In this document: positions 1 to 64,000 of the stretch, piece after piece
How positions within the stretch are numbered: position 1 is the first letter of the stretch
How the letters are laid out: each line of letters begins with the position of its first letter
Source: Subtercola sp.
GTDB lineage: Bacteria > Actinomycetota > Actinomycetes > Actinomycetales > Microbacteriaceae
Reading direction: 5' to 3'
Assembly: GCA_025463765.1 (NCBI GenBank)
Contig: JAODBC010000038.1
Location: 1 to 64,000, forward strand
DNA: 64,000 bases
The notes under the pieces: generated by a model
Told to the model about the DNA's origin: nothing
The model's input: only the letters and a program-made list of their open reading frames with translations
Database searches by the model: none
Position numbers and translations under genes: made by a program

Positions 1-2050
1 CGGTCTCGGTCTGCGACGAGTCGATCCAGCAGCCCAGGCCCGTGCGGTTCTGCCGGTACAGCGCCCCCATCATGGCGGTGCTCATCTGATAGGCGCCGAA
101 CCAGTCGAGGTACGAGAACCCGATGCCCGCCGGCGACCACGGTTCGGCGAATCCCGACATCTCGGTGAGACCCGAGAAGGCCTGCGCCGTCGGCCCGAAG
201 CTGCGCAGCTGACCGTAGGTGCCGATTTGGCCCATGCCCGACTGCTGCACATAGATGAGCCGGGGGTTGATCTCGCGCAGGCGTTCGTAGCCGAAGCCCA
301 TGCGCTCCATGGTGCCGGGCGAGAACCCCTCGACCACGATGTCGGCGTCACGCAGCAGTTCGGTGAGAATCTCTTTCGCGCGCGGATTCTTGAGGTTGAG
401 GCTCAGGCTGCGTTTGCCGGCGTTGATCTCGCCGAACGAACCGCTGCGGTTGATGCTGCCTTCTCGGTCGATGCCGAGCGGGGCCGTGGCCGCTCGCCGT
501 TCGGCACGGCCACCGAGCGGCGGAACACCCATTCCCATGCGCATGCCATCGAGACGGGAGGAGTGCTCCACCTTGATGACTTCGGCGCCGTGCGCGGCGA
601 AGAAGCGCCCGGCGCCGGCGCTGGCGAGCATCCACGCGAGGTCGACCACACGCACGTTGCTGAGCGCGAAGGGGCGTCCGTCGAGGCCACTAACGGGGGC
701 GGGAGGTGGGGTGTTTCGCGGGCGCGTCGTCACGGGCGCGGGCGCTAGCCGCGCATCCACCCACCCCGCGTTCGTCTCGAGCACGTCTGCCGTGTGCTCG
801 CCGAGCAGCGGGGCCCGGGGCCCGGTGCGCCACGGGATGCCCGGGGCCATCCACTTCGCTCCGATCTCGGTGAACGTCTTGCCGAGTTCCGCATGCTCGA
901 CCTCGATGAACGTCTCGCGCCTCGCCCAGTGCTCTTCACCGACGTTCTCTTCTGGCCGGCGCACCGGGGCCCAGGTCAGGCCTCGGGCCTGGCCGTCTTT
1001 CCACAGGTCTTTGTCGAACGTATAGCCGCCGATCAACCGGCCGACCACGTCTTGCAGGTGCTGGATGTTCGCCGGCTTCGACAGCACATCGCCGTGCGAG
1101 TACTGCTCGTCGGTCAGATCTTCTTCAGCACCGTACTCCTGCAGCAGATCGACCGTACTCTCGAACGACTTCTGCAAGCCCTCGAGATAGGTGCGGTAGG
1201 TGAGCACCCAGCGGCCGTCTTTGGTGCGGGCATTGGGGTTCACCATGGTCGCCGCGAGTCGGGCGCCCTCGGCCGAGCCGTCGGCCTTCGCGAACGAATG
1301 CCGACCGGTCAGGCGAGCGTGCGGGCGGTGCGAGTACACCCAGTCGGGCAGGTCGGTCTCGGTGGTTTTGCTGACGGCGTCGTGCACCGAGGCCGAGAGC
1401 TTCTGGCCGACGCCGGATTCGAACCGGTAGTTGAGCGCCGCCAGAATCTGAATCGCGGTGACCTCACCGACGATGTGGTACGACTGCCACATCTGCGGGG
1501 CCACCGGGGCGGAGTCGTAGTCGCCGGTCGGGGTGGGGTCGTAGCCGCAGTTCATCATGATTCCGCCGAGGGCCAAGTGAACGAGGTCGCTCGCTTGGTA
1601 GTCGGCCCACGGCCCCGTGTCGCCGAAGGCGCTGATGCGGGCGTAGACCAGCCCGGGGTTGAGCAGCTTCAGGGCCTCATAACCGAGCCCACGATCATCC
1701 AGGTAGCTGCGCTGACGGCTGTCGATGACGACGTCGGCGACCGCCGCGAGCCGGCGAAAGCTCGCCTGACCGGCCGGGTCGTCGAGGTCGAGCACGATCG
1801 ACCGCTTGCCGAAGTTGTAGTGCCAGAAGTGCAGGCTGCGATCGGGATGCTCGATGTCGTCATAGAACGGACCGTACGTTCGGGTTCTCTCGCCGCCGGC
1901 CGACTCGACCTTCACGACGTCGGCACCCATGCCGGCGAGCACTTTTCCGCAGTACTCACCGAGCTCGTCGGCGAGTTCGAGCACCCGAACTCCCGCCAAG
2001 AAGGAGGGGCCCTCGATAAGAGAGGAAGATTCTTGTTCTGTGAGAGACAC
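1..2050 (-). CDS. Fused two-domain CaiB/BaiF-type CoA-transferase (3' end outside window)
   Basis: Family III CoA-transferases move CoA between carboxylic acids in the cytoplasm. Read on the minus strand, the frame is open from a GTG at 2050 to the left edge (683 codons, no stop), well above the usual ~400 residues of one subunit. Two homologous halves are visible. The first begins about residue 20 (VRVLELADELGEYCGKVLAGMGADVVKVE). The second begins near residue 455 (VRVVDLAWMLASAGAGRFFA, then GAEVIKVEHSSRLDG). Near the left edge WIDSSQTET resembles the loop carrying the catalytic Asp. GGAGAA lies about 5 nt before the GTG. The gene diverges from the aldehyde dehydrogenase. The CoA-transferase fold is clear; the substrate is unknown. 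Confidence 0.85.
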   Translation of the reverse strand, partial: MSLTEQESSSLIEGPSFLAGVRVLELADELGEYCGKVLAGMGADVVKVESAGGERTRTYGPFYDDIEHPDRSLHFWHYNFGKRSIVLDLDDPAGQASFRRLAAVADVVIDSRQRSYLDDRGLGYEALKLLNPGLVYARISAFGDTGPWADYQASDLVHLALGGIMMNCGYDPTPTGDYDSAPVAPQMWQSYHIVGEVTAIQILAALNYRFESGVGQKLSASVHDAVSKTTETDLPDWVYSHRPHARLTGRHSFAKADGSAEGARLAATMVNPNARTKDGRWVLTYRTYLEGLQKSFESTVDLLQEYGAEEDLTDEQYSHGDVLSKPANIQHLQDVVGRLIGGYTFDKDLWKDGQARGLTWAPVRRPEENVGEEHWARRETFIEVEHAELGKTFTEIGAKWMAPGIPWRTGPRAPLLGEHTADVLETNAGWVDARLAPAPVTTRPRNTPPPAPVSGLDGRPFALSNVRVVDLAWMLASAGAGRFFAAHGAEVIKVEHSSRLDGMRMGMGVPPLGGRAERRAATAPLGIDREGSINRSGSFGEINAGKRSLSLNLKNPRAKEILTELLRDADIVVEGFSPGTMERMGFGYERLREINPRLIYVQQSGMGQIGTYGQLRSFGPTAQAFSGLTEMSGFAEPWSPAGIGFSYLDWFGAYQMSTAMMGALYRQNRTGLGCWIDSSQTET

Positions 2051-2250
2051 GCTTTCTCCGCTGGTCGTCGTTGACGTCGGTGACAGGCTTACCGCCCGTT
2101 TCGGCGATTGGCAAACATTTGTCTGAAATGCATTGCGATCGCAGTGTTATATTTTTTACCTTATCGTATAGTTTACAAGTACGAAGAATACGGCGCGGTG
2201 GCCGTAGCGGCAGCAAACTGCTTCGCCCCGCAGATGGATGGGTGAAGCAC
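2051..2250. promoter_or_regulatory. Divergent promoter region between CoA-transferase and aldehyde dehydrogenase
   Basis: This 200-nt gap is AT-rich in its middle (about 2135-2190), unlike its flanks, as expected for back-to-back promoters. On the minus strand TATAAC follows GGTAA by 4 nt. On the plus strand TATAGT lies near 2168. One copy of the recurring GTATAGTTTACA element sits at 2166-2177. No RNA gene or hairpin is evident. Confidence 0.5.
2166..2177. promoter_or_regulatory. GGTAAAGTATAC-type half-site (TGTAAACTATAC on minus)
   Basis: The minus strand reads TGTAAACTATAC, 10 of 12 matches to the element seen at 10720, 12192, 20350 and 53517. It lies in the divergent promoter before the aldehyde dehydrogenase. 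The proposed binder, the FCD-type GntR regulator at 12226-12930, is an inference. Confidence 0.35.
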
Positions 2251-3717
2251 ATGCACGCAGATCACGGTCAAACAGATCTTCTTCAGGGCGCGATCATCAT
2301 CGGTGACGAGACTCTTCTCACCGGCTCCGGCGGTGAACTCGACCACGTGAACCCCTCGACGGGCAAGGCGCAGGCGTCGTTCCCGCTCGCCGGCACGAGC
2401 GAGGTCGATCACGCCGTGGCGGTCTCGAAGGCGGCGCAGAAGAAGTGGAGGGCCCTGCCTCCGGCTGCCCGTCAGGCCGCGATCATGAAGCTGGCCGACC
2501 TGATCGTGGCGCGCTCACGCGAGTTCTCGGTGATCAACGCGCTCGAGGCCGGCACGCCGTATCGCGGCTATAAGGCGCTCATCGAAAACCGCATTCCGGC
2601 CTGGTTCGGCTACTACGCGGGCTGGATCGAGAAGATTCTCGGCGACACCCTCGAACTCGCGCCGGGTCGTCCGTTCAACTTCACGACCCATGAACCGGTG
2701 GGCGTGGTAGTCAAGATCCTCACCTGGAACTCACCGCTCGGCAATATCTATATGAGCGTCGTCGCCGCGCTGTCTGCGGGATGCTCGGTGATCATCAAGC
2801 CGCCGGAACTCGCACCCTTCTCTGCGGTGCTGTTCGGCAAGCTCGCCCGGGAGGCCGGCTTTCCGATCGGCACGGTGAGCGTGCTGCCCGGCGGCCCGGA
2901 GGCCGGCGATGCGCTGGTACGCCACATCGACGTCGACAAGATCAGCTTCACCGGCGGCGTGCCCACGGCGAAGCTCATTCAGGCCTCTGCGGCCGAGGGC
3001 ATCACCCCTCTCGTCATGGAGCTCGGCGGCAAGTCGGCGCACCTCGTGTTCGAAGACGCCGACCTCGACAAGGTCGTCGGCCAAGAGCTCTCGTTCTGCC
3101 GGCTCGCCGGCCAGGTCTGCACGGCACCGGCACGGATGATCGTGCACGAGAGCCTCTACGAAGAAACCGTGCGCCGCACCGTCGCCGCGTTCAACGCCGT
3201 GAAGGTGGGCGACCCGTTCGACGACACCGTCGACATGGGACCCGTCATCAGCAAGGGCGCCCGCGACCGCATACTCGGAATGGTCGACCGGGCCGTCTCC
3301 GACGGCGCGACGGTCGAAAGCGGCGGAAACATCACCGAGGGTGAGCTCGGCGAGGGCTACTTCTTGCAGCCGATGCTGCTGACCGGCGCCCCCAACGACA
3401 GCTACATCGCGCAGGAGGAGGTGTTCGGCCCCGTGGCGACGATCACCTCGTTCAAAACCGACGATGAGGCCATCGAGCTGGCGAACGACAGCAAGTTCGG
3501 CCTCGCCGGGTACATTCAGACCCGCGATCTCGATCGTGCGCTCTGGGCCGCCTCCAAACTCGAGGTGGGAAGCGTCGGCATCAATGGCGGCCCCGCTCCG
3601 GCGTCGTACAACGCTCCGTTCGGCGGCGTCAAGCAAAGCGGATACGGCCGCGAGGGTGGTCGCGAAGGCATCATGGAGTTCTTGCGGGTCAAGAACGTGA
3701 ACATCGTTCTGAGCTGA
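2251..3717 (+). CDS. NAD(P)-dependent aldehyde dehydrogenase
   Basis: Oxidises an aldehyde to the acid in the cytoplasm. The 488-residue protein has the normal family length. The catalytic base is Glu257 in MELGGKS and the nucleophile is Cys290 in GQVCTAPARM; TWNSP supplies the oxyanion Asn. The NAD-binding turn reads FTGGVPTA, a variant of the common FTGSxxxG. ATG 2251 was chosen because the family-like sequence starts soon after it; an in-frame extension to 2071 would run through the promoter region. Only a weak GGTGAAG precedes it. It heads a plus-strand set with a thiolase-like protein, DUF35 protein and zinc alcohol dehydrogenase, so it probably oxidises an aldehyde made by the dehydrogenase or by retro-aldol cleavage. 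Confidence 0.92.
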   Translation: MHADHGQTDLLQGAIIIGDETLLTGSGGELDHVNPSTGKAQASFPLAGTSEVDHAVAVSKAAQKKWRALPPAARQAAIMKLADLIVARSREFSVINALEAGTPYRGYKALIENRIPAWFGYYAGWIEKILGDTLELAPGRPFNFTTHEPVGVVVKILTWNSPLGNIYMSVVAALSAGCSVIIKPPELAPFSAVLFGKLAREAGFPIGTVSVLPGGPEAGDALVRHIDVDKISFTGGVPTAKLIQASAAEGITPLVMELGGKSAHLVFEDADLDKVVGQELSFCRLAGQVCTAPARMIVHESLYEETVRRTVAAFNAVKVGDPFDDTVDMGPVISKGARDRILGMVDRAVSDGATVESGGNITEGELGEGYFLQPMLLTGAPNDSYIAQEEVFGPVATITSFKTDDEAIELANDSKFGLAGYIQTRDLDRALWAASKLEVGSVGINGGPAPASYNAPFGGVKQSGYGREGGREGIMEFLRVKNVNIVLS

Positions 3718-3758
3718 CCGATGCCCACCCACTGTCACCGCCGACCGGGCCGCCCATC

Positions 3759-4955
3759 ATGACCGGCAAAGCGGCCATCGTCGGCATCGGTGCCACCGAG
3801 TTCTCAAAGAACTCCGGCCGGTCAGAGCTACGGCTCGCCATCGAGTGCATCACCGCAGCCCTCGCCGACGCCGGCATCGCGCCCGAAGAGGTGAACGGTC
3901 TGCTCACGCTGACCATGGACAACAACGGCGTCGGTTCCGTCGCGCGTTCGCTGGGCATCCGGTCGGTGAGTCTGTTCGCCGAGATTCCGGGCGGCGGGGG
4001 CGGCGGATGCGGCACGGTCGCGCTTGCTGCCGCCGCCATCGAGGCCGGCCTCGCCGATGTGGTGGTCTGCTATCGCGCCATGAACGAGCGCTCGCAAGAG
4101 CGGTTCGGGCTGCCGACCGCCACCTACGGCGGGGGCGGACTCGCGACGAGCGCTGCTATCGACCGGTCGTGGCATGCCCCCTACGGACTTTCGACTCCGG
4201 CCTCCACCATCGGCATGACCGCGCGCCGCTACATGCACGAGTACGGGGCGACGAGCGAAGACTTCGGCCGGGTCTCGGTGGCCTCACGACGGCACGCCGC
4301 GACGAACCCCAAAGCGTGGTTCTACGGCAAGCCGATCACGCTCGAAGACCATCAAGCATCACGGATGATCGTCGACCCGCTGCACCTGCTCGACTGCTGC
4401 CAGGAGAGTGACGGCGGGGTGGCGATCGTGGTCGTGAGTGCCGAACGAGCCCGGGCAGCGGCACGGGCATCCGGAGCCGGTGCATCTGGTGCGGGCGGTG
4501 TGCTCATCTCGGGCGCCGCGCAGGGCATGGGCCCCGAGCCCGTATTGATGTCGAACTACTACCGCGACGTCATCACCACGACGCAAGAGACCGGCATCGC
4601 GGCCCGGCAGCTCTGGCAACAGTCGGGCCTCAGCGCCGCCGACATCGACGTGGCGATTCTGTACGACCACTTCACCCCGGCCGTGCTCATGCAGCTCGAA
4701 GCCCTCGGCTTCTGCGGCGTGGGCGAGGCACCCGATTTCATTCGCGACGGCGCCATCGAGATCGACGGGCGGTTGCCGGTCAATACGCACGGCGGCCAAC
4801 TCGGCGAGGCGTACATCCACGGGTTCAACGGCATCGCCGAAGCGGTGCGCCAGCTTCGCGGCACCGCGGTGAACCAGGTAGCGGATGCCCGGCACGTGGT
4901 CGTGACGTCGGGCTCCCATGTGCCGACCAGCGCCCTCGTGCTGAGCAGATTGTAG
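3759..4955 (+). CDS. Thiolase-fold, Ltp2-like protein lacking nucleophilic Cys (possible acyl-CoA retro-aldolase)
   Basis: A 398-residue thiolase-superfamily protein of the lipid-transfer/SCP2-thiolase type. Where a thiolase has its nucleophilic Cys (CGSG...), this sequence has a glycine run followed by CGTVALAAAAIEAG, and the nucleophile position falls on Gly. The C-terminal part has YDHFT and NTHGGQLGEAYIHG, as in Ltp2-type partners. In steroid degradation such Cys-less proteins pair with a DUF35 domain and perform retro-aldol cleavage of a beta-hydroxyacyl-CoA. The next gene, 13 nt away, encodes exactly such a DUF35 protein. Aldolase activity is therefore inferred by family and context; a thiolysis role is less likely. 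Confidence 0.8.
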   Translation: MTGKAAIVGIGATEFSKNSGRSELRLAIECITAALADAGIAPEEVNGLLTLTMDNNGVGSVARSLGIRSVSLFAEIPGGGGGGCGTVALAAAAIEAGLADVVVCYRAMNERSQERFGLPTATYGGGGLATSAAIDRSWHAPYGLSTPASTIGMTARRYMHEYGATSEDFGRVSVASRRHAATNPKAWFYGKPITLEDHQASRMIVDPLHLLDCCQESDGGVAIVVVSAERARAAARASGAGASGAGGVLISGAAQGMGPEPVLMSNYYRDVITTTQETGIAARQLWQQSGLSAADIDVAILYDHFTPAVLMQLEALGFCGVGEAPDFIRDGAIEIDGRLPVNTHGGQLGEAYIHGFNGIAEAVRQLRGTAVNQVADARHVVVTSGSHVPTSALVLSRL

Positions 4956-4968
4956 AGAGGATCGCACC

Positions 4969-5409
4969 ATGACCGACCTCACAGTGGGCGCCGTTTCGCC
5001 TTTCGCGCTCCCCCGCCGCGGCCGCTCGTTTCCCGCCATGAACCAAGACACCGCGTTCTTCTGGGAAGGCACGAAGGCCCACCAGCTCCTCATTCAGCGC
5101 TGCACCTCGTGCGGCCGGCTGCGGCACCCACCGGGACCGGCCTGCCCGCACTGCCACTCGTTCGAGTGGAACACGGTCGTCTCGGCCGGAACGGGCACGC
5201 TCTACAGCTTCGTCGTGCAGCGCCACCCCACGGCACCGGCCTTCGATGGGCCGGCGGTCATCGTGCTCGTCGAGCTCGACGAGGGCGTTCGGGTGATCTC
5301 GAACGTCGCCATCGATCCTGACACCCTCGTCATCGGCGAGCGCCTCGAGGTCGGATTCGTCGATCAAGACGAAGGCTTCACCGTCACCGAGTTTCACCGG
5401 CCGAACTGA
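4969..5409 (+). CDS. DUF35 zinc-ribbon/OB-fold partner of thiolase-like protein
   Basis: A 146-residue protein with an N-terminal helix, a rubredoxin-like zinc ribbon (C45, C48, C59, C62: RCTSCG ... CPHCH) and a C-terminal OB fold starting GTGTLYSFVVQRHP. This is the DUF35 arrangement, whose members bind thiolase-like partners and complete the CoA-substrate site. AGAGAGGATC precedes ATG 4969. It lies 13 nt after the Cys-less thiolase-fold gene, the same pairing as Ltp2 with ChsH2-DUF35. All four zinc ligands are intact, unlike the second DUF35 gene in this window (30579-31037). The function as an aldolase subunit is inferred. Confidence 0.85.
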   Translation: MTDLTVGAVSPFALPRRGRSFPAMNQDTAFFWEGTKAHQLLIQRCTSCGRLRHPPGPACPHCHSFEWNTVVSAGTGTLYSFVVQRHPTAPAFDGPAVIVLVELDEGVRVISNVAIDPDTLVIGERLEVGFVDQDEGFTVTEFHRPN

Positions 5410-5455
5410 CCCCCGTTCATCCGCTCAGTTTCACAACACATATATAAGGAGAGTA

Positions 5456-6541
5456 ATGACGCTCGCATCTGTCATTTTAGAAATCGGCGCACCGGTCACA
5501 GTCGAGAACATCGAACTCGACGAGCCGCTGCCCAATGAGGTCGTCGTGAAGGTCGCGGCCTGCGGGCTCTGCCACAGCGATCTGACCATCATGCGCGGCA
5601 AGATGGCCGGTGCCGTGGCGCCGCCGGCCGTGCTCGGCCACGAGGTGTCGGGTGTCGTCGAGCGCGTCGGCAGTGCGGTCACCGAGTTCGTCGTGGGCGA
5701 CCACGTCGTAGCCTGCAACTCGCGCTACTGCGGCAAGTGCCCGCAGTGCCTCGACGGCTTCACCAACATGTGCCAGAACCGGCGCGTCGTTCCGCGCGAC
5801 CGTGCGCGCCTCACGCTCAACGGCGAGCCGATCGCTCAGCTCGGCAACCTCGGTGGCTTCGCCGAGACCATTCTGGTGGGCGAAGATTCGCTGGTGAAGG
5901 TTCCGGATGAACTGCCGCTCGACCTCGCTGCGCTACTGAGTTGCGCCGTGATGACCGGTGCCGGTTCGGTGATGAACGGCGCGCAGGTCAAGGCGGGCAC
6001 GACCGTCGCGGTGTTCGGATGCGGCGGAATCGGCCTCAACGCCATTCAGGCGGCGAAACTCTCGGGCGCACGCCGCATCTTCGCGATCGACGTGGCCGAA
6101 GACAAGCTCGCCCTCGCCGCCGAGTTCGGCGCGACCGACCTCATCGACGCGCGCGACGGAAAGACCGTCGAGAACATTCTCGCGGCCACCGGAGTCGGCG
6201 TGGACTACTCGTTCGAGTGCATCGGGCTGCCGTCGGCCATCGAAGACGCCATCGCGATTCTGCGCCCCGGCCGCACCGCCTACATGGTGGGTGTGCCAGC
6301 CACGGGTCGCGAGGTGAAGGTGCCGGCGCAAGACATGATCTTCAACGGCAAGCAGTTGAAGGGCGTGCTGATGGGCGCGAACAACTTCAAACGCGACATT
6401 CCGATTCTCGCCGACCTCTACCTGCGCGGTCTGCTCAAGCTCGACGAACTCGTCGGTGAGCGTATTCAGCTCGACCAGCTCAACGAGGCCGTCGTGCGCA
6501 TGGAGTCGGGCGGCGTCGCCCGCTCCATCGTCGTCTTCTAG
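5456..6541 (+). CDS. Zinc-dependent alcohol dehydrogenase (class III-like MDR)
   Basis: A 361-residue medium-chain dehydrogenase that interconverts an alcohol and an aldehyde or ketone with NAD. Catalytic zinc ligands are in CGLCHSD and GHEVSG. The structural zinc loop is CGKCPQCLDGFTNMC. The Rossmann motif is GCGGIGLNAIQ. AAGGAG lies 5 nt before ATG 5456. The length and the four-Cys lobe fit the class III / NDMA-dependent branch, but no specific substrate can be read. It closes the plus-strand set that starts with the aldehyde dehydrogenase, which suggests sequential alcohol and aldehyde oxidation. A GC-rich hairpin follows. Confidence 0.92.
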   Translation: MTLASVILEIGAPVTVENIELDEPLPNEVVVKVAACGLCHSDLTIMRGKMAGAVAPPAVLGHEVSGVVERVGSAVTEFVVGDHVVACNSRYCGKCPQCLDGFTNMCQNRRVVPRDRARLTLNGEPIAQLGNLGGFAETILVGEDSLVKVPDELPLDLAALLSCAVMTGAGSVMNGAQVKAGTTVAVFGCGGIGLNAIQAAKLSGARRIFAIDVAEDKLALAAEFGATDLIDARDGKTVENILAATGVGVDYSFECIGLPSAIEDAIAILRPGRTAYMVGVPATGREVKVPAQDMIFNGKQLKGVLMGANNFKRDIPILADLYLRGLLKLDELVGERIQLDQLNEAVVRMESGGVARSIVVF

Positions 6542-6556
6542 GCGTTTCTGCTCGGC

Positions 6557-6591
6557 CCTCGGGCCTCGTCGCGATTGCGCGGGGCCCGAGG
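6557..6591. terminator. GC-rich hairpin between convergent genes
   Basis: CCTCGGGCC (6557-6565) is the exact inverted repeat of GGCCCGAGG (6583-6591), separated by a 17-nt loop. It lies 15 nt after the zinc alcohol dehydrogenase stop and beyond the 3' end of the epoxide hydrolase gene. There is no U-tract, as is common in actinobacteria. Confidence 0.6.
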
Positions 6592-6595
6592 TTGC

Positions 6596-6675
6596 GCCGC
6601 AGAAAACGAGGCGGATTCGAGGGGGTAGCCGCTATACGGCGGTACGGGGCCGAAATCTCCTCCGTTTTGCGCGGC
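6596..6675. repeat. Imperfect nested inverted repeat in convergent intergenic region
   Basis: GCCGCAGAAAACGAGGCGG near 6596 pairs imperfectly with CCTCCGTTTTGCGCGGC near 6659-6675, enclosing a smaller GCCG-CTATA-CGGC hairpin near 6628-6640. It follows the clean terminator hairpin and precedes the epoxide hydrolase stop at 6715. It could be a second, degraded terminator or a structured 3' UTR. Confidence 0.4.
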
Positions 6676-6714
6676 GCTGACGCGAGACCCGGCCAGCGCG
6701 CGGAGGCATTGGGG

Positions 6715-7863
6715 TCAGCGGAAAGCTCGGAAGAAGGTACGTAGCTCGTCGGCGAGCAGCTGGGGCTCCTCGAAGGCGCTGAAGTGACCGCCCCGGGGTA
6801 CACGCACATAGCGCTCGAGGGTGAAGAGGCGCGCCGCCCACTCTTCGGGGGCCTGGTTGATGTCGCCGGCGAAAACGGCCATCCCGGTGCGCACGGGGAG
6901 GGGCCGGGCATCCGGAACCAGGAGCCGGTCGCGCGAGTTGTCGCGGTAGATACGGTTGGCCGACGCGATGGAGTTGGTGTGCCAATACAGACTGATGGTG
7001 GTGAGCAGTTCGTCTTTACTGAAGCGCGACTCGACATCGCCGCCGCAGTCTGACCAGGCGCGGTACTTCTCCACGATCCAGGAGGCGAGGCCTACCGGTG
7101 AGTCGGTCAGCCCGTGCGAGAGGGTCTGCGGCTTGGTGTTCTGTTGATGCGCGTAGGCGCCCTCGGCCTCGCGCCACGCGTTGCGATGGTCGAGAAACTC
7201 CCGTTCGGCCGGCGACAGCACGGCATCGGGCGACAGGTCGGGTTCGACCAGGGCCGTCGACGTGACGTGCATCGCGAGCAGGTGGTCGGCGTGCCGGTCG
7301 CCGAGCGAAGCGGTGACCACGCCGCCGATGTCACCACCGTGCGCGGTATAGCCGGCGTAGCCGAGACCGTCGGTCATCAGGGTGTCGAAGAGGTCTGCCA
7401 TGCGGCGGTGGTTGTCGCCGGCCGTCAGAAACGGCTCGGAGAAGGCGAACCCCGGCAGCGAGGGTACGACGATGTCGAAGGCATCGGCCGCATCACCGCC
7501 GAACCGTGCGGGGTCGGTGAGCAGCGGAACGATCTTCGAGAACTCGGCGAAGGTTCCCGGCCAGCCGTGCGAGAGGATGATCGGCAGCGGTTTGCGCCCG
7601 ACCCCCTTCTCGTGAATGAAGTGCACCCGCTGGCCGTCGACCGTCGCCACCTTCTGGCTGAAGGAGTTCAGCCGGCGCTCCGCAGCCCGCCAGTCGAAGG
7701 AGTCACGCCAGTACTCGACGATCTCGCGCAGGTACCCGTTGGGCGTGCCGTAGTCCCAGGCGACATCGTGCATTTCGTCGGGCCAGCGGGTCTGAACGAG
7801 TCGGCGGTGCAGGTCGTCGAGCGACTCGTCACTGACCGCGATGGTGAACGGTTCGATCTGCAT
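6715..7863 (-). CDS. Epoxide hydrolase (EHN domain, alpha/beta hydrolase)
   Basis: Adds water to an epoxide to give a vicinal diol through an alkyl-enzyme ester. The 382-residue protein has an N-terminal EHN domain (residues ~3-105, IEPFTIAVSDESLDDLHRRL) and then the alpha/beta hydrolase core. The oxyanion motif is HGWPGT (99-104), the nucleophile Asp178 is in HGGDIGG, and the catalytic His360 is in GGHFSAF. Its start codon overlaps the ferredoxin reductase stop (TGATG), making it the last gene of the P450 operon. The context suggests that the P450 epoxidises an alkene and this enzyme opens the product. Juvenile-hormone-type and limonene-type substrates are conceivable but not shown. Confidence 0.9.
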   Translation of the reverse strand: MQIEPFTIAVSDESLDDLHRRLVQTRWPDEMHDVAWDYGTPNGYLREIVEYWRDSFDWRAAERRLNSFSQKVATVDGQRVHFIHEKGVGRKPLPIILSHGWPGTFAEFSKIVPLLTDPARFGGDAADAFDIVVPSLPGFAFSEPFLTAGDNHRRMADLFDTLMTDGLGYAGYTAHGGDIGGVVTASLGDRHADHLLAMHVTSTALVEPDLSPDAVLSPAEREFLDHRNAWREAEGAYAHQQNTKPQTLSHGLTDSPVGLASWIVEKYRAWSDCGGDVESRFSKDELLTTISLYWHTNSIASANRIYRDNSRDRLLVPDARPLPVRTGMAVFAGDINQAPEEWAARLFTLERYVRVPRGGHFSAFEEPQLLADELRTFFRAFR

Positions 7864-9197
7864 CAGCCGGCCACCGCGGCGCCTGCCACAACCGTGCCGG
7901 CCGCGAGGGCGTCGGCCGCCGCATAGACGTCGAGCGCCTCTTGCCACGAGGTGCGCTGCGAGATTCTGCGGCGTTCCTTCATGATGCGTGACGGCTCGTT
8001 CACGGCGAGCGCCCCCACCACCCGGTCGCCGAGCTGGTAGAGGGCGACGAACTTGTCGCTCTCGATCGAGCCGCTGACCACGTGGGGCACGATCGTGCCC
8101 GCGACCCCGACGAACTGGATGCGGTTGCCGTACCAGTCGCTCCAGAAGTACGGCACCGTCTCATAGGTCGCCGTCGGCGCGACGCCGGCGGCGTTCTTTC
8201 CGGCGAGCGCGCCCTGCTCGTTCGCGCTGGTCCAGTGCTCGAGCCGCATCGTGGTGTCCATGATGGCGTTCGGCCAGTGCACCACGTCTCCGGCTGCGTA
8301 GATGCCGGGTATCGACGTCTCGAGTGTCGCGTCGCAGACGATGCCGCCGTCGGGAGTGATTTCGAGACCGGAGTCGCGCAGCCATTCCGTGGCCGGCGAC
8401 GCGCCGATCGAAACCAGCAGCAGGTCGGTCGGAACGACCCGGCCGTCGCTCAGTTCGACGCTTTCGACCCGATCGCCGCTCGCACCACCGCCCGCACCGC
8501 CGTTCACCGCCGAAACGGTGACTCCGCAGTACAGCGCGGTGCCGTTCTTCTCGTGCATTTTCGACAGCTCGATGCCCATCTCGGGGCCGACCGCGCGGGC
8601 GAGCGGCGTCTCGGTGGCCTCGACGATCGTCACCGAGCATCCACTCTTTCGGGCCGCCGAGGCGATCTCGGCACCGATGAACCCCGCACCGATGATGGTC
8701 ACGTTCTTCTGCGCGTCGAGCGCGCCGCGAATCGTGACCGCATCGGCGAACCGGCGCAGCGTCACGACGCCCTGCATTCCGGCCCACTGCGGCATGACTC
8801 GCGGCGACGCGCCGGTCGCGATGACGAGCGCGTCGTACGGCACGGGCCGGCCGCTGACGATGACCGTCTTGTCGGCCGGCCGAAGGGCCGTCGCCGGGCT
8901 GCCGAGCAGCAGGGTCGCGTCGAGGTCTTCGACGTACGAGGTGTGCTCGCGAAAGTAGGGAACATCACGCTCGTCGTCGAGAAACCTCTTCGACAGCGGC
9001 GGTCGGTCGTAGGGAAAGTGCTGCTCGTCGCCGATCAGCACGATCTCGCCGGCGAACCCCGACTTGCGTGCTCCCTCAACCGCCTTCATTCCTGCCAGCG
9101 AGGCGCCGACGATGACGAGCCGCTTCACAGCGGGCCGAGTTTCACCGTGAAGCGACTCGTCGCGCGACGGGGCAGTACGGGCATCCGCCTCGGTCAT
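7863..9197 (-). CDS. NAD(P)H-dependent ferredoxin reductase (FAD, pyridine nucleotide-disulfide type)
   Basis: Passes electrons from NAD(P)H to the neighbouring ferredoxin for the P450. The 444-residue protein has an FAD-binding motif near residue 33 (GASLAGMKAVEGAR, a variant of GxGxxG), a second nucleotide motif GAGFIGAEIA, and the FAD-contacting GIYAAGDVVHW. The C-terminal reductase domain follows. ATG 9197 overlaps the ferredoxin stop by 4 nt (ATGA); a second possible start is the internal GTG before KRLVIV. The order P450, ferredoxin, reductase marks a complete three-component class I P450 system. The specific ferredoxin partner is inferred from adjacency. Confidence 0.93.
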   Translation of the reverse strand: MTEADARTAPSRDESLHGETRPAVKRLVIVGASLAGMKAVEGARKSGFAGEIVLIGDEQHFPYDRPPLSKRFLDDERDVPYFREHTSYVEDLDATLLLGSPATALRPADKTVIVSGRPVPYDALVIATGASPRVMPQWAGMQGVVTLRRFADAVTIRGALDAQKNVTIIGAGFIGAEIASAARKSGCSVTIVEATETPLARAVGPEMGIELSKMHEKNGTALYCGVTVSAVNGGAGGGASGDRVESVELSDGRVVPTDLLLVSIGASPATEWLRDSGLEITPDGGIVCDATLETSIPGIYAAGDVVHWPNAIMDTTMRLEHWTSANEQGALAGKNAAGVAPTATYETVPYFWSDWYGNRIQFVGVAGTIVPHVVSGSIESDKFVALYQLGDRVVGALAVNEPSRIMKERRRISQRTSWQEALDVYAAADALAAGTVVAGAAVAG

Positions 9198-9412
9198 CGA
9201 ACGAACCGCAGCGCGTTCGTCGGGCACGATTCGACCGCCTCTTCGACCTCAGAGAGATCACCCGAGTCGACGACCGATTGCAGGATGATCAGCTTACCGT
9301 CTTCGCCTACTTCGAAGTGCTTCGGCGACGCCGCCTCGCACAGCCCGAGGCCGATGCAGCGGGTGCGGTCGACTTCGACCTTCAACGTGCCGCCTGCCGC
9401 CTCGGCGCTCAC
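9194..9412 (-). CDS. [3Fe-4S]-type ferredoxin
   Basis: A 72-residue electron carrier. Only three cluster cysteines are present: C19 and C25 in CIGLGLC, and C63 in SCPTNAL. The position that would hold a fourth Cys in a [4Fe-4S] protein is Gly, the pattern of single-cluster [3Fe-4S] ferredoxins that serve actinobacterial P450s. Both ends overlap neighbours by 4 nt (P450 upstream, reductase downstream), so the three proteins are translationally coupled. Known homologues donate electrons to the P450 encoded next door. Confidence 0.93.
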   Translation of the reverse strand: MSAEAAGGTLKVEVDRTRCIGLGLCEAASPKHFEVGEDGKLIILQSVVDSGDLSEVEEAVESCPTNALRFVR

Positions 9413-10674
9413 GAGACACGCACCGGAAGGTGCTTGATGCCGTTGATGGCGCGGCTCGACAGGTACTCGGGCTCGCCCGTGACCTCGATGTTCGGAAAGC
9501 GGCCGAGCAACTCGCTGTACAGCGCCTCGAGCTGTGTCAGCGCTACCCTGCTGCCGAGGCAGAAGTGCACACCACCACCACCGAACGAGATGTGCGGATT
9601 CGGCTTTCTCGACAGGTCGAATTTCATCGGCTCGTCGAACAGCGTCTCGTCGCGGTTGCCCGCCGAGTAGAACAGTACGACCTTGTCACCCGCGGCGATC
9701 TCTTGGCCCTGAAACTCGAGGTCTCTGCTCGCGGTACGGGCGTGGTGGATGATCGGGGTGGCGTACCGCACGAATTCATTCGCCGCGCCCTTGATGCGCC
9801 CGTCGAAGTCCTCCATCAGCCAGGCCCGCTGGTCGGGGTTGTTCGAGAGCGCGAGCATCGTGTGGCTCGTGGTCTGCTTCGTGGTGTCGGTCGCCGCCAC
9901 GGCCATCAAGAAGGTGAAGGCGCCGATGTCGTCGTCGGTGAGCCGGTCTCCGTCGAGTTCGGCGGTGACCAGGTCGTTCATCAGGTCGTCGGCGGGATGC
10001 TTGCGCCGGTGGGCCGCGAGGCTCGAGCCGAGGCCGTAGAGTGTCTCTTTCGCTTCCCGAACGGCCTTCAGCGGGTCGGCCGGGTTGCCGAGTTCGGAAT
10101 CGTTTCGGCCCACGAACTTCTCGCTGGCGGCGGCGAATGCGTCTTGTTCCGACGGGGGTACGCCGAACATCATCGCGCCGGTCAACAGCGGCAGCCGTCG
10201 AGCGACCGCAGTCACGAAGTCGACCTCGCCCGCGCCTTGCAGGTCGTCGACGATAACGGTGGCGTTAGCGTGGATCTGGTCGATGATGCGACCGATCTGC
10301 TTCGGCGTGAACGCCGCGCTCACGAGACCGCGGTACTTCTGATGCTCGGGGCCGTCCATGCCGTGAAAGAACAGGTTCGCCTTCACCAGTTCGGGCGGCA
10401 CCGCCTCGGCGGCCAGCCCGAAGCCCGAGAGAAAGTCGTCGTCGGCGCGCGCCACGGAGGTGATGTCCTTCGCGCGAACGATGGCCCAGAAACCCTTCTC
10501 TTCATGCTGGAACGGCACCTCGATGGGCGGGTGAAAGCTGACCGGCGCCTCGTTGCGAAGTCGTGCCCACGAGACTTCTCGTTCTGCGGGCGTTCCTCTC
10601 CAGAACTGCTGCGACGAGATGTCTACGTCGGTGGTGAACGGATGCTCGACGCTGGCTTTCGTGAGAACTGGCAT
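9409..10674 (-). CDS. Cytochrome P450
   Basis: A soluble 421-residue bacterial P450. The heme ligand is Cys372 in FGGGGVHFCLGSR. The I-helix reads AVAATDTTKQTT, with Ala where the common AGxxT motif has Gly. The K-helix ExxR is EFVR. The C-terminus IKHLPVRV resembles the CYP124/125/142 group, which hydroxylates branched or sterol-like substrates, but family assignment needs alignment. ATG 10674 has GAAGAGG 5 nt upstream; in-frame sequence further upstream is AT-rich promoter DNA. It is the first gene of P450, ferredoxin, reductase, epoxide hydrolase and diverges from an HtaA-domain gene. It probably hydroxylates or epoxidises the island's substrate. Confidence 0.95.
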   Translation of the reverse strand: MPVLTKASVEHPFTTDVDISSQQFWRGTPAEREVSWARLRNEAPVSFHPPIEVPFQHEEKGFWAIVRAKDITSVARADDDFLSGFGLAAEAVPPELVKANLFFHGMDGPEHQKYRGLVSAAFTPKQIGRIIDQIHANATVIVDDLQGAGEVDFVTAVARRLPLLTGAMMFGVPPSEQDAFAAASEKFVGRNDSELGNPADPLKAVREAKETLYGLGSSLAAHRRKHPADDLMNDLVTAELDGDRLTDDDIGAFTFLMAVAATDTTKQTTSHTMLALSNNPDQRAWLMEDFDGRIKGAANEFVRYATPIIHHARTASRDLEFQGQEIAAGDKVVLFYSAGNRDETLFDEPMKFDLSRKPNPHISFGGGGVHFCLGSRVALTQLEALYSELLGRFPNIEVTGEPEYLSSRAINGIKHLPVRVS

Positions 10675-10777
10675 GGTGACCTCTTCGTCGTGTGGTGATG
10701 CGAACAATCTACTACTTACGGTAAAGTATATAATTGTAATTGTAGTGTGACAACCTTTTTCCCGAAGGAGCGTGAAG
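10675..10777. promoter_or_regulatory. Divergent promoter between P450 operon and HtaA gene
   Basis: This short AT-rich gap has TATAAT at 10729-10734 on the plus strand, directly after the GGTAAAGTATAT element. GAAGGAG (10764-10770) serves the plus-strand gene. Transcription of both the P450 operon and the HtaA-SDR pair probably starts here. Confidence 0.55.
10720..10731. promoter_or_regulatory. GGTAAAGTATAT element overlapping a -10
   Basis: GGTAAAGTATAT matches 11 of 12 positions of the element found at 12192, 20350 and 53517. It overlaps the upstream edge of TATAAT (10729-10734), a position at which a bound protein would block the promoter. Confidence 0.45.
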
Positions 10778-11278
10778 GTGACCGGAGTCATGCAGTGGAA
10801 CATCAAGGCCGCGTTCCGGGCCTACGTCAGTGCGATTCCCGACGGAACCGAGCAGTGGTTGAGTTCCGCAGGGTCGACGACCGCCGACGCATTCCACTTC
10901 GATTTGACGGATGCCTCAGGTTTCGACTTCGACACCAATACGGGGCGACTGGTCTTCGCCGGTGCAGTACGGTTTCGGGGCTACCGCGGTGCGTTGCTCG
11001 TGTCGATCGCCGACCCGGTGCTCGACGTCGGGCCGGCTGGCATCTCGATCAGTGTCAACACGGCTTCACCCGGAACGGAGTCCGACTACCTTCTGTTCGC
11101 GACGGCTGAGGCAAGCATTACCGTGCAGCCGCATGGCGTCAGCTGGCACGCAGCTTCACCTCGCCTGACAGCAGAAGGCGGAATGCTGCTCGGCAGCGTG
11201 TACCCCGAAGGCACTGAGCTCGATCCATTCATCTGCACACTCACCGAAGAGAACCATTTTGAGGAGAACCATGCTTGA
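10778..11278 (+). CDS. HtaA-domain protein, single domain, no export signal
   Basis: 166 residues starting at GTG 10778. GAAGGAG lies 7 nt upstream; GTG 10772 is too close to that RBS, and ATG 10790 is another option. The sequence QWNIKAAFRAYV, then FDFDTNTGRLVFAGAVRFRGYRGAL, matches the HtaA domain known from actinobacterial heme uptake, where it is normally secreted or anchored. Here there is no signal peptide, transmembrane segment or second domain, so the protein is probably cytoplasmic. It overlaps the next SDR by 8 nt and is divergent from a P450 operon. Heme handling for the P450 or binding of a hydrophobic substrate are both possible. The domain call is fairly sure; the role is unknown. 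Confidence 0.75.
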   Translation: MTGVMQWNIKAAFRAYVSAIPDGTEQWLSSAGSTTADAFHFDLTDASGFDFDTNTGRLVFAGAVRFRGYRGALLVSIADPVLDVGPAGISISVNTASPGTESDYLLFATAEASITVQPHGVSWHAASPRLTAEGGMLLGSVYPEGTELDPFICTLTEENHFEENHA

Positions 11279-12104
11279 AGCGAAGTCGATTGTCATCACC
11301 GGATCGGGCCGTGGGCTCGGAAGAGCCACCGCGATTGCGGCAGCTCGGGCCGGTGCGAACGTCGTCGTGAACGATGTCGACGGCGACGAGGCGCGGGCGG
11401 TCGTGCAGCAGATTCTCGACGAGGGCGGATCAGCCGTTGTCTCTACTCACTCGGTCGCTGACGCCGAACAGGCCGCGGCCATCGTCGAGTTGTGCATCAG
11501 CAGCTTCGGCAGCATCGACGGCCTGGTGAACAACGCTGCGCTGGTGGTGAACGTGCCGGCGTGGGAGACGACTGCCGCAGACATCAATCGCCTAGTCGAC
11601 GTCAATGTGAAGGGCCTCTTCTATTGCGGGGTGGCTGCATTGGCGGCGATGCGCGAGCAGAAGTCGGGCGTGGTGCTCAACATCACGTCGAGGTCGCACA
11701 TCGGCTGGCCCGAGGCGTCGCTGTACACGGCGACCAAGGGCGCGGTGGTCTCGGCGACCTACAGCTGGGCGCTCGACATGGCTCCGTTCGGGGTACGTGT
11801 GCTGGCGCTGGCGCCGACCGCGCAGACCAGAATGTCGGGGGAACGCACGAGCGATTCCGATCCGGCCGACATCGCCCAGGTCATCCTGTATCTGCTGAGC
11901 GATCGCGCGCACGAGCTGAGCGGTCAGATCGTGCGGTTCAGCGGCGACAAGCTGAGTCTCTTGAGCCGCCCGACGTACGACGACCCGGCGGTCGAACGTG
12001 ATCACTTCAGCCCGGGGCAGATCGCCGATGCGCTCGAAAACGACCTAGCGGGCAGTCGGGTTCTTATCGGCGTGAACTCGGCCGATCTGTCGAAGATTTC
12101 GTAG
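11271..12104 (+). CDS. Short-chain dehydrogenase/reductase
   Basis: A 277-residue NAD(P)-dependent oxidoreductase. The cofactor motif is TGSGRGLGR near residue 10, the structural motif is NNAA, the catalytic Ser is in NITSRSH, and the catalytic Tyr and Lys are in YTATK. ATG 11271 follows GAGGAG and overlaps the HtaA gene end, so the two are coupled. The C-terminal ~35 residues (YDDPAVERDHFSPGQIADAL onward) extend past the normal SDR fold. It probably oxidises a hydroxyl made by the P450 or the diol from epoxide opening; the direction is unproven. Confidence 0.88.
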   Translation: MLEAKSIVITGSGRGLGRATAIAAARAGANVVVNDVDGDEARAVVQQILDEGGSAVVSTHSVADAEQAAAIVELCISSFGSIDGLVNNAALVVNVPAWETTAADINRLVDVNVKGLFYCGVAALAAMREQKSGVVLNITSRSHIGWPEASLYTATKGAVVSATYSWALDMAPFGVRVLALAPTAQTRMSGERTSDSDPADIAQVILYLLSDRAHELSGQIVRFSGDKLSLLSRPTYDDPAVERDHFSPGQIADALENDLAGSRVLIGVNSADLSKIS

Positions 12105-12191
12105 TATCGACAAGTATCCGCGATTCGGCGAACCTGACGGCCTTATTGCGTGCAAGATGGTGTCTCACAGATACTACATTTTGGCTGAATA

Positions 12192-12203
12192 GTAGACTTT
12201 ACG
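12192..12203. promoter_or_regulatory. GGTAAAGTATAC-type element before GntR regulator
   Basis: The minus strand reads CGTAAAGTCTAC, 10 of 12 matches to the element at 10720 and 53517. It ends 22 nt before the regulator's ATG, a place typical of autoregulation. Confidence 0.4.
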
Positions 12204-12225
12204 CCACATGTTGTAGGGTTGTGGT

Positions 12226-12930
12226 ATGAACAAGGAATCTTCTCGTGGCAGCGGGGTACACGGCCAGATACACGCCTGCATTCTGAGTGGCGAGTGGGCG
12301 CCGGGAGAAAAACTCAAGCCCGCCGCGCTCGCTGAGCGGTACAACACCAGCACGACCGTCGTGCGCGAGGCGCTCACCCGCCTCGCCGGCGAGAAGTTCG
12401 TGGTGATGGAGCCGAATCGCGGATTCTTCGTTCCCGAGCTCTCGCTCAGCGAGCTGCGCGACATCACCGAGGTGCGCTGCCGCGTCGAGGCGTGGGCCCT
12501 CGAACTAGCGGTCGATCGCGGTGACCTCACCTGGGAGTCGGCGCTCATGGCGGCCCATCACCAGTTGGCCAAGACGCCTCGGCGCAACGCCGACGACCCG
12601 ACCCACGTCACCGAGGCCTGGGCCGACGCGCACCGCGAGTTTCACCGCAAGCTCATCGAGCCCTGCGGTTTTCCGGTGCTGATGGATCTCTCGCAGCAGC
12701 TGCACGACACCACCGAGCTGTATCGCCGCTGGGCCGCGCCCTCGACCGCCGCCGCGCACCGCGACGTCGAAGCCGAGCACAAAGAGATTCTCGATGCGGT
12801 GGTCGCTCGCGATGCCGTGCTGGCTGCCGCACTCTTGCGTAAGCACTACGAGTTCACCATGGAGGTCGTGCTCAGCAGCGGCCTGATCGAGGGCATCAAC
12901 ACCCCCGCTCAGTCCGCGCAGACGGCCTGA
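12226..12930 (+). CDS. GntR-family (FadR/FCD) transcriptional regulator
   Basis: A 234-residue DNA-binding regulator. The N-terminal winged helix (residues ~10-75) includes AALAERYNTSTTVVREALTRLAGEKFVVMEPNRGFFV, the GntR signature. The C-terminal FCD ligand domain (~85-220) includes ELRDITEVRCRVE and AHREFHRKLIEPCG, with His residues suited to bind metal or acid. It lies 121 nt after the SDR and has its own AT-rich upstream region with a GGTAAAGTATAC-type element. FCD regulators usually sense a pathway acid or acyl intermediate. It is the best candidate for controlling the P450 and BVMO-side genes; its targets are inferred from shared motifs. Confidence 0.92.
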   Translation: MNKESSRGSGVHGQIHACILSGEWAPGEKLKPAALAERYNTSTTVVREALTRLAGEKFVVMEPNRGFFVPELSLSELRDITEVRCRVEAWALELAVDRGDLTWESALMAAHHQLAKTPRRNADDPTHVTEAWADAHREFHRKLIEPCGFPVLMDLSQQLHDTTELYRRWAAPSTAAAHRDVEAEHKEILDAVVARDAVLAAALLRKHYEFTMEVVLSSGLIEGINTPAQSAQTA

Positions 12931-12965
12931 CCCGCGCGCACCTGCCGCCAGCCTACTTGTCTCGC

Positions 12966-13023
12966 GAGACAGCCCCGACGTTTTGAGGCCGTTATACCGA
13001 CCTCAATTCGTCGGAGCTGTCTC
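12966..13023. terminator. Long bidirectional hairpin between convergent genes
   Basis: GAGACAGCCCCGACG (12966-12980) pairs with CGTCGGAGCTGTCTC (13009-13023) with one mismatch. An inner TTGAGG/CCTCAA stem continues the structure. It lies 35 nt after the GntR stop and 14 nt beyond the SDR stop on the other strand. Confidence 0.75.
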
Positions 13024-13037
13024 ACTAACCGAGGGCG

Positions 13038-13844
13038 TTACTGCTCGTCGTTGCCGCCTGCGGCGCCCTTGTAGCCGGCGGTGAAACCGCCGTCGACCAC
13101 GTAGTGGCTGCCGGTGACGAAGGCGGCCTGGTCTGACAGCAGGAACGTGACCACGTTCGCCACCTCGTCTGGTGTACCGAGGCGGCCGATCGGGTGCATG
13201 CCCGCGATGATCTTCTGGCGCTCGGGCGAGTTGCCGTTGCGCATCATGGGGGTGTCGATGTAGCCCGGGCACACCGCATTGACGCGGATGCTCTTGTCGG
13301 CGTATTCGAGCGCCGCGGCCTTGCTCAGGCCGATGATGGCGTGCTTCGCCGTGACGTAACCCGCGTTGCGGTAGGTCGCCCAGAGCCCGGCGATCGAGGC
13401 GATGTTGACGATCGATCCGCCGCCCGAGGCCTGCAGTGCCGGCAATTCGTACCGAAGCCCGTAGAAGACGCCGCTCAATGCGACGTTGATGACCCGCTGC
13501 CAGTCGTCGGGGTCGGATTCGCCGATCTGAAAGCCGACCGTGGCGATCGCGACGTTGTTCAGCGCGTAGTTCAGCCCTCCATACGTCGAGACCGCGAAGT
13601 CGACGGCCGCCTCCGAGTCACTCGGAATGCCGACATCTGTACGAATCGCCGAAGCCGTGCCGCCGTCGGCGACGATGGAGGCCGCCGTCTCTTTCGCCAG
13701 GTCGACGTTGATGTCGGCGATGACCACCGACACGCCCTCACTGGCGAGGCGCCGGCTCGTCGCCGCCCCGATGCCCGACGCGCCACCGGTGACCAGAGCC
13801 ACCTTGCCCGCGAATTCGCTGTACTGCCCAGTTGTCTCAGTCAT
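13038..13844 (-). CDS. Short-chain dehydrogenase/reductase
   Basis: A 268-residue classical SDR: cofactor motif TGGASGIGAA, LNNVA in place of NNAG, catalytic Ser in VNIASIAG, and Tyr/Lys in YVTAK. NADIN after the second strand suggests NAD preference. ATG 13844 was chosen because it follows a purine-rich GAAAGAGAAGAG; a start 10 codons earlier lies inside the upstream gene. It overlaps the alpha/beta hydrolase by 8 nt and is the last gene of the monooxygenase operon. It probably makes the ketone used by the BVMO or oxidises an alcohol released by ester hydrolysis. Confidence 0.9.
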   Translation of the reverse strand: MTETTGQYSEFAGKVALVTGGASGIGAATSRRLASEGVSVVIADINVDLAKETAASIVADGGTASAIRTDVGIPSDSEAAVDFAVSTYGGLNYALNNVAIATVGFQIGESDPDDWQRVINVALSGVFYGLRYELPALQASGGGSIVNIASIAGLWATYRNAGYVTAKHAIIGLSKAAALEYADKSIRVNAVCPGYIDTPMMRNGNSPERQKIIAGMHPIGRLGTPDEVANVVTFLLSDQAAFVTGSHYVVDGGFTAGYKGAAGGNDEQ

Positions 13845-14817
13845 GATGCTCTTCTCTTTCGTATGTACTGACATCGGTGTCGTGTGAAGTCTGGGTACGC
13901 AGCCTGATCTCGGCGGCGATCAGGTCGTGCGCCAGGTCGGCGTCGGCGATCACGCCGAGCAGTGCGGCGAAGCCGTGCACCTGACCGTCGAATCGCACCG
14001 CCCGAGCCGAGCCGCCCTCGCGCGAGATGCGGGCGGCGAATGCCTCGCCCTCGTCACGCAGCGGGTCGTACTCGGCCGTGATCACCAGCGTGGGCGGCAA
14101 CCCGGCGAGGCTGCTGGCAGCCATCGGCGAGGCGAGCGGATCGCAGCGCTCGCTCTCGTCGCAATACTGCTGCCAGTACCACTCGAGCAGCCGACGCTCG
14201 AGTAAATAGCCGGCGGCAAGCACAATCGTCGACTCTGTCTCGAGCGCCGCATCGAGCACCGGGTAGATCAAAACGAGCGAACGGATGCCCGGCCCCGACT
14301 CGTCGCGCGCCCGCAGCGCGGCCGCCGCTGCCAGGTTCGCACCCGCACTGCTGCCCACCAGCACCAGTTGCGAGGCATCCGCCGAGTACTCGGCTGCATG
14401 GCGAGCGGCCCACTCGATCGCGTCGTACGTGTCGGTGACGGCGGCCGGAAAACGATGCTCGGGCGCCAGCCGGTAGTCCACGTTGACCACCACCGAGTTC
14501 GTGAGGTTGCACAGCCGCCGGCAGGTGCCGTCGTTGGTGTCACGTCCACCGGCGACCCAGCCGCCCCCGTGCAGATACACCACGAGCGAGTGGATGCCCG
14601 GCAGCGCCGGCTCGTAAACCCGCGCCCCGAGACCCGCCCCGATGGTCACCTCACTCACCCGGCCCACCGGCTCGGGCTCGCGCGATATCGCACCACCCTG
14701 CCGCACCCGCGCGAGATACTCGGCACTCGACGCGGGGTTCGTCGCCGCGTCGACGGGCAGCATCATGGCCTGCCACGCGCCTTCGACCACGGCGGCGGCA
14801 TCTGCTTTCAGAGGCAC
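13837..14817 (-). CDS. Alpha/beta hydrolase, hormone-sensitive-lipase (family IV esterase) type
   Basis: A 326-residue serine esterase. The HSL oxyanion motif is HGGGW (83-87). The triad is Ser157 in GSSAG, Asp251 in AEYDPLRDEG, and His281 in QVHGF. GTG 14817 was chosen because it lies just beyond the BVMO stop (14822); in-frame sequence upstream falls inside that gene. It follows a Baeyer-Villiger-type monooxygenase directly, the classic pairing in which the hydrolase opens the ester or lactone product. The substrate is unknown. There is no signal peptide, so it acts in the cytoplasm. Confidence 0.9.
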   Translation of the reverse strand: MPLKADAAAVVEGAWQAMMLPVDAATNPASSAEYLARVRQGGAISREPEPVGRVSEVTIGAGLGARVYEPALPGIHSLVVYLHGGGWVAGGRDTNDGTCRRLCNLTNSVVVNVDYRLAPEHRFPAAVTDTYDAIEWAARHAAEYSADASQLVLVGSSAGANLAAAAALRARDESGPGIRSLVLIYPVLDAALETESTIVLAAGYLLERRLLEWYWQQYCDESERCDPLASPMAASSLAGLPPTLVITAEYDPLRDEGEAFAARISREGGSARAVRFDGQVHGFAALLGVIADADLAHDLIAAEIRLRTQTSHDTDVSTYEREEHHD

Positions 14818-14821
14818 TTCG

Positions 14822-16519
14822 TCACGACCCGACGACCACGCTGTCGGCTTGCGCACCGAGCGAGGCTCCCGTGAGCGCCGCCGCGAAGGTCTCGTCGAAG
14901 ACGAACCCCTCGTAGCCGTTCGCCACGATCTCGTCGCAGCGCGCGATGTAGGCCGGCAGCCCCCCGGCGAACGGCATGAAGACGCGGGTGTTGTCGTCTC
15001 GATTGACATGCACCATGTAGTTCTCGACATTCAGGCGCAAGAGCCTGCTCGAGACGTCGGCCACGTGCTGGGTCCAGGCATCCTGTGCCCGCACATCGGG
15101 CTCGACCCGGGTGTAGGCGTGCTCATTCATGTAGCCGATGAGGTCGGCGACGAAGTCGATGTGCTGCACGTTGCCGGCGAAGAAGTTGATGAGCACCGAC
15201 GGGCTGCCTGGCCCGGTCACGATGAACAGGTTCGGAAACTCCGTGGTCATCAGGCCGAGGTACGTTCGCGGCCCGCGCTTCCAGTTGTCGCTCGGGTGGC
15301 TGCCGCGCTCGTTCGCCACGTTCGCGTTGTCGAGAGCACCCGTGAACGCGTCGAACCCGATGGCGAAGATCAGAACGTCGAGATCGACGTGGCCGCTCTC
15401 GGTCTGAACTCCGCTCGGTGTGATGCGCACGATCGGGTCGTTCTTGATGTCGACCAGGCTCACGTTCTCGCGATTGAACGTCTCGTAGTACCCCGAGCAC
15501 ACGCAGAGCCGCCGCGACCCGATGGGATAGTCGACGGGCGACAGCGTCTCGGCCGTCGCCGGGTCGTCGACGAGCTGCCTGATCTTCGAGCGCACGAACT
15601 CCGACACGATGTCGTTGCTGGCCATATTCGTACCCTGATCGGTGAAGACCGCGTTCATCGCGTGTCCGCCGTATGCCCAGCGCTCTTCGAGCACCTGCGC
15701 CCGCTCGACGTCAGAGTAGTCGAACGCGGCGCGGGTCGGCAGCGGGGTGAGTGCGCCGCCGGGATGCGCGAGCATCTCGCCCCACGTGGCGTCGACTCCC
15801 TCGGCGATCTGCCCATAACGCTGCGAGTCGATCGGGCCGTTCACCGCGGGAATCGTGTAGTTCGCCGTGCGCTGGAACACCACAAGCTCACCTGCCAGCG
15901 GAGCGATGGCAGTGATTGTCTGAACCCCCGACGACCCGGTGCCCACCACGCCGACCCGCTTGCCGGAGAAGTCGATGTCATGCTCGGGCCACTGCGAGGT
16001 CTGGTACCACTCGCCCTCGAAGTCGTCGATGCCGGCGAAGTTCGGCTTGCGCGGCTTGGAGAGCTGGCCCGAAGTCATGACGAGAAAGCGGGTTGTGACG
16101 GTGAGTCCGGTATCGGTGGTCACCGTGTAGGAGTTTGATTCCGGGTGCCACTTCGCCCCGGTCATCCAGGTGTCGAAGTGAAAGTGCCGCCGAACATCCA
16201 GTCGGTCTGCGGCGAAGTTGAGGTAGCGCAAAATCTCGGGCTGAGTCGGGTAGCGCTCTTGCCACTGCCATTCGCGATAGAGCTCTTCGTCGAAATAGCT
16301 GTAGAAGTATGCTTCGACGTCGACGCGGGCTCCCGGGTAGCGGTTGTGGTACCAGACCCCGCCGACGTCACCGCCGGCCTCGACACCGAACACCGTCAGA
16401 CCGTCTTTCACGAACCGGTTGACCGCGTAGATTCCGCCGAGCCCCGCGCCGACCACGACGACGTCGTAGTCGGGCGGGCTCAGCTCTGGTGCATCACGAG
16501 CGGATTCGGTCGTCGTCAT
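14822..16519 (-). CDS. Baeyer-Villiger-type flavin monooxygenase
   Basis: A 565-residue FAD- and NADPH-dependent monooxygenase, the usual length for type I BVMOs. The FAD motif is GAGLGG (24-29), followed by DVGGVWYHNRYPGARVD. The NADPH motif is GTGSSG near 193. The fingerprint FxGxxxHxxxWP is present as FEGEWYQTSQWP (167-178), but the central His is Gln173. Its start overlaps the MBL-fold gene stop by 4 nt. The enzyme would insert oxygen next to a ketone to give an ester or lactone for the neighbouring hydrolases. The His-to-Gln change makes strict BVMO activity slightly less certain. Confidence 0.88.
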   Translation of the reverse strand: MTTTESARDAPELSPPDYDVVVVGAGLGGIYAVNRFVKDGLTVFGVEAGGDVGGVWYHNRYPGARVDVEAYFYSYFDEELYREWQWQERYPTQPEILRYLNFAADRLDVRRHFHFDTWMTGAKWHPESNSYTVTTDTGLTVTTRFLVMTSGQLSKPRKPNFAGIDDFEGEWYQTSQWPEHDIDFSGKRVGVVGTGSSGVQTITAIAPLAGELVVFQRTANYTIPAVNGPIDSQRYGQIAEGVDATWGEMLAHPGGALTPLPTRAAFDYSDVERAQVLEERWAYGGHAMNAVFTDQGTNMASNDIVSEFVRSKIRQLVDDPATAETLSPVDYPIGSRRLCVCSGYYETFNRENVSLVDIKNDPIVRITPSGVQTESGHVDLDVLIFAIGFDAFTGALDNANVANERGSHPSDNWKRGPRTYLGLMTTEFPNLFIVTGPGSPSVLINFFAGNVQHIDFVADLIGYMNEHAYTRVEPDVRAQDAWTQHVADVSSRLLRLNVENYMVHVNRDDNTRVFMPFAGGLPAYIARCDEIVANGYEGFVFDETFAAALTGASLGAQADSVVVGS

Positions 16520-17349
16520 AGCGGAATCAGGTCGTAACGCAGAGCCCCGCCGCTCTCGGTCGACAGCCGGCCCCAGCGCAGGCCCGGAAAATGGGCCGCA
16601 CCGAACGGCATCTTCGTGTCGACCAGCTCTTTGCGAACACGCTCGATGGCATCCATCGCCGCCTCGGGGTCGAGGTGGGCGAAGAAGTGCCAGTGGTCTT
16701 TCACCAGCTCGGGCTGGCTGTGCACGAGGTCACCGAGCAGCATGCCCTGCTCGCCGTCTGACGTGAGACGCAGAACCGATGATCCGGGAGTGTGCCCGCT
16801 CGCTTCGACCGATTCGATGCCCGGAAGCACTTCTTGGTCGCCTTCGAAGAACTCCATGCGGTCGGCGACGGGTGCCAACCGCACGGCCGCCGCGTCGACG
16901 CTCGGGTCGCTCGCCGCCTTCTCCCAGTCGGGCATGTCGTAGTCGGGGCTGCAGAAGTAGTCCCAATCGCGCTTGTCGACGCGGTAGGTCGCGTTCGGAA
17001 AGAACGGCTTGCCGTCGATGGATGCCCAGCCGATGTGATCCAGATGCAGGTGCGAGTAGATGACGTCGGTCACCTCGGCCGGGGTGACACCGGTCGAGTA
17101 CAGCGCCGAGCGGAATCCGCCGCTCGAGACCGGATACACCGGCTTCGGGCCCGCACCGGTGTCGACCACGATCACGCGGTCGTCGTAGCGGATCAGGTAC
17201 CCGCCGAGCGTGTTCATGTGCACGCCGGTGGTCGTGTCGAGGTACTCCTCGTAGCCCGACCAGTCGGCCGGATTCACGTAACAGGCCGTGGGCGGCGAGA
17301 CCGTCTCGCCATCGATCAGCGGATCGATGCGCATATCTCCGATGCGCAT
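16516..17349 (-). CDS. Metallo-beta-lactamase-fold hydrolase (lactonase-like)
   Basis: A 277-residue metal-dependent hydrolase. The metal motif HLHLDH starts at His100; later ligands are likely in SGHTPGS, LLGDLVHS and AAHFPG. The layout fits the AHL-lactonase-like branch. ATG 17349 overlaps the upstream stop (TGATG); MRIDPL five codons later is an alternative. It sits between two flavin monooxygenases, so opening of a lactone formed by one of them is the most economical idea. Quorum-signal degradation is possible for the family but is not supported by the context. Confidence 0.88.
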   Translation of the reverse strand: MRIGDMRIDPLIDGETVSPPTACYVNPADWSGYEEYLDTTTGVHMNTLGGYLIRYDDRVIVVDTGAGPKPVYPVSSGGFRSALYSTGVTPAEVTDVIYSHLHLDHIGWASIDGKPFFPNATYRVDKRDWDYFCSPDYDMPDWEKAASDPSVDAAAVRLAPVADRMEFFEGDQEVLPGIESVEASGHTPGSSVLRLTSDGEQGMLLGDLVHSQPELVKDHWHFFAHLDPEAAMDAIERVRKELVDTKMPFGAAHFPGLRWGRLSTESGGALRYDLIPL

Positions 17350-19169
17350 CAGTTGACGGTCTCGAGCGAGTGCCCACGGTGCTGCGCGGGGTGCGCCATG
17401 GCGTCGGGCACAAGACCTTCGAGTTCGGCTTTCACCTGCAGCACGAGCGGCAGCGAGCTGACCCGGCACTGCTGCATGCTGCCGATCATGAACCACAACC
17501 CACGCTGCGCAGTGGGCTTCGAGGCATTCGCCAGCTCGCCGACGTCGTCGAACCCGCCGATCTTGCCGATGCGTTCAGCCAGGTCTTGCCCGAAGAGCCC
17601 GGCGAGCTCGGAGTTGCGATTCTGGTATCCGGTGGCGAGGATGACCACGTCGGCCTCGAGCACACTGCCGTCGTTGAGCTCGACGCCGTTCTTCACGAAG
17701 CGTCTGACATCGCTCGACTGGCGAATCTTGATTCCGCCGGCCGCGATCACTTCTGACGTGCCGATGTTCAGGTAGTACCCGCCGCCTTCGCGGAAGAACT
17801 TCAGCAGCCAGCCGGTCTTGTCTTCACCTTCGGTGAGCACCATTCCGGCCTTTTCGAGGCTCTCGTGCAGCGGGCGATCCAATTCGGCGATGTAGCGCTG
17901 ATAGCCCTGCGACGCCGAAATGGTCAGCGGGTAGATGCCGCCGGCGGCGACCCGGTAGTCGATGAGGTCGGCCGGGTCGTCGGTGAGCCAGTAGGAATCG
18001 TAGGCGAGATTCGCCGAGTCGAGACTCGTCACAACGAGGGGGCTGCGCTGCAGCATCGTGACCTCTGCACCGTTGTTGTAGAGGTCGTGCGAGATGTCGT
18101 GGGCGCTGGTGCCCACGCCGACGACGATGGCTTTCTTGCCGGCGAAACTCTCGCCTCCCGTGAACTTCGACGAGTGCATGACAGGGCCCGTGAAGTCGCT
18201 GAGGCCCGCCAATTCGGGCACACGCGGTAGACCGCCGACGCCACCCGTGGCCAGAATCACGTGCTTCGGCTGCAACTCCCGCGTGCTGCCGTCACCGCGA
18301 CGAACGGTGACATTCCACAGACCCGCTTCGTCGTCGAAGCTGCCACCGAGAAACTCGGTCGATGTCCAGAAGTTGAGGTCGAGACTCTCGGCGTAGGCCT
18401 CGAGCCAGTTCGCCAGCTTGTCTTTCGGAATGTACTGCGGAAAGTTGTCGGGGAAGGGCAGGTACGGCAGGTGGTTCATCTCCACCGGATTGTGCAGAGC
18501 GAGCGTGTGATACCGCTTTCGCCAGTTGTCGCCGACCCGCTCGTTCTTGTCCACAATGAGAGCGTCGACTCCAAGCCGGGCGAAGTGCGCCGCGGCGATG
18601 AGGCCCGAGTGTCCCCCGCCCACGATCAGCACCTCGGGGCTGCGGTCTTCGTACGCCTGATGTGCGCTGCGAACATCCAGCCAGTTCTGCTTGTCGTCAT
18701 CGGTCTCGTAACCGTGACCGCGCGGGTGCCCCTTCGACCAGGGAAACTCGCGCAGCTCTTCGATTCGGGTGAACAGAGTGAAAGCTCGCAGGCCCGTGGG
18801 CGCCGACTCGTCTTGCTCGGCGAGTACGTGCCCCGAGCAGCGGGCTACCGACGTCTCGAAGGTGAAGAAGATCTCGACCTTCTGGTCGGGCGCCTGGCCG
18901 GTGAGCGCGGGGGCCGGCTTGCTCTCGTCGAGGCGAAAGCCCGAGGGGCGCAGCGTACCGACAACAGAGAGCAGATCATCCACTACCGCTTCGCGGCCGT
19001 GCGACTGCCGAACATCCCACGTCAGTGCGGCGGCGTCGCGCCAGTAGGAGGTCTCGAGAAACAGCTCGGTGAGCGCCGCGGCGTTCTCCGACTCGAGTGC
19101 GTGTTCCAGGTTGTGCAACCATTCGGTCGCGGGGTTACTCAGGCTTTCGGGGCCATCGGGCAGCGCCAT
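17349..19169 (-). CDS. Flavin-containing monooxygenase with N-terminal NTF2/SnoaL-like domain
   Basis: 606 residues. Residues ~1-135 look like an NTF2/SnoaL-like domain (WLHNLEHALESENAAALTELF ... YWRDAAALTWD). The rest is an FMO/BVMO-type flavoprotein with FAD motif VGGGHSG, an FMO-like segment VMHSSKFTGGESFAGKKAIVVGVGTSAHDI, and the C-terminal ILATGYQNRN motif. MALPDG at 19169 is preferred over the ATG at 19175 because AGAGGA lies 7 nt before it. This fused architecture occurs in actinobacterial catabolic clusters. It is the first gene of the operon running to 13038. Substrate oxygenation or Baeyer-Villiger chemistry are both possible. Confidence 0.88.
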   Translation of the reverse strand: MALPDGPESLSNPATEWLHNLEHALESENAAALTELFLETSYWRDAAALTWDVRQSHGREAVVDDLLSVVGTLRPSGFRLDESKPAPALTGQAPDQKVEIFFTFETSVARCSGHVLAEQDESAPTGLRAFTLFTRIEELREFPWSKGHPRGHGYETDDDKQNWLDVRSAHQAYEDRSPEVLIVGGGHSGLIAAAHFARLGVDALIVDKNERVGDNWRKRYHTLALHNPVEMNHLPYLPFPDNFPQYIPKDKLANWLEAYAESLDLNFWTSTEFLGGSFDDEAGLWNVTVRRGDGSTRELQPKHVILATGGVGGLPRVPELAGLSDFTGPVMHSSKFTGGESFAGKKAIVVGVGTSAHDISHDLYNNGAEVTMLQRSPLVVTSLDSANLAYDSYWLTDDPADLIDYRVAAGGIYPLTISASQGYQRYIAELDRPLHESLEKAGMVLTEGEDKTGWLLKFFREGGGYYLNIGTSEVIAAGGIKIRQSSDVRRFVKNGVELNDGSVLEADVVILATGYQNRNSELAGLFGQDLAERIGKIGGFDDVGELANASKPTAQRGLWFMIGSMQQCRVSSLPLVLQVKAELEGLVPDAMAHPAQHRGHSLETVN

Positions 19170-19203
19170 AGTCATTCCTCTTTACTTCCGCTTCGTTGCG
19201 TTA

Positions 19204-19219
19204 TCAAAAAGTATTTTGA
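19204..19219. promoter_or_regulatory. Palindrome TCAAAA-AGTA-TTTTGA in AT-rich promoter
   Basis: A perfect 6+4+6 palindrome lies 35 nt before the NTF2-FMO operon start, inside a strongly AT-rich stretch (19195-19262) that probably holds its promoter. The core AAAGTAT is shared with the GGTAAAGTATAC elements elsewhere, but the overall match is weak. Confidence 0.35.
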
Positions 19220-19266
19220 GCTGAAGAATATTTTATCCGTCGAATCATTTATTACAATAGCCAAGT

Positions 19267-20319
19267 TCAGACGATGTGTCGAACATCGGTCTCCTCCGCG
19301 GCGACACGAACGAGCAGCTTGCCGAAGTTGCGGCCCGACAACAGCCCGATGAAGGCCTGCGGTGCATTCTCGAGACCCGTCACGATGTCTTCGCGGTAGT
19401 CGAAGCTGCCCCCGGCTATCCAGCCGGCTACCTCGCGCTGAAACGCCTCCCACTGCGTGTCGACGAAGTCGGACTGCACGAACCCCCGAATAGTGAACCT
19501 CTTCATCTGCAGAGTTCGCATGAACTGGCCGAGTCGATCGACTCCGCTCGGCGAGCTGTCTTCGTTGTAGTGCGCCACCAGCCCCGAGACCGGAATACGG
19601 GCGAACGGATTCAGCAGCGGCATGACCGCCTCCCACACGGCGCCACCGACGTTCTCGAAATAGACGTCGATGCCGTTCGGAGCCGCAGCGGCGAGGTCGG
19701 CGGCGAAGGTCGGCGAGCGGTGATCGACGGCCGCGTCGAACCCGAAGTCGTTCAGGTAAGACACCTTCTCGGCTCCCCCGGCGATTCCCACGACCCTGGC
19801 GCCCGCCGCCCGCGCGGTTCGACCGACGACCGTGCCTACGGCACCCGAGGCGGCCGCTACAACGACGGTTTCGCCCGGCTGCGGCTTTCCGATTTCGCGC
19901 AGACCGGCGAAGCCGGTGAATCCGGGCACTCCGAGCACTCCGAGCGCCGTTGAGAGAGGCGCATGGCTCGGGTCGAGGCGGGTGAGGTCGGCCGCGTGAG
20001 CCACGAAATGCGACTGCCAGCCGCCCATTCCGAGCACGAAGTCGCCGGGCGCGAGCCCGTCGGCGCGTGACTGCAGCACTTCGCCCACCGTTCCGCCGAG
20101 AATGGTCTCGCCGATGGCGACAGGTGTCTCGTAGAGCTCGTTCGAGCTGATGCGGCCGCGCATGTACGGGTCGAGCGAGAGGTAGATGGTTCGAACGAGC
20201 ACTTCGCCTGCAGCGGGCTGCGGGATGCTCGTCTGCTCGAGGGCGAAATCGGCGAGCACGGGCATCGCCACCGGTCGCGAGCGCAGCGTGACACGCAGGG
20301 CATGTTCGTCAGTGAGCAT
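19267..20319 (-). CDS. NADP-dependent MDR oxidoreductase (leukotriene B4 dehydrogenase / CurA-like)
   Basis: A 350-residue zinc-free medium-chain reductase. It has the family motifs LSLDPYMRGR, GVPGFTGFAGL, AAASGAVGTVVGR (NADP binding) and GIDVYFENVGG. Known relatives reduce the C=C bond of alpha,beta-unsaturated ketones or oxidise allylic alcohols. ATG 20319 sits after the promoter region shared with the plus-strand SnoaL gene. It ends 98 nt before the NTF2-FMO gene and may be transcribed with it or on its own. It probably reduces an enone intermediate of the pathway. Confidence 0.9.
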   Translation of the reverse strand: MLTDEHALRVTLRSRPVAMPVLADFALEQTSIPQPAAGEVLVRTIYLSLDPYMRGRISSNELYETPVAIGETILGGTVGEVLQSRADGLAPGDFVLGMGGWQSHFVAHAADLTRLDPSHAPLSTALGVLGVPGFTGFAGLREIGKPQPGETVVVAAASGAVGTVVGRTARAAGARVVGIAGGAEKVSYLNDFGFDAAVDHRSPTFAADLAAAAPNGIDVYFENVGGAVWEAVMPLLNPFARIPVSGLVAHYNEDSSPSGVDRLGQFMRTLQMKRFTIRGFVQSDFVDTQWEAFQREVAGWIAGGSFDYREDIVTGLENAPQAFIGLLSGRNFGKLLVRVAAEETDVRHIV

Positions 20320-20349
20320 ACTCAGACGCTAACAGCTTGGGGGCATTGT

Positions 20350-20380
20350 GTATACTTTCCTACAATCTATATACTTTCTG
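20350..20380. promoter_or_regulatory. Two direct copies of TATACTTTC in divergent promoter
   Basis: GTATACTTTCCT (20350-20361) and ATATACTTTCTG (20369-20380) are direct repeats 19 nt apart. On the minus strand they read AGGAAAGTATAC and CAGAAAGTATAT, close to the GGTAAAGTATAC element. TATACT at 20370-20375 is a good plus-strand -10 placed 6 nt before the SnoaL ATG, so that gene may be leaderless. Confidence 0.45.
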
Positions 20381-20381
20381 A

Positions 20382-20927
20382 ATGCCCATCAACGACGATT
20401 CTCCGGCCACGCTCGACGAACTCCGCACGACGGTCGCGTCTCTCGAGGCGCGGCTCGCTACTCTCGAAGACGAGCGGGCGATTCTCGCGGTTCTCTCGCG
20501 CTACGCCTACTACGCCGACTCCGGGCTCGACGAGAAGTGGGTCGACCTCTTCACCGAAGACGGGGTGATAGACATGGCGACCGGCGGCGGCGACGCCTAT
20601 GGCGCCGGGCTGGTCTTCACTGGCCGGGCGGCGCTCGAGTCGTTCATCACCGACCCGCTCGGCCATCATCGGCCCGGGTTCTACCGGCAGAGCATGCACG
20701 CGCACACCAACAACTCCATCGTGAAGATCGACGGCGACACGGCCGTCGCCACGACCTACTCTCTGTTGCTCAAAGACAGCGACGGGCAGATGGAGGTATC
20801 GGGTGGGGGCATCAACGAGTGGATGTTCGAGCGGCACGGCAGCGAATGGAAAATGTCACTACGCCGCCGCCGGCAGGTCGGGCATCCGGCGACCGCCGAA
20901 GTGCTGAGCGCCACCGAGGAGGAGTGA
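20382..20927 (+). CDS. SnoaL-like (NTF2-fold) protein
   Basis: A 181-residue protein with an N-terminal coiled-coil-like helix (LDELRTTVASLEARLATLEDERAIL) and an NTF2-fold body (LSRYAYYADSGLDEKWVDLFTEDGVID ... ALESFITDP). SnoaL-like members are small cyclases, isomerases, dehydratases or ligand binders. No start-proximal RBS is seen; TATACT lies 6 nt upstream, which fits a leaderless message. It is followed after 2 nt by an ABM-fold protein and then a second SnoaL-like protein. The catalytic identity cannot be read. Confidence 0.82.
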   Translation: MPINDDSPATLDELRTTVASLEARLATLEDERAILAVLSRYAYYADSGLDEKWVDLFTEDGVIDMATGGGDAYGAGLVFTGRAALESFITDPLGHHRPGFYRQSMHAHTNNSIVKIDGDTAVATTYSLLLKDSDGQMEVSGGGINEWMFERHGSEWKMSLRRRRQVGHPATAEVLSATEEE

Positions 20928-20929
20928 CC

Positions 20930-21226
20930 ATGACCGTCACCGCCTATCTCGACGTGCACCTGGTGCCCGAGCGCGCGGCCGAGGCGTACCCGATCGTGCA
21001 CGACACGCTTGTGGCGACACGAGCTTTCGCCGGAAACGTGTCTGTCGATGTCTGGATCGACGACGCCGACCCCGCCCACCTGGTTTACGTCGAGCGCTGG
21101 TTATCGCACGAGGCGGTCGATAGCTACCGGGCCTGGCGTCGGGGTGAGGGCGCCTCGACCGAGATGGTGCCCTTTCTCGCCGGCCCGCCGGTGATGACGT
21201 TTGTTACTCTCGCCACCGACATCTGA
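20930..21226 (+). CDS. Antibiotic-biosynthesis-monooxygenase (ABM)-fold protein
   Basis: A 98-residue dimeric alpha/beta-barrel-type protein: TVTAYLDVHLVPERAAEAYPIVHDTLVATRAFAGNVSVDV, then LVYVERWLSHEAVDSYRAW, the typical ABM pattern. GGAGGAG overlaps the end of the upstream SnoaL gene and serves ATG 20930. Members include cofactor-free monooxygenases, heme-degrading enzymes and small isomerases. It lies between two SnoaL-like genes in one plus-strand unit. The function is unknown. Confidence 0.8.
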   Translation: MTVTAYLDVHLVPERAAEAYPIVHDTLVATRAFAGNVSVDVWIDDADPAHLVYVERWLSHEAVDSYRAWRRGEGASTEMVPFLAGPPVMTFVTLATDI

Positions 21227-21252
21227 TCGCCGCACCCGACCGAAAGACCGAC

Positions 21253-21741
21253 ATGACCACACCTGCTCCCTCAGTGGATGAACGGCTCGCCGCCCTCGAA
21301 GCACGACTCGGCGCGGCAGAAGACCGCCTCGCGATCTACCAGGTCATCGCGACCTACGGCCCCACGGTCGACACTGTCTCGCCCGATGGCGTCACGTCGA
21401 TCTGGCTCGAAGACGGCGTGTACGACTCCGGCGGATACATGCCCATGGCGGGTGCGCAGGCCATTCGTGACATGTTGTTCGCGCCGACGCATCAGGCCCT
21501 CATCGAGCGCGGCTGCGCCCACATCATGAGCATGCCGCACGTCACCCTGAGCGGCGACACCGCCGTCGCCCTGGGGTACTCCTGCCTGTTCGCGCGCACC
21601 GACGGCAGCTGGGTGACCGAGCGGGTGAGCTCGAACCGCTGGGAGCTCGTGCGAACCCCGGCGGGCTGGCGCGTCTCTCAGCGCGTGAACCGCCAACTCG
21701 AGGCCACAGAAGAGTCGCGCGCCCTGCTGCGCGTGCCCTAA
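21253..21741 (+). CDS. Second SnoaL-like (NTF2-fold) protein
   Basis: 162 residues with the same plan as the protein at 20382: an N-terminal helix (VDERLAALEARLGAAEDRLAIYQVIATYG), an NTF2-fold core (SIWLEDGVYDSGG ... AHIMSMPHVTLSGDTAVALGY) and WELVRTPAGWRVSQRVNRQ at the end. It is probably a paralogue of the first SnoaL gene; the two may form a heteromer. ATG 21253 lies 26 nt after the ABM gene. A very long perfect hairpin follows. No enzymatic function can be assigned. Confidence 0.82.
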   Translation: MTTPAPSVDERLAALEARLGAAEDRLAIYQVIATYGPTVDTVSPDGVTSIWLEDGVYDSGGYMPMAGAQAIRDMLFAPTHQALIERGCAHIMSMPHVTLSGDTAVALGYSCLFARTDGSWVTERVSSNRWELVRTPAGWRVSQRVNRQLEATEESRALLRVP

Positions 21742-21749
21742 GCGCTCCG

Positions 21750-21809
21750 ATCGACTTTGCGAAAGGGCCCCCAAGATTCGAGTCTTGGGGGCCCTTTCGC
21801 AAAGTCGAT
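21750..21809. terminator. Perfect 27-bp-stem hairpin, bidirectional terminator
   Basis: The arms 21750-21776 and 21783-21809 are exact inverted repeats of 27 nt around the 6-nt loop TTCGAG. It starts 9 nt after the SnoaL stop and ends 49 nt from the OYE stop on the opposite strand. The core GGGCCCCCAAGA / TCTTGGGGGCCC is a strong GC clamp; there is no U-tract. Confidence 0.85.
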
Positions 21810-21811
21810 GT

Positions 21812-21857
21812 GGCGGGCGAGGGAGGAGGGGAGGGAGGAGGGCAGGGGGGGCAGGGG
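21812..21857 (+). other. G-rich tract with G-quadruplex potential
   Basis: The plus strand carries repeated G runs (GGCGGGCGAGGGAGGAGGGG, more AGGG units, then a run of seven G) up to the OYE stop codon. Four or more GGG runs with loops of 1-4 nt meet the usual G-quadruplex pattern. On the OYE mRNA the stretch is C-rich. Confidence 0.5.
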
Positions 21858-23060
21858 CTAGTTGTGCGCCTCGGTGAAGAGGGTGAGGGGGGTCTCGCCT
21901 TGGGCGAGCAGACGATCGATGATCGCCTCGCGCTTGTCGAGCCACCAGCCCGACTCCTGCCGCCACGCCTCGTAGTTCGCGCCCTCGAGCACACGCTGCG
22001 TGTGGTGCGCCCAGTTCGGGTCGTTGAGCATTTCGCGCCCGACGGCGACAATGTCGGCGAACCCCTCACGCACGAGAGCCTCCGCCTGCTCGGCATCGAT
22101 CACGAGCCCGACCGTCGCTGTGAGCGCGCTGGTACGCTGCTTGATCTCGCGGGAGAACCCGGCGTGAAAGGCGAATCCGCGGCGAACCCGAGTGTCGAGG
22201 CTGCGCTCGGCCGTCACACCGCCCGAAGAGGTGTCGACCACGTCGACGCCGTGCGCCACGAGTTCGTCGGTAATTCGTACTGTGTCGTCGATCGAGAGCC
22301 CGCCCTCGATGCCGTCGACCGACGACGTGCGATACATCAGCACCTTGTCGGCCGGCATCACGCCGCGAACGGCATCGATCAGTTCGAGCGGAAAGCGCAG
22401 GCGGTTCTGCCAGCTTCCGCCGTATTCGTCGGTACGGGTGTTCGAAATCGGCGAAAGAAAGCTGTGAATGAGATAGCCGTGTGCAGCATGCAGTTCGATG
22501 ACGTCGAAACCGGCATCCATCGCCCGTCGCGCAGCGTCGGCCCAGTTCTGGATGACCTCGCCGATGTCGGAACCACTGAGTTCGCTGGGCGTCGGCCAGC
22601 CCGTACCCGCCGGCGTGGAGGTGGGGCCGACCACCGGCCAGCCGGTGTCACCACGCAACGCGTCCTCGGCGGTCAGTGGACTCATGCCGTTCCACGGGGC
22701 GGAGATGGCGGCCTTGCGCCCGGCGTGTGCAAGCTGAATCGCCGGCACCGCACCGAGACCGCTGACAGCTCGCGCCACCCTCGCCAGGGGTTCGATCTGA
22801 GCGTCGTTCCAGAGGCCGAGATCGCCGTTCGAGATGCGTCCGCGCTCTTCGACGGCGGTCGCTTCGACCATCACCAGCCCGGCCCCGCCGAGGGCGAACC
22901 GCCCCAGATGCACAACGTGAAAGTCGGTGGCAAAACCGTCGAGGCCTGCCCCGTACATGCACATCGGCGACACCATGATGCGGTTCTTCAAAGTGATCCC
23001 GCGTATTGCGAGGGGCGAGTGAAGACGCGATTCTACCGAGGACGGTGATTCTAAAGCCAT
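21858..23060 (-). CDS. NADH:flavin oxidoreductase, Old Yellow Enzyme family (YqjM-like)
   Basis: A 400-residue FMN-dependent ene-reductase. It has Cys34 in SPMCMYG (the Cys typical of YqjM-like enzymes), LAHAGRK, the substrate-binding pair in HAAHGYL, and FLSPISNTRTDEYGGS. Members reduce C=C bonds of enones or demethylate and dehydrogenate related substrates. TATAAT on the minus strand (23067-23072) lies only 6 nt before the ATG, suggesting a leaderless message. The neighbour is a zinc dehydrogenase. It probably saturates a ring or side-chain enone. Confidence 0.92.
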   Translation of the reverse strand: MALESPSSVESRLHSPLAIRGITLKNRIMVSPMCMYGAGLDGFATDFHVVHLGRFALGGAGLVMVEATAVEERGRISNGDLGLWNDAQIEPLARVARAVSGLGAVPAIQLAHAGRKAAISAPWNGMSPLTAEDALRGDTGWPVVGPTSTPAGTGWPTPSELSGSDIGEVIQNWADAARRAMDAGFDVIELHAAHGYLIHSFLSPISNTRTDEYGGSWQNRLRFPLELIDAVRGVMPADKVLMYRTSSVDGIEGGLSIDDTVRITDELVAHGVDVVDTSSGGVTAERSLDTRVRRGFAFHAGFSREIKQRTSALTATVGLVIDAEQAEALVREGFADIVAVGREMLNDPNWAHHTQRVLEGANYEAWRQESGWWLDKREAIIDRLLAQGETPLTLFTEAHN

Positions 23061-23066
23061 GGGCCG

Positions 23067-23082
23067 ATTATATATTCTTACC
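23067..23082 (-). promoter_or_regulatory. -10 (TATAAT) for leaderless OYE transcript, preceded by GGTAAGAATATA
   Basis: The minus strand reads GGTAAGAATATATAAT and then CGGCCC before the ATG at 23060. The -10 is a perfect consensus; no good -35 is seen 16-18 nt upstream. The GGTAA part resembles the element at 10720 and 53517. Confidence 0.45.
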
Positions 23083-23146
23083 GTCGAGATATATAGTCCA
23101 CGTCGGCGATCGTCACTGCGCGAGAGAGCGGCGAGCTAGCGCCGCG

Positions 23147-24184
23147 TCACGGCTGCACCAGCACCTTGAGCGCCGAGCGATCATCCATCGCCCGATAGCC
23201 CGCAGGAACCTCGTCGATCGAAACCGTGCGGTCGAACACACGGCCGGGCTCGATGCGGCCCTCGAGCACGTCGGGCAGCGCGGCCTCGATGTACGCGCGA
23301 ACGGGTGCCGGGCCGCCGGTGAGGGTGACGTTCTTGCCGAACAGGGCGTTCCAGCCCACTGGCGCGCGGTTGTACTGCGGAACCCCGACGCGCGAGATCA
23401 CGCCGCCCGGGCGCACGATGCCGTAGGCCTGCTCGTACGCCGGCATGAGGCCGACCGCCTCGATCACGACGTGACTGCCCTCGCCGCCGGTGAGCTCGAG
23501 CACAGCGGCGACCCCCTCTTCAGCGCGCGCGGCGACGACGTCGGTGGCCCCGAAGTCGACACCGAGATCGGTGCGGGCGGCGTGCCGGCCCATCAGAATG
23601 ATGCGCTCGGCGCCCAGCCGCTTCGACGCGAGCACCGCCGAGAGCCCCACGGCACCGTCGCCGATCACCGTGACCGTCTTGCCCGGCGCGACCCGGCCCT
23701 GGTGCGCTGCGTGATACCCGGTGAGGTAGACGTCGGAGAGAGTCAGCAAAGACGGATAGAGCGCCTCGTCGACGGCACCGGGAACCTTCACGAGCGAGCC
23801 GTCGGCCTGCGGCACCCGAATCGCCTCGGCCTGACCGCCGCCCACGCCGTGAGCGCCGTAATACCCGCCGCGAGGGCACGAGGTCTGCATGCCTTCGCGG
23901 CAGAAGACGCAGGTGTTGTCTTGATACGTGAACGGCGCGATGACGAAGTCGCCCGCCTTCAGCGTCGATACCTCGCCGCCGATCTCTTCGACCACGCCGA
24001 TGTACTCGTGGCCCATCGCTTTACCCCGCTCCGTCGGCGGAGCGCTGTGAAAGGGGTGCAGGTCTGACCCGCAGATGCAGGCCCGGGTGACGCGCACAAT
24101 CGCGTCGGTGGGCTGCTGGATGATCGGGTCGGGCACGCTCTCGATGCGAACGTCGCCCGCGCCGTACAGGTAGGTTGCTCTCAT
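23147..24184 (-). CDS. Zinc-binding dehydrogenase (MDR)
   Basis: A 345-residue zinc-dependent alcohol/polyol dehydrogenase. Catalytic zinc ligands are in CICGSDLHPFHS and GHEYIG. The structural zinc lobe has CVFC ... CPRGG, with fewer cysteines than usual. The cofactor motif is GDGAVGLSAV. ATG 24184 was chosen because MRATYLYGAGDVRIES is the family start and upstream in-frame codons do not look coding. The sequence before it (AGAATAGATCAC) has no RBS, so a leaderless start is possible. It lies 74 nt from the HsaA-like gene upstream. The alcohol substrate is unknown. Confidence 0.9.
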   Translation of the reverse strand: MRATYLYGAGDVRIESVPDPIIQQPTDAIVRVTRACICGSDLHPFHSAPPTERGKAMGHEYIGVVEEIGGEVSTLKAGDFVIAPFTYQDNTCVFCREGMQTSCPRGGYYGAHGVGGGQAEAIRVPQADGSLVKVPGAVDEALYPSLLTLSDVYLTGYHAAHQGRVAPGKTVTVIGDGAVGLSAVLASKRLGAERIILMGRHAARTDLGVDFGATDVVAARAEEGVAAVLELTGGEGSHVVIEAVGLMPAYEQAYGIVRPGGVISRVGVPQYNRAPVGWNALFGKNVTLTGGPAPVRAYIEAALPDVLEGRIEPGRVFDRTVSIDEVPAGYRAMDDRSALKVLVQP

Positions 24185-24258
24185 GTGATCTATTCTGCTC
24201 GACCGCAGCAGGGAACACGACGCCGAGACTACGGCGCCGACAGCGTCAGCGGGAGGCG

Positions 24259-25458
24259 TCAGCGAGAGGCGCCGTCTTTCACGAGGTCGGCGATCACCGT
24301 CGGGCCTGCCTGCAGGATGGCGTTGCGGTCCATCACGAGATGCAGGTTCATGGCGTGCACGTTGAGAAAGAGCTGTCCGATGATGTTGCCGCGCCGCAGG
24401 GCCGTCGTTCCGGCCCAGTAGTACGCGAAGTCGACACACTTCAGCGCGACGTCGAGCGCGTACCGGCTAGCCTGCTTCGCGCGGTCGCCCCAGTACTCCG
24501 TCATCGGGTCGGGGCTGTTCGTCGCATAGTCGTCGACCTGGGCGACGAAGTCGTAGTAGGCGAGACGAGCGGCGGTCAGCTCGGCGTCGAGCACGGCGAT
24601 GTCGTGCTGAAACAGGGGCTGGTCGGCGACCGTCGCGTAGGGGCCGTCGCGGCGCTTGCGCTGCTGAGCGAGGGTGGCCACCTCTTCGAGTGCACGGCGT
24701 GCCGCACCGAGAGACACGGGCGGCTGGCCGGTGACACCGTGTACGCCGAGCCCGACGCGGTGGCGAGGCGCGCCTCGCAGCACCCTCTCTGGCCAGGGGT
24801 TCATCGAGAACGTGAACATCTCGTGCACGAACATCGACGGAATCTCGTAGTCGATGCTCGAGGTCGCTTGGAGCCCGATGACGTCCCAGTTGCCGTCGAG
24901 GATCACCTGGTCGCGGGGAACGACGATCGCGATGAAAGCGGGAGACCCGTTTTCGAGAAAGACCTGCTTGTCGTTCTCGAAGATCGCGCAACCACCGACG
25001 AAGTGCGTTGCGACATTGGCGCCAGAGGCGAACTGGTACTTCCCTTCGACGATGTAGCCGTTCTCGGTTCGAACGGCGCGGCCGCGCGGCGCACCCATTC
25101 CGGCGATCGTGGCCGATCGGCCTTCACCCCACAGCTCGCGCACTCCTTCTTCGGGCAGCATCGCCGCGAACAGGCCGGTGAATCCCCCGACGGCGTGCAG
25201 AACCCACCCTGCTCCGTCGTCGTAGCGCGATACCTCTTCGACCATCTTCTGACAAGCGACGTAGCTGTTCTCCCCGCGCCCGCCGAGGTACTCGGGCACG
25301 TCGAACAGCGCGAATCCACCCTGAAGGAATGCGTCGACCGCAGTCGGCGTCAGACCTCCGTTCTGCACCGAGGCCGCCGACTCCGCCCGCAGAACGGGCC
25401 CGAACGTACGAAGAGCAGACTCCGCCGAGGTGAGCACGGGCGTCGAAGCAATTGTCAT
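24259..25458 (-). CDS. Acyl-CoA dehydrogenase-fold flavin monooxygenase (HsaA/HpaB-like, two-component)
   Basis: 399 residues with the acyl-CoA dehydrogenase fold but without the usual SEPxAGS and YEGTSQIQ motifs. LGGRGENSYVACQKMVEEVSRYDDGAGWVLHAVGG and MGAPRGRAVRTENGYIVEGKYQFASG are typical of the HsaA-like two-component monooxygenases, which use reduced flavin from a separate reductase. A matching HsaB-like reductase is encoded at 53595-54143. A 16-nt operator-like site lies in the promoter at 25553. It may hydroxylate a phenol, a ring or an acyl-CoA. The fold is clear, the reaction inferred. Confidence 0.82.
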   Translation of the reverse strand: MTIASTPVLTSAESALRTFGPVLRAESAASVQNGGLTPTAVDAFLQGGFALFDVPEYLGGRGENSYVACQKMVEEVSRYDDGAGWVLHAVGGFTGLFAAMLPEEGVRELWGEGRSATIAGMGAPRGRAVRTENGYIVEGKYQFASGANVATHFVGGCAIFENDKQVFLENGSPAFIAIVVPRDQVILDGNWDVIGLQATSSIDYEIPSMFVHEMFTFSMNPWPERVLRGAPRHRVGLGVHGVTGQPPVSLGAARRALEEVATLAQQRKRRDGPYATVADQPLFQHDIAVLDAELTAARLAYYDFVAQVDDYATNSPDPMTEYWGDRAKQASRYALDVALKCVDFAYYWAGTTALRRGNIIGQLFLNVHAMNLHLVMDRNAILQAGPTVIADLVKDGASR

Positions 25459-25542
25459 TTCAATTCACCATTCTGTTCTAACGTCTTTGTCGAGGTCTGG
25501 TGCGGCCGGCAGTACTGACGAGTGAGAGCCGAGTCTGTACCG

Positions 25543-25572
25543 AAGATACACCAATCAATCGTTTGGTAGCAA
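25543..25572 (-). promoter_or_regulatory. Promoter with operator AATCAATCGTTTGGTA between -35 and -10
   Basis: On the minus strand TTGCTA (25567-25572) and TATCTT (25543-25548) are separated by 18 nt. The spacer is filled by the 16-nt palindromic site at 25553-25568. The start codon is 85 nt downstream. This layout is typical of repression by a TetR-family protein. Confidence 0.55.
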
Positions 25573-25598
25573 GACCGTGGCGCTACACGACTGCGCGG

Positions 25599-26435
25599 TC
25601 ATAAGACGGCAGCCGCGAGCTCGTCGAGCGCAGCGATCGCCTCATCGTGAGGCAGCGTCGGGAGCAGAAAAACACTTTCGTCTACCCCCATGTTCCGGTA
25701 GACCTCCGCCTGCTCCGCGCCACCGGTCACGCCGAAGATATAGACCGGAATATGACCGCGGCCCGAGGCCCGTGACCTGTCGCGCAGCTCCTGAAGACGG
25801 TCGGGAAGGTCGGGCATCGCCGGCCAGCCCGGGTTCGGACACCACGCGTCGGCGTACTCCAGAACGCGGTCGAGAACCGTCGGCCCCATGCCGCCCAGCA
25901 AAATAGGCGGATGCGGGCGCTGAAGTGGTTCGGGCCGAAGCGTCGTCGGGGCGATGTCGACGAGATCGCCGTGATACTCAGCGATCTCGTCGCTCCAAAG
26001 ATTCTTCATCGCCAGCACTCGTTCTCGCAACAACTTGGTTCTGGTGCCCGGATTCGTGCCGTGCTGCCGCATCTCCTCGACGTTCCAGCCGGCAGCGATT
26101 CCGAAATCGAAGCGGCCGTTGCTCAGCCGATCGAGCGACGCGACAGACTTCGCAGTGTGAATAGGGTCGCGCTGAACGAGCACGCACATTCCGGTACCGA
26201 TTCGAAGGGTGCTGGTCGCGGCCGCCGCGTAGCTGAGGGCCACGAACGGGTCGTAGACCCGGTAGTACTCGGGTGGCAGTTCGTCGCCGCCCGGGTAGGG
26301 GGTTTCGCGACTGCTCGGGATGTTCGAATGCTCCGTGAAGAACAGCGAACTGAATCCGCGTCGCTCCGCCTCCACGGCGAGCGCGTCGGGGCGAATGCTC
26401 TCGTCGGTAGGAAATGTGACAAGCCCGATCTTCAT
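25599..26435 (-). CDS. Luciferase-like monooxygenase (LLM), probable F420-dependent oxidoreductase
   Basis: A 278-residue TIM-barrel flavin- or F420-using protein. It starts MKIGLVTFPTDESIRPDALAVEAERRGFSSLFFTEHSNIP, with RIGTGMCVLVQRDPIHTAKSVASLDRLSNGRFDFGIAAGWN and GGMGPTVLDRVLEYADAWCPN, the pattern of actinobacterial F420-dependent LLMs. It lies downstream of the SRPBCC gene (60-nt gap) and is likely the last gene of the long acyl-CoA operon. No F420 biosynthesis gene is in view. The substrate is unknown. Confidence 0.88.
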   Translation of the reverse strand: MKIGLVTFPTDESIRPDALAVEAERRGFSSLFFTEHSNIPSSRETPYPGGDELPPEYYRVYDPFVALSYAAAATSTLRIGTGMCVLVQRDPIHTAKSVASLDRLSNGRFDFGIAAGWNVEEMRQHGTNPGTRTKLLRERVLAMKNLWSDEIAEYHGDLVDIAPTTLRPEPLQRPHPPILLGGMGPTVLDRVLEYADAWCPNPGWPAMPDLPDRLQELRDRSRASGRGHIPVYIFGVTGGAEQAEVYRNMGVDESVFLLPTLPHDEAIAALDELAAAVL

Positions 26436-26480
26436 CGTTCAGACCTCTTTCTTGTGGGTGCCGGGGGAGCCGCGCGCGGC

Positions 26481-26504
26481 CAGTCGGTCAGTCGGTCAGT
26501 CGGT
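26481..26504. repeat. Three tandem copies of CAGTCGGT
   Basis: An 8-nt unit is repeated exactly three times across the stop codon of the SRPBCC gene. A unit length not divisible by three means copy-number change would alter the C-terminus. Confidence 0.7.
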
Positions 26505-26909
26505 GGGAGAGTGTCGATCGTCGACTCCGAACAGCTCGGCCAGAACGCTGATCGAGCTGCGCAGCGACGATGCGATCGGCTTCGCCATGGAGTCGGGCGC
26601 CAGATCGGTGCTGTAGACGACCAGGCAACTGGATTCGCCGGTCGGAATGACGTCGACGGTGGCCAGGTGCTCGGTCAGCGGCAGCCCCTGCTTCACGCTG
26701 TACTGCACACGGCGCAGGTCGTGGTCGAGCGTGACGATCTCTTCGACCACCTCACCGCCACGCTTGAGTTCGAGCGTGCGAAGTGGTCCGTTCATCGAAC
26801 TCGAGGCGATACTCGGCGCCCATTTCGTGATCTCGGCCGGAGCACCGACGATCTCCCAGACCACGTCGGCGGGACTCGCCAGCCAGCCGTATTCCCGAAT
26901 CGAAACCAT
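26496..26909 (-). CDS. SRPBCC (START/Bet v1-like) ligand-binding protein
   Basis: 137 residues: VSIREYGWLASPADVVWEIVGAPAEITKWAPSI at the N-terminus and a C-terminal amphipathic helix (SMAKPIASSLRSSISVLAELFG), the helix-grip plan of small polyketide cyclase/dehydrase-like proteins. ATG 26909 follows GGAGGCG and lies 4 nt after the CoA ligase stop, so it belongs to that operon. It probably binds a hydrophobic intermediate or acts as a small cyclase or hydratase. No catalytic residues can be named. Its 3' end runs into a tandem octamer repeat. Confidence 0.78.
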   Translation of the reverse strand: MVSIREYGWLASPADVVWEIVGAPAEITKWAPSIASSSMNGPLRTLELKRGGEVVEEIVTLDHDLRRVQYSVKQGLPLTEHLATVDVIPTGESSCLVVYSTDLAPDSMAKPIASSLRSSISVLAELFGVDDRHSPTD

Positions 26910-26913
26910 AGCC

Positions 26914-28473
26914 TCACGCCTCCGCATGCTGTTGATCGAGCGGAGCTCTGCGGTAGAACTCCCTGAGCTGGAACTTGACCACTTTGCCCGAAGGTGTGCG
27001 GGGCAATTCTTCGACGAAGTCGATCGAAGTCGGGCACTTGTACCCGGCCAGAAGCGACTTGCAATACGAGATCAGCTCCGCTTCGGTCGGCGAAGTACCC
27101 GGCTCGGCGATCACGATCGCCTTGACCGTCTCGATCCACCGCTCCGACGGCACTCCGATCACCGCGCATTCGCGCACGAACGGATGGCTGACCAGAGCGT
27201 TTTCGACTTCGGCCGGGTAGACGTTCTCGCCTCCGCTGACGATCATGTCTTTGACCCGGTCTTGCAGAAAAAGAAAACCCTGCTCGTTCATCGAGGCGGC
27301 GTCGCCGGTTCTCAACCAGTCGCCGCCGACGAGAGTGCGCGCAGTGACGTCGGGCTGCTTCCAGTACCCCGCGAACGTCTGCGGCGAGCGCACCCACATC
27401 TCGCCGACCGCGCCGAGCTCGACGTCGCGCAGCGTCTCGGGGTCGACCAATCGCACCTCGGTTCCCGCGATCGGCCGTCCGCACGATCTGAGCAACGTGA
27501 CGTCGGTCGAGTGATCGATCGGGGCCAACGTGGTGACCAGCGGACACTCGGTCATTCCGAAACCCTGGATGAACGCGCAGTCGAAGGCATCGAGCGCACG
27601 CTGCAGTATCGTCTGCGTCATCGGGCCGCCCCCGTAGTAGAGATAGTTCAGCGACGTGAAGTCCGTGCTCTGAAGCCGCGGGGAGTTCAGGAGCATGAGC
27701 ACCACCGACGGCACCGCGATGAGATTGGTCACCCTGCGGCGGTCGACCGTATCGAGGATCAGATCGGGGTCGACATCGCGAAGAAGGTGAGTCGTCGCTC
27801 CCCGGTAGAGGCCCGCGACGGCCCAGCCGGTTCCTCCGATGTGAAAGAGGGGCATGGTCGACAGACTCACCGAGTCTGGGCTGAAGCGCGCCACCTCTGC
27901 GAGGCTCTCGAGGTACGACATGAAGCTGGCACTCGAGGTCATGACCCCCTTCGGATGCCCGGTGGTGCCCGAGGTGTAGATCTGTAGAACGATCGCTTCG
28001 TCGTCGAGTCGCCCGGTCATCCGTTCACCGACCGCGTACTCGTCGAGCCAGCTCGACCACTTCGTCAGTTCATGATGCTCGGCGAGCGGAACAATGCGCC
28101 GAACCAGAGGCAACGTGTGCGCAATCGGCTCGATCGTGTCGATGTAGTGCTCGTCGACGACCAGCACGACGGCCTGCGAGTCGATCACGACCGCGGCTAT
28201 TTCGGGAAGGGCCAGCCGCCAGTTGATCGGAACCGGCACCGCGCCGACCTTCATCGCGCCGACCAGATACTCGAAGTATTCGACGCACGACTTCGCGAGA
28301 AAAGCGATGCGGTCGCCGCTGTGCACCCCCATCGCCAGCAGTGCCCGAGCGAAACGATCGGAACGATCATCCAGCGTCAGGTAGTCGAGCGACTTGCCGC
28401 CGCATTCGACGGCGATGACGCGCGGGCGCTCGAGAGCATGAGCTCTCAACACTGCGGGAAGATCTACAGGCAT
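26914..28473 (-). CDS. AMP-forming acyl-CoA synthetase (FadD-like)
   Basis: A 519-residue adenylate-forming enzyme that activates a carboxylic acid with ATP and CoA. The P-loop is YTSGTTGHPKGVM, the A5 motif is GFGMTECP, the A7 motif is WLRTGDAASM, the hinge is DRVKDMIVSGGENVYPAEVE, and the catalytic Lys is in RTPSGKVVKFQLRE. Length and motifs fit the FadD family. It sits between an SDR (28 nt upstream) and the SRPBCC gene in the side-chain operon. It is the likely entry point that turns a pathway acid into its CoA ester; FadD3- or FadD17-like use on ring- or sterol-derived acids is only a possibility. Confidence 0.93.
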   Translation of the reverse strand: MPVDLPAVLRAHALERPRVIAVECGGKSLDYLTLDDRSDRFARALLAMGVHSGDRIAFLAKSCVEYFEYLVGAMKVGAVPVPINWRLALPEIAAVVIDSQAVVLVVDEHYIDTIEPIAHTLPLVRRIVPLAEHHELTKWSSWLDEYAVGERMTGRLDDEAIVLQIYTSGTTGHPKGVMTSSASFMSYLESLAEVARFSPDSVSLSTMPLFHIGGTGWAVAGLYRGATTHLLRDVDPDLILDTVDRRRVTNLIAVPSVVLMLLNSPRLQSTDFTSLNYLYYGGGPMTQTILQRALDAFDCAFIQGFGMTECPLVTTLAPIDHSTDVTLLRSCGRPIAGTEVRLVDPETLRDVELGAVGEMWVRSPQTFAGYWKQPDVTARTLVGGDWLRTGDAASMNEQGFLFLQDRVKDMIVSGGENVYPAEVENALVSHPFVRECAVIGVPSERWIETVKAIVIAEPGTSPTEAELISYCKSLLAGYKCPTSIDFVEELPRTPSGKVVKFQLREFYRRAPLDQQHAEA

Positions 28474-28501
28474 GTCATCACTTATTCTTCGGCGAACAGA
28501 G

Positions 28502-29407
28502 CTACGACGTCGGGTTCTCGAAGGCGGTGAAAGCCTTCTCGAGCAGATCGCGCTCGTCTGCGGCGCTCATCGGCACCGCATACCCGTCTTCTGAGATTAT
28601 GGCCGACCAGGAGTCGCGAATGTCTTCGATGCTGAGATCGGGTGAATAGAACCCCGGGCCCTCGCCGATGAAGATGCGTGCGACACGGCCGGCGGCGACC
28701 GAGAAGATCTCCCCGTTGGCCGCGCATTCCGAGTGAGCCAGGTAGGCGACCATCGGCGAGACGAGTTCTGGTTTGAGCCGGCGCTCCCACTCTTCGTCGA
28801 GAATGCCGGCAGACATCGCGGTGGCCGCAATCGGGGCGATGATGTTCGCTGTGATGTCGTATTTCGCACTCTCGAGGGCGATCACCCGAGACAGACCGAT
28901 GAGCCCCATCTTCGCGGCGCCGTAGTTGGCCTGGCCGAAGTTGCCGAACAACCCGGCCGCCGAGGTGGTCGAGATGATGCGGCCGTATCCTTTTTCTTTC
29001 ATCACGCGATAGGCCGGCAACGTGACGTTGAAGGCGCCGTTCAGATGAACGTCGAGCACCGGTGCGACCTGCTCGATCGTCATCTTCGCGAACGACTTGT
29101 CTCTCACGATTCCGGCGTTGTTGACCACGATGTCGACGGTTCCGAACGAATCGAGGGCCTGCTGGATGATCGCTGCCCCGCCCTCTGGCGTCGCGACCGA
29201 GTTCGTGTCGGCCACGGCGGTGCCGCCCGCGGCGACGATCTCGTCGACCACTCGCGAAGCGAACGTCTCGCCCGTCTCGGGCGATCGAGAGAGATCGTTG
29301 ACGACGATCTGCGCGCCACGCGAGGCGAGCAGCAGTGCGTGTGACCGGCCGAGGCCCGAGCCGGCTCCGGTGATGACGGCGACCTTGCCGTCGTAGCGCA
29401 TGTTCAT
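28502..29407 (-). CDS. SDR, 17-beta-HSD type 4 / 3-hydroxyacyl-CoA dehydrogenase-like
   Basis: 301 residues: TGAGSGLGRSHALLLASRGAQIVVNDL, NNAG, Ser in STTSAAGLFG, and Tyr/Lys in YGAAK. The sequence and the longer C-terminus resemble the dehydrogenase part of MFE-2, which oxidises (3R)-hydroxyacyl-CoA to 3-ketoacyl-CoA. ATG 29407 overlaps the CoA-transferase stop by 4 nt; MRYDG two codons later is an alternative. In this operon it would act after the MaoC hydratases. Assignment to beta-oxidation is well supported by family and neighbours; chain specificity is unknown. Confidence 0.88.
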   Translation of the reverse strand: MNMRYDGKVAVITGAGSGLGRSHALLLASRGAQIVVNDLSRSPETGETFASRVVDEIVAAGGTAVADTNSVATPEGGAAIIQQALDSFGTVDIVVNNAGIVRDKSFAKMTIEQVAPVLDVHLNGAFNVTLPAYRVMKEKGYGRIISTTSAAGLFGNFGQANYGAAKMGLIGLSRVIALESAKYDITANIIAPIAATAMSAGILDEEWERRLKPELVSPMVAYLAHSECAANGEIFSVAAGRVARIFIGEGPGFYSPDLSIEDIRDSWSAIISEDGYAVPMSAADERDLLEKAFTAFENPTS

Positions 29408-30582
29408 ACCGTGGCTTCCTTCTTCTGGTTCGAGATCTCGTCGGTACTCGGCACGGTTCCACCCGCCGAGATGTAGTCGGCGATGTCGGATTCACTGAAG
29501 CCGAGCTCCAGCAGAACCGGTCGCGTGTGCTGGCCCAACCGAGGCGCAGGGCAGAGCACCTCGCCGGCGTACTCGTCGAAGTGGATCGGTTGCTTCACCA
29601 CACGCAGGCCGCCAGGGCCATCGATGGTCGTGATCACCCCGCGCGAGATGACTTGTGGGTCACGAGCAACGTCGGCGTCACGGTTGACACGGCCAAAGCC
29701 CACGCCGCGCGCGGCCAACACGTCTTCGATGTCCGAGAGTTCGTGCAGCGCAAAGGCCTGATCGAGACGCGCTCGCAACTCTGCGCTGCGTGCTTCACGG
29801 TCGAGGGTCGGCACGTCAGCGAGGTCTTCGAGACCGATGACCGCACAGAGTTCGCGCCACTGATGATCTTCACCCGTGATGCTGAGTGCTGCCAGTTCAC
29901 GTTGTGCACCGACGCGAAAGACCCCATACCCCGGGTCTTCGGGCGGATAAGGGGCCGCGCCGAGGGAGTTGAGCGAAGACGTGAGCGACGTAGTACGCCA
30001 CGCGACGAGTGCGTCGAGCATCGAGACATCGACATGGGTACCGCGGCCACTCGATGTGCGTGCATAGAGCGCGGTCACGATTCCGATCGCGGCGTACATG
30101 CCCGACGAGATATCTGAGAGCGGCATGGCCGCCGGTTGCGGGTTCTCACCCTGCGATACGAATCCTGCGAGCGCCTGCATCGAGAGGTCGTGCCCTCCGC
30201 GCGAACTCAACGGACCGGTTTGCCCGTAGCTCGAAATCGACGCGTAGATGAGCTCAGGATGTTCGGCGCGAAGCTCTTCCGCACCGAACCCCAAGCGACT
30301 CATCACACCCGGTTTGAACCCCTCCATGAGCACGTCGGCCGTCGCGACGAGTCTACGAAATGCCGCTTTTCCGATGGCGCTCTTCAGATCGAGCACAATC
30401 GAGCGTTTGTTGCGGTTGAGCCCCTCGAAATGCCCGGGAAAGCGTCTCGACGGATCCCCGCCATTCGGGCGCTCGACGAGAATAACGTCGGCTCCCAAGT
30501 CGGCCAGGATCAGCGACGCGAATGGCCCCGGATACTGCTCGGCCAGCGAGACGACGCGCACTCCGGTCAGCGGACCCGTCAT
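29404..30582 (-). CDS. CaiB/BaiF family III CoA-transferase
   Basis: 392 residues, the normal single-subunit length. It has VRVVSLAEQYPGPFASLILADLGADVILVERPNGGDPSRRFPG at the N-terminus, RNKRSIVLDLK, then GRGTHVDVSMLDALVAW with the catalytic Asp, the hallmark of the family. Both ends overlap neighbours by 4 nt (DUF35 gene upstream, SDR downstream). It probably moves CoA onto a pathway acid or recycles CoA from a product. It is unrelated in architecture to the fused two-domain enzyme at the left edge. Confidence 0.92.
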   Translation of the reverse strand: MTGPLTGVRVVSLAEQYPGPFASLILADLGADVILVERPNGGDPSRRFPGHFEGLNRNKRSIVLDLKSAIGKAAFRRLVATADVLMEGFKPGVMSRLGFGAEELRAEHPELIYASISSYGQTGPLSSRGGHDLSMQALAGFVSQGENPQPAAMPLSDISSGMYAAIGIVTALYARTSSGRGTHVDVSMLDALVAWRTTSLTSSLNSLGAAPYPPEDPGYGVFRVGAQRELAALSITGEDHQWRELCAVIGLEDLADVPTLDREARSAELRARLDQAFALHELSDIEDVLAARGVGFGRVNRDADVARDPQVISRGVITTIDGPGGLRVVKQPIHFDEYAGEVLCPAPRLGQHTRPVLLELGFSESDIADYISAGGTVPSTDEISNQKKEATV

Positions 30583-31037
30583 GCGACCCCGGGCTCGAAC
30601 CAGAAGTCGGTGACTCGACCCTCGGGTTCGGGCGAAAAGACGGCGTGAACGGGCGACTCGATCGACAGGGCATCGGGCAGGGTGGTGCCGTCACCCAGAT
30701 CGACGCCGTGCATATAGTTGGCGATCGACGACGTCGCGCCGTCGAGCTTCACGTAGATGACCGCGTACGGCACGTCGGGGCTGCCGGCGAACGGCGCGGT
30801 CACGATGGTGACCGCCTGAATCGTTCCGTTCAGGCCGACCTGCACCAGCTTGTCGGTCGGAACGAAGGCCTGCTCATTGAACGACTTCGGGGGAACGGCG
30901 ACTTCGCCGTTCTGCTCGCACAGCGAACCCCAGATCTCGCCCTTTCGAAGCCCGTCGAAGAACGCGCTAGCGAAGGTGCCGATGGTGTACTGGTAGCCGA
31001 TGTGCCATTCACCCGGTATGCGCACTGTTTCTGTCAT
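30579..31037 (-). CDS. DUF35 OB-fold protein with degenerate zinc ribbon
   Basis: 152 residues starting MTETVRIPGEWHIGYQYTIG. It keeps the N-terminal helix and OB fold of DUF35 proteins (FFDGLRKGEIWGS ... NGTIQAVTIVTAPF ... PYAVIYVKLDGA). The zinc ribbon is eroded: only C40 remains, followed by NGEVAVPP and SFNEQAF where the other three cysteines belong. ATG 31037 lies 32 nt after the thiolase-like gene and the end overlaps the CoA-transferase by 4 nt. It is likely the partner of the thiolase-fold protein encoded just upstream. The zinc site is probably absent; loss of function is possible but the OB fold looks intact. Confidence 0.8.
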   Translation of the reverse strand: MTETVRIPGEWHIGYQYTIGTFASAFFDGLRKGEIWGSLCEQNGEVAVPPKSFNEQAFVPTDKLVQVGLNGTIQAVTIVTAPFAGSPDVPYAVIYVKLDGATSSIANYMHGVDLGDGTTLPDALSIESPVHAVFSPEPEGRVTDFWFEPGVA

Positions 31038-31068
31038 GTCGATTCCCTTACTCACTCGTTGATGTCTG

Positions 31069-32250
31069 TTACTCGGGGTCTGACGCGAGAACGGCCGCGG
31101 TATAGAACTGGTCGATACCCCCGCACGCCGTCGCGAGCGCCACTCGTGCGCCATCGACCTGATGGTCGCCGGCTCGCCCCATGACCTGTAGCGCTGCCTC
31201 GCCGAAGCGCACCAGCCCCGTCGCGCCGATCGGGTTGGCGGTCATGCAGCCGCCAGAGGGAACGACCGGAATCTTTCCGCCGAGCGCGGTCGCGCCCGTT
31301 TCGACGAGCTCGATGCCCCGACCCGACGGGGCTAGACCCATCGACTCGTAGTAGCCGATTTCGAGGTTCGCGAACGGCGCGTACACTTCGACGACGTCGA
31401 GCTGGTTCAGCGGATCAGTGATTCCCGCCTCGCGATACGCGTCGTCACAGGCCCAGCCGAGCGCGCGCGGAATGGCAAGATCGGAGTCGGCGTCTTTGAT
31501 GCGATCACCGATGCGGTACACGTCTGTGGCATGACCGGCGCCGCGCATCCATGCCACGCTCTTGTGACGTTTGGCGTTCGCGCCCGACGTCATGACGACA
31601 GCTGCTGCGCCGTCGGAACGCGGGCAGGTGTGCAGCAGACGCAACGGCCAGGCCAGCGGCCGCGAATTCTTGACGTCTTCGATGGTGATGTTCTTATGCA
31701 GATGGGCGAACGGATTGAGCAAAGCGTTGTCGAAGTTCTTCTTCGACACCCACGCCATGTGGTCTTCGGTCAGGCCGAAGTACTCCATCTGGCGAGAAGC
31801 CACCAGCGCGATTCCGGTGATGACGTTCAACTGCACGTCTTGTTCGAAGATGGGGTCGAAGATCGTGGTGAAGACGGCCTGCGCGTCGGGCGTCTCTGAC
31901 GTGCGCTGCAACCCGACCACAAGAACCGTCTCGTACAGCCCCGACTCGATGAGGCGAGCTCCGGCGATCGCCGCCGAACCCCCGGTCGCGCCGCCTGTGT
32001 GCACACGCACCACAGGCTTACCGACGCCACCGAAGGCCTCGATGCTCCAGCGGTCTGGCTCGTAAACGCCCTCGAATACCTCGGGCGCCGACGCGAACAC
32101 GACGGCGTCGATGTCGTTGATGTCCATCTGCGAGTCGGCGAGGGCGGCACTCACCGCCTCGAACACCAGCTCGGGTCCGCTCACGTCTTCGCGCACTGTT
32201 CTGAACTTGGTCTGCCCGAAGCCGAGGATGGCTGCTGCGTTGCTCGTCAT
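31069..32250 (-). CDS. Thiolase-fold, SCP2-thiolase-like protein lacking nucleophilic Cys
   Basis: 393 residues of the thiolase superfamily. The nucleophile segment reads TGGATGGSAAIAGARLIESG, with Gly at the Cys position. The C-terminal motif region is VVPSGGCMTANPIGATGLVRFGEA, with Asn where the classical GHP has His. It lies immediately upstream of a DUF35 gene and overlaps the short thiolase-like gene by 4 nt. By analogy with Ltp2-type proteins, retro-aldol cleavage or a non-thiolytic role is more likely than thiolysis. Related single thiolases in actinobacterial clusters are annotated only as lipid-transfer proteins. Confidence 0.82.
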   Translation of the reverse strand: MTSNAAAILGFGQTKFRTVREDVSGPELVFEAVSAALADSQMDINDIDAVVFASAPEVFEGVYEPDRWSIEAFGGVGKPVVRVHTGGATGGSAAIAGARLIESGLYETVLVVGLQRTSETPDAQAVFTTIFDPIFEQDVQLNVITGIALVASRQMEYFGLTEDHMAWVSKKNFDNALLNPFAHLHKNITIEDVKNSRPLAWPLRLLHTCPRSDGAAAVVMTSGANAKRHKSVAWMRGAGHATDVYRIGDRIKDADSDLAIPRALGWACDDAYREAGITDPLNQLDVVEVYAPFANLEIGYYESMGLAPSGRGIELVETGATALGGKIPVVPSGGCMTANPIGATGLVRFGEAALQVMGRAGDHQVDGARVALATACGGIDQFYTAAVLASDPE

Positions 32251-33155
32251 TTCATCTCCACTAGAACTGCGTTTGCGCTTTCGACTCCGAGTCCCGCTGC
32301 CGAGATCACCAAAGTCGGGCCGTCGATTCCGAGCTCGAGCGCGTGAACGAGGGCGACGAGACCGGCGGCGTAACCGAGGTCTGCGGTCTGCGGGTCTTCA
32401 CGAACGATCGACGACTCCGGTACCGACAGCGCTTCGGCGATGTCTGCGCTCGAGATGCGGTGCAGGCCGCCGACGAAGATGCGCCTCACGTCGCTGATCG
32501 GAACGGCGGCGAATTTCAGGGCGGCAGCAACGGCCGACTGGGTCGGCTTCAGCACCGGCTCGCCCGGCCGAAGGTACGGCCCGGTCGACGACCCGAATCC
32601 GCTCAGCACGAGGTCGCCGGCTTTCGGATGCCCGTCCGTAGTGATGACGACCGCGGCAGCGGTGTCGTTCGGCTGCAGGGGTGCAGCGTCGGTCAACACG
32701 ATGGTGCCCGACTCCTGCGACTCGCGCAGACTCAGAATCGCATCGGGGTGGTACTTCAGCGAACGGTGCATCGACGGCTCGAGCGCGAGCGCCGGAATCG
32801 CGGCAGGGTCGACCACGTCGCTGAACTTGTTCCAGGCGCACACGATCAGGGTCTGGGCGGCGCCGGAGCCGACCTCTGCCGCGCCCATCCAGACGGCGGC
32901 CAGGGCGTCGTTGCAGACGCGCATCTCGCTCTTGTGGAACGAGCCGGTCGAACCTGTCAGGGTCATGGTCGAGATCGCGCGACCGTCGTTCAGATCGGAA
33001 GACGCCATGCAGACACCGTCGATCTCTGCGATGGTTATGCCCGCATCGACCAGAGCCTGCGATGTCGACGAGTAGATCAACTCGTCGAGGGCCCCCGGAA
33101 TCTCTGCGCTCGGTGGGAGTAACGACCATCCCGCTATGCCGATTTTCAACGCCAC
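32247..33155 (-). CDS. Short thiolase/KAS-III-like protein
   Basis: 302 residues, about 90 fewer than a thiolase. The first half resembles the thiolase fold (SSTSQALVDAGITIAEIDGVCMASS). A Cys does occur at the expected nucleophile position, Cys81 in RVCNDALAAVWMGAAEVGSG. The C-terminal GHP and CxG motifs are not recognisable; instead there is DLGYAAGLVALVHALELG. It precedes the Cys-less thiolase-fold gene with a 4-nt overlap, so the two may form a heteromer in which each lacks what the other has. An operator-like site at 33182 lies 27 nt upstream of its start. The exact reaction is unknown. Confidence 0.72.
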   Translation of the reverse strand: MALKIGIAGWSLLPPSAEIPGALDELIYSSTSQALVDAGITIAEIDGVCMASSDLNDGRAISTMTLTGSTGSFHKSEMRVCNDALAAVWMGAAEVGSGAAQTLIVCAWNKFSDVVDPAAIPALALEPSMHRSLKYHPDAILSLRESQESGTIVLTDAAPLQPNDTAAAVVITTDGHPKAGDLVLSGFGSSTGPYLRPGEPVLKPTQSAVAAALKFAAVPISDVRRIFVGGLHRISSADIAEALSVPESSIVREDPQTADLGYAAGLVALVHALELGIDGPTLVISAAGLGVESANAVLVEMK

Positions 33156-33181
33156 GTCACAAGCCTCTCTGCTTCATTGCC

Positions 33182-33197
33182 AACCAAACGCTTGGTT
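33182..33197. promoter_or_regulatory. Operator-like palindrome AACCAAACGCTTGGTT
   Basis: Perfect 6-nt arms (AACCAA / TTGGTT) around ACGC, the best copy of a 16-nt site seen at eight promoters in 25-55 kb. It lies 27 nt before the short thiolase-like gene and 31 nt beyond the MaoC stop, so an internal promoter of the side-chain operon is likely. Confidence 0.6.
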
Positions 33198-33227
33198 CTT
33201 TCATGGTGCCACGATGCACCCGTCGTG

Positions 33228-33680
33228 TCAAACTTTGTTCGGCGCACCGATCGTGACGGTCGCCGTGCCCTGAAAGACGACGATCTGGTTCTGATTCGTC
33301 GTCGTCACCTCGAGCGACGCGAGGGCGTCGCCGGGCTCGAGGTCGACGACCCGAACATCCACCGTCAAGGTGTCGTCGGGCCACACCTGCGCGCGAAACC
33401 GGCCACCGAATCGCGTCATACTGCCAGCACCGAACAGGTCGGTGATCGCGGTGCCGGTGAGGGCCATCGTCAGCATTCCGTGTGCGAAGACAGAAGGGTA
33501 GCCCGCCACCTGGGTGGCATAGGGCTCGTCGGTGTGCAGCGGGTTGAAGTCGCCTGAGGCACCCGCGTACTGCACGATCTGGCCGCGAGTGAGGTTGCGG
33601 ATCACCACCGCCGACCACGACGAGCCGACGGCGATCTGGTCGAGAGTGCGCGAACCGCGCCCATCGCCGCCGAGGGTCAT
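33228..33680 (-). CDS. MaoC-like hydratase (hot-dog fold, catalytic)
   Basis: 150 residues with the R-specific hydratase motif YAGASGDFNPLHTDEPYA; the catalytic dyad is Asp44 and His49, and FAHGML follows. It hydrates a 2-enoyl-CoA to the 3-hydroxyacyl-CoA. Its start overlaps the upstream FAS1-type dehydratase gene by 4 nt, the arrangement of ChsH1/ChsH2-like heteromeric hydratases. The catalytic half is this protein. It works between the acyl-CoA dehydrogenases and the thiolase/DUF35 set. The substrate is probably a branched or steroid-like enoyl-CoA. Confidence 0.9.
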   Translation of the reverse strand: MTLGGDGRGSRTLDQIAVGSSWSAVVIRNLTRGQIVQYAGASGDFNPLHTDEPYATQVAGYPSVFAHGMLTMALTGTAITDLFGAGSMTRFGGRFRAQVWPDDTLTVDVRVVDLEPGDALASLEVTTTNQNQIVVFQGTATVTIGAPNKV

Positions 33681-34147
33681 GATGCTTCCGCCGCCGTGGG
33701 CACCGTCACGCCGACGAGGGTGCTGGTGAGCACGAGCTGCCCTCGGGCGTCGCGAAATTCGGTGATTCGCTCGAAGAACCGCATCGTGCCCGCCCGGCCC
33801 TCTTTCTGCCAGGTGCTGCCTTCGCGTGTCGTGGCGAACAGCTCGGCACCGGCCTCGATGCGCTGGTGATACTCGAACCTCTGCTCGGCGTGAAGTGTCG
33901 TCTCGCTGGCCGGGGTGGTGGCCGGCGTTTCGGCCTCACCCGCAACGCCCCCGGTGCCGATCCAGGGCCGATTCGCTCGCGGGCGGAACCGGTAGTCGGG
34001 CAGCACGTGCTGCAACGACTCCGTGAACGTCGGGGGCGCCAGCTGCGGTGCGTTCACATAAGCCGGGTGCTCATCACCGATCGCCCGGGCGAACAGCGTG
34101 ATCTGCAGCGGCTCGACCCGAAAGACGACTTCTGCGTTATCTGACAT
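33677..34147 (-). CDS. FAS1-like MaoC N-terminal hot-dog protein (hydratase partner subunit)
   Basis: 156 residues of the MaoC N-terminal (PF13452) type: FARAIGDEHPAYVNAPQLAPPTFTESLQHVLPDYRFRPRANRP, then LHAEQRFEYHQRIEAGAELFATTREGSTWQKEGRAGTMRFFERI. These proteins usually lack the catalytic dyad and form a pseudo-double hot dog with an adjacent MaoC. It overlaps the catalytic MaoC gene by 4 nt and lies 6 nt after an acyl-CoA dehydrogenase. It corresponds to the MaoC part of ChsH2, but here without a fused DUF35; that domain is encoded separately at 30579. Confidence 0.88.
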   Translation of the reverse strand: MSDNAEVVFRVEPLQITLFARAIGDEHPAYVNAPQLAPPTFTESLQHVLPDYRFRPRANRPWIGTGGVAGEAETPATTPASETTLHAEQRFEYHQRIEAGAELFATTREGSTWQKEGRAGTMRFFERITEFRDARGQLVLTSTLVGVTVPTAAEAS

Positions 34148-34153
34148 GTTCGG

Positions 34154-35266
34154 TCAGCTGGCATGTTCGAACAGGTGTGAGGCAATCTCGTCACGATGCT
34201 GCCACGTGGTGCCGAGCGACTGCCTCGCAGTGATGGCGCGGCGATAGAACAGGTGCGCCGGATGCTCCCAGGTGTACCCGATGCCGCCCAGTACCTGAAT
34301 CGTGCTCGCCGCCACCGTGACAGAGGCCTCGACGCAGATCGACTTGGCAAAATCGGCGTCGACCGCGCTCGGCTCGTGCGGCTGCTGTAGCACCCATGCG
34401 GCATGAAGGCCAGCGGCTGCGGCCGAGTCGACCAAGACCGCAGAGTCGGCGCAGCGGTGTTTGATGGCCTGAAACGAGCCGATGGCACGGCCGAACTGCT
34501 TGCGGCTGCGGGCGTGTTCGACAGAGATCTCGAGGCACCGGGTCGCCGCCCCGACCTGCTCGGCCGAAATGCACAGCAGCGCCAGCTCTGTCAGGCGTGC
34601 CCGCGCCAGGCGAGCGGTCTCGAAGGTGCCGATCTGCACCACCGTGGTGTCAGCGAACTCGATGCGGCCGACGGCTCGCGTCAGGTCGAGCTGCTGCAAA
34701 GCGATCCTGGTCAATTCAGACGGTCGATCGACAAGAAAACAGCCGAGCCCTTCGTCGGTCTCGGCGAAGAGAACCACCACGTCTGCGTCGACCGCGTCGA
34801 ACACAAAGTTCGACTCGCCCGAGACGATCCACCCCGCGTCAGTCTGGCGGGATGCTCGCAGACCTGTTGCCGGAAGCCAGTCGAGACCAGCGACCGCCGC
34901 TCTGCTCGATCCGGTCAGAAACGATTCGAGCGACTCGTCGAATTCGCTGCTCACATCCGCGGTGACAAGTAGTTCGGCGGCGAGCATCGTCGACAACAAG
35001 GGGCCGCCGTAGAGAACCCGGCCCAGTTCCTCGAAGACCACGAAGAGCTCCACGAACCCCGCCCCCGAACCGCCACGGTCTTCGGGAATGGTGAGTCCTA
35101 CAAGGTCCAGTTCGGCGCAGAGCCTGCCGAATACCTCGACATCGTGCCCCGACGATTGCGAGTTCTCTGCGCGTTGCACCAAGGTGTGCTCGGGGCTCTG
35201 CTGTTGCAAGAATGAACGCATCATCGACTTCAACTGCCTTTGATCGTCATCGAGTTCGAAGAACAT
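34154..35266 (-). CDS. Acyl-CoA dehydrogenase (short form, heteromer candidate)
   Basis: 370 residues: MFFELDDDQRQLKSMMRSFL at the start, LVGLTIPEDRGGSGAGFVELFVVFEELG, RSRKQFGRAIGSFQAIKHRCAD, and QVLGGIGYTWEHPAHLFYRRA at the end. It lacks the YEGT catalytic Glu segment. ATG 35266 lies 4 nt beyond the stop of the other acyl-CoA dehydrogenase and follows GAGGTG. Side-by-side ACAD genes of this kind make alpha2beta2 enzymes in actinobacterial steroid side-chain degradation (ChsE1-ChsE2). It probably forms one enzyme with the protein encoded at 35271-36509. Confidence 0.87.
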   Translation of the reverse strand: MFFELDDDQRQLKSMMRSFLQQQSPEHTLVQRAENSQSSGHDVEVFGRLCAELDLVGLTIPEDRGGSGAGFVELFVVFEELGRVLYGGPLLSTMLAAELLVTADVSSEFDESLESFLTGSSRAAVAGLDWLPATGLRASRQTDAGWIVSGESNFVFDAVDADVVVLFAETDEGLGCFLVDRPSELTRIALQQLDLTRAVGRIEFADTTVVQIGTFETARLARARLTELALLCISAEQVGAATRCLEISVEHARSRKQFGRAIGSFQAIKHRCADSAVLVDSAAAAGLHAAWVLQQPHEPSAVDADFAKSICVEASVTVAASTIQVLGGIGYTWEHPAHLFYRRAITARQSLGTTWQHRDEIASHLFEHAS

Positions 35267-35270
35267 CCGA

Positions 35271-36509
35271 TCACCTCGCGTCTTTCGGTAGGCCGAGAAT
35301 TCGTTCACCGATGATGTTTCGCTGAATCTCACTCGAGCCGGCGTAGATGGTGGCGGCCCGCGCCCGCAGAAAGTAGTCGGCCCACGCGCCCGACGTGTTC
35401 GGAGTGCCCGCTTCGGCCGCCGGGAAGCTCATTCCTTGCAGTCCGTCGCCTTCGGGAACAATGCCGTCGCTCCCCATGATGTCCATGGCGAGTTCGGTCG
35501 TCTGCTGCAGCCATTCGCTCCAGAACAGCTTGTGAATCGAAGACTCGGCCCCGATCTCGTCACCGTCGACCCACCGACTCACCGCGCGCATCCCCATACT
35601 CCGCATCTGCTCGACGCCCTCTGCGCTGCGTGCAAGGCGCTGGCGGATCTCGTCGTCATCGGCCTTGCCGTATCTCACCGCGAGCTGAACGAGGCGATCC
35701 AGGTCTTTAGCGAACTTCATCGGCAGCGTCGCAGCAGCCTCGCCGCGCTCGAACCCGAGCAGCGTCATGGCCATGCGCCAGCCGTCGTTCACCTCGCCCA
35801 CCACGCTGTCGACGGGGCAGCGTGCGCCGTCGAAGAAGACCTCGTTGAACTCGGCCTCGCCGGTCAGAGTCTTCAGTGGCCGCAGCGTGAGGTCAGGCTG
35901 ATCGATCTTGAGAAGCAGCAGGCTCAGGCCGCGATGGCGGTGCGCGCTCGGATCAGTTCGGCACAGGACGAAGATGTGCGTGGCGAGGTGCCCGTACGAC
36001 GTCCACGTCTTCTGCCCCTCAACAACCCATTCGTCACCGTCGAGATGGGCACGAGTGCGCACACCGGCGAGATCTGATCCGGCCTCGGGCTCCGAGAATC
36101 CTTGGCACCAGACATCCTGTTTGCTCAGAATGCGCGGAAGGTAGTACTGCTTCTGCTCTTCGGTTCCGAATTTCAGCAGGGTCGAGCCGAGCATCTGAAT
36201 GCTGAAATTGTCGTTCAGGCCGCCCTGCGGCACGCCCGCCCGGGTGAACTCCTCTGCCAGAACCAGCTGATCGAGAGGAGTGAGCCCCGCGCCGCCGTAG
36301 GCTTCGGGCCAGCTCACGGCGAGCAGGTTGCTTCTGTGCAACGTCGCCCGCCAGGCGTCGATGAAGACCTGCTGCTCTTCTGTCGGCATAGAGCCGAGAC
36401 CCGTCCAGCCCGGGGGCAGGTGCGAAGCGAGAAACTCGCGCACGCGGGTGCGAAACAGTTCAGCGCTTTCTGGATACGGAGACACCGCGCGCTCAGAGGT
36501 CATGGTCAT
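35271..36509 (-). CDS. Acyl-CoA dehydrogenase (long form, heteromer candidate)
   Basis: 412 residues with FAD contacts WCQGFSEPEAGSDLAGVRT and KTWTSYG. The segment that holds the catalytic Glu in medium-chain ACADs (YEGTSQIQ) reads IYAGSSEIQRNII, with Ala. Catalysis may therefore rely on another residue or on the partner subunit. ATG 36509 overlaps the thiolase stop by 4 nt; an in-frame ATG two codons later is possible. It and the next ACAD are the dehydrogenation step of the operon, giving a 2-enoyl-CoA for the MaoC pair. Confidence 0.88.
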   Translation of the reverse strand: MTMTSERAVSPYPESAELFRTRVREFLASHLPPGWTGLGSMPTEEQQVFIDAWRATLHRSNLLAVSWPEAYGGAGLTPLDQLVLAEEFTRAGVPQGGLNDNFSIQMLGSTLLKFGTEEQKQYYLPRILSKQDVWCQGFSEPEAGSDLAGVRTRAHLDGDEWVVEGQKTWTSYGHLATHIFVLCRTDPSAHRHRGLSLLLLKIDQPDLTLRPLKTLTGEAEFNEVFFDGARCPVDSVVGEVNDGWRMAMTLLGFERGEAAATLPMKFAKDLDRLVQLAVRYGKADDDEIRQRLARSAEGVEQMRSMGMRAVSRWVDGDEIGAESSIHKLFWSEWLQQTTELAMDIMGSDGIVPEGDGLQGMSFPAAEAGTPNTSGAWADYFLRARAATIYAGSSEIQRNIIGERILGLPKDAR

Positions 36510-37654
36510 AGCCGCTCGAGAATCGTCACGTTGGCTTGACCGCCGCCTTCGCACATGGCCTGAAGGCCATAGCGCTTTCCCGTTCGCTGCAATTCGGCCA
36601 GCAGCCCAGTCATGATGCGGGCGCCGCTGGCGCCGATGGGATGCCCGAGGGCGATCGCCCCACCGTTCACGTTCACTCGTTCGGACTCGACTCCGAGCTC
36701 TTTCTGCCAAGCCAGCACGACAGAGGCGAACGCCTCGTTGACCTCGAAGAGATCGATGTCGTCGACACTCAGCCCGCTGCGTTCCAGGGCGCGGTGCGTA
36801 CCCGCGATGGGAGCAGTGAGCATGTACACGGGGTCGTCACCGACCACCGTCATCGTGTGGATGCGCGCCACCGGAGTCAGACCGTAACGCCCGACGGCAT
36901 CGGCCGAGCACACCAGCAGGGCTGCCGCCGCGTCGGAAATCTGGCTCGACAGCGCGGCAGTCACACGGCCACCCTCGCGCAGTGTCGCGAGTTTGGCCAT
37001 CCGCTCCAAACTCGTGTCGCGCCGAGGGCCCTCGTCGGCGCTCACCCCGCCGAAGGGCGCGATCTGCTCGACGAAGTAGCCGGCATCGATGGCGTGAATC
37101 GCGCGCTGATGGCTGGTGAGCGCATACTCTTCCATCTCTTCGCGGCTGATGTTCCACTTTTCGGCGATCAGGTCGGCCGCCCGAAACTGGTCGATCTCTT
37201 CAGACCCGTAATGCTTCTGCCAGCCTTCGCTTTCGAACGGGTTGGTGAACCGAAGGTCGTTGCCGACCGTCCAGGCCAGGTTGATGGGAACGACGCTCAT
37301 CAGCTGAACCCCGCCAGCGACCACGACGTCTTGCGCTCCGCTCATCACGGCTTGTGCCGCGAAGTGAACCGCCTGTTGCGAAGAACCGCATTGACGGTCG
37401 ATCGTAACCCCCGGAACGTGCTGTGGAAGCCCGGCGGCGAGCCACGACAGCCGCGCGATGTCGCCGACCTGAGGCCCGACGGAGTCGGTGTTGCCGAGAA
37501 TGACGTCGTCGACGACATTCGGATCGATGCCGCTTCTTTCGACGACCGCGCTCAGCACATGTGCCGCTGCGTCGACTGGATGCGTCGCCGACAATCCACC
37601 GTTCTTCTTGCCCACCGGTGTTCTGACTGCTTCGACGATGAAGGCTTCTGGCAT
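36506..37654 (-). CDS. Acetyl-CoA acyltransferase (true thiolase)
   Basis: A 382-residue thiolase with a full catalytic set: nucleophile Cys89 in DRQCGSSQQAV, His338 in GHPIGASG, and Cys368 in MCEGGGQ. It cleaves 3-ketoacyl-CoA with CoA. The sequence is FadA-like. It is the first gene of the side-chain operon; the promoter upstream holds an operator-like site between its -35 and -10. Unlike the other three thiolase-fold proteins of the window, this one is expected to be a working thiolase. Chain specificity (for example FadA5-like) is not evident. Confidence 0.93.
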   Translation of the reverse strand: MPEAFIVEAVRTPVGKKNGGLSATHPVDAAAHVLSAVVERSGIDPNVVDDVILGNTDSVGPQVGDIARLSWLAAGLPQHVPGVTIDRQCGSSQQAVHFAAQAVMSGAQDVVVAGGVQLMSVVPINLAWTVGNDLRFTNPFESEGWQKHYGSEEIDQFRAADLIAEKWNISREEMEEYALTSHQRAIHAIDAGYFVEQIAPFGGVSADEGPRRDTSLERMAKLATLREGGRVTAALSSQISDAAAALLVCSADAVGRYGLTPVARIHTMTVVGDDPVYMLTAPIAGTHRALERSGLSVDDIDLFEVNEAFASVVLAWQKELGVESERVNVNGGAIALGHPIGASGARIMTGLLAELQRTGKRYGLQAMCEGGGQANVTILERL

Positions 37655-37742
37655 TGACTTCTCCCTGAATGACTATCGGCTCATCGAGCGAGATCACCCG
37701 GAATCGGCGAGCTCTGTGCACGTGCGGTGAGGCGATATCTGC

Positions 37743-37771
37743 ACATTAGCAATCAATCGGTTGGTTGTCCA
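37743..37771 (-). promoter_or_regulatory. Promoter with operator AATCAATCGGTTGGTT in the spacer
   Basis: On the minus strand TGGACA (37766-37771) and TAATGT (37743-37748) are 17 nt apart. The 16-nt site at 37751-37766 fills the spacer and touches the -35. The thiolase start is 89 nt downstream. The rest of the 229-nt gap to the TetR gene holds nothing else that I recognise. Confidence 0.55.
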
Positions 37772-37883
37772 GAAGTGGCTCGAGTGCGTGTCGGGTCGGT
37801 CTTCGGGCGGGTCGAAGACCGGTTCGGCGCGCGCAAAAAACCTCCGACCCGTGCAGGTTCGGAGGCTCAGCGGTTGGTCGCGA

Positions 37884-38516
37884 CTAGCGGCTCGAGTGCT
37901 CCTGCGAACCGAAAATGGCCGACAGTGCCATGTTCGTGTAGTCCCGGGCAATCGATTCAGCCGAATCCGCTCCGTCGGGCTTGAACCAATCGGCGACCCA
38001 GTTCGTTCCGCCGATCACGAACGACGAGATGTGCTTGAGCTGCACGTGCGACTCGATGCCCTCGGCTTTGTACGCCGCGGCGATGAGGTCTCTCAAGAAG
38101 ATGTCGTACTGACGGCGGTGCTTCGAAATGGTCTCCAGGCGCTCGCCGGTGAGGTAACGCCAATCCCGAAAATACAGCGTGGTGCGCTCGATGTTGTTCA
38201 GCGTGACGAGAAGCGATCGCTCGAGATAGGTGCGGAGCTTTTCGACCGGGCCGAGGTCGAGAGCCGCAATTTCGATCATCAGGGCTTCGTTCTCGACGTG
38301 CGCGTCGTCGAAGATTCTGAAAAGCAGGTCTTCTTTCGAACCGATGTAGTGATAGACGCTGCCCTTCAGCACGCCGATGGCGTCGGCCACATCTTGAACG
38401 CTCGCCGCGGAATACCCTTTACGCGAGAAGAGCGCGAGCGCCGCCCGCATCATCTCGGGGTCACGATTTCGCCGCTCGCGAGGCGCACGCTCTACCGTCT
38501 CCGCTGGATCCGCCAC
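37884..38516 (-). CDS. TetR-family regulator (KstR2-like)
   Basis: 210 residues from GTG 38516, which has GGGAGGG 6 nt upstream (in-frame ATG at 38555 lies in likely promoter DNA). The HTH covers residues ~20-65: MMRAALALFSRKGYSAASVQDVADAIGVLKGSVYHYIGSKEDLLF. The sequence GVLKGSVYHYIGSKE recalls KstR2/FadR-type TetR repressors that bind acyl-CoA. It is flanked by acyl-CoA genes on both sides and transcribed the same way. It is the best candidate for binding the 16-nt AAYCAAnCGnTTGGTW sites. Ligand and targets are inferences; the second TetR at 50023 is the alternative. Confidence 0.9.
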   Translation of the reverse strand: MADPAETVERAPRERRNRDPEMMRAALALFSRKGYSAASVQDVADAIGVLKGSVYHYIGSKEDLLFRIFDDAHVENEALMIEIAALDLGPVEKLRTYLERSLLVTLNNIERTTLYFRDWRYLTGERLETISKHRRQYDIFLRDLIAAAYKAEGIESHVQLKHISSFVIGGTNWVADWFKPDGADSAESIARDYTNMALSAIFGSQEHSSR

Positions 38517-38613
38517 GGTAAACCCTCCCGATCTGCTCTTAAGGTATCTTCGCATACGCCCATCGCCGCGCAGGCCCGCGCCCGCACGAGCCGGCGCGAA
38601 GCGTGCTCATCCC

Positions 38614-39711
38614 TCACCGTGTGCGCGACGATCCGAGTCGAGCGAACTCGCTAGCGGCGTCGAGCAATCGCGGTACGCCCTCTTCGAGCGTCGGCCCGAA
38701 CGTGTCGCCGGGGCGCTCTCCGTCGAGCCAGCGGGTGTACATCGCCTCGCAGAAGATCGCCGCCTTCCACAGGGCGAGCGCCTGGTACCACGGCAGATCA
38801 TCCAGACCGACCTTCATCTGGTCTTGGTACAGGCTTGCGAGCTCGTCACGTCGAAGAAAGCCGGGCCCCCGGGTGACCGAGCTGAGCTCCAGCGGCGTCG
38901 ACTCCACTCCCGGCTCGGCGTAGGTAGCGGTCAGATAGCCGAGGTCGGCCAGGGGGTCACCCAGGGTCGCCATCTCCCAGTCGAGAATCGCCGTGACCTC
39001 GGCCGGGGAGTCACGGGCGAACATGAGGTTTCCGGCTCGAAAATCGCCGTGCACGATCGAGGCCCGCTGGCTCACCGGCAGCGTCGACTGCAGCCATTCG
39101 CCCAGGGCGTCGACGGCCGGGAGAGAGCGTCTGGAGGTGACACCCCACAGTGACGAGAAGCGCTGCACCTGACGGGCGAGATACCCGTCTGGTCGACCGA
39201 ACTTCGCCAGATCGCCCGTGTCGACGTCGACACTGTGCAACTCGACCAACGAGTTCACGATCGCAACGCTCGTGGCTCGTCGCTGCTGCAGCGAGTCGAG
39301 TGCCGGCGGAACCGTATCGGTGATGACCTCCCCGTCGAGAAACGACATCACATAGAACGGAACTCCGAGAATCGACTCGTCGTCGCTCAGAGCGAGAATC
39401 TCGGGCACCGGTATTCCCTGCGCCGCGACGAGCCGCTGAATCGTCGCCTCGCGCACCATGTCATGCGTCGAGCGCGGCAGGGGCGGGCGAGGCCCGCGAC
39501 GAAGGATGAACGTGTCGTCGCCCCGGTCGATGCGGTAAGTGATGTTCGATTGACCGTCTCCGATGCGGTGCCAGTCGATCGGGCCGGCGCCGAGTCCGCG
39601 CGAATCCAGAAACTCGGTCACGGCGTCCACGATGAGCAAGGGGGGTGAGGTCAGTTGTGCCGCCTCGACACTCGTCGCTACGACCTCGATGCCATCGGGT
39701 GTCGCCGTCAT
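38614..39711 (-). CDS. Aminoglycoside-phosphotransferase-fold kinase (acyl-CoA metabolism type)
   Basis: 365 residues. The catalytic loop is VHGDFRAGNLMF (HxDxxxxN) and the metal-binding segment is ILDWEMATLGDPLADLGYL. The N-lobe has GQSNITYRID and DTFILRRGPRPP. These are the marks of the APH/ACAD10-type kinases, not of drug resistance. It overlaps the adjacent ACAD10/11-like gene by 4 nt. In levulinate catabolism (LvaA) and in mammalian ACAD10/11, such kinases phosphorylate the hydroxyl of a 4-hydroxyacyl-CoA. That role here is an inference from the gene pair. Confidence 0.88.
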   Translation of the reverse strand: MTATPDGIEVVATSVEAAQLTSPPLLIVDAVTEFLDSRGLGAGPIDWHRIGDGQSNITYRIDRGDDTFILRRGPRPPLPRSTHDMVREATIQRLVAAQGIPVPEILALSDDESILGVPFYVMSFLDGEVITDTVPPALDSLQQRRATSVAIVNSLVELHSVDVDTGDLAKFGRPDGYLARQVQRFSSLWGVTSRRSLPAVDALGEWLQSTLPVSQRASIVHGDFRAGNLMFARDSPAEVTAILDWEMATLGDPLADLGYLTATYAEPGVESTPLELSSVTRGPGFLRRDELASLYQDQMKVGLDDLPWYQALALWKAAIFCEAMYTRWLDGERPGDTFGPTLEEGVPRLLDAASEFARLGSSRTR

Positions 39712-40940
39712 CGTGCAGCCTCGTCGTCGTCGTGAATCGTCGCCAAGTACGGTTCTCCGCCGTCGACCGCAGCCTTTCGTCGAGCGGATGCACGACGCGA
39801 AATGGCCCACTTGTGGGTCTCGTTCGCGCCGTCGTAGATGCGGAACGGGCGCACTTCGTTGAGGTACGAGGCCAGCGGCAGGTCATCCGACACGCCGTCG
39901 CCGCCGCACAGCTGCATGGCGCGGTCGATGACCCGGTAGACAGCCTCAGAGCAGTAGACCTTCGCCACAGACGACATCGCCGACCCGGCCTTCGGATCGG
40001 AGGCAAGCAACTGGGCGGTCTTCGAGATGATCGCGTCGGCCGTCTCGATATCGATCACACTCTGCGCGATCAGCTCTTGGGCGATGCCCAGTTCGTCGAT
40101 GGCCGAGCCGAAGATCTGCCGCCGCGAGGTGCGGTCTAGGGCGATGTCGAGTGCCCGGCGGGCGAGCCCCAGCCAGCGCATGCAATGCGTCAGCCGGGCG
40201 GGGCCGAGTCGAACTTGCGCATAGCGGAACCCCAAGCCCACCTCCCCCAAAACGGCGTCGTCGTCGACACTGCAGTTCTCAAAATGAACGTGTGGATGCC
40301 CCCCGCCAATCGCCCGGTCGATGGTGTGGATGTGCCGACCCAACCGAACACCGGGGTTAGAGGCGTCGACCAAGAACATCGTCGCGCCCGCCTTCGAACC
40401 CGCTTCGGCCGGAGTGCGAGCCATCACGATGAAAAACCCGGCACCATCGGCACCGCTGATGAATCTCTTGTGCCCTGAAATGCTCCACCCGCCGTCGACG
40501 CGCTCGGCGCTCGTCGTCAGCGCGTCGGGGTCGGAACCTGCGCCCGGGTGCGGCTCCGTCATCGCGAACGACGAACGTATCTCACCCGCCGCCAGCGGAG
40601 TCAGAAAGCGAGCCTTCTGGGCATCGGTCGCGATGAGGTTCAGCATGTGCATGTTGCCCTCGTCTGGCGCCATGCAATTCAGAACAGACGCACCGATCGG
40701 CGAATAGCCGGCCTCCTGAAAGATAGGCGACCAGAACTCGATCTCGAGTCCCTGGCCACCGAAGGTCTTCGGAACGTGAGGCGCGAAGACGCCCGCCGCC
40801 TTGGCCTGTGCTTGCAGTTCGTGTTTGCGGGCATCGGTCAAGCGCTCACCCGGTGCGGGCTCTGCCGCAATGACCACGTCACGAATGAAGGTGTGCGTGC
40901 GTGCCCTCAGGGCCTCGACTTCGGCTGGCAATGAGGTCAT
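39708..40940 (-). CDS. ACAD10/11-like acyl-CoA dehydrogenase
   Basis: 410 residues: FAMTEPHPGAGSDPDALTT for FAD contact, ISGHKRFISGADGAGFFIVMARTP, SRRQIFGSAIDELGIAQELIA, and at the catalytic segment RIYDGANETHKWAI with Asp370 where medium-chain ACADs have Glu. That Asp pattern and the coupled APH-fold kinase identify the ACAD10/11 group. Members act on 4-phosphoacyl-CoA to remove the phosphate and give a product that re-enters beta-oxidation. The neighbouring SDR and Liv importer are in the same strand unit. Confidence 0.88.
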   Translation of the reverse strand: MTSLPAEVEALRARTHTFIRDVVIAAEPAPGERLTDARKHELQAQAKAAGVFAPHVPKTFGGQGLEIEFWSPIFQEAGYSPIGASVLNCMAPDEGNMHMLNLIATDAQKARFLTPLAAGEIRSSFAMTEPHPGAGSDPDALTTSAERVDGGWSISGHKRFISGADGAGFFIVMARTPAEAGSKAGATMFLVDASNPGVRLGRHIHTIDRAIGGGHPHVHFENCSVDDDAVLGEVGLGFRYAQVRLGPARLTHCMRWLGLARRALDIALDRTSRRQIFGSAIDELGIAQELIAQSVIDIETADAIISKTAQLLASDPKAGSAMSSVAKVYCSEAVYRVIDRAMQLCGGDGVSDDLPLASYLNEVRPFRIYDGANETHKWAISRRASARRKAAVDGGEPYLATIHDDDEAAR

Positions 40941-40973
40941 GATCGTGTTCCATTCCTTTTAATAAGCGACAAC

Positions 40974-41759
40974 TTACGCCACACCACCGGCGACAAGGAG
41001 TCCGCCATCGAGGTTGATGACCTGGCCGGTGATCCAGCTGGCGTCGTTTGACGCGAGAAAGGCGACCGCCGAGGCGATGTCGGCAGGCTCGCCGAGCCGG
41101 CCGAGCGGGTACTGCGCCGCGACCTCGGCCTCTTTACCCTCGTAGAGCGCCTCGGCGAAGCGCGTCTTCACCACCGCGGGAGCCACCGCATTCACGCGGA
41201 TCTGCGGGCCCAGTTCGACGGCCAGAGTGCGTGTGAGATGGGCGACGGCCGCCTTGCTGATGCCATAGAAGCCGATGCCGGGCGACGGATTCTGCCCGGT
41301 GACCGACGAAACGCTCACGATGCAGCCGGAACGTGCGGCGAACGCCAGACCCGGGTGATGAAAAGCCCCCTGTGCCCAGGCCAGGTTGCCGAGAACGTTG
41401 ACCTCAATGATCTTGCGAGCGGCCGCTAGATCGAGATCTATCAGTGTTCCGTAGACCGGGTTGATGCCCGCGTTGTTCACCAGAATGTCGAGGCCGCCGA
41501 ACTCTGCCGCCACCGTGTCGAGAACGGATGCCCGGTGCTCGGCATCATCGGCCTTGCCTGCGATGGCGATGACGGTGCCGTCGGGGAACTCCGCCGCCAC
41601 GGCCTCCAGCGCCTCGGGCTTTCGAGCGGTGATGCAGACCTGGGCGCCTTCGGCCACCAGGCGTTGAGCGACAGCGAGCCCGATTCCGCGGCTCGCGCCG
41701 GTCACGATGGCGACCTTGCCGTCGAGCCGATGCGTATCGACCTGGGGAATATCACTCAT
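40974..41759 (-). CDS. Short-chain dehydrogenase (FabG-like)
   Basis: A 261-residue classical SDR: TGASRGIGLAVAQRL, NNAGINP, Ser in VSVSSVTGQ, Tyr/Lys in YGISK, and a C-terminal INLDGGLL. It resembles FabG-type 3-oxoacyl reductases or 3-hydroxyacyl-CoA dehydrogenases. It lies 4 nt after LivF and 33 nt before the ACAD10/11-like gene, linking importer and catabolic genes in one transcript. It may oxidise the 3-hydroxyacyl-CoA formed by the kinase/ACAD pair; the direction is not shown. Confidence 0.9.
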   Translation of the reverse strand: MSDIPQVDTHRLDGKVAIVTGASRGIGLAVAQRLVAEGAQVCITARKPEALEAVAAEFPDGTVIAIAGKADDAEHRASVLDTVAAEFGGLDILVNNAGINPVYGTLIDLDLAAARKIIEVNVLGNLAWAQGAFHHPGLAFAARSGCIVSVSSVTGQNPSPGIGFYGISKAAVAHLTRTLAVELGPQIRVNAVAPAVVKTRFAEALYEGKEAEVAAQYPLGRLGEPADIASAVAFLASNDASWITGQVINLDGGLLVAGGVA

Positions 41760-41763
41760 AGAA

Positions 41764-42498
41764 CTACTGCTCCTTCTTATTGATGTCGCTGAATCCCATG
41801 TGCCGCTCGAGCAGCACGTCGAGTTCGGTGCCGGAATCCGCTTGGCCCACGATCTCGCCTCGAATGATGACGTACCCCCGGTCGATCACGCGGTGCAACG
41901 ACCGGATCGAGGGCTCCGCCATCACCACTGCAACGTCTCGTGCCGTGAGCTCGCGAACGACCTCGATGATCTGCGACACGATCAGTGGGGCGAGCCCTGT
42001 CATCGTCTCGTCGAGCAGCAGCACCTTCGGTTCGCCCATCAACGCGCGCGCCACGACGAGCATCTGCTGTTCACCGCCGCTCAGCACCCCGGCCAGCGAC
42101 TTCGACCGTGTTCTCAGAACGGGAAATCGATCGAGCGCATGATCGACAACCGATCGTGACAGCCCGAGCATGTCTGCCATGATCTGCAGGTTCTCTCGCA
42201 CCGTCATGCTGGCGAACAGCTGCCGCCCCTGTGGCACGATCGCTATCTGGCGGGCGCGTTTTCGAGCCGCGAGAGCCGACACGTCTGCGCCGTCGAGGGC
42301 GATGCCTCCGGATGCGCGGATGCTGCCGTAGATCGCGAGCAATAGGCTGCTCTTGCCGGCGCCGTTGGGCCCGGCGATCGCCGTGACTTTTCCCGGCGGC
42401 GCGACGAATGAGACGGCGCTCAGAGCCTGAGCCTTGCCGTACTGCACGCTCAGCTCGCTGACTCCGAGCCCGGCGCCGACCAGCTCTGTCGCGGTCAC
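41764..42498 (-). CDS. livF: Branched-chain-amino-acid-type ABC importer ATPase (LivF-like)
   Basis: A 244-residue ABC ATPase: Walker A GPNGAGKSSLL, signature LSGGEQQMLVVARAL, Walker B VLLLDETMTGL, and Q-loop IVPQGRQLF. The short form without the C-terminal BCA_ABC_TP tail is LivF. GTG 42498 overlaps the LivG stop. Five adjacent genes encode a whole HAAT-type importer. In a catabolic island such systems often carry organic acids or aromatic and isoprenoid acids instead of leucine, so the gene name gives the family, not the substrate. Confidence 0.92.
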   Translation of the reverse strand: MTATELVGAGLGVSELSVQYGKAQALSAVSFVAPPGKVTAIAGPNGAGKSSLLLAIYGSIRASGGIALDGADVSALAARKRARQIAIVPQGRQLFASMTVRENLQIMADMLGLSRSVVDHALDRFPVLRTRSKSLAGVLSGGEQQMLVVARALMGEPKVLLLDETMTGLAPLIVSQIIEVVRELTARDVAVVMAEPSIRSLHRVIDRGYVIIRGEIVGQADSGTELDVLLERHMGFSDINKKEQ

Positions 42499-43262
42499 GA
42501 CTGCTCCTCACCGAAGTAGACGAGCCTCATCTGCGGGCTGGCGAGGCACTCGAGCGGGTCACCATCGAACACGACTCGGCCCTGCTGCATCAGCATTATC
42601 CTGTCTACGATTTCGCTCACCAAGTCGACGTTGTGATCGATGAGGATGACCGCATGTCCTCTGTTCTTTACGATTCGGATCGCCTCGGCGATTCCGGCGA
42701 TTCCGGCCGAATCTGCGCCGGCGAACGGTTCATCCAGTATGAGAACGAGCGGTTTCTGGCCGAGCGCACGCACTACCTCGACGAGACGCTGTTCGCCCAG
42801 CGACAGGTCTTTCACCGGCCGATCCAGCCCCTCGAGGCCGATCTCTGCGGCGAGCGCTTCGACCTCGCCGTGGCCCGCCGAATTGCTGCCGTGCAGCGCG
42901 CCGACGAAAAAGCCTCTGATCATACTGCCGACGCTCGCGTGGCTGATGCCCGAGATTCCGACGATGAGGTTCTCGCGAACCGTGAGCGAGCTGGCGAGCA
43001 GTGGATGCTGGTAGGTGCGCGCCAAGCCGGCGCGAGCGCGCTTCGACGGGGGCCCTGTGAGGGCGGCGCCGTTCAAGTGCATCGAACCGCCGTTGGCGAC
43101 CTGAGTGCCGTAGATCAGATCGACCAGGGTCGTCTTGCCTGCTCCGTTCGGGCCGACGAGCCCCAAGACCTCTCCCGCCGCCAGAGTCAGATCGACGTCT
43201 GTGACGGCTCTCATCCCGCCATACTGCTTCGTGAGGCCGCGGCCGACGAGTAGCTCGGTCAT
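42495..43262 (-). CDS. livG: Branched-chain-amino-acid-type ABC importer ATPase (LivG-like)
   Basis: A 255-residue ABC ATPase: Walker A GPNGAGKTTLV, Q-loop RTYQHPLL, signature LSLGEQRLVEVVRAL with a Leu in place of a Gly, Walker B LILDEPFAGAD, and IDHNVDLV. The C-terminal LASPQMRLVYFGEE is the LivG-specific tail. ATG 43262 overlaps the LivM stop by 4 nt. It pairs with LivF to power the LivHM channel. Transport substrate unknown. Confidence 0.92.
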   Translation of the reverse strand: MTELLVGRGLTKQYGGMRAVTDVDLTLAAGEVLGLVGPNGAGKTTLVDLIYGTQVANGGSMHLNGAALTGPPSKRARAGLARTYQHPLLASSLTVRENLIVGISGISHASVGSMIRGFFVGALHGSNSAGHGEVEALAAEIGLEGLDRPVKDLSLGEQRLVEVVRALGQKPLVLILDEPFAGADSAGIAGIAEAIRIVKNRGHAVILIDHNVDLVSEIVDRIMLMQQGRVVFDGDPLECLASPQMRLVYFGEEQS

Positions 43263-44233
43263 GGTGTTCTCCTCGAAAGCGCCCGCGCACGGCCGAACAG
43301 CGCACGGAGGTTGGCGATGTAGCCCAATACGCCCTGCGGCGCGAGCACCAGAATGGCCAGCACGGCGATCGACAGAACGAACATGCCGTTACCGCTGAAG
43401 ATCGACGAATTGACGGTGAGCTCGACGACTATCGCGGCACCGACCACCGCCCCCCACGGGGTTGCGAGCCCGCCGATGAGCGGCATGAACAACACGAGGA
43501 AGACGATCTGAACGGTGAAGGTCTCTGGTGTGATTCCGCGCACCGACGTCGCGAACGTCGCGCCACCCAGCGATGCGATCGCGGCCCCGATCGCCAGAAT
43601 CACGATGGTGATGCGCGGAACTCTGGTACCCGATCCTTCGACGGCGACGGGCGTTTCGCCCAGTGCCCGAACGAGAATGCCGAAGTCGCTGCGCCGCACC
43701 CGATCGATCGCGAAGGCGATCACGAGTACGACGATGACCCCGCCGATCGTGAGCACGAGAGCAGACGGCTGCCAACCGAAGATCGACAGCGGCGGTACTC
43801 CGCCGATGCCGTTCGGGCCGCCCAGGGTGTCAGAGCTGATGAGCCACGTCTGAAACGCCGTAGCGAAGAGCAGAGTGACCGCAGCCAGGTGGTCAGAACT
43901 CAGGCGCGACGTAACGAGACCGAGAACGATGGCCAAGAGGGCGGCGATGATCGGCCCGACGATCCAGCCGACCCACCCAGGCAATCCGAGGCTCGCGGCG
44001 ACGTAGGCCGTTCCATACGCGCCGATGGCGGCGTAGGCGCCATACGCGAGAGAAAGGGATCCGCCCCAGGCAAGCGGCATGTACATGCCGAGCGCGATCA
44101 GCGAATAACTGACCCCCAAGGTGATTACTCCGAGCCGATAGTCGGAGTTGCCGCCCCAGATGAACAGCGCCAGCGCGAGAACGGTCGCGACACCGAGCGA
44201 ACCCCAGCCCTGAGAACGTCTGACGCGTGTCAT
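43259..44233 (-). CDS. livM: ABC importer permease (LivM-like)
   Basis: 324 residues, largely hydrophobic, with about 9-10 membrane segments. GVITLGVSYSLIALGMYMPLAWGGSLSLAYGAYAAIGAY near the N-terminus and GGLATPWGAVVGAAIVV near the C-terminus are the LivM patterns. ATG 44233 overlaps the LivH stop by 4 nt. Its in-frame upstream extension lies within livH. It forms the membrane channel with LivH. Confidence 0.92.
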   Translation of the reverse strand: MTRVRRSQGWGSLGVATVLALALFIWGGNSDYRLGVITLGVSYSLIALGMYMPLAWGGSLSLAYGAYAAIGAYGTAYVAASLGLPGWVGWIVGPIIAALLAIVLGLVTSRLSSDHLAAVTLLFATAFQTWLISSDTLGGPNGIGGVPPLSIFGWQPSALVLTIGGVIVVLVIAFAIDRVRRSDFGILVRALGETPVAVEGSGTRVPRITIVILAIGAAIASLGGATFATSVRGITPETFTVQIVFLVLFMPLIGGLATPWGAVVGAAIVVELTVNSSIFSGNGMFVLSIAVLAILVLAPQGVLGYIANLRALFGRARALSRRTP

Positions 44234-45105
44234 ATTCTCACCTGCCTGGTGATCAAACCGCGCGGTCTGAACGCGAAGAAGATGAGGGCGATCGCCAAGA
44301 TCGCGTAGTCGGAGAACTGGCCCGACAGATAAAACGGGACGAACACCTGCAGCAGGGCGAGAATCAAGCCACCCAGAAGCGGCGCCCACCAGGAACCCGA
44401 GCCGCCGATGACGAGGGCGAGAAAGCCCAGCAGCGCCCAGCCGAGGCCGCGATCCCACGAGACCCCGCCCTTTGCCGCATACGAGATTCCGGCGAAGGCG
44501 GCGATGACGCCGGCGATCACGAACGCCGTGATGCGCACACGAGAGGTGGGCAGGCCGAGCAGCTGCGCGGCGGGTCGGTTGTCACCGACAGCCCTGAGCA
44601 TCCGCCCGGTTCCCGTCACACGCACCCACACCGAGACGCCGACGAACGACACGAGAGCGAGGGCCATGGTGACGATCATCGGGCCCGAAACGTAGGCTCC
44701 CGCGATCTGCAGGGGATCGATCACCAGCAGCTGCTGGCCGGCGAGCTGTTTGCGGCCGAACAACAGCCCCGCCACCTGGGTGATGGCGAAAAGCATCGCG
44801 ATCACCGCCACCAGGGCCGGCAGCCTGGCACCGCCCGACCGCCGCTGGATCGGCCTGACCACCCCGACCTCCGTAAAAGCGGCGAGCAGACCGGCGAGAA
44901 CGAGGGCCGCGATGACGGCCAGCCAGACCGGCAGGTGCATCGACTTGGCGAATGACGCGGCCGCGAGGCCGCCGATCATCGCATACGCGCCGATCGCGAA
45001 GTTGAAGAAGCCGGCACCCTCGAGAATGAGCATGTAGGCGAGACCGAGCAGGCCGAAGAAGCAGGCCTGCTCGACAACAGAGAACCAAAGCTGAACGTGA
45101 TCCAC
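44230..45105 (-). CDS. livH: ABC importer permease (LivH-like)
   Basis: A 291-residue membrane protein: GLLGLAYMLILEGAGFFNFAIGAYAMIGG at the N-terminus, VGDNRPAAQLLGLPTSRVRITAFVIAGVIAAFAG in the cytoplasmic loop and FAFRPRGLI near the end, the LivH pattern. The start is a GTG with no clear RBS 22 nt after the LivK stop, so the start is less certain than for its neighbours. It forms the channel with LivM. Confidence 0.9.
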   Translation of the reverse strand: MDHVQLWFSVVEQACFFGLLGLAYMLILEGAGFFNFAIGAYAMIGGLAAASFAKSMHLPVWLAVIAALVLAGLLAAFTEVGVVRPIQRRSGGARLPALVAVIAMLFAITQVAGLLFGRKQLAGQQLLVIDPLQIAGAYVSGPMIVTMALALVSFVGVSVWVRVTGTGRMLRAVGDNRPAAQLLGLPTSRVRITAFVIAGVIAAFAGISYAAKGGVSWDRGLGWALLGFLALVIGGSGSWWAPLLGGLILALLQVFVPFYLSGQFSDYAILAIALIFFAFRPRGLITRQVRI

Positions 45106-45126
45106 GAGTGGTGGTCGATCCGTTCG

Positions 45127-46347
45127 TCAGCAGGCCGGCTGGAAGGTGGACCATTTTCCAGCGGGCGTATTGTCAGCGCCGAACGTGAACAGAGCCAGAC
45201 CGCAGAGGCTGTCTGCGCCGACGTGCTTGGTCGGCGTGAACGACATTCGGAATCCCTCCTGGCCGACATGCGGCTGGTAGCCGGTCGTGGCATCCATCGC
45301 GGCTTTGATGGCGGCTGGATCATCGGTGCCGCCCGCCGTCTTGATCGCGTCGAGCAGAATCATCAGCCCGTCATACCCTTGTGCGGCGAAATAGCTCATG
45401 TTGAAATCCGAGCCGAGCGCTGCAGTGAGTTTCGACTGCAGGTCGACCGTTCGCGGGTTGGTCAGGTCGAGCTGCTGCATGAAGACCAGATTGTTCAGCG
45501 AACCCGGCGTGGCAAGTGCCCACGCGTCACTCTGGCTGCCGAACGAGCCCTGGCTGAACCGCGGCACATCGGGCATCGCCTGGTACAGCGCCGAGTGCGC
45601 GAGCGCCTCGAACTGACCGCCGACGCTCTGCACGAAGATCGCATCGGGATTGGAGTCTTTGATGCGAGTCGCCTGCGCGACGAGGTCGGTCGAGGCCACC
45701 GGCGCGACTTCGTCATCGACGATCGTCACGCACTTGCCGAAGGCGTCTTTGAGAGGCCCGGCCAGCGACTTGATCGCGGGCGAATCGTCTTGAAGGTACG
45801 CGATCTTTTTGATTCCGGCCTTCTCGAAGGCCCCGCAGAAGACGCTGCCGTAATCGGTGACCGGGTTGACCAGCGTGTAGACGTAATCGCCATCGGGCTG
45901 ATCGGTGAGCGTCGGCAGCACGGCCACCGGAGCTATGGTGACGACCTTCGCCTGCTCGATGATCGGCTTTACTTGCGCCACGACCGAAGCTGTCGAAAGC
46001 CCGAGGATGCCCACGGCGCCCTGCTCGATCAGCGACTGGTAGACGGCAGGCCCCTTGGCCGGATCGCTCTCGGTGCTCTCTTCGATGAGTTTCACCGGTC
46101 GGCCGAGGATCCCGCCGTTGGCGTTGACCTCGTCGACGCCCGCGACGACGGCCGCGCCGGCGAGGGGATTGTACGAGCTGCCCGGGCCGGTCTTGTCGAG
46201 ATCCATTCCGATCAGAATCGGGGCTCCTGTCGGGGCGGCTGCCGTCGAGGTCGGCAGAACGCGTCCGCCCCCACCGTCGTCGGCGCATCCGCTCAGGGCG
46301 AGAGCGAGGGCCACCGCAGTGGCCGCGAAGATTGCTGGTTTTTTCAT
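45127..46347 (-). CDS. livK: ABC importer substrate-binding lipoprotein (LivK-like)
   Basis: A 406-residue lipoprotein with signal peptide MKKPAIFAATAVALALALSG and lipid-anchor Cys21 (lipobox LSGC). The body is a type I periplasmic-binding fold (ILIGMDLDKTGPGSSYNPLAGAAVVAGVDEVNANGGILGRPVKL ... DSKSL). GAGGAG lies 7 nt before ATG 46347. It is anchored on the outer face of the membrane and delivers ligand to LivHM. The gene follows the luciferase-like gene by 56 nt and is followed by livHMGF. Ligand unknown; a pathway acid is more likely than leucine in this setting. Confidence 0.92.
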   Translation of the reverse strand: MKKPAIFAATAVALALALSGCADDGGGGRVLPTSTAAAPTGAPILIGMDLDKTGPGSSYNPLAGAAVVAGVDEVNANGGILGRPVKLIEESTESDPAKGPAVYQSLIEQGAVGILGLSTASVVAQVKPIIEQAKVVTIAPVAVLPTLTDQPDGDYVYTLVNPVTDYGSVFCGAFEKAGIKKIAYLQDDSPAIKSLAGPLKDAFGKCVTIVDDEVAPVASTDLVAQATRIKDSNPDAIFVQSVGGQFEALAHSALYQAMPDVPRFSQGSFGSQSDAWALATPGSLNNLVFMQQLDLTNPRTVDLQSKLTAALGSDFNMSYFAAQGYDGLMILLDAIKTAGGTDDPAAIKAAMDATTGYQPHVGQEGFRMSFTPTKHVGADSLCGLALFTFGADNTPAGKWSTFQPAC

Positions 46348-46403
46348 GGATTGACTCCTCATTGAGCGTGCTGTGTGCTGCTGTGGTGGCCGTGCAGTGA
46401 GTG

Positions 46404-47474
46404 TCAGGCCGGGTCGACGATGTTCGGCGTGACCTCTTGTGCGAACCGGGTCAACGACTCACGCCACGGTGCCGGGTCGGCGGTGTAGTCGTAGTCGGTG
46501 ATGAGAAGTGTGCCGATACCGCCGACGTTGTCGACGAAGCTCTGCACCTTCTCGGTGACTGTCTCGGGGCTGCCGACGAGCCACACGTTGTCGACCAGAT
46601 AGTCGAGGTCGACATCTGCTGCATCGACGTCGAGACCCTTGACGATCCATTCGATGAGCCCTGCAGCCTGATAGATGGGCAGAATCCGCTCGGCCCAGAC
46701 CTTGGCGAGCGTTCCGTTGAGAGCCTGCTCGCGAGCCTCTTTGTCGGTGTCGGCGATGTAAAGCTCACGGCACACCCGTACCTTGCTGCGCTCGGCGGTT
46801 CGACCGGCTTCGCGCGCCGAGACGTCGTACGTCTCCCAGTGATTCTTCAGCAGCTCGTCACCCGCATAAAAAGAGATGGGCGAGTAGCCTCGTGCGCCGG
46901 CCAGCTTCACGGACTTCGAATTCGGGCTGAGGCTCGTCATGGCGATGTCGATGTGCCCACCCCACGGCCGTACATCTCTGAGCGACCCGGCCGGTTCGTC
47001 TTCGGGAAACCCGGCGCGAAAGTATTTGCCCTCGAAGTGAAACGGCTTCGCCTCCCAGATGCGCTCCATGATTCCGATCGCCTCTTCTTGCATCGCGGCG
47101 TTCTCAGAGAGGTCGGTGTGACCATGCAGGGCGCCATCGTTCGGAAAGGCGCCCGGGCCGATGCCGAGCATGTACCGGCCTTGCAGCACGTTGCTCAGGA
47201 AGGCCGTCTGAATGGCCAGCGTTGCGGGGTTGTGGTACGGCAGCAGATGGGCGCCGGGGGCGAGCATGATCTGCGTGGTCTCACGTGCGGCAGCAGCGAT
47301 GACCAGCTCGGGACTCGGAATCTCTTCGAGCGTCACCGTAGAGTGTTCTGCGATCCAATACTCGTTGATGCCAGCACGGTCTGCGAAAATGGCCTGGTCA
47401 ACGGCCCAATCGAAGCTGCGCCGTGGCGTGTTCGGGGCCAGCATGTAGGGCGATTGAAAGATTCCAGACTTCAT
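46404..47474 (-). CDS. Luciferase-like monooxygenase (LLM)
   Basis: 356 residues: FDWAVDQAIFADRAGINEYWIAEHSTV, QIMLAPGAHLLPYHNPATLAIQTAFLSNVLQGRYMLGIGPGAFPND, and a C-terminal VWLVGSPETVTEKVQSF, typical of flavin-dependent bacterial luciferase-like enzymes such as LimB-type and alkanal monooxygenases. The segment GHIDIAMTSLSPNSKSVKLA supports this. ATG 47474 follows AAAGGAGCC. It diverges from another LLM gene and is the first gene of the livK operon. LimB-like enzymes act on limonene in Rhodococcus, which fits an isoprenoid theme but is not proof. Confidence 0.9.
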   Translation of the reverse strand: MKSGIFQSPYMLAPNTPRRSFDWAVDQAIFADRAGINEYWIAEHSTVTLEEIPSPELVIAAAARETTQIMLAPGAHLLPYHNPATLAIQTAFLSNVLQGRYMLGIGPGAFPNDGALHGHTDLSENAAMQEEAIGIMERIWEAKPFHFEGKYFRAGFPEDEPAGSLRDVRPWGGHIDIAMTSLSPNSKSVKLAGARGYSPISFYAGDELLKNHWETYDVSAREAGRTAERSKVRVCRELYIADTDKEAREQALNGTLAKVWAERILPIYQAAGLIEWIVKGLDVDAADVDLDYLVDNVWLVGSPETVTEKVQSFVDNVGGIGTLLITDYDYTADPAPWRESLTRFAQEVTPNIVDPA

Positions 47475-47540
47475 TGTGGCTCCTTTGCCAGGTGAATGCG
47501 CCGTGTTTCGGAAGGATCCGCCGATCGATTTGGCGCAAAT

Positions 47541-47564
47541 AGTCAACCAACTGATCGTTTGGAT
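47541..47564 (-). promoter_or_regulatory. Weak operator-like site AACTGATCGTTTGGAT next to TTGACT
   Basis: At 47549-47564 the right half (CGTTTGG) fits the 16-nt site but the left half is degenerate. On the minus strand TTGACT (47541-47546) follows at once and may be the -35 for the LLM/livK operon. Confidence 0.35.
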
Positions 47565-47613
47565 AGGATCCTACGACACTACAGGCTCAGCCCTCAAGAC
47601 ATGTGCGCTAATC

Positions 47614-47633
47614 AACCATCCAATTGGTTGACA
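47614..47633 (+). promoter_or_regulatory. Operator-like site AACCATCCAATTGGTT overlapping TTGACA
   Basis: The 16-nt site at 47614-47629 runs into TTGACA (47628-47633), a perfect plus-strand -35 for the LLM/crotonase operon. A protein bound here would cover the -35. Confidence 0.5.
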
Positions 47634-47732
47634 AAAACGATCCGCTGACGAATGCTGGGATCGAAGACCCGGCCGTCGGCGTCGGGTAATTGTTCTGCCG
47701 ACACCAGCTATTCATCACACAAAGGCGTGAAA

Positions 47733-48719
47733 ATGAAGATTTCGTGTGCATTCGGCCCGTCACCCACCACCCCTGCTGACGTCAAGCTCGCCGAAGATCT
47801 GGGCTACGACGGCGCCTGGATCTATGACTCCCCCGCCGTGTATCTCGACCCCTGGATGACCTTGGCCCTCGCGGCGTCGCTCACCGAGAGAATCGACCTC
47901 GGCGTCGGCATGCTCACCCCGGCGCTGCGCCATCCGCTCGTCACGGCTTCGGCAATGGCCACGGCGTACGACCTCGCCCCCGGCCGAATCGTGGTCGGCG
48001 TCGGCGCGGGTGCCAGTTCTCGCTGGCTTCTTGACGAGAAGCCGATGCGCTGGAGCGAGATAGGCGACTACCTCGCAGCGCTCAAAGCACTTTTGCGCGG
48101 CGAGGTCACCGAATGGAATGGGCACGTGCTCCAGATGGCGCACCCGACGGGCTGGGCGCCACAGCGGCCCCTCGACATTCCGATTCTGGTGGGAGCCGAG
48201 GGCCCGCGCGGTCTCGCCGTCGCCCGACGCTACGGCGACGGCGTCTCGACGTTCGTGCAGACGGCACCCCAGGAGTTCGACTGGATCATGCGGCTCGTGT
48301 TCGGTACGCAATTGGATGCGGGCGAAGACCCTCATTCCGACCGTGTGCACGCCGCCGTCGGGCCCATCGCCGGTCTGGGCTACCACGCCGCCTACGCCTG
48401 GTCGGGCAGGGATGCAGTACTCGGCCTTCCCAATGGCGAATCGTGGCTCGCTGCAGTCGAGGCAGTTCCCGAACGGCAGCGACACTTGGCTGTGCACGCC
48501 GGGCACGGAGTCGTCGTCAACGACATCGACGAGGCCACCGTGCCTCGTGAAGTCGCCGTGGCCGGAACCTGGGTCGGAAGCGCAGACGAGATCCGCGCGC
48601 ATATCTCCGAACTCGCCGATGTCGGTGTCACCGAAGTCACCTACCAGCCCGGCGGCCCCGATCTCGCCCGCGAACTCGAGACATTCGCCGCGCTCTCGAG
48701 GGAGTTCCAATCGATGTAG
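47733..48719 (+). CDS. Luciferase-like monooxygenase (LLM), probable F420-dependent
   Basis: 328 residues: MKISCAFGPSPTTPADVKLAEDLGYDGAWIYDSPAVYLDPWMTLALAASLTERIDLGVGMLTPALRHPLVTASAMATAYDLAPGRIVVGVGAG split over the first 90 residues, and ILVGAEGPRGLAVARRYGDGV. This is the F420-type LLM pattern of Corynebacteriales. ATG 47733 follows AAAGG. Its stop overlaps the crotonase GTG by 1 nt. It diverges from the other LLM. The substrate is unknown; oxidation of an alcohol or reduction of an enone are both possible for the family. Confidence 0.9.
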   Translation: MKISCAFGPSPTTPADVKLAEDLGYDGAWIYDSPAVYLDPWMTLALAASLTERIDLGVGMLTPALRHPLVTASAMATAYDLAPGRIVVGVGAGASSRWLLDEKPMRWSEIGDYLAALKALLRGEVTEWNGHVLQMAHPTGWAPQRPLDIPILVGAEGPRGLAVARRYGDGVSTFVQTAPQEFDWIMRLVFGTQLDAGEDPHSDRVHAAVGPIAGLGYHAAYAWSGRDAVLGLPNGESWLAAVEAVPERQRHLAVHAGHGVVVNDIDEATVPREVAVAGTWVGSADEIRAHISELADVGVTEVTYQPGGPDLARELETFAALSREFQSM

Positions 48720-49471
48720 TGACGCGGAGCTGGGCCGAGCCCCGAGTTCTGCTGGTCGAACTCGACAGCGCTCCAGTGAACGCTCTGAGCCGGCAGACCC
48801 TCGCCGGTCTTGAATCCGCCCTCGTCGAAGCCGCCGCGGCGCGCGTCGTCGTCATCTGCTCTCGCGTATCGGGGTACTTCGCGGCGGGAGGTGACCTGAA
48901 GCTGATGGCAGCCCTTGATCTCGCCGGCTTTGAACGGTACGGCGATTCCTTGCGAAAGATAATCGACTCCCTGAGCGAGGCCACGCCGATCTCGATCGCC
49001 GCGGTCGAAGGCAAGGCTCTGGGCGGCGGGCTCGAACTCGCACTGGCGTGCACCATGCGGGTCGCCGGAGGCCAGGCAGAGTTTCAGCTGCCAGAGGCAC
49101 GGCTCGGATTGATCCCCGGCGCGGGGGGTGCGCAACGGTTGCCGCAGCTCATCGGGCGCGGTCGTGCACTGGACATGATGCTCACCGGGCGAACGGTGGG
49201 CGCGGCAGAGGCGTATCGCACGGGCCTCGTCGACCGATTGACAGAACCCGGCCAGGCTCAGGCCGAAGCGTTGATTCTCGCCCGAGAATTGCTGCGCTCC
49301 TCAGGCCCTGCGCAGGCATCGATCGTGCATGTCGTCGACGCAGCCCTCACCCGGCCGTGGGCGGATTCGGCCCAGCTCGCGCGCTCAGAGTCGTCACGGC
49401 TATTCGAGTATGGTGAGGTTCGCGAAGGCTTCGCCGCCTTCACCGAGAGGCGCAGACCCGACTTCGTTTGA
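48719..49471 (+). CDS. Enoyl-CoA hydratase/isomerase (crotonase)
   Basis: 250 residues with the crotonase fold. Both catalytic glutamates are at their expected positions, Glu106 in GGGLELALAC and Glu126 in LPEARLGLIPGAGG; the oxyanion Gly is in GYFAAGGDLK. GTG 48719 overlaps the LLM stop by 1 nt. It hydrates a 2-enoyl-CoA to the (3S)-hydroxyacyl-CoA, or isomerises it. A MaoC-like protein is encoded 36 nt further on, so the small operon can hydrate in both stereo-senses. Confidence 0.92.
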   Translation: MTRSWAEPRVLLVELDSAPVNALSRQTLAGLESALVEAAAARVVVICSRVSGYFAAGGDLKLMAALDLAGFERYGDSLRKIIDSLSEATPISIAAVEGKALGGGLELALACTMRVAGGQAEFQLPEARLGLIPGAGGAQRLPQLIGRGRALDMMLTGRTVGAAEAYRTGLVDRLTEPGQAQAEALILARELLRSSGPAQASIVHVVDAALTRPWADSAQLARSESSRLFEYGEVREGFAAFTERRRPDFV

Positions 49472-49507
49472 AGACGACAACCCGACGCGGCGAAAGAAAA
49501 GTGAGCC

Positions 49508-49963
49508 ATGAACGACTTCAGACCCCTCCGGGCAGAAGACCTGGTTATCGGCGAGCGTACCGATATCGGTACCCACACTCCCTCGCTCGGCGAGATCGTC
49601 GACTTCGCCTCGCAGTGGGATCCGCAAGTGTTCCACGTCGACATCGAAGCCGCGACGGCGGGGTTCTTCGGCGGCATCATCGGCAGCGGCATCCACTCGC
49701 TCGCCATCTACCAGCGGCTCGCGGTGCAGAACCTGTTCGCCCAGTGGGATGTGATCGCTGGTCGCTCGATCGACAGCATCCAGCTGACGGCGCCCCTTCG
49801 GCCAGACGTGCCGGTGCACGGCTTGGTGACGGTTCAGAACATCGTCTTCAGCCACGACGACCGCGCGCTCGTGACGACGCTCGGCGAATTGCGGCCCGAC
49901 GACGGAAAACCGATTCTCACCATCGTCGCCGACTCGTACGTGCGGCGCATCGACCGCCGCTGA
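49508..49963 (+). CDS. MaoC-like hydratase (hot-dog fold)
   Basis: 151 residues of the single-domain MaoC type: EIVDFASQWDPQVFHVDIEAATAGFFGGIIGSGIHSLAIYQRL. The hydratase-2 Asp and His correspond to Asp in WDPQ and His in FHVD. A GAAAGAAAAGTGAGCC segment precedes ATG 49508. It ends the LLM/crotonase unit and is followed by a TetR gene 59 nt later. It probably hydrates an enoyl-CoA; mesaconyl- or small-acyl-CoA hydration is also possible. Confidence 0.88.
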   Translation: MNDFRPLRAEDLVIGERTDIGTHTPSLGEIVDFASQWDPQVFHVDIEAATAGFFGGIIGSGIHSLAIYQRLAVQNLFAQWDVIAGRSIDSIQLTAPLRPDVPVHGLVTVQNIVFSHDDRALVTTLGELRPDDGKPILTIVADSYVRRIDRR

Positions 49964-50022
49964 CGTGGTGCCCGTTGCCACCACGGATAGGCTTACCGTG
50001 AGCATTTCGTGAGGAGCCGGCG

Positions 50023-50739
50023 GTGACACATCTCGATTCGGGTCGCAAGCGACGCGAGCGCGGCTCGATCACCACCGAAGAGATCGTCGAGGGTGCTTTT
50101 GTGGTCGCGATACGCGATTCGATCGACGACCTGAGCGTTCCCGAGGTAGCCCGGCAGCTCGACGTCGGGGTCACCAGCATCTACTGGCACTTTCGCAAGA
50201 AGGAAGACCTGCTGCGGGCGATGAGCGACGAGGCGGTTCGAGCAGTGCACCAGCTACTGCCGTCGACCAACACCCATCTGGGCTGGCGCGCATTTCTCGA
50301 CATGTACTACACGAGCATGCGCTCGATCTATCGGGCGAACGACGTCTGGGCCGACCTGGTGCTCGTTCGGCTGAGCCAGTACTCACTCAGCTCGACCCAC
50401 GTGACCTACGAAGCGATCGAACGGCTGGTGGCATTTCTGGTGGCGGCCGGATTCACGCCCCTCAACGCCTGGCGACTCACCGGCACGCTGACGACCTACA
50501 CTCAGGGCATCATTGTCGCCGAGCGAACCCAGCGCAAACAGAACGTAGCCACTATCGACGAGCGACAGGCGCGACTTCTGCTGCCGCAGTCGATGCCCCT
50601 GCTGTCAGAGCTGTACGAGAACCATTCGATCTCGCTGACCATGGCCTCAGACGACGACTTCAGCTACGGCCTGAACACTCTGCTGTCGGCCTTCGAAGGC
50701 GTTCTGCGCTCCGACAGGGCGCAGAAGCAAACCGACTGA
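50023..50739 (+). CDS. TetR-family transcriptional regulator
   Basis: 238 residues from GTG 50023 with GAGGAG 9 nt upstream. The HTH covers residues ~15-65: TTEEIVEGAFVVAIRDSIDDLSVPEVARQLDVGVTSIYWHFRKKEDLLRAMSDEA. The ligand domain follows. It is the last gene of the plus-strand unit and converges on the cytochrome b gene. It might control its own operon or share control of the island. It lacks the GVLKGS-type recognition helix of the other TetR. The ligand is unknown. Confidence 0.9.
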   Translation: MTHLDSGRKRRERGSITTEEIVEGAFVVAIRDSIDDLSVPEVARQLDVGVTSIYWHFRKKEDLLRAMSDEAVRAVHQLLPSTNTHLGWRAFLDMYYTSMRSIYRANDVWADLVLVRLSQYSLSSTHVTYEAIERLVAFLVAAGFTPLNAWRLTGTLTTYTQGIIVAERTQRKQNVATIDERQARLLLPQSMPLLSELYENHSISLTMASDDDFSYGLNTLLSAFEGVLRSDRAQKQTD

Positions 50740-50747
50740 ACGCGTGT

Positions 50748-50767
50748 GGCCGGTCTGTCGACCGGGC
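50748..50767. terminator. Short GC hairpin between convergent genes
   Basis: CCGGT and ACCGG (50750-50754 / 50761-50765) form a small stem with a 6-nt loop in the 28-nt gap between the TetR and cytochrome b genes. It is weak, and only a possible terminator. Confidence 0.35.
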
Positions 50768-51694
50768 TCAGCGACCGACTTTGCCCATCAGACCCGCAAT
50801 CGGGCGCAGCACGATCGGACGGGCGGCGATCCAGGCCGCCGCGATGACCACGATCGACACCACGAAGATCCAGAAGCCCACCCAGTTCACCTCGTCGCTG
50901 CCGCCGTACATGTGGTTGAGGTTTCGCAGCGCACCCGTCGCGAGCACCAGAACGACGTGCACGATCACGAAGATCACAAAGAAGAGCATCACCGGGTAAT
51001 GCACCGCTCGCGCCAGTTCGATCGGGTAGACCCGGTTGATGCGGGCCTGAGCCGGCCACGCCCCCGACATGCGCAGGCCGGTGACGATGGCGAGCGGCGC
51101 GGCTAAGAACACCACGGCGAAATACGACAGCACCTGCAGAGCGTTGTAGTCGACCCAGCCGTCTTCGGTCGGCCACTGCAACGAGGCGTACTGGATGCCC
51201 GTCGACACGGCGTTCGGAAAGATGCCCCAACTCGTCGGAACGATGCGCACCCACTGCCCCGTGACGAAGATCAGCACGATGAAGATCAGGCCGTTGGCGA
51301 CCCAGAGCGCGTCGAGGCACAGGTGCATCCACAGGTCGAGGCTGATCTTCTTCGGCCTGCCTTTGGTGCGGATCACGCCGGTGTTGTTGCGGGTGAAGTA
51401 GGCGGCGGGCCGCTGCGTCGTTCGCACCAGCCACCCCGAGCGGATGATCAGAACGATGAAGAAGGCATTGAGAAAGTGCTGCCAGGCCACCCACGCCGGA
51501 AAGCCCACCGGCGCCCAGCTCGGCAGGTCGGTTGCGCCGGGATAGGTGGTCATGAAACTCTGCACGCCGGGCTGGTCGCGCAACCAGCGCGCACCGAAGA
51601 CGACGATCAGCACGACCACGACCGCCAAAGGAGCGATCCAGACCAACCTGAACCAGCGGCTGGAGCGAATCCCTTGTCGATGTGTCGTCGCCAT
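50768..51694 (-). CDS. Membrane cytochrome b561-like protein next to EtfBA
   Basis: 308 residues with about 5 membrane segments. Several His residues lie in or next to these: WQHFLNAFFIVLIIRSGW, WMHLCLDALWVANGLIFIVLIF, ARAVHYPVMLFFVIFVIVHVVLVLATG, typical of b561/hydrogenase-type cytochromes that bind two hemes. Its start overlaps the EtfA stop (TGATG), so it is translationally tied to the electron-transfer flavoprotein. It may pass electrons from EtfBA to menaquinone. That function is an inference; no ETF-quinone oxidoreductase is in view. Confidence 0.82.
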   Translation of the reverse strand: MATTHRQGIRSSRWFRLVWIAPLAVVVVLIVVFGARWLRDQPGVQSFMTTYPGATDLPSWAPVGFPAWVAWQHFLNAFFIVLIIRSGWLVRTTQRPAAYFTRNNTGVIRTKGRPKKISLDLWMHLCLDALWVANGLIFIVLIFVTGQWVRIVPTSWGIFPNAVSTGIQYASLQWPTEDGWVDYNALQVLSYFAVVFLAAPLAIVTGLRMSGAWPAQARINRVYPIELARAVHYPVMLFFVIFVIVHVVLVLATGALRNLNHMYGGSDEVNWVGFWIFVVSIVVIAAAWIAARPIVLRPIAGLMGKVGR

Positions 51695-52665
51695 CAGGGT
51701 TTGCGCGAGTTCAGGGCGTCGATCAATTGCGGAACCACGCTGAAGACGTCACCGACGACCCCGAAATCTGCGATCTCGAAGATGGGTGCGTCTTCGTCTT
51801 TGTTGATGGCCACGATGGTCTTCGCCGTCTGCATTCCGGCGCGGTGCTGAATCGCACCCGAGATTCCCAGCGCGAAATAGAGCTGAGGCGACACCGTGAT
51901 GCCGGTCTGCCCGACCTGATGGCTCTGCGGAATGTAGCCTGCATCGACGGCGGCCCGCGACGCTCCGACAGCCCCACCGAGCGCATCGGCGAGTTGTTCG
52001 ACCAGCACGAATTTCTCGGCGGAGCCGAGCCCGCGACCACCCGAGACAACGGTCTTCGCCCCGCGCAGCTCCGGCCTGTTCGAGGCCACGACGATGTCAT
52101 CGATCGAATCGATGACCCCCGAGGTCAGCGGTTGCGACTCGATCTCGACCGAGGTGAGCTGACCCGCCGCCGCTGGCGCCGAGCCTTCGATCGAGGCCTG
52201 GCGAACGGTCACCACAGCGAGCCCGGAGTCGACCGACGACTCGGTCAGGTAGGCGCCGCCGAACACGGAATGGGTCGCGACGATCGTGCCCGCGTCGAGT
52301 CTCAGATCGACCGCGTCGAGCAGAACCGCTGCGCCGAGCCGCGCCGACAGCCGCCCGGCGATGTCGCGGCCGTCGAGCGTGTTCGAGAGGATCACCGCCG
52401 CGGGCGAGAACTGCTCGACGGCCTTCGCAAGAGCGGCGGTCTGAACGCCGGTCAGGCTCGTGGTCAGTAACCGCGAGACGGCGTTGAAGACGGTCGCGGC
52501 CCCCAGCGCACCCAAGTCGGCGGCAGTCGAGGCGTCGAGCGGTGCGGTCGTGACGACGACCGCTACGGGAGAGCCGAGTCGCGCCGCGGCAGTGAGCAGT
52601 TCGGCGGCGGAGGGTCGCAGCTCGCCCGAGACGGAGGTTTCGACGAATACGACGATGTCAGTCAT
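51694..52665 (-). CDS. etfA: Electron transfer flavoprotein subunit alpha
   Basis: 323 residues with the EtfA FAD-binding C-terminus: SGGRGLGSAEKFVLVEQLADALGGAVGASRAAVDAGYIPQSHQVGQTGITVSPQLYFALGISGAIQHRAGMQTAKTIVAINKDEDAPIFEIADFGVVGD spans residues ~210-310 and matches the family throughout. It lies 13 nt after EtfB. It accepts electrons from acyl-CoA dehydrogenases; several of these are encoded in the window. It is downstream of a motif-bearing promoter before etfB, so it may be a pathway-specific ETF copy instead of the housekeeping one. Confidence 0.95.
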   Translation of the reverse strand: MTDIVVFVETSVSGELRPSAAELLTAAARLGSPVAVVVTTAPLDASTAADLGALGAATVFNAVSRLLTTSLTGVQTAALAKAVEQFSPAAVILSNTLDGRDIAGRLSARLGAAVLLDAVDLRLDAGTIVATHSVFGGAYLTESSVDSGLAVVTVRQASIEGSAPAAAGQLTSVEIESQPLTSGVIDSIDDIVVASNRPELRGAKTVVSGGRGLGSAEKFVLVEQLADALGGAVGASRAAVDAGYIPQSHQVGQTGITVSPQLYFALGISGAIQHRAGMQTAKTIVAINKDEDAPIFEIADFGVVGDVFSVVPQLIDALNSRKP

Positions 52666-52678
52666 GGTTCTCTCTCGA

Positions 52679-53446
52679 TCAGATCAGGCGTTCGGCGACG
52701 AGGTAGTCGACCAGCTGCGAGCCGGCGCTGCCGTCGTCGGTGATGGTGCGCCCGGCGGCGCGAGCGGGGCGCTCGGTGTTCGAGACGACTCTCGAGCGGG
52801 CAGACGGATGCTCGGCGCCGAGCTCTGCGAACGAGAGCACGGAGAGCGGCTTGCGCTTGGCCGTCATGATGCCCTTGAAGCTCGGGAAGCGCGCATCGGG
52901 TGAGCCCTCGGTGATCGAGATGAGGGCGGGCAGCGGGGCGTGCACCTGCAGAGTCTGAGTGTCGTCGCTGCGCACGCCGCTCACCCGGTCATCCGTTATC
53001 ACGACCGAACTCACGAAGCTGAGCGACGGCACGCCGAGAAGCTCGGCGACCATGGCCGGAACGACCCCGCCCCGCCCATCCGTAGATTCGTTGCCCGTCA
53101 CGATGAGATCGAACCCCTCGCGCTTCAGCGAGGCGGCGAGGGTCGTCGCGGTCGCCAGGGCATCGGAGCCTTCGAGAGAGTCGTCGAGAATGTGCACCGC
53201 CGAGTCGGCACCCATCGAGAGACCTTTGCGTAGGGCGTCTTTCGCTTCGGCCGGCCCCATCGTGACCAGAACGATCTCGGTGTTCTTGGCCGAATCCTTG
53301 TACGTCAAGGCGACTTCGAGAGCGCGTTCGTTGATCTCGTCGATCACGCGGTCGCTCGCAGCGCGGTCGACCCAGCCGGTGTCGGGGCTCAGCACTCGCT
53401 CGCCGTAGGTGTCGGGCACCTGCTTGATGAGAACAACGATCTTCAT
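52679..53446 (-). CDS. etfB: Electron transfer flavoprotein subunit beta
   Basis: 255 residues: MKIVVLIKQVPDTYGER, NERALEVALTYKD, VLVTMGPAEAKDALRKGLSMGADSAVHI, and LIVTGNESTDGRGGVVPAMVAELLGVPSLSF, all EtfB marks including the AMP-binding region. It heads the etfB-etfA-cytochrome b unit. The 148-nt upstream gap has a large palindromic element of the GGTAAAGTATAC type. It completes the ETF that reoxidises the acyl-CoA dehydrogenases. Confidence 0.95.
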   Translation of the reverse strand: MKIVVLIKQVPDTYGERVLSPDTGWVDRAASDRVIDEINERALEVALTYKDSAKNTEIVLVTMGPAEAKDALRKGLSMGADSAVHILDDSLEGSDALATATTLAASLKREGFDLIVTGNESTDGRGGVVPAMVAELLGVPSLSFVSSVVITDDRVSGVRSDDTQTLQVHAPLPALISITEGSPDARFPSFKGIMTAKRKPLSVLSFAELGAEHPSARSRVVSNTERPARAAGRTITDDGSAGSQLVDYLVAERLI

Positions 53447-53516
53447 GGTGCGGACTCCTCGGGCTTCTGCGCAGCACGCCGGTTCGTGCCGTGGAATTCT
53501 TCGTCGAATTCATTAC

Positions 53517-53541
53517 GGTAAAGCATACAGTATGAATTACC
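53517..53541. promoter_or_regulatory. Full 25-nt palindrome of the GGTAAAGTATAC motif before etfB
   Basis: GGTAAAGCATAC (53517-53528), a central A, and GTATGAATTACC (53530-53541) are inverted arms matching at 10 of 12 positions. It lies 71 nt before etfB and 54 nt beyond the flavin reductase stop. It is the only full two-arm copy of the motif that I found; the other copies are single half-sites. Confidence 0.55.
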
Positions 53542-53594
53542 GCTCTCCCCCAGCGCGAGCTTCGACCGACTGGTCTCCAGACCCCTGGTCCCCG

Positions 53595-54143
53595 TCAGAT
53601 GGCGCTGTGATCACCGAGAGCGTGCCAGGTGCGGTTGTGGTAGACGAGCGGGGCGAAGGTGCTCTCGGCCTCGTGGCTGGTGTTCACGACCTGCAGGGCC
53701 TGCACCACCAGTACCGTCGCGGTTCCGGCGTCGATGCGCTGAACGACGCGCGCTCGGATCCACCGGTCGACGCCGGCGAAAAGGGGCTCACCCGTATCGA
53801 GGCGACTCCAGAGGGAGGTGTCGGCGAAGCGGTCGATGCCGCTGGTCGCGCACAGTCGAGCGATCTCGAGATTCGAGACGCCGAGCAGGTGCACGATGAC
53901 GGTGTCGGCCTGCAGCAGCGTGGGTGTGCTCGACGAGAGCGCAGAGAGCGAGAAGACCAGCAGCGGCGGATTGACACTCACCGAGATGACACTCGTGGCC
54001 GTCAGACCGACGGGCCCGTCGCCGATGTCGGCCGTAACGACCGCGACGCCCGAGGGGTGATCGCGAAACACTCCAGTGAAGTCTTGGATCTCTACTTGCG
54101 TCTCGACAACTAGTCGATTCTGCGGTGCAGGTGTGGCATCCAT
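53595..54143 (-). CDS. Flavin reductase-like protein (FMN-binding split barrel; HsaB-like)
   Basis: 182 residues: FRDHPSGVAVVTADIGDGPVGLTATSVISVSVNPPLLVFSLSALSSSTPTLLQADTVIVHLLG spans residues ~26-90, the split-barrel flavin-binding pattern of HsaB, HpaC and related reductases. It supplies reduced flavin to a partner monooxygenase. The HsaA-like partner is encoded 28 kb away at 24259 with the same operator-like site upstream. ATG 54143 lies 59 nt from its site at 54207. It ends 148 nt before etfB. Confidence 0.9.
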   Translation of the reverse strand: MDATPAPQNRLVVETQVEIQDFTGVFRDHPSGVAVVTADIGDGPVGLTATSVISVSVNPPLLVFSLSALSSSTPTLLQADTVIVHLLGVSNLEIARLCATSGIDRFADTSLWSRLDTGEPLFAGVDRWIRARVVQRIDAGTATVLVVQALQVVNTSHEAESTFAPLVYHNRTWHALGDHSAI

Positions 54144-54206
54144 TCGTAAATTCCCATCGTCGCGAGCTACTGAAAATCAGCATCTCGGAACAGGGACGCG
54201 CTTGTC

Positions 54207-54222
54207 AACCAATTGGTCGGTA
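54207..54222. promoter_or_regulatory. Operator-like site AACCAATTGGTCGGTA overlapping TTGACA
   Basis: The core ACCAATTGGT is a perfect palindrome inside the 16-nt frame. On the minus strand TTGACA (54203-54208) overlaps it and is a -35 candidate for the flavin reductase gene 60 nt downstream. Confidence 0.5.
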
Positions 54223-54262
54223 GTTTACGGAACTCACAGACAGCGAGTCGGCAAGTGGATGA

Positions 54263-55075
54263 TCAGAAAGTGAGCCAGCCGGCATCGACGGGTAATTCGA
54301 CCCCCGTCACGTATCTCGCGTCGCTGGAGAGCAGCCACAGCACGGCGTCCGAGATAGCTTGCGGCGGCATCAGCTCGATCTTCAGTCGGTTGCGAACGGT
54401 GTTGTGGTAGTCGCCGCGCAGGCTGAGGGCCTTTTCGAGGGTTCCCCCGCCGGTCACCATCTGGGTGTCGACCCCGCCGGGGCAGACAGCGTTGACCCGA
54501 ACGTCGAACTCGCCGAGTTCCCAAGCCAGCACCTTCATCAGATTGAGCACCCCCGCCTTCGATGCGGAGTAGGCGACCCCCGACGGCTGCGGCCTCAGTC
54601 CATTGATCGATGAGGTCAGAACGATCGATCCGCCTCGGCCGCCCTGCAGGATCTTCGGGATGAACGCTTTTGTCACCTTCCAGGCGCCCGTGAGCAGCAC
54701 GTCGAGACTCTCTTGCCAGGCCGCTTCGTCGAGTTCCCACGAGTTGGCCGCGACCGTCCACATTCCGTGATTCACGGCGAGCAGATCGATTCGCCCGAAC
54801 TCCGTCATCGCCTGGTCGGCGAATGCCTGCAGGCCGGCGAGATCGCGCGCATCGACCGTCGCCGCCAGACAGCGTCGATCGTATGACTCGACGATCGCGG
54901 CCGTTTCGCGCAGGTCGCTCTCTGTCGCTCCGGGCGTCAGAGCGGTCGAGAGAGTGTCGCAGAGGTCGAAGATCACGACATCGGCGCCTTCCCGCGCGAG
55001 CGTCGCCGCGTGCGATCGGCCTTGGCCCCGGGCTGCGCCCGAGACGACAGCGACCTTGCCTTCTAGCTTTCCCAC
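54263..55075 (-). CDS. SDR of the mycofactocin-associated type
   Basis: 270 residues: SGAARGQGRSHAATLAREGADVVIFDL, an insertion TESDLRETAAIVESYDRRCLAATVDARD, Ser in VLTSSINGLRP, Tyr/Lys in YSASK, and C-terminal LPVDAG. The GQGRSHA motif with the DLRET insertion is characteristic of SDRs whose NAD(H) is held tightly and recycled by mycofactocin. No mycofactocin biosynthesis genes are in the window. It diverges from the Rbs-like importer, with two operator-like sites between. It probably oxidises an imported alcohol. Confidence 0.9.
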   Translation of the reverse strand: MGKLEGKVAVVSGAARGQGRSHAATLAREGADVVIFDLCDTLSTALTPGATESDLRETAAIVESYDRRCLAATVDARDLAGLQAFADQAMTEFGRIDLLAVNHGMWTVAANSWELDEAAWQESLDVLLTGAWKVTKAFIPKILQGGRGGSIVLTSSINGLRPQPSGVAYSASKAGVLNLMKVLAWELGEFDVRVNAVCPGGVDTQMVTGGGTLEKALSLRGDYHNTVRNRLKIELMPPQAISDAVLWLLSSDARYVTGVELPVDAGWLTF

Positions 55076-55148
55076 AACTGTTCCTCTTTCTGAGCCGCCC
55101 GTGCCGATTCGCCTTGCTGACGGTAACGATAGTCACGTCGCCGGCCAA

Positions 55149-55164
55149 AACCAATCGTTTGATT
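55149..55164. promoter_or_regulatory. Operator-like site AACCAATCGTTTGATT
   Basis: 14 of 16 positions fit the AAYCAAnCGnTTGGTW site. It lies 73 nt before the mycofactocin-type SDR and 39 nt from a second copy (55204), in the divergent promoter shared with the importer. Confidence 0.55.
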
Positions 55165-55194
55165 GGCAAAGAATCCAACATCTCGCGAGAATCC

Positions 55195-55223
55195 TTGACT
55201 TCCAACCAGACGCTTGGTAGAAA
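55195..55223 (+). promoter_or_regulatory. Promoter TTGACT-17-TAGAAA with operator in spacer
   Basis: TTGACT (55195-55200) and TAGAAA (55218-55223) are exactly 17 nt apart. The 16-nt site AACCAGACGCTTGGTA occupies 55204-55219, filling the spacer and touching the -10. It reads toward the importer, whose start is 64 nt downstream. This is the clearest repressor-type promoter of the set. Confidence 0.65.
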
Positions 55224-55286
55224 TGCTCCAGCACTGCGCGCCGAGGTCGTCGAGACAGCGCGATCGAAAATGACAAGGGAGTCAAT

Positions 55287-56429
55287 TTGCGTAAACCAGC
55301 ACTAGCGATCACGGGCATCGCTCTCGCAGCACTCGCCCTCACAGCCTGTTCGTCAGGAGCAAGCTCCTCGAACTCGGCTGCGTCGACCGGCTCGGCGAAT
55401 TGCCCGTCTTTCGACAGCTCGAAGGCGTATTACACCCAGCCGCCGACCGCAGCGAATCCCGCAGCGCCGAAGAAGAACATCGCCATCGTGGCCGTCGGAA
55501 TGTCGTCGCCCACCGTCGCCGTCGGCGCAGCCGGCGTCGAAGCCGCGGTGACCGACATCGGCTGGCAGTACACGCTCTACGACGCGAAGCTCGATCCTTC
55601 TGCCTTCTCGACACTGGTTCGCCAGGCGATCACCAACAAGGCCGACGGCATCATCGGTGTCGGCCTCGATGCTCCGCTGGTCAAGGCTGCGATCGCCGAA
55701 GCGACGGCCGCGGGCATCCCTTCGATCTCTGTTCAGGGCTGGGATCTCGACCAAGACCCCGACACCTCGACAGAGACCCCGGTGTACACGACGCGCATCA
55801 GCTTCGGCGAGCGCTTTCCTGACTTCGCCGACGTCGTTCGGGCCAGTGCGGCCGATGGCGCCGACTACCTCATCGCCAAAGCCGGATGCTCGGGCAAGGT
55901 GCTGAACTTCTCGAATAACGAGTACACGACGCTCAAGCTGATCAACCAGGGCTTCACCGCAGAGATGACGAAGTCGTGCCCGAACTGCACGGTCGTCGAC
56001 GTTCCCTGGACAGCGAGCCAGTTCGGACCGGAACTGACCGGTATCGCCAAGGCGGCTATCTTGAAGAACCCTGACGTGAAGGTCATTCAGGCCGGCACGA
56101 ACCCGCAGCTGGGCATCACCCAAGCGATCGTACAGTCGGGCTATCAAGACAAGGTAACGACGCTAGGCGGGTTCGGCCTCGCAGCCGACTTCGCGGTCTC
56201 CAAACAAGACCAGGGCCTGAACGCCACGACGTCATGGCCCGTCGAATGGTGGTCGTACGCCGCCGTCGACACCCTGAACAGCTACTTCAACAAGACCAAG
56301 CCGGTCGATGAAGGGCTGGGCTGGAAGATCGTCGACAGCACGAGCGGATTCCCTGACGGTGACTCCGACTTCAAGCCGCCGTTCGATGTACCCGCCGCCT
56401 ACAAGGCGAGCTGGGGAACCGCTAAATAA
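55287..56429 (+). CDS. ABC importer substrate-binding lipoprotein (sugar/Rbs-type)
   Basis: 380 residues with signal peptide MRKPALAITGIALAALALT and lipid-anchor Cys21 (LTAC). The body is a type I binding fold (IAIVAVGMSSPTVAVGAAGVEAAVTDIGWQYTLYDA ... NKADGIIGVGLDAPLVKAAI) as in Rbs/Alf-type proteins, followed by unusual Cys pairs (KAGCSGK, KSCPNCTV). TTG 55287 is the start; AAGGGAG lies 6 nt upstream. It overlaps the ATPase gene by 1 nt. The surroundings suggest a non-sugar ligand such as an alcohol or acid of the pathway. Confidence 0.9.
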   Translation: MRKPALAITGIALAALALTACSSGASSSNSAASTGSANCPSFDSSKAYYTQPPTAANPAAPKKNIAIVAVGMSSPTVAVGAAGVEAAVTDIGWQYTLYDAKLDPSAFSTLVRQAITNKADGIIGVGLDAPLVKAAIAEATAAGIPSISVQGWDLDQDPDTSTETPVYTTRISFGERFPDFADVVRASAADGADYLIAKAGCSGKVLNFSNNEYTTLKLINQGFTAEMTKSCPNCTVVDVPWTASQFGPELTGIAKAAILKNPDVKVIQAGTNPQLGITQAIVQSGYQDKVTTLGGFGLAADFAVSKQDQGLNATTSWPVEWWSYAAVDTLNSYFNKTKPVDEGLGWKIVDSTSGFPDGDSDFKPPFDVPAAYKASWGTAK

Positions 56430-57976
56430 TGTCGGAAAAGTCTGTTGTCGAGAGCCCTCGAATCGCAATCGCGGTTCGGGGGCTCTCGAAGACCTATGGC
56501 AGCACGAAGGCGCTCGACGATGTTGCGCTCGATCTGCGCTGGGGCGAAGTGCATGCACTTGTCGGCGGTAACGGCTCGGGCAAGTCGACCCTGATCAAGA
56601 TTCTCGCGGGCGTTGTCTCTGCCGACGCCGGTGAGCTCACCTCCGCCGGAGAGACGTCGGAGCTGGCCCACCACACGCCCGTCGAGTCCTCGCGTGCCGG
56701 GCTGCGTTTCGTTCATCAAGACATGGCGATTCTGCCGCTCTTGACGGTGACCGAGAACCTCGGTCTAGGCGGTCGTTTCGTCACGGGCCGTTTCGGGCGC
56801 ATCCGCGGGCGCAGCAACCGGGCTCATGTGCAGAAGACGCTCGCGAGGTTCAACCTCCAAGTGGATCCCGGGGCCCGCGCAGCAACTCTCGCGACTCCGC
56901 AAAAGGCTCTTCTCGCGATCGCGCGAGCGCTGCAAGACATCGACGAGACGAAGCGTGCGATTCTCTTTCTCGACGAGCCGACTGCGGCGCTGCCCGCCGA
57001 AGAGGCGGCGGAGTTGCTGCGTTCGCTGCGTGAACTCGCAGACGCCGGCCACTGCATCGTTCTCGTCAGCCACCGGCTCGATGAGGTACGGGCCGCCGCA
57101 GACCGAGTTACCGGCCTTCGTGATGGCCGCAACGCGGGAACGATCGACGCTCAAGACCTCACCGAGACCAATCTCGTCGAGCTCATTCTGGGCACCGAGA
57201 TGCCCGAGATGAGCGCCATCGAGACGGTCGCCTTCGGCGATGACTACGTCGTCGACGTTCGCGGCGCTGTCGGCGGCCCGCTGCGCGGGGCGACCGTGCG
57301 CGTTCGGCCCGGCGAGATCGTCGGGCTCGCGGGGCTACTGGGAAGCGGGCGAACCGAGCTGCTCGAAATGATCTTCGGTGTTCGCAAGCTGGAATCCGGC
57401 GAGCTGCACTTCGCCGGACAGCGGGTCTCTTCGCCCAACGCCTCGACGATGTCGAAGCTCGGGGTGGCGTTCTTGCCCGAAGACCGGGCGGGGGGCGGCG
57501 TCTTTCCGGGCCACAGCATTGCGACGAACATGACGGCCGGCCAGAACCGAAAGTATTTCACAGGCACTCGAATGAGCCACTCGCGGCTGATGAAAGACGT
57601 GAAAGAAGACATCGTTCGTTATCGCGTCAAAGCATCGGGCCCCTCTGCCCTGATCGAGTCGCTCTCGGGCGGCAATCAGCAGAAGACCGCACTCGGCCGC
57701 TGCCTGCGCACCGCCCCGCGCCTTCTTCTGCTCGACGAACCGGCGCAGGGCATCGATGTCGGTGCCCGCGAGACCGTGATGACTCTCATTCTCGAGGCCG
57801 CGAAGAGCGGCACAGCCGTCATCGTCGCGAGCTCGGAATTCGAAGAGCTCACCCGCCTGTGCCATCGCATCATCGTGCTCTCGAATGGCCGTGATGTCGA
57901 CGAGCTGGCGCAAGGCACCGGCGGCCACCAAATTCTCGAAGCTGTGCTTTCACAAAACAAAAGGGCAAAACAATGA
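56429..57976 (+). CDS. Double ABC ATPase (RbsA-like)
   Basis: 515 residues with two ABC domains. The first has Walker A GGNGSGKSTLIK and Walker B ILFLDEPTAAL but its signature reads LATPQKALLAIARAL in place of LSGGQ. The second has a Walker A-like GLLGSGRTELLEMIFG, a good signature SLSGGNQQKTALGRCL and LLLLDEPAQGIDVGA. The pattern is that of RbsA/XylG ATPases, with the first signature more degenerate than usual. It starts within the binding-protein stop and overlaps the permease by 4 nt. It powers the same importer. Confidence 0.92.
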   Translation: MSEKSVVESPRIAIAVRGLSKTYGSTKALDDVALDLRWGEVHALVGGNGSGKSTLIKILAGVVSADAGELTSAGETSELAHHTPVESSRAGLRFVHQDMAILPLLTVTENLGLGGRFVTGRFGRIRGRSNRAHVQKTLARFNLQVDPGARAATLATPQKALLAIARALQDIDETKRAILFLDEPTAALPAEEAAELLRSLRELADAGHCIVLVSHRLDEVRAAADRVTGLRDGRNAGTIDAQDLTETNLVELILGTEMPEMSAIETVAFGDDYVVDVRGAVGGPLRGATVRVRPGEIVGLAGLLGSGRTELLEMIFGVRKLESGELHFAGQRVSSPNASTMSKLGVAFLPEDRAGGGVFPGHSIATNMTAGQNRKYFTGTRMSHSRLMKDVKEDIVRYRVKASGPSALIESLSGGNQQKTALGRCLRTAPRLLLLDEPAQGIDVGARETVMTLILEAAKSGTAVIVASSEFEELTRLCHRIIVLSNGRDVDELAQGTGGHQILEAVLSQNKRAKQ

Positions 57977-59022
57977 AAAGGTTTCCTCACCCCACGGAAC
58001 TCTTAGAGCGGTTCGGCCTGGTCGGCCTGCTGGTGATTCTCATCATCTTCTTCTCACTCAACCCGGCCACACCGCAGTTCGCGACGGTGCTGAACTTCAC
58101 GAACATCCTCTCGAACGAGTCTGTGCTCGGCATTCTGGTCATCGCGACCGTCATACCGCTCGTCGCCAACGAGATCGACTTGTCGCTCGGCCCGATCGCC
58201 GGTCTCGGTTCGATTCTGTGTTCGGGCCTGATGTCGAAGTCGGGGTGGCCCCTGTGGGCGGCCGTCGTCGCGGCCATCGTCGCAGGGCTACTCATCGGCT
58301 GCGTGAACGGCCTTCTGGTGGCCCGATTCAAGATCAACTCGATCATCGCCACACTGGGAACGTCGAGCATCATCGCCGCGCTTGTTCTCGCGTACTCGAA
58401 CGGCCTGTCGATCGTCACCGGAATCAGCCCGGCGCTGATCGACCTCGGTTCAGGAGACTGGCTCGGGCTGCCGAAAACGTTCTGGTTCTTCGCCGCGGTA
58501 GCCATCATCGCCTATTACTTTCTCGAGCAGCTGCCGCGCGGCAAAGACCTGCGGGCCATCGGCGCGAGCCCCACGGCGGCAAAGCTCGTCGGTATCAATG
58601 TGTCACGCCTGACCATTCAGAGTTTCATCGTGGCCGGAACGATCGCGGGCGGAGCCGGCGTGTTGCTGGTCGCGATTCAAGGCGCCGGCAACCCGCAGAT
58701 CGGGGCGAACTACACCCTTCCTGCCATTGCCGCGGCATTCCTCGGTGCCACCGCGATTCAGCCGGGCCGGTACAACGTGTGGGGATCGATCACGGCGGTC
58801 TTCTTTCTCGCCGTGAGCATCAACGGGCTGACGCTCTGGGGCGCACCCCCGTGGGTGAACGACGCCTTCAACGGTGTCGCGCTCATCGTCGGCGTCGGCC
58901 TAGCTGTCTATGCAGGCAAGATCAGAATCACGCGGTCTGCCCGCAGCGACAAAGAAGAACAGACGCCGCCGCCGACGGTGACCGAACCAGAACTGGTCTC
59001 GGCTGCGACCTCGAAGCAATAA
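57973..59022 (+). CDS. ABC importer permease (RbsC-like)
   Basis: 349 residues with about 9-10 membrane segments: LVGLLVILIIFFSLNPAT, VIPLVANEIDLSLGPIAGLGSILCSGLM (the ExDLS motif), GLLIGCVNGLLVARFKINSIIATLGTSSII, and ATAIQPGRYNVWGSITAVFFL. These are the BPD_transp_2 marks of ribose-type permeases. The last ~40 residues are polar and cytoplasmic. Both ends match a tight operon (4-nt overlap upstream, 20 nt to the next SDR). It forms the importer channel as a dimer. Substrate not known. Confidence 0.92.
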   Translation: MKRFPHPTELLERFGLVGLLVILIIFFSLNPATPQFATVLNFTNILSNESVLGILVIATVIPLVANEIDLSLGPIAGLGSILCSGLMSKSGWPLWAAVVAAIVAGLLIGCVNGLLVARFKINSIIATLGTSSIIAALVLAYSNGLSIVTGISPALIDLGSGDWLGLPKTFWFFAAVAIIAYYFLEQLPRGKDLRAIGASPTAAKLVGINVSRLTIQSFIVAGTIAGGAGVLLVAIQGAGNPQIGANYTLPAIAAAFLGATAIQPGRYNVWGSITAVFFLAVSINGLTLWGAPPWVNDAFNGVALIVGVGLAVYAGKIRITRSARSDKEEQTPPPTVTEPELVSAATSKQ

Positions 59023-59042
59023 CGAGAAGGAGCGAACACGCT

Positions 59043-59876
59043 ATGGGCCGTGTCGAAGGAAAAGTAGCGTTCATCACCGGTGTGGCTCGAGGCCAGGGCC
59101 GCAGCCACGCCGTCAGACTGGCCCAAGAGGGCGCCGACATCATCGGTATCGATCTGTTGGAAGAGGTGCCTGGAGCGCCATATGGCCGTGCCACAGAAGA
59201 AGACCTCGCCGAAACGGTTCGTCAGGTCGAGGCGCTCGACCGCCGCATCATCGTTTCGAAGGCCGACGTTCGCGACTTCTCCAGCCTCAAGACGGCAGTG
59301 GATGAAGGTGTGGCGCAGTTCGGCCGGCTCGACATCGTCTCAGCGAACGCCGGAATCTCGACGGCCATGATGCCCACAGAAGAGCTCGACGAAGACATCT
59401 GGCAGAACATGATCGACACGAACCTGAGCGGAGTCTGGCGCACGGCGAAGGCGACGATTCCGCATCTGAAAGCCGGGGGCCGGGGCGGCTCGATCGTTCT
59501 CACCAGTTCAGAGGCAGGGCTCCGTGGCTTTCAGAACGTGGCACACTATGTCTCTGCCAAGCACGGCGTCATCGGGCTGATGCGCACGTTGGCCCTCGAA
59601 CTCGCTCCCTTCGTGATCCGGGTCAACAGCCTGCACCCGACCCAGGTCGACACACCGATGATCATGAACGAGGCGACCTATCGACTCTTCGACCCGACCA
59701 CGCCGAGTCCGACCCGTGAAGACTTCGCTCCGGTCTCGCAGTCGCTGAACGCGCTTCCGATTCCGTGGGTCGAAGCCGTCGACATCAGCAACGCCCTTCT
59801 CTTTCTCTCGTCAGACGAGGGTCGTTACATCACCGGGCAGCCGCTCGCGATCGATGCGGGCGCGATTCTGAAGTAG
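59043..59876 (+). CDS. SDR of the mycofactocin-associated type
   Basis: 277 residues: TGVARGQGRSHAVRLAQEGADIIGIDL, insertion ATEEDLAETVRQVEALDRRIIVSKADVRD, Ser in VLTSSEAGLRG, Tyr/Lys in YVSAK, and LAIDAGAILK at the end. It is clearly a paralogue of the SDR at 54263, on the other side of the importer genes. AGAAGGAG precedes ATG 59043 by about 10 nt. It is the last gene of the importer operon. It probably oxidises the imported alcohol or a product from it with mycofactocin-linked cofactor recycling. Confidence 0.92.
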   Translation: MGRVEGKVAFITGVARGQGRSHAVRLAQEGADIIGIDLLEEVPGAPYGRATEEDLAETVRQVEALDRRIIVSKADVRDFSSLKTAVDEGVAQFGRLDIVSANAGISTAMMPTEELDEDIWQNMIDTNLSGVWRTAKATIPHLKAGGRGGSIVLTSSEAGLRGFQNVAHYVSAKHGVIGLMRTLALELAPFVIRVNSLHPTQVDTPMIMNEATYRLFDPTTPSPTREDFAPVSQSLNALPIPWVEAVDISNALLFLSSDEGRYITGQPLAIDAGAILK

Positions 59877-59921
59877 CTCTCGCTCTACCTGGGCCTCAAA
59901 TGCACTCCTGACAAGCAACCA

Positions 59922-59949
59922 CGGGGCGCACGGGCGACCCGACGCCCCG
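59922..59949. terminator. GC hairpin between convergent genes
   Basis: CGGGGCG (59922-59928) pairs with CGCCCCG (59943-59949), with an inner GGG-CGA-CCC stem. It lies in the 86-nt gap between the SDR and the FCD gene and may stop transcription from both sides. Confidence 0.5.
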
Positions 59950-59962
59950 GGCAAACGCGGGT

Positions 59963-60400
59963 TCAGTCGAGGGCGCCCATGAGGTGAACCCGCGCAGCGA
60001 GTTCGATACGAAGCGGATGCGCGCGCTCCTCGATGAGGGCGAGCAGCTCTTCGTGCTCGGCGACCGCCTCCTCGGCGCGGAGCAGCGGCAGGGCGAATGA
60101 GTCATCGTCGAACTCGTCGATGCGCCGCCACAGGGTCTCGATGAGGGCGCGCAGACTCGCATTCGAGCACCGTTCGAACAGAACGCCATGGAACGCCCGG
60201 TTCAGCAGGGCGAAGGTCTCGGCGTCATAGCTGCCGAGGGCGTCCATCAGGCGGCCGTTGAGGTCGCGGGCGCGGGCGATGTCGAACGGTGAGAGGCGTG
60301 CCGCGGCATCCGCCGTCGCAACGCCCTCGAGAACACTCAGGGTCTGCATCGCCTCGTGGTATTCGATGTCGTCGCGCGTCTGCGTTGCTGGATGCATCAT
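59963..60400 (-). CDS. FCD-domain protein without DNA-binding domain
   Basis: 145 residues that match only the C-terminal FCD ligand domain of FadR-type GntR regulators (DARDLNGRLMDALGSYDAETFALLNRAFHGVLFERCSN ... EHEELLALIEERAHPLRIELAARVHLMGAL). The winged helix that should precede it is absent: upstream is the intact 3' end of a zinc dehydrogenase and only 40 nt separate the two. AGAGGAG serves the ATG at 60400 or 60397. It could be a remnant, a ligand buffer or a modulator of the full regulator at 12226. I see no sign of a frameshift. Confidence 0.75.
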   Translation of the reverse strand: MMHPATQTRDDIEYHEAMQTLSVLEGVATADAAARLSPFDIARARDLNGRLMDALGSYDAETFALLNRAFHGVLFERCSNASLRALIETLWRRIDEFDDDSFALPLLRAEEAVAEHEELLALIEERAHPLRIELAARVHLMGALD

Positions 60401-60440
60401 CGGGCTCCTCTGTCTGCGCTGATGTCTCGGGTGGTTCGGC

Positions 60441-61589
60441 TCAGTCGTTCATCGTGACGATCGCGCGACCGGTGATGGCGCCCTGCATCAGCGCCTGGTA
60501 CGCGTCGTCGGCGTCATCGAGGGCGTAGCGGCGCGTGATCATGCCCTCGAGGTCGATCGCACCCGAAGCGGTCAGGGCGATCACCGCGGGCAGATCGACC
60601 CGGGTGCGCGCGCCGAACGTGCCGATGATGCGCTGGCCGCGCCGCACCAGCGGAGTGATCTCGACCTCGCCCTTCGCGGCCCCGGCGCCGATACCGACGG
60701 CGACCATGCGACCGCCTTCGTCAAGCATCCGCACCGCCTGGGTGAAGGTCTGCGGGTAGCCGAGCGCCTCGAACGCGACGTCGACACCTCGCCCGCCGGT
60801 GAGCTCACGCACCGTCGCCACAGCGTCGACGTCAGCCGAGTTCACCGTGAAGTGCGCGCCGAGTTCGGCCGCGCGAGCGAGCTTCTCGTCGCTCACATCG
60901 ACGGCGATGATCGGGTCGGCGCCGATGGCACGACAGACCTGCAGGATGCTCGAACCGACGCCGCCCGTTGCCACCACGACCACCGATTCGCCGGCTTCGA
61001 GAGCGGCGGCGCGATGGGCCGCACCGAAGGCGGTGAAGAGAGCACAACCGAGAATGGCGGCCGCGTCGAACGGCAGCGAGTCGGGCAGCAGCGCCAGCGC
61101 CGCGATCGGCACGACCGAGTACTCGGCCAGGCCCGCCATCGAATACATGGCAAGACTCGATCCGTCGGCGCGGGCCAGCCTGCTGGTTCCGTCGTAGAGC
61201 GTTCCGTGCAGGCGATTCTCGTTGAAGAAGTTGTGGCAGAGATCGTCGCGGCCCTTCAGACACGCGTCGCAGGTCGTGCACGGCATGATGAACGCCCCGA
61301 CCACCCGGTCGCCCACCGCCAGCCCGCGCTGGTCGTCGGTGCCCTCGCCGAACTCGACGATGGTGCCGCTGATCTCGTGACCGAGCACCGCCGGGCTCGG
61401 AAACGCGACCTCGCCCTTCATTACGTGCAGGTCGGTGTGGCAGACGCCGCACGCCCGCACTCGAACCAGTGCTTCGCCGGCCTTCGGATGCGGCGTGGGA
61501 ATGGTCTCGACCTGAATGTGCGGCTCGGTGCCATTCCAGACCGCGGCCTTCATGGTGGTGGGCGGAGCCATCGTCGTCTCACTGGTCAT
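60441..61589 (-). CDS. Zinc-dependent alcohol dehydrogenase (MDR)
   Basis: 382 residues with catalytic zinc ligands in CGVCHTDLHVMKG and GHEISG, the structural lobe CTTCDACLKGRDDLC, and cofactor motif ATGGVGSSILQV. Length and sequence are near the NDMA-dependent and aryl alcohol dehydrogenase branch. Its start overlaps the SMP-30 gene stop by 4 nt. Downstream, 40 nt away, is the FCD-only gene. It would interconvert an alcohol and an aldehyde or ketone of the terpene-like branch. It is one of three MDR-type zinc dehydrogenases in the window. Confidence 0.92.
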   Translation of the reverse strand: MTSETTMAPPTTMKAAVWNGTEPHIQVETIPTPHPKAGEALVRVRACGVCHTDLHVMKGEVAFPSPAVLGHEISGTIVEFGEGTDDQRGLAVGDRVVGAFIMPCTTCDACLKGRDDLCHNFFNENRLHGTLYDGTSRLARADGSSLAMYSMAGLAEYSVVPIAALALLPDSLPFDAAAILGCALFTAFGAAHRAAALEAGESVVVVATGGVGSSILQVCRAIGADPIIAVDVSDEKLARAAELGAHFTVNSADVDAVATVRELTGGRGVDVAFEALGYPQTFTQAVRMLDEGGRMVAVGIGAGAAKGEVEITPLVRRGQRIIGTFGARTRVDLPAVIALTASGAIDLEGMITRRYALDDADDAYQALMQGAITGRAIVTMND

Positions 61590-62746
61590 CGGTTGTTCCT
61601 CTCAGCGGTGCGTGGGTCTGCCGCGGCAGCAGTGCGGTCGGCGTGTGTCTCTGTCGCGGGTCGTGCGGTGGATGCCCGTGCAGAGCCCGGGTGCAGGCGA
61701 GCCGACGTGGCATCCGTCGTGGTCGTGCGCACCCGGTAGATGCGGGTGGTCGCGGCGATGAACAGGTCGTGCCCGTCGATGCCGCCGAAACACAGGTTGG
61801 CCACGGTCGGCGGCAACGGAATGCGGCCGAGCGCGCGGCCATCGGGCGCGAAGACCTGCACCGCGTCGAGGCTCGTGATCCAGACCCGCCCTTGCACGTC
61901 GACCCGCAGCCCGTCGGGCACTCCGGGCGAGATCTCGGCGAACAGTCGGCGCGGCCCTGCGGCAACGGGCGCGTCGGGGTCGGTTCCATTGTCGGCGATG
62001 TCGTAGGCCCACACACAGTGATTGCCGGAGCCGTCGGCGCGGTGCACCCGAGACGAATCAGCCACGTACAGCACGCCCTCGTCGGGCGAGAAGGCGAGTC
62101 CGTTCGGCTCTTCGACGTCACGGATGATCGGGGTGCTGACCTGGCTAACCGGATCGTAACGAAACACGAAGTTGCCCTCGTACTCTCGCCCGGCCAGGCC
62201 CTCGGGGTTGCGCCTGAGGCCGTACGGCGGGTCGGTGAACCAGATGCCGCCATCGGCCGCGACCACGACGTCGTTCGGAGAGTTGAACCGGCCGCCGGCC
62301 CAGCGGTCGGCGATCAGCTCGACGGCGCTGCCGTCGTCGCGCTCGATCGAGCGGCGGTGATTGCAGCACTGGACGGCGCGGCCCTCGTTGTCGAGAGTTC
62401 GCCCGTTCGTATTGCCGACCTGTTCTCTGTACACCGTTGTCTCACCGGTCTCGGGGCGCCAGTGCATGATGCGGTTGTTGGGAATGTCGCTCCAGCGCAG
62501 AACGCCGAGATCGGGCATCCACACCGGGCCTTCAGACCAGGCGGAACAATCGGAGACGATCTCTGCCCGGGCGCCAGGCGCGAGTAGGTCAGAAGGAGTC
62601 GCGAGCAGATCGGCCACGGCCGCCTCAGTGCGGTCGACGTCAGTGCGTTCGGCTTCAGTGCGTTCGGCTTCAGTGCGTTCGGCTTCAGCGTGTTCGGCTT
62701 CAGCGTGTTCGGCTTCAGCGTGTTCGACCTCAGTGCGCGCCGACAC
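61586..62746 (-). CDS. SMP-30/gluconolactonase-like protein with repeat-encoded N-terminus
   Basis: Up to 386 residues. The beta-propeller core spans ~60-345: EGPVWMPDLGVLRWSDIPNNRIMHW, NGRTLDNEGRAVQCCN, NSPNDVVVAADGGIWFTDPPYG, EPNGLAFSPDEGVLYVADSS, the metal-binding pattern of SMP-30 lactonases. The first ~43 residues are repeats of AEHAE/AERTE from a 15-nt tandem repeat. The start may be GTG 62746 (17-nt overlap with the upstream gene) or GTG 62617, beyond the repeats, with GAGGCGG close by. The last ~45 residues are Thr/Ala/Arg-rich and likely disordered. It probably hydrolyses a lactone. Confidence 0.82.
   Translation of the reverse strand: MSARTEVEHAEAEHAEAEHAEAERTEAERTEAERTDVDRTEAAVADLLATPSDLLAPGARAEIVSDCSAWSEGPVWMPDLGVLRWSDIPNNRIMHWRPETGETTVYREQVGNTNGRTLDNEGRAVQCCNHRRSIERDDGSAVELIADRWAGGRFNSPNDVVVAADGGIWFTDPPYGLRRNPEGLAGREYEGNFVFRYDPVSQVSTPIIRDVEEPNGLAFSPDEGVLYVADSSRVHRADGSGNHCVWAYDIADNGTDPDAPVAAGPRRLFAEISPGVPDGLRVDVQGRVWITSLDAVQVFAPDGRALGRIPLPPTVANLCFGGIDGHDLFIAATTRIYRVRTTTTDATSARLHPGSARASTARPATETHADRTAAAADPRTAERNNR
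62626..62730. repeat. Seven 15-nt tandem repeats (unit about CAGTGCGTTCGGCTT)
   Basis: Units start at 62626, 62641, 62656, 62671, 62686, 62701 and 62716. Three are identical and two more are identical to each other; the outer ones are degenerate. The unit is divisible by three, so copy changes keep the SMP-30 frame. It ends where the DUF4387 stop codon lies. Confidence 0.9.
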
Positions 62747-63074
62747 GGCTGCCTGCCACGAAATCGCCGGGAATGTCGAGGTTCACGAGGCCCGCGAACT
62801 GCTGACCGCCGAACAGGTCGGAATCGGCCGGGTCTCCGCACGCCACAGGCCGCGGAAAACTGAACTTGATGGCGTAGGCCGGCCGGTAGAGAAAGATCTG
62901 CACGTCTGCGGCGTCGACACCGAACAGGCGCGCGGCCAGCTCGCGATCGAGAACACCGGAGTCGACGACGAAGTCGAAAGCCGCGGCGTCGGGAAACATG
63001 ACGTCGACCGTCAGTTCGAACATGCCCGCATTCTTGCTGCGGATCAGCTGGGCGAGCTCGCGCAGAGCGACCAT
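62730..63074 (-). CDS. DUF4387 (AtuA-associated) protein
   Basis: 114 residues: MVALRELAQLIRSKNAGMFELTVDVMFPDAAAFDFVVDSGVL, then AARLFGVDAADVQIFLYRPAYAIKFSFPRPVACGDPADSDLFGGQQFAGLVNLDIP. This matches the small DUF4387 domain that occurs beside or fused to AtuA/DUF1446 proteins. ATG 63074 lies 2 nt beyond the AtuA-like stop. The pair is likely one functional unit. The biochemical role of both is not established. Its end overlaps the SMP-30 start and its C-terminus is just where the tandem repeat begins. Confidence 0.88.
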   Translation of the reverse strand: MVALRELAQLIRSKNAGMFELTVDVMFPDAAAFDFVVDSGVLDRELAARLFGVDAADVQIFLYRPAYAIKFSFPRPVACGDPADSDLFGGQQFAGLVNLDIPGDFVAGSRVGAH

Positions 63075-63076
63075 TC

Positions 63077-64000
63077 TCAGACCTCCCTCAGGGTGACGGG
63101 AAACAGCTCGGTGGGGCTGTCGAGCTCGACCACGTGATTGAACACGAACGAATACCCGGGCCCGAGATCGGTGACGTGCGGCGCGAACGCGTAGGCCAGG
63201 TTCGACACGAGCCCGTGCCACTCCGGCACACGCAAGTGCAGCAGCGTGAAGGCGGCCTGCGAGGCCACCGTCGAGGCGATCTTCTGCGAGTCGGCCGTCA
63301 CCGTGACCAGCAGCCCGACCTCGCTGGCGTCGGAGGGCAGCCGGCTGCCGGCGCGAGGTATCACCGCGTCACGCCCATAGACCCGATAGACGATGGAGTA
63401 GGGCGCCGGGTCGAGGTGCCCGATGGTGCGATCGGCGGCCTCGATCACCGCCCGCTTTCCCGACTCCAGCCACTCGTCGAAGCGGTCGAGAATGGCCGGG
63501 TCGGTGATTCCGCCGAGCACCATCGCCCGGTAGCCGATCAGCGTTGCCCCTTCGAGCTTCACGGTGTACGTCTCGGCGGGCGTGTACTCACTGCCCCTGA
63601 CCCGCACCACGCGGTCGGTGAGCTGCTCGAACTCGACGTTCTGCAGCCGCATCACTCCGCCGGGCTCGTACATCTCGAACGGGTTCGACGTCTCGTACAG
63701 CGAGTGCGACGCGATGCTGACCTCAGAGCAGCGGTGCTCGGGGTGGGTGGGCTCGAGGTCGAAATACTCGTCGGTGATGGTGCAGATCATGCCGTCGACG
63801 TTGTCCATCTGAACCACCGCAGATCCCCCGCACTCCATGATCTTCGCGGCGTGCCAGGCCAACCCCGGCGGCAGCCCCCGGCTGACCGGAATGGCGGCGA
63901 ACAGGGCCGCGTCGCTCGACCGGCCCGCGAGCACCACGTCTGCCCCCGCGGCGAGCGCTTCGACGTACGGCTCGGTTCCCATCATGGCCACGATGTGGGC
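63077..64000 (-). CDS. Acyclic terpene utilisation AtuA-like (DUF1446) protein, 5' end outside window
   Basis: The 307 visible residues are the C-terminal part of an AtuA/DUF1446 protein: GTEPYVEALAAGADVVLAGRSSDAALFAAIPVSRGLPPGLAWHAAKIMECGGSA, then VYRVYGRDAVIPRAG and GLLVTVTADSQKIASTVAS. The frame stays open to the right edge. AtuA belongs to the citronellol/geraniol (acyclic terpene) pathway of Pseudomonas, where its exact function is unknown. Here it leads a minus-strand unit DUF4387, SMP-30, ADH. It supports, but does not prove, an isoprenoid substrate. Confidence 0.9.
   Translation of the reverse strand, partial: AHIVAMMGTEPYVEALAAGADVVLAGRSSDAALFAAIPVSRGLPPGLAWHAAKIMECGGSAVVQMDNVDGMICTITDEYFDLEPTHPEHRCSEVSIASHSLYETSNPFEMYEPGGVMRLQNVEFEQLTDRVVRVRGSEYTPAETYTVKLEGATLIGYRAMVLGGITDPAILDRFDEWLESGKRAVIEAADRTIGHLDPAPYSIVYRVYGRDAVIPRAGSRLPSDASEVGLLVTVTADSQKIASTVASQAAFTLLHLRVPEWHGLVSNLAYAFAPHVTDLGPGYSFVFNHVVELDSPTELFPVTLREV

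Follow-up and report, generated by a model that had tools for sequence, protein, structure and literature searches.

The regulon of the TetR-type regulator KstR2 includes fadD3, ipdAB, ipdC and echA20. For this regulator the operator motif AnCAAGnnCTTGnT (PMC3068626) and HIP-CoA as ligand (PMC11667970) have been reported. For a second TetR-type regulator, PfmR (TTHB023) of Thermus thermophilus, PMC7022988 quotes TACCGACCGNTNGGTN, a site that earlier work had predicted; the selection consensus given there differs partly from this site, and the mapped sites lie at fatty-acid biosynthesis genes. A 4-hydroxyacid route that involves ACAD10 and ACAD11 has also been described (PMC12440821, PMC11342911).

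Within 64,000 nt of DNA from Subtercola sp. (the window), an initial annotation had proposed that eight copies of a 16-nt operator define a TetR regulon. This is the best reading of our data, considering the intergenic position of the sites, their conservation and their company with one TetR gene. The eight sites are very likely operators of a single TetR repressor encoded at 37884-38555 (TetR1), which would block the promoters and be released by a pathway intermediate. A TetR repressor of acyl-CoA catabolism is a regulator of an ordinary kind; the regulon itself was not found in a limited search of the literature.

Eight Putative Operator Sites Lie between Genes

A search of the window with AAYCAANCGNTTGGTW, allowing up to three mismatches, gave 20 strand-wise matches versus a mean of 5.08 in shuffled sequences, and none of 100 shuffles reached 20. 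All eight proposed sites were recovered at their positions and with the mismatches that the annotation had implied: on the better strand none at 25553, 33182, 37751 and 55149, one at 55204, two at 47614 and 54207, and three at 47549, the site that had been called weak. The sole further separate match in the window, at 30397 (three mismatches), is located fully within a gene. The eight sites contain no coding base, in agreement with their proposed location in intergenic promoters; with 7.6% of the window non-coding (about 92% coding, based on 61 chosen ORFs), this corresponds to 0.076^8 = 1.2e-9. The sites are above chance and lie between genes. They are given here together with neighbouring features and with the number of positions identical in G001, a genome of the same genus.

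25553-25568, no strand: operator 1, before the acyl-CoA-dehydrogenase-like (HsaA-like) flavin enzyme 24259-25458, in the -35/-10 spacer; G001 14/16
33182-33197, no strand: operator 2, 27 bp before operon 33155-25599 (thiolase-like proteins, OB-fold, CaiB, SDR, FadD, cyclase, LLM); G001 14/16
37751-37766, no strand: operator 3, before the thiolase/ACAD/ACAD/MaoC/MaoC operon 37654-33228, in the spacer; G001 16/16
37828-37872, minus strand: probable terminator (hairpin and T-run), 3′ of the TetR1 gene, between TetR1 and the thiolase operon
37884-38555, minus strand: TetR1, the probable repressor for these sites (start codon provisional)
38614-39810, minus strand: APH-family kinase, like the kinase part of ACAD11 (8v3v, 9.8e-44)
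39708-40940, minus strand: acyl-CoA dehydrogenase of the Liv/kinase operon
41764-46362, minus strand: Liv-type ABC importer (two ATPases, two permeases, binding protein)
47545-47564, no strand: operator 4 (weak, two registers), before the LLM/Liv/kinase/TetR1 operon; 47549 register G001 14/16
47614-47629, no strand: operator 5, before the LLM/crotonase operon, arm into TTGACA; G001 16/16
54207-54222, no strand: operator 6, before flavin reductase 53595-54143, arm into TTGACA; G001 16/16
55149-55164, no strand: operator 7, before the mycofactocin-coupled SDR 54263-55075; SDR and site without counterpart in the G001 cluster
55204-55219, no strand: operator 8, before the Rbs-type importer 55287-59022, in the TTGACT-17-TAGAAA spacer; G001 16/16

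A matrix from 13 sites of relatives (G002, G017, G410, G189, a Frankiales MAG and L041, with G001 left out) gave scores of 17.0 to 25.7 for the eight window sites, while the next place reached 10.9. The best score in 200 first-order Markov windows was 11.8 on average and 18.1 at most, so that 55204, the weakest of the eight with 17.0, is not above the whole null. Since the 13 sites had been chosen with the window matrix, this ranking is a consistency check.

The weak site is better described as an element of 20 bp (47545-47564) in which two registers overlap. The registers are offset by four bases (47545/47549) in the window and also in G001. We considered them as sites for two dimers and do not claim this, because the motif itself repeats AAYC-AAYC-GRTT-GRTT, which explains much of the overlap.

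The host genome (G000; 4.3 Mb, 118 contigs) has seven places with at most one mismatch, five of them inside the window, and 21 places with at most two, seven of them inside; the pattern gave 32 strand-wise matches versus 11 for the reversed control. The initial annotation had suggested counting coding against promoter hits, and the two were not hit at an equal rate: all seven window places with at most two mismatches are intergenic, versus 4 of 13 outside, where a mechanical gene call puts the other nine in genes (13 of the 14 outside places came with a locus, and no gene was called at L010, one of the four intergenic ones). Both outside places with one mismatch are within called genes.

Promoters around the Sites

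Three sites had been placed between -35 and -10 hexamers, and for each of them a pair with a spacer of 17 or 18 bp can be named: TTGCTA-18-TATCTT at 25553, TGGACA-17-TAATGT at 37751, and TTGACT-17-TAGAAA at 55204. The observed hexamer score was matched by 11, 8 and 3 of 200 shuffled flanks, respectively. Three others had been said to overlap a -35, and at three sites an arm runs into the hexamer (TTGACA at 47614 and 54207, TTGGCA at 33182); here 1, 2 and 36 of 200 shuffled flanks, in this order, matched the score. For 55149 it was reached by 15 of 200. No promoter is nameable on the Liv-operon side of 47549, where 178 of 200 shuffled flanks were as good (137 in G001). A dyad that lies in the spacer or extends into the -35 fits steric repression.

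G001 has the same hexamers or near variants at the corresponding positions, with a weak LLM promoter (43/200 shuffles). In the Frankiales MAG, the Rbs and thiolase promoters hold the dyad in a 17-bp spacer, and the hexamer pair is unconvincing at two of the four sites, 6100 (164/200 shuffles) and the FadD side of 12242 (65/200).

Conservation of the Sites in Relatives

The cluster is present in G001 with a TetR1 orthologue of 87% identity. Seven of the eight operators are kept, those at 37751, 47614, 54207 and 55204 at 16/16 positions and those at 25553, 33182 and 47549 at 14/16. The spacers around them carry gaps and substitutions; at 33182 the spacer is also well conserved. For the SDR and operator 55149 there is no counterpart in the G001 cluster.

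The Frankiales MAG (G438; JAODND010000091.1; 3.9 Mb) encodes a TetR1 orthologue with 59% identity. It also has orthologous genes, arranged in another order than in the window, for the Rbs importer, LLM, FadD, cyclase, thiolase, ACADs, MaoCs, thiolase-like proteins, OB-fold protein and CaiB. Sites precede the Rbs operon, the thiolase operon, and an amidohydrolase gene and a P450 gene, and one more lies between FadD and cyclase; all three places of this genome with at most one mismatch are inside the cluster. The MAG stretches searched gave no match for the HsaA-like enzyme, the flavin reductase, the Liv importer or the kinase. The P450 gene of the MAG is downstream of site L040:6100; the window also has a P450 gene (9409-10806), and no operator was found before it.

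The sites of the relatives were located with the window-derived matrix or consensus, and the search was therefore not blind. The G001 footprints and the genome-wide clustering, for which the consensus of the initial annotation was used, are not fitted to the matrix. When genes were called mechanically, 15 of 34 relatives' sites fell in non-coding DNA (2.4 expected), a low count because the procedure takes the longest start; with 200 bases of start error allowed, 29 of 34 are non-coding versus 8.3 expected. Of the five remaining sites, at least one (L030:16293) was assigned to a gene wrongly, according to tblastn.

The Operator Follows TetR1 across Genomes

In the 11 scanned genomes with TetR1 homologues, 49 places have at most one mismatch; 32 of them share a contig with the homologue and are within 61 kb of it. 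Nine of the 11 genomes have at least one such near place. Near places among all places amounted to 5/7 in G000, 4/4 in G001, 3/5 in G002, 0/3 in G017, 3/3 in G438, 4/8 in G410, 2/4 in G189, 0/3 in G245, 1/2 in G690, 2/2 in G596 (one 53 kb off) and 8/8 in G680. The 11 genomes were not under a single cut-off: G000, G001, G002, G017, G410, G189 and G245 were admitted by protein at E<=1e-30, G690, G596 and G680 by a profile of alignment A2 at E<=1e-55, and the MAG by its 59% identity. The scans used two slightly differing patterns, with A or W as first base. Eight genomes of the same genus without a homologue at E<=1e-20 (G003-G005, G007-G011) had four places in all. With sites near TetR1 homologues and rare without one, the operator follows the regulator.

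G017 and G245 have homologues and no place with at most one mismatch near them. In G017, two-mismatch sites occur near both TetR1-homologue genes; at the 3.6-kb locus of G245 (L038) nothing scored above 11.4, and a weak upstream dyad with a GG centre is found at 2205 with that score. The G245 homologue has His for Tyr in the HTH (SLHHY). Outside the tally are G006, G067 and G085 with weaker homologues (E 1e-22 to 1e-24), of which G006 has one place, away from its homologue, and the others none. The tally also leaves aside three genomes without a pattern scan, namely G242 and those that carry L041 and L042.

Looser TetR1 homologues (29-43% identity) were found in 5 of 398 family genomes besides the host and G001 (E<=1e-30); the homologue of G002, which belongs to the genus, matched with 1.1e-41. 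The profile of alignment A2 (E<=1e-55) matched 3 of 396 phylum genomes besides the host. Judged by these sequences, the same switch recurs in other actinobacteria. A stretch of 61 kb in G680 (C1:1626442-1687665, L065-L068) contains two TetR1-like genes next to each other (1626655, 1627370) and eight sites that resemble the operator; the part compared (1612000-1647999) has only loose gene homology to the window.

TetR1 as the Probable Regulator

By its sequence, TetR1 is a regulator of the TetR family. In a PDB search the window protein aligned full-length with solved TetR proteins, with 3dcf first (3.9e-22), 3vpr, presumably Thermus PfmR, second (6.5e-20), and 2ibd, which we take to be rhodococcal KstR2, fifth (3.5e-14); chains named KstR2 were eighth and ninth (4w1u eighth, 9.1e-13). 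Among these chains, KstR2 is not the closest relative of TetR1. PF00440 (TetR_N) is above the cut-off in the G001 orthologue (2224140), and among the 49 matches to PF00440 in G001 (E<=1e-6) this orthologue is the only one in C1:2190000-2250000. Since TetR1 is the only TetR gene found in the cluster of G001 that keeps the sites, it is very probably their regulator. On the MAG contig with TetR1 there is only one other TetR_N match (E<=1e-6), 36 kb off.

The initial annotation had named two TetR proteins as candidates, of which only that at 37884-38555 is supported. It is quite improbable that the operators belong to the other one (50023-50739) or to both. This gene sits downstream in the operon behind operator 5, but in the syntenic cluster of G001, where the sites are conserved, TetR1 is the sole TetR_N match (E<=1e-6). 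The protein is 19% identical to TetR1, and its best NCBIfam match, tetracycline repressor TetR, is below the cut-off (66.5 vs 265 bits).

We give the same low probability to a regulator of another family or locus that binds the sites, with TetR1 as a mere neighbour. Two of the seven host places with at most one mismatch do fall outside the window, but these are the two in called genes, and across genomes the sites cluster by TetR1 homologues and are rare in same-genus genomes that lack one.

Marginally less probable again is a KstR2 regulon for steroid ring C/D catabolism, which would account for the resemblance of the dyad to AnCAAGnnCTTGnT (PMC3068626) and for one ACAD with IpdE2 as best NCBIfam match, below the cut-off (172 vs 450 bits). 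The MAG argues against it, since it holds both systems apart: sequence similarity identifies its TetR at C21:38903 as KstR2 (4.8e-42 to 2ibd, 1.6e-40 to 4w97), which adjoins sites AGCAAGCGCTTGGT on contig C21, while contig C39 carries the TetR1 orthologue with its sites. The identity between TetR1 and this KstR2 is 26%, so that the KstR2-likeness claimed for the gene at 37884 is only loose. Exact RGCAAGCGCTTGSY, a narrow form of the motif, occurs at four places in the MAG, three of them on C21, and at none in G000, G001 and G002; in these last three genomes, the reversed control outnumbers the pattern at one mismatch. The outer arm bases of the tallied sites fit AnCAAGnnCTTGnT, but the G required by KstR2 at base 7 is present in 0/28 and the C at base 10 in 4/28. 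In the MAG, the KstR2 gene has FadD-like and ACAD-like neighbours and sites of its own (L056; G438:C21:36000-42000). Finally, chance or repeats as the origin of the sites can practically be dismissed, as the shuffles, the G001 footprints and the absence of coding bases count against them and nothing was found in their favour.

The gene for TetR1, our preferred regulator, has no operator directly before it. The hairpin at 37828-37872 has -22 kcal/mol and a z of -2.65, with 1/200 shuffles equally stable; it is absent from the list of a simple terminator scan. From this terminator-like hairpin and the lack of an own site we infer that TetR1 is probably co-transcribed with the Liv/kinase operon, by read-through from 47545-47629. 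Its gene appears to be the last of this operon, so the sites at 47545-47629 would also give autoregulation.

Proposed Target Genes and Mechanism

The enzymes of the regulon include FadD, a CaiB transferase, an ACAD pair, MaoC-type dehydratases, thiolases and an OB-fold partner; further members are the ACAD11-like kinase with a further ACAD, three LLM enzymes, the flavin reductase and two importers. SDR 54263-55075 is a mycofactocin-coupled SDR, with TIGR03971 above the cut-off (310 vs 300 bits). A PDB search gave no match for the HsaA-like enzyme (E<=1e-20) or the Rbs binding protein (E<=1e-10), and the HsaA label therefore rests on the initial annotation and PF08028. At 38614-40940 the ACAD11-like kinase gene overlaps the acyl-CoA dehydrogenase gene, an arrangement that suggests a hydroxyacyl-CoA step. 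The pathway would be compatible with a terpenoid- or steroid-type substrate, a cyclic carboxylate or ketone that is opened to a hydroxy acid.

In the proposed mechanism, TetR1 dimers would bind the ACCAA-n4-TTGGT dyads and, in or against the core promoter, block RNA polymerase. A pathway intermediate, most likely an acyl-CoA thioester, would release TetR1; such a ligand is suggested by the enzymes and by the KstR2 precedent (HIP-CoA, PMC11667970). The regulated set would consist of the Liv- and Rbs-type importers and a side-chain/ring beta-oxidation pathway, which would include the three luciferase-like enzymes, the flavin enzyme and the flavin reductase. Most likely, one repressor gene in the cluster turns on a carbon-source pathway as a unit.

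Eight transcription units, which include two importers and about thirty pathway genes, would in this way be tied to one testable regulator, and TetR1 could therefore serve as a sensor for finding the substrate. The operator motif also finds similar islands in other genomes.

Comparison with Known Systems

The route of ACAD10/ACAD11 is similar to the locus in that the kinase 38614-39810 matches the ACAD11 kinase part and its gene overlaps an acyl-CoA dehydrogenase gene; it differs in that kinase and dehydrogenase are separate genes here.

PfmR is likewise a TetR regulator, and its predicted site TACCGACCGNTNGGTN, as quoted in PMC7022988, is close to AACCAAnCGnTTGGTW. The arms of the tallied sites are similar to those of TACCGACCGNTNGGTN, but base 5 is A, not G, in 24/28. 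PfmR belongs to another phylum, and the mapped sites in PMC7022988 are at fatty-acid biosynthesis genes.

In the HTH, the TetR1 group has mostly VLKGS (at least 90% of 13 aligned rows have Lys 64), and the MAG KstR2 has ILSGS. We lean slightly towards the view that TetR1 represents a TetR subfamily of actinobacteria that is new to the literature and uses an operator code of its own (ACCAA-n4-TTGGT, in most cases with central CG), which would mark whole catabolic islands, e.g., the 61 kb of G680 with 8/8 sites. Specificity would be set by the HTH (mostly VLKGS-x-YHY, as against ILSGS-L-YHH in KstR2), and the arms would double as part of the -35. If this is true, the pattern alone could map uncharacterised catabolic regulons.

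The KstR2 of mycobacteria and rhodococci shares with TetR1 the regulator family, a dyad with CAA/TTG arms (motif AnCAAGnnCTTGnT as given in PMC3068626) and the large catabolic cluster. In contrast to KstR2, TetR1 has sites with ACCAA/TTGGT arms, a free base 7 and a centre that is usually CG, and the two regulators, at 26% identity, are both encoded in one MAG.
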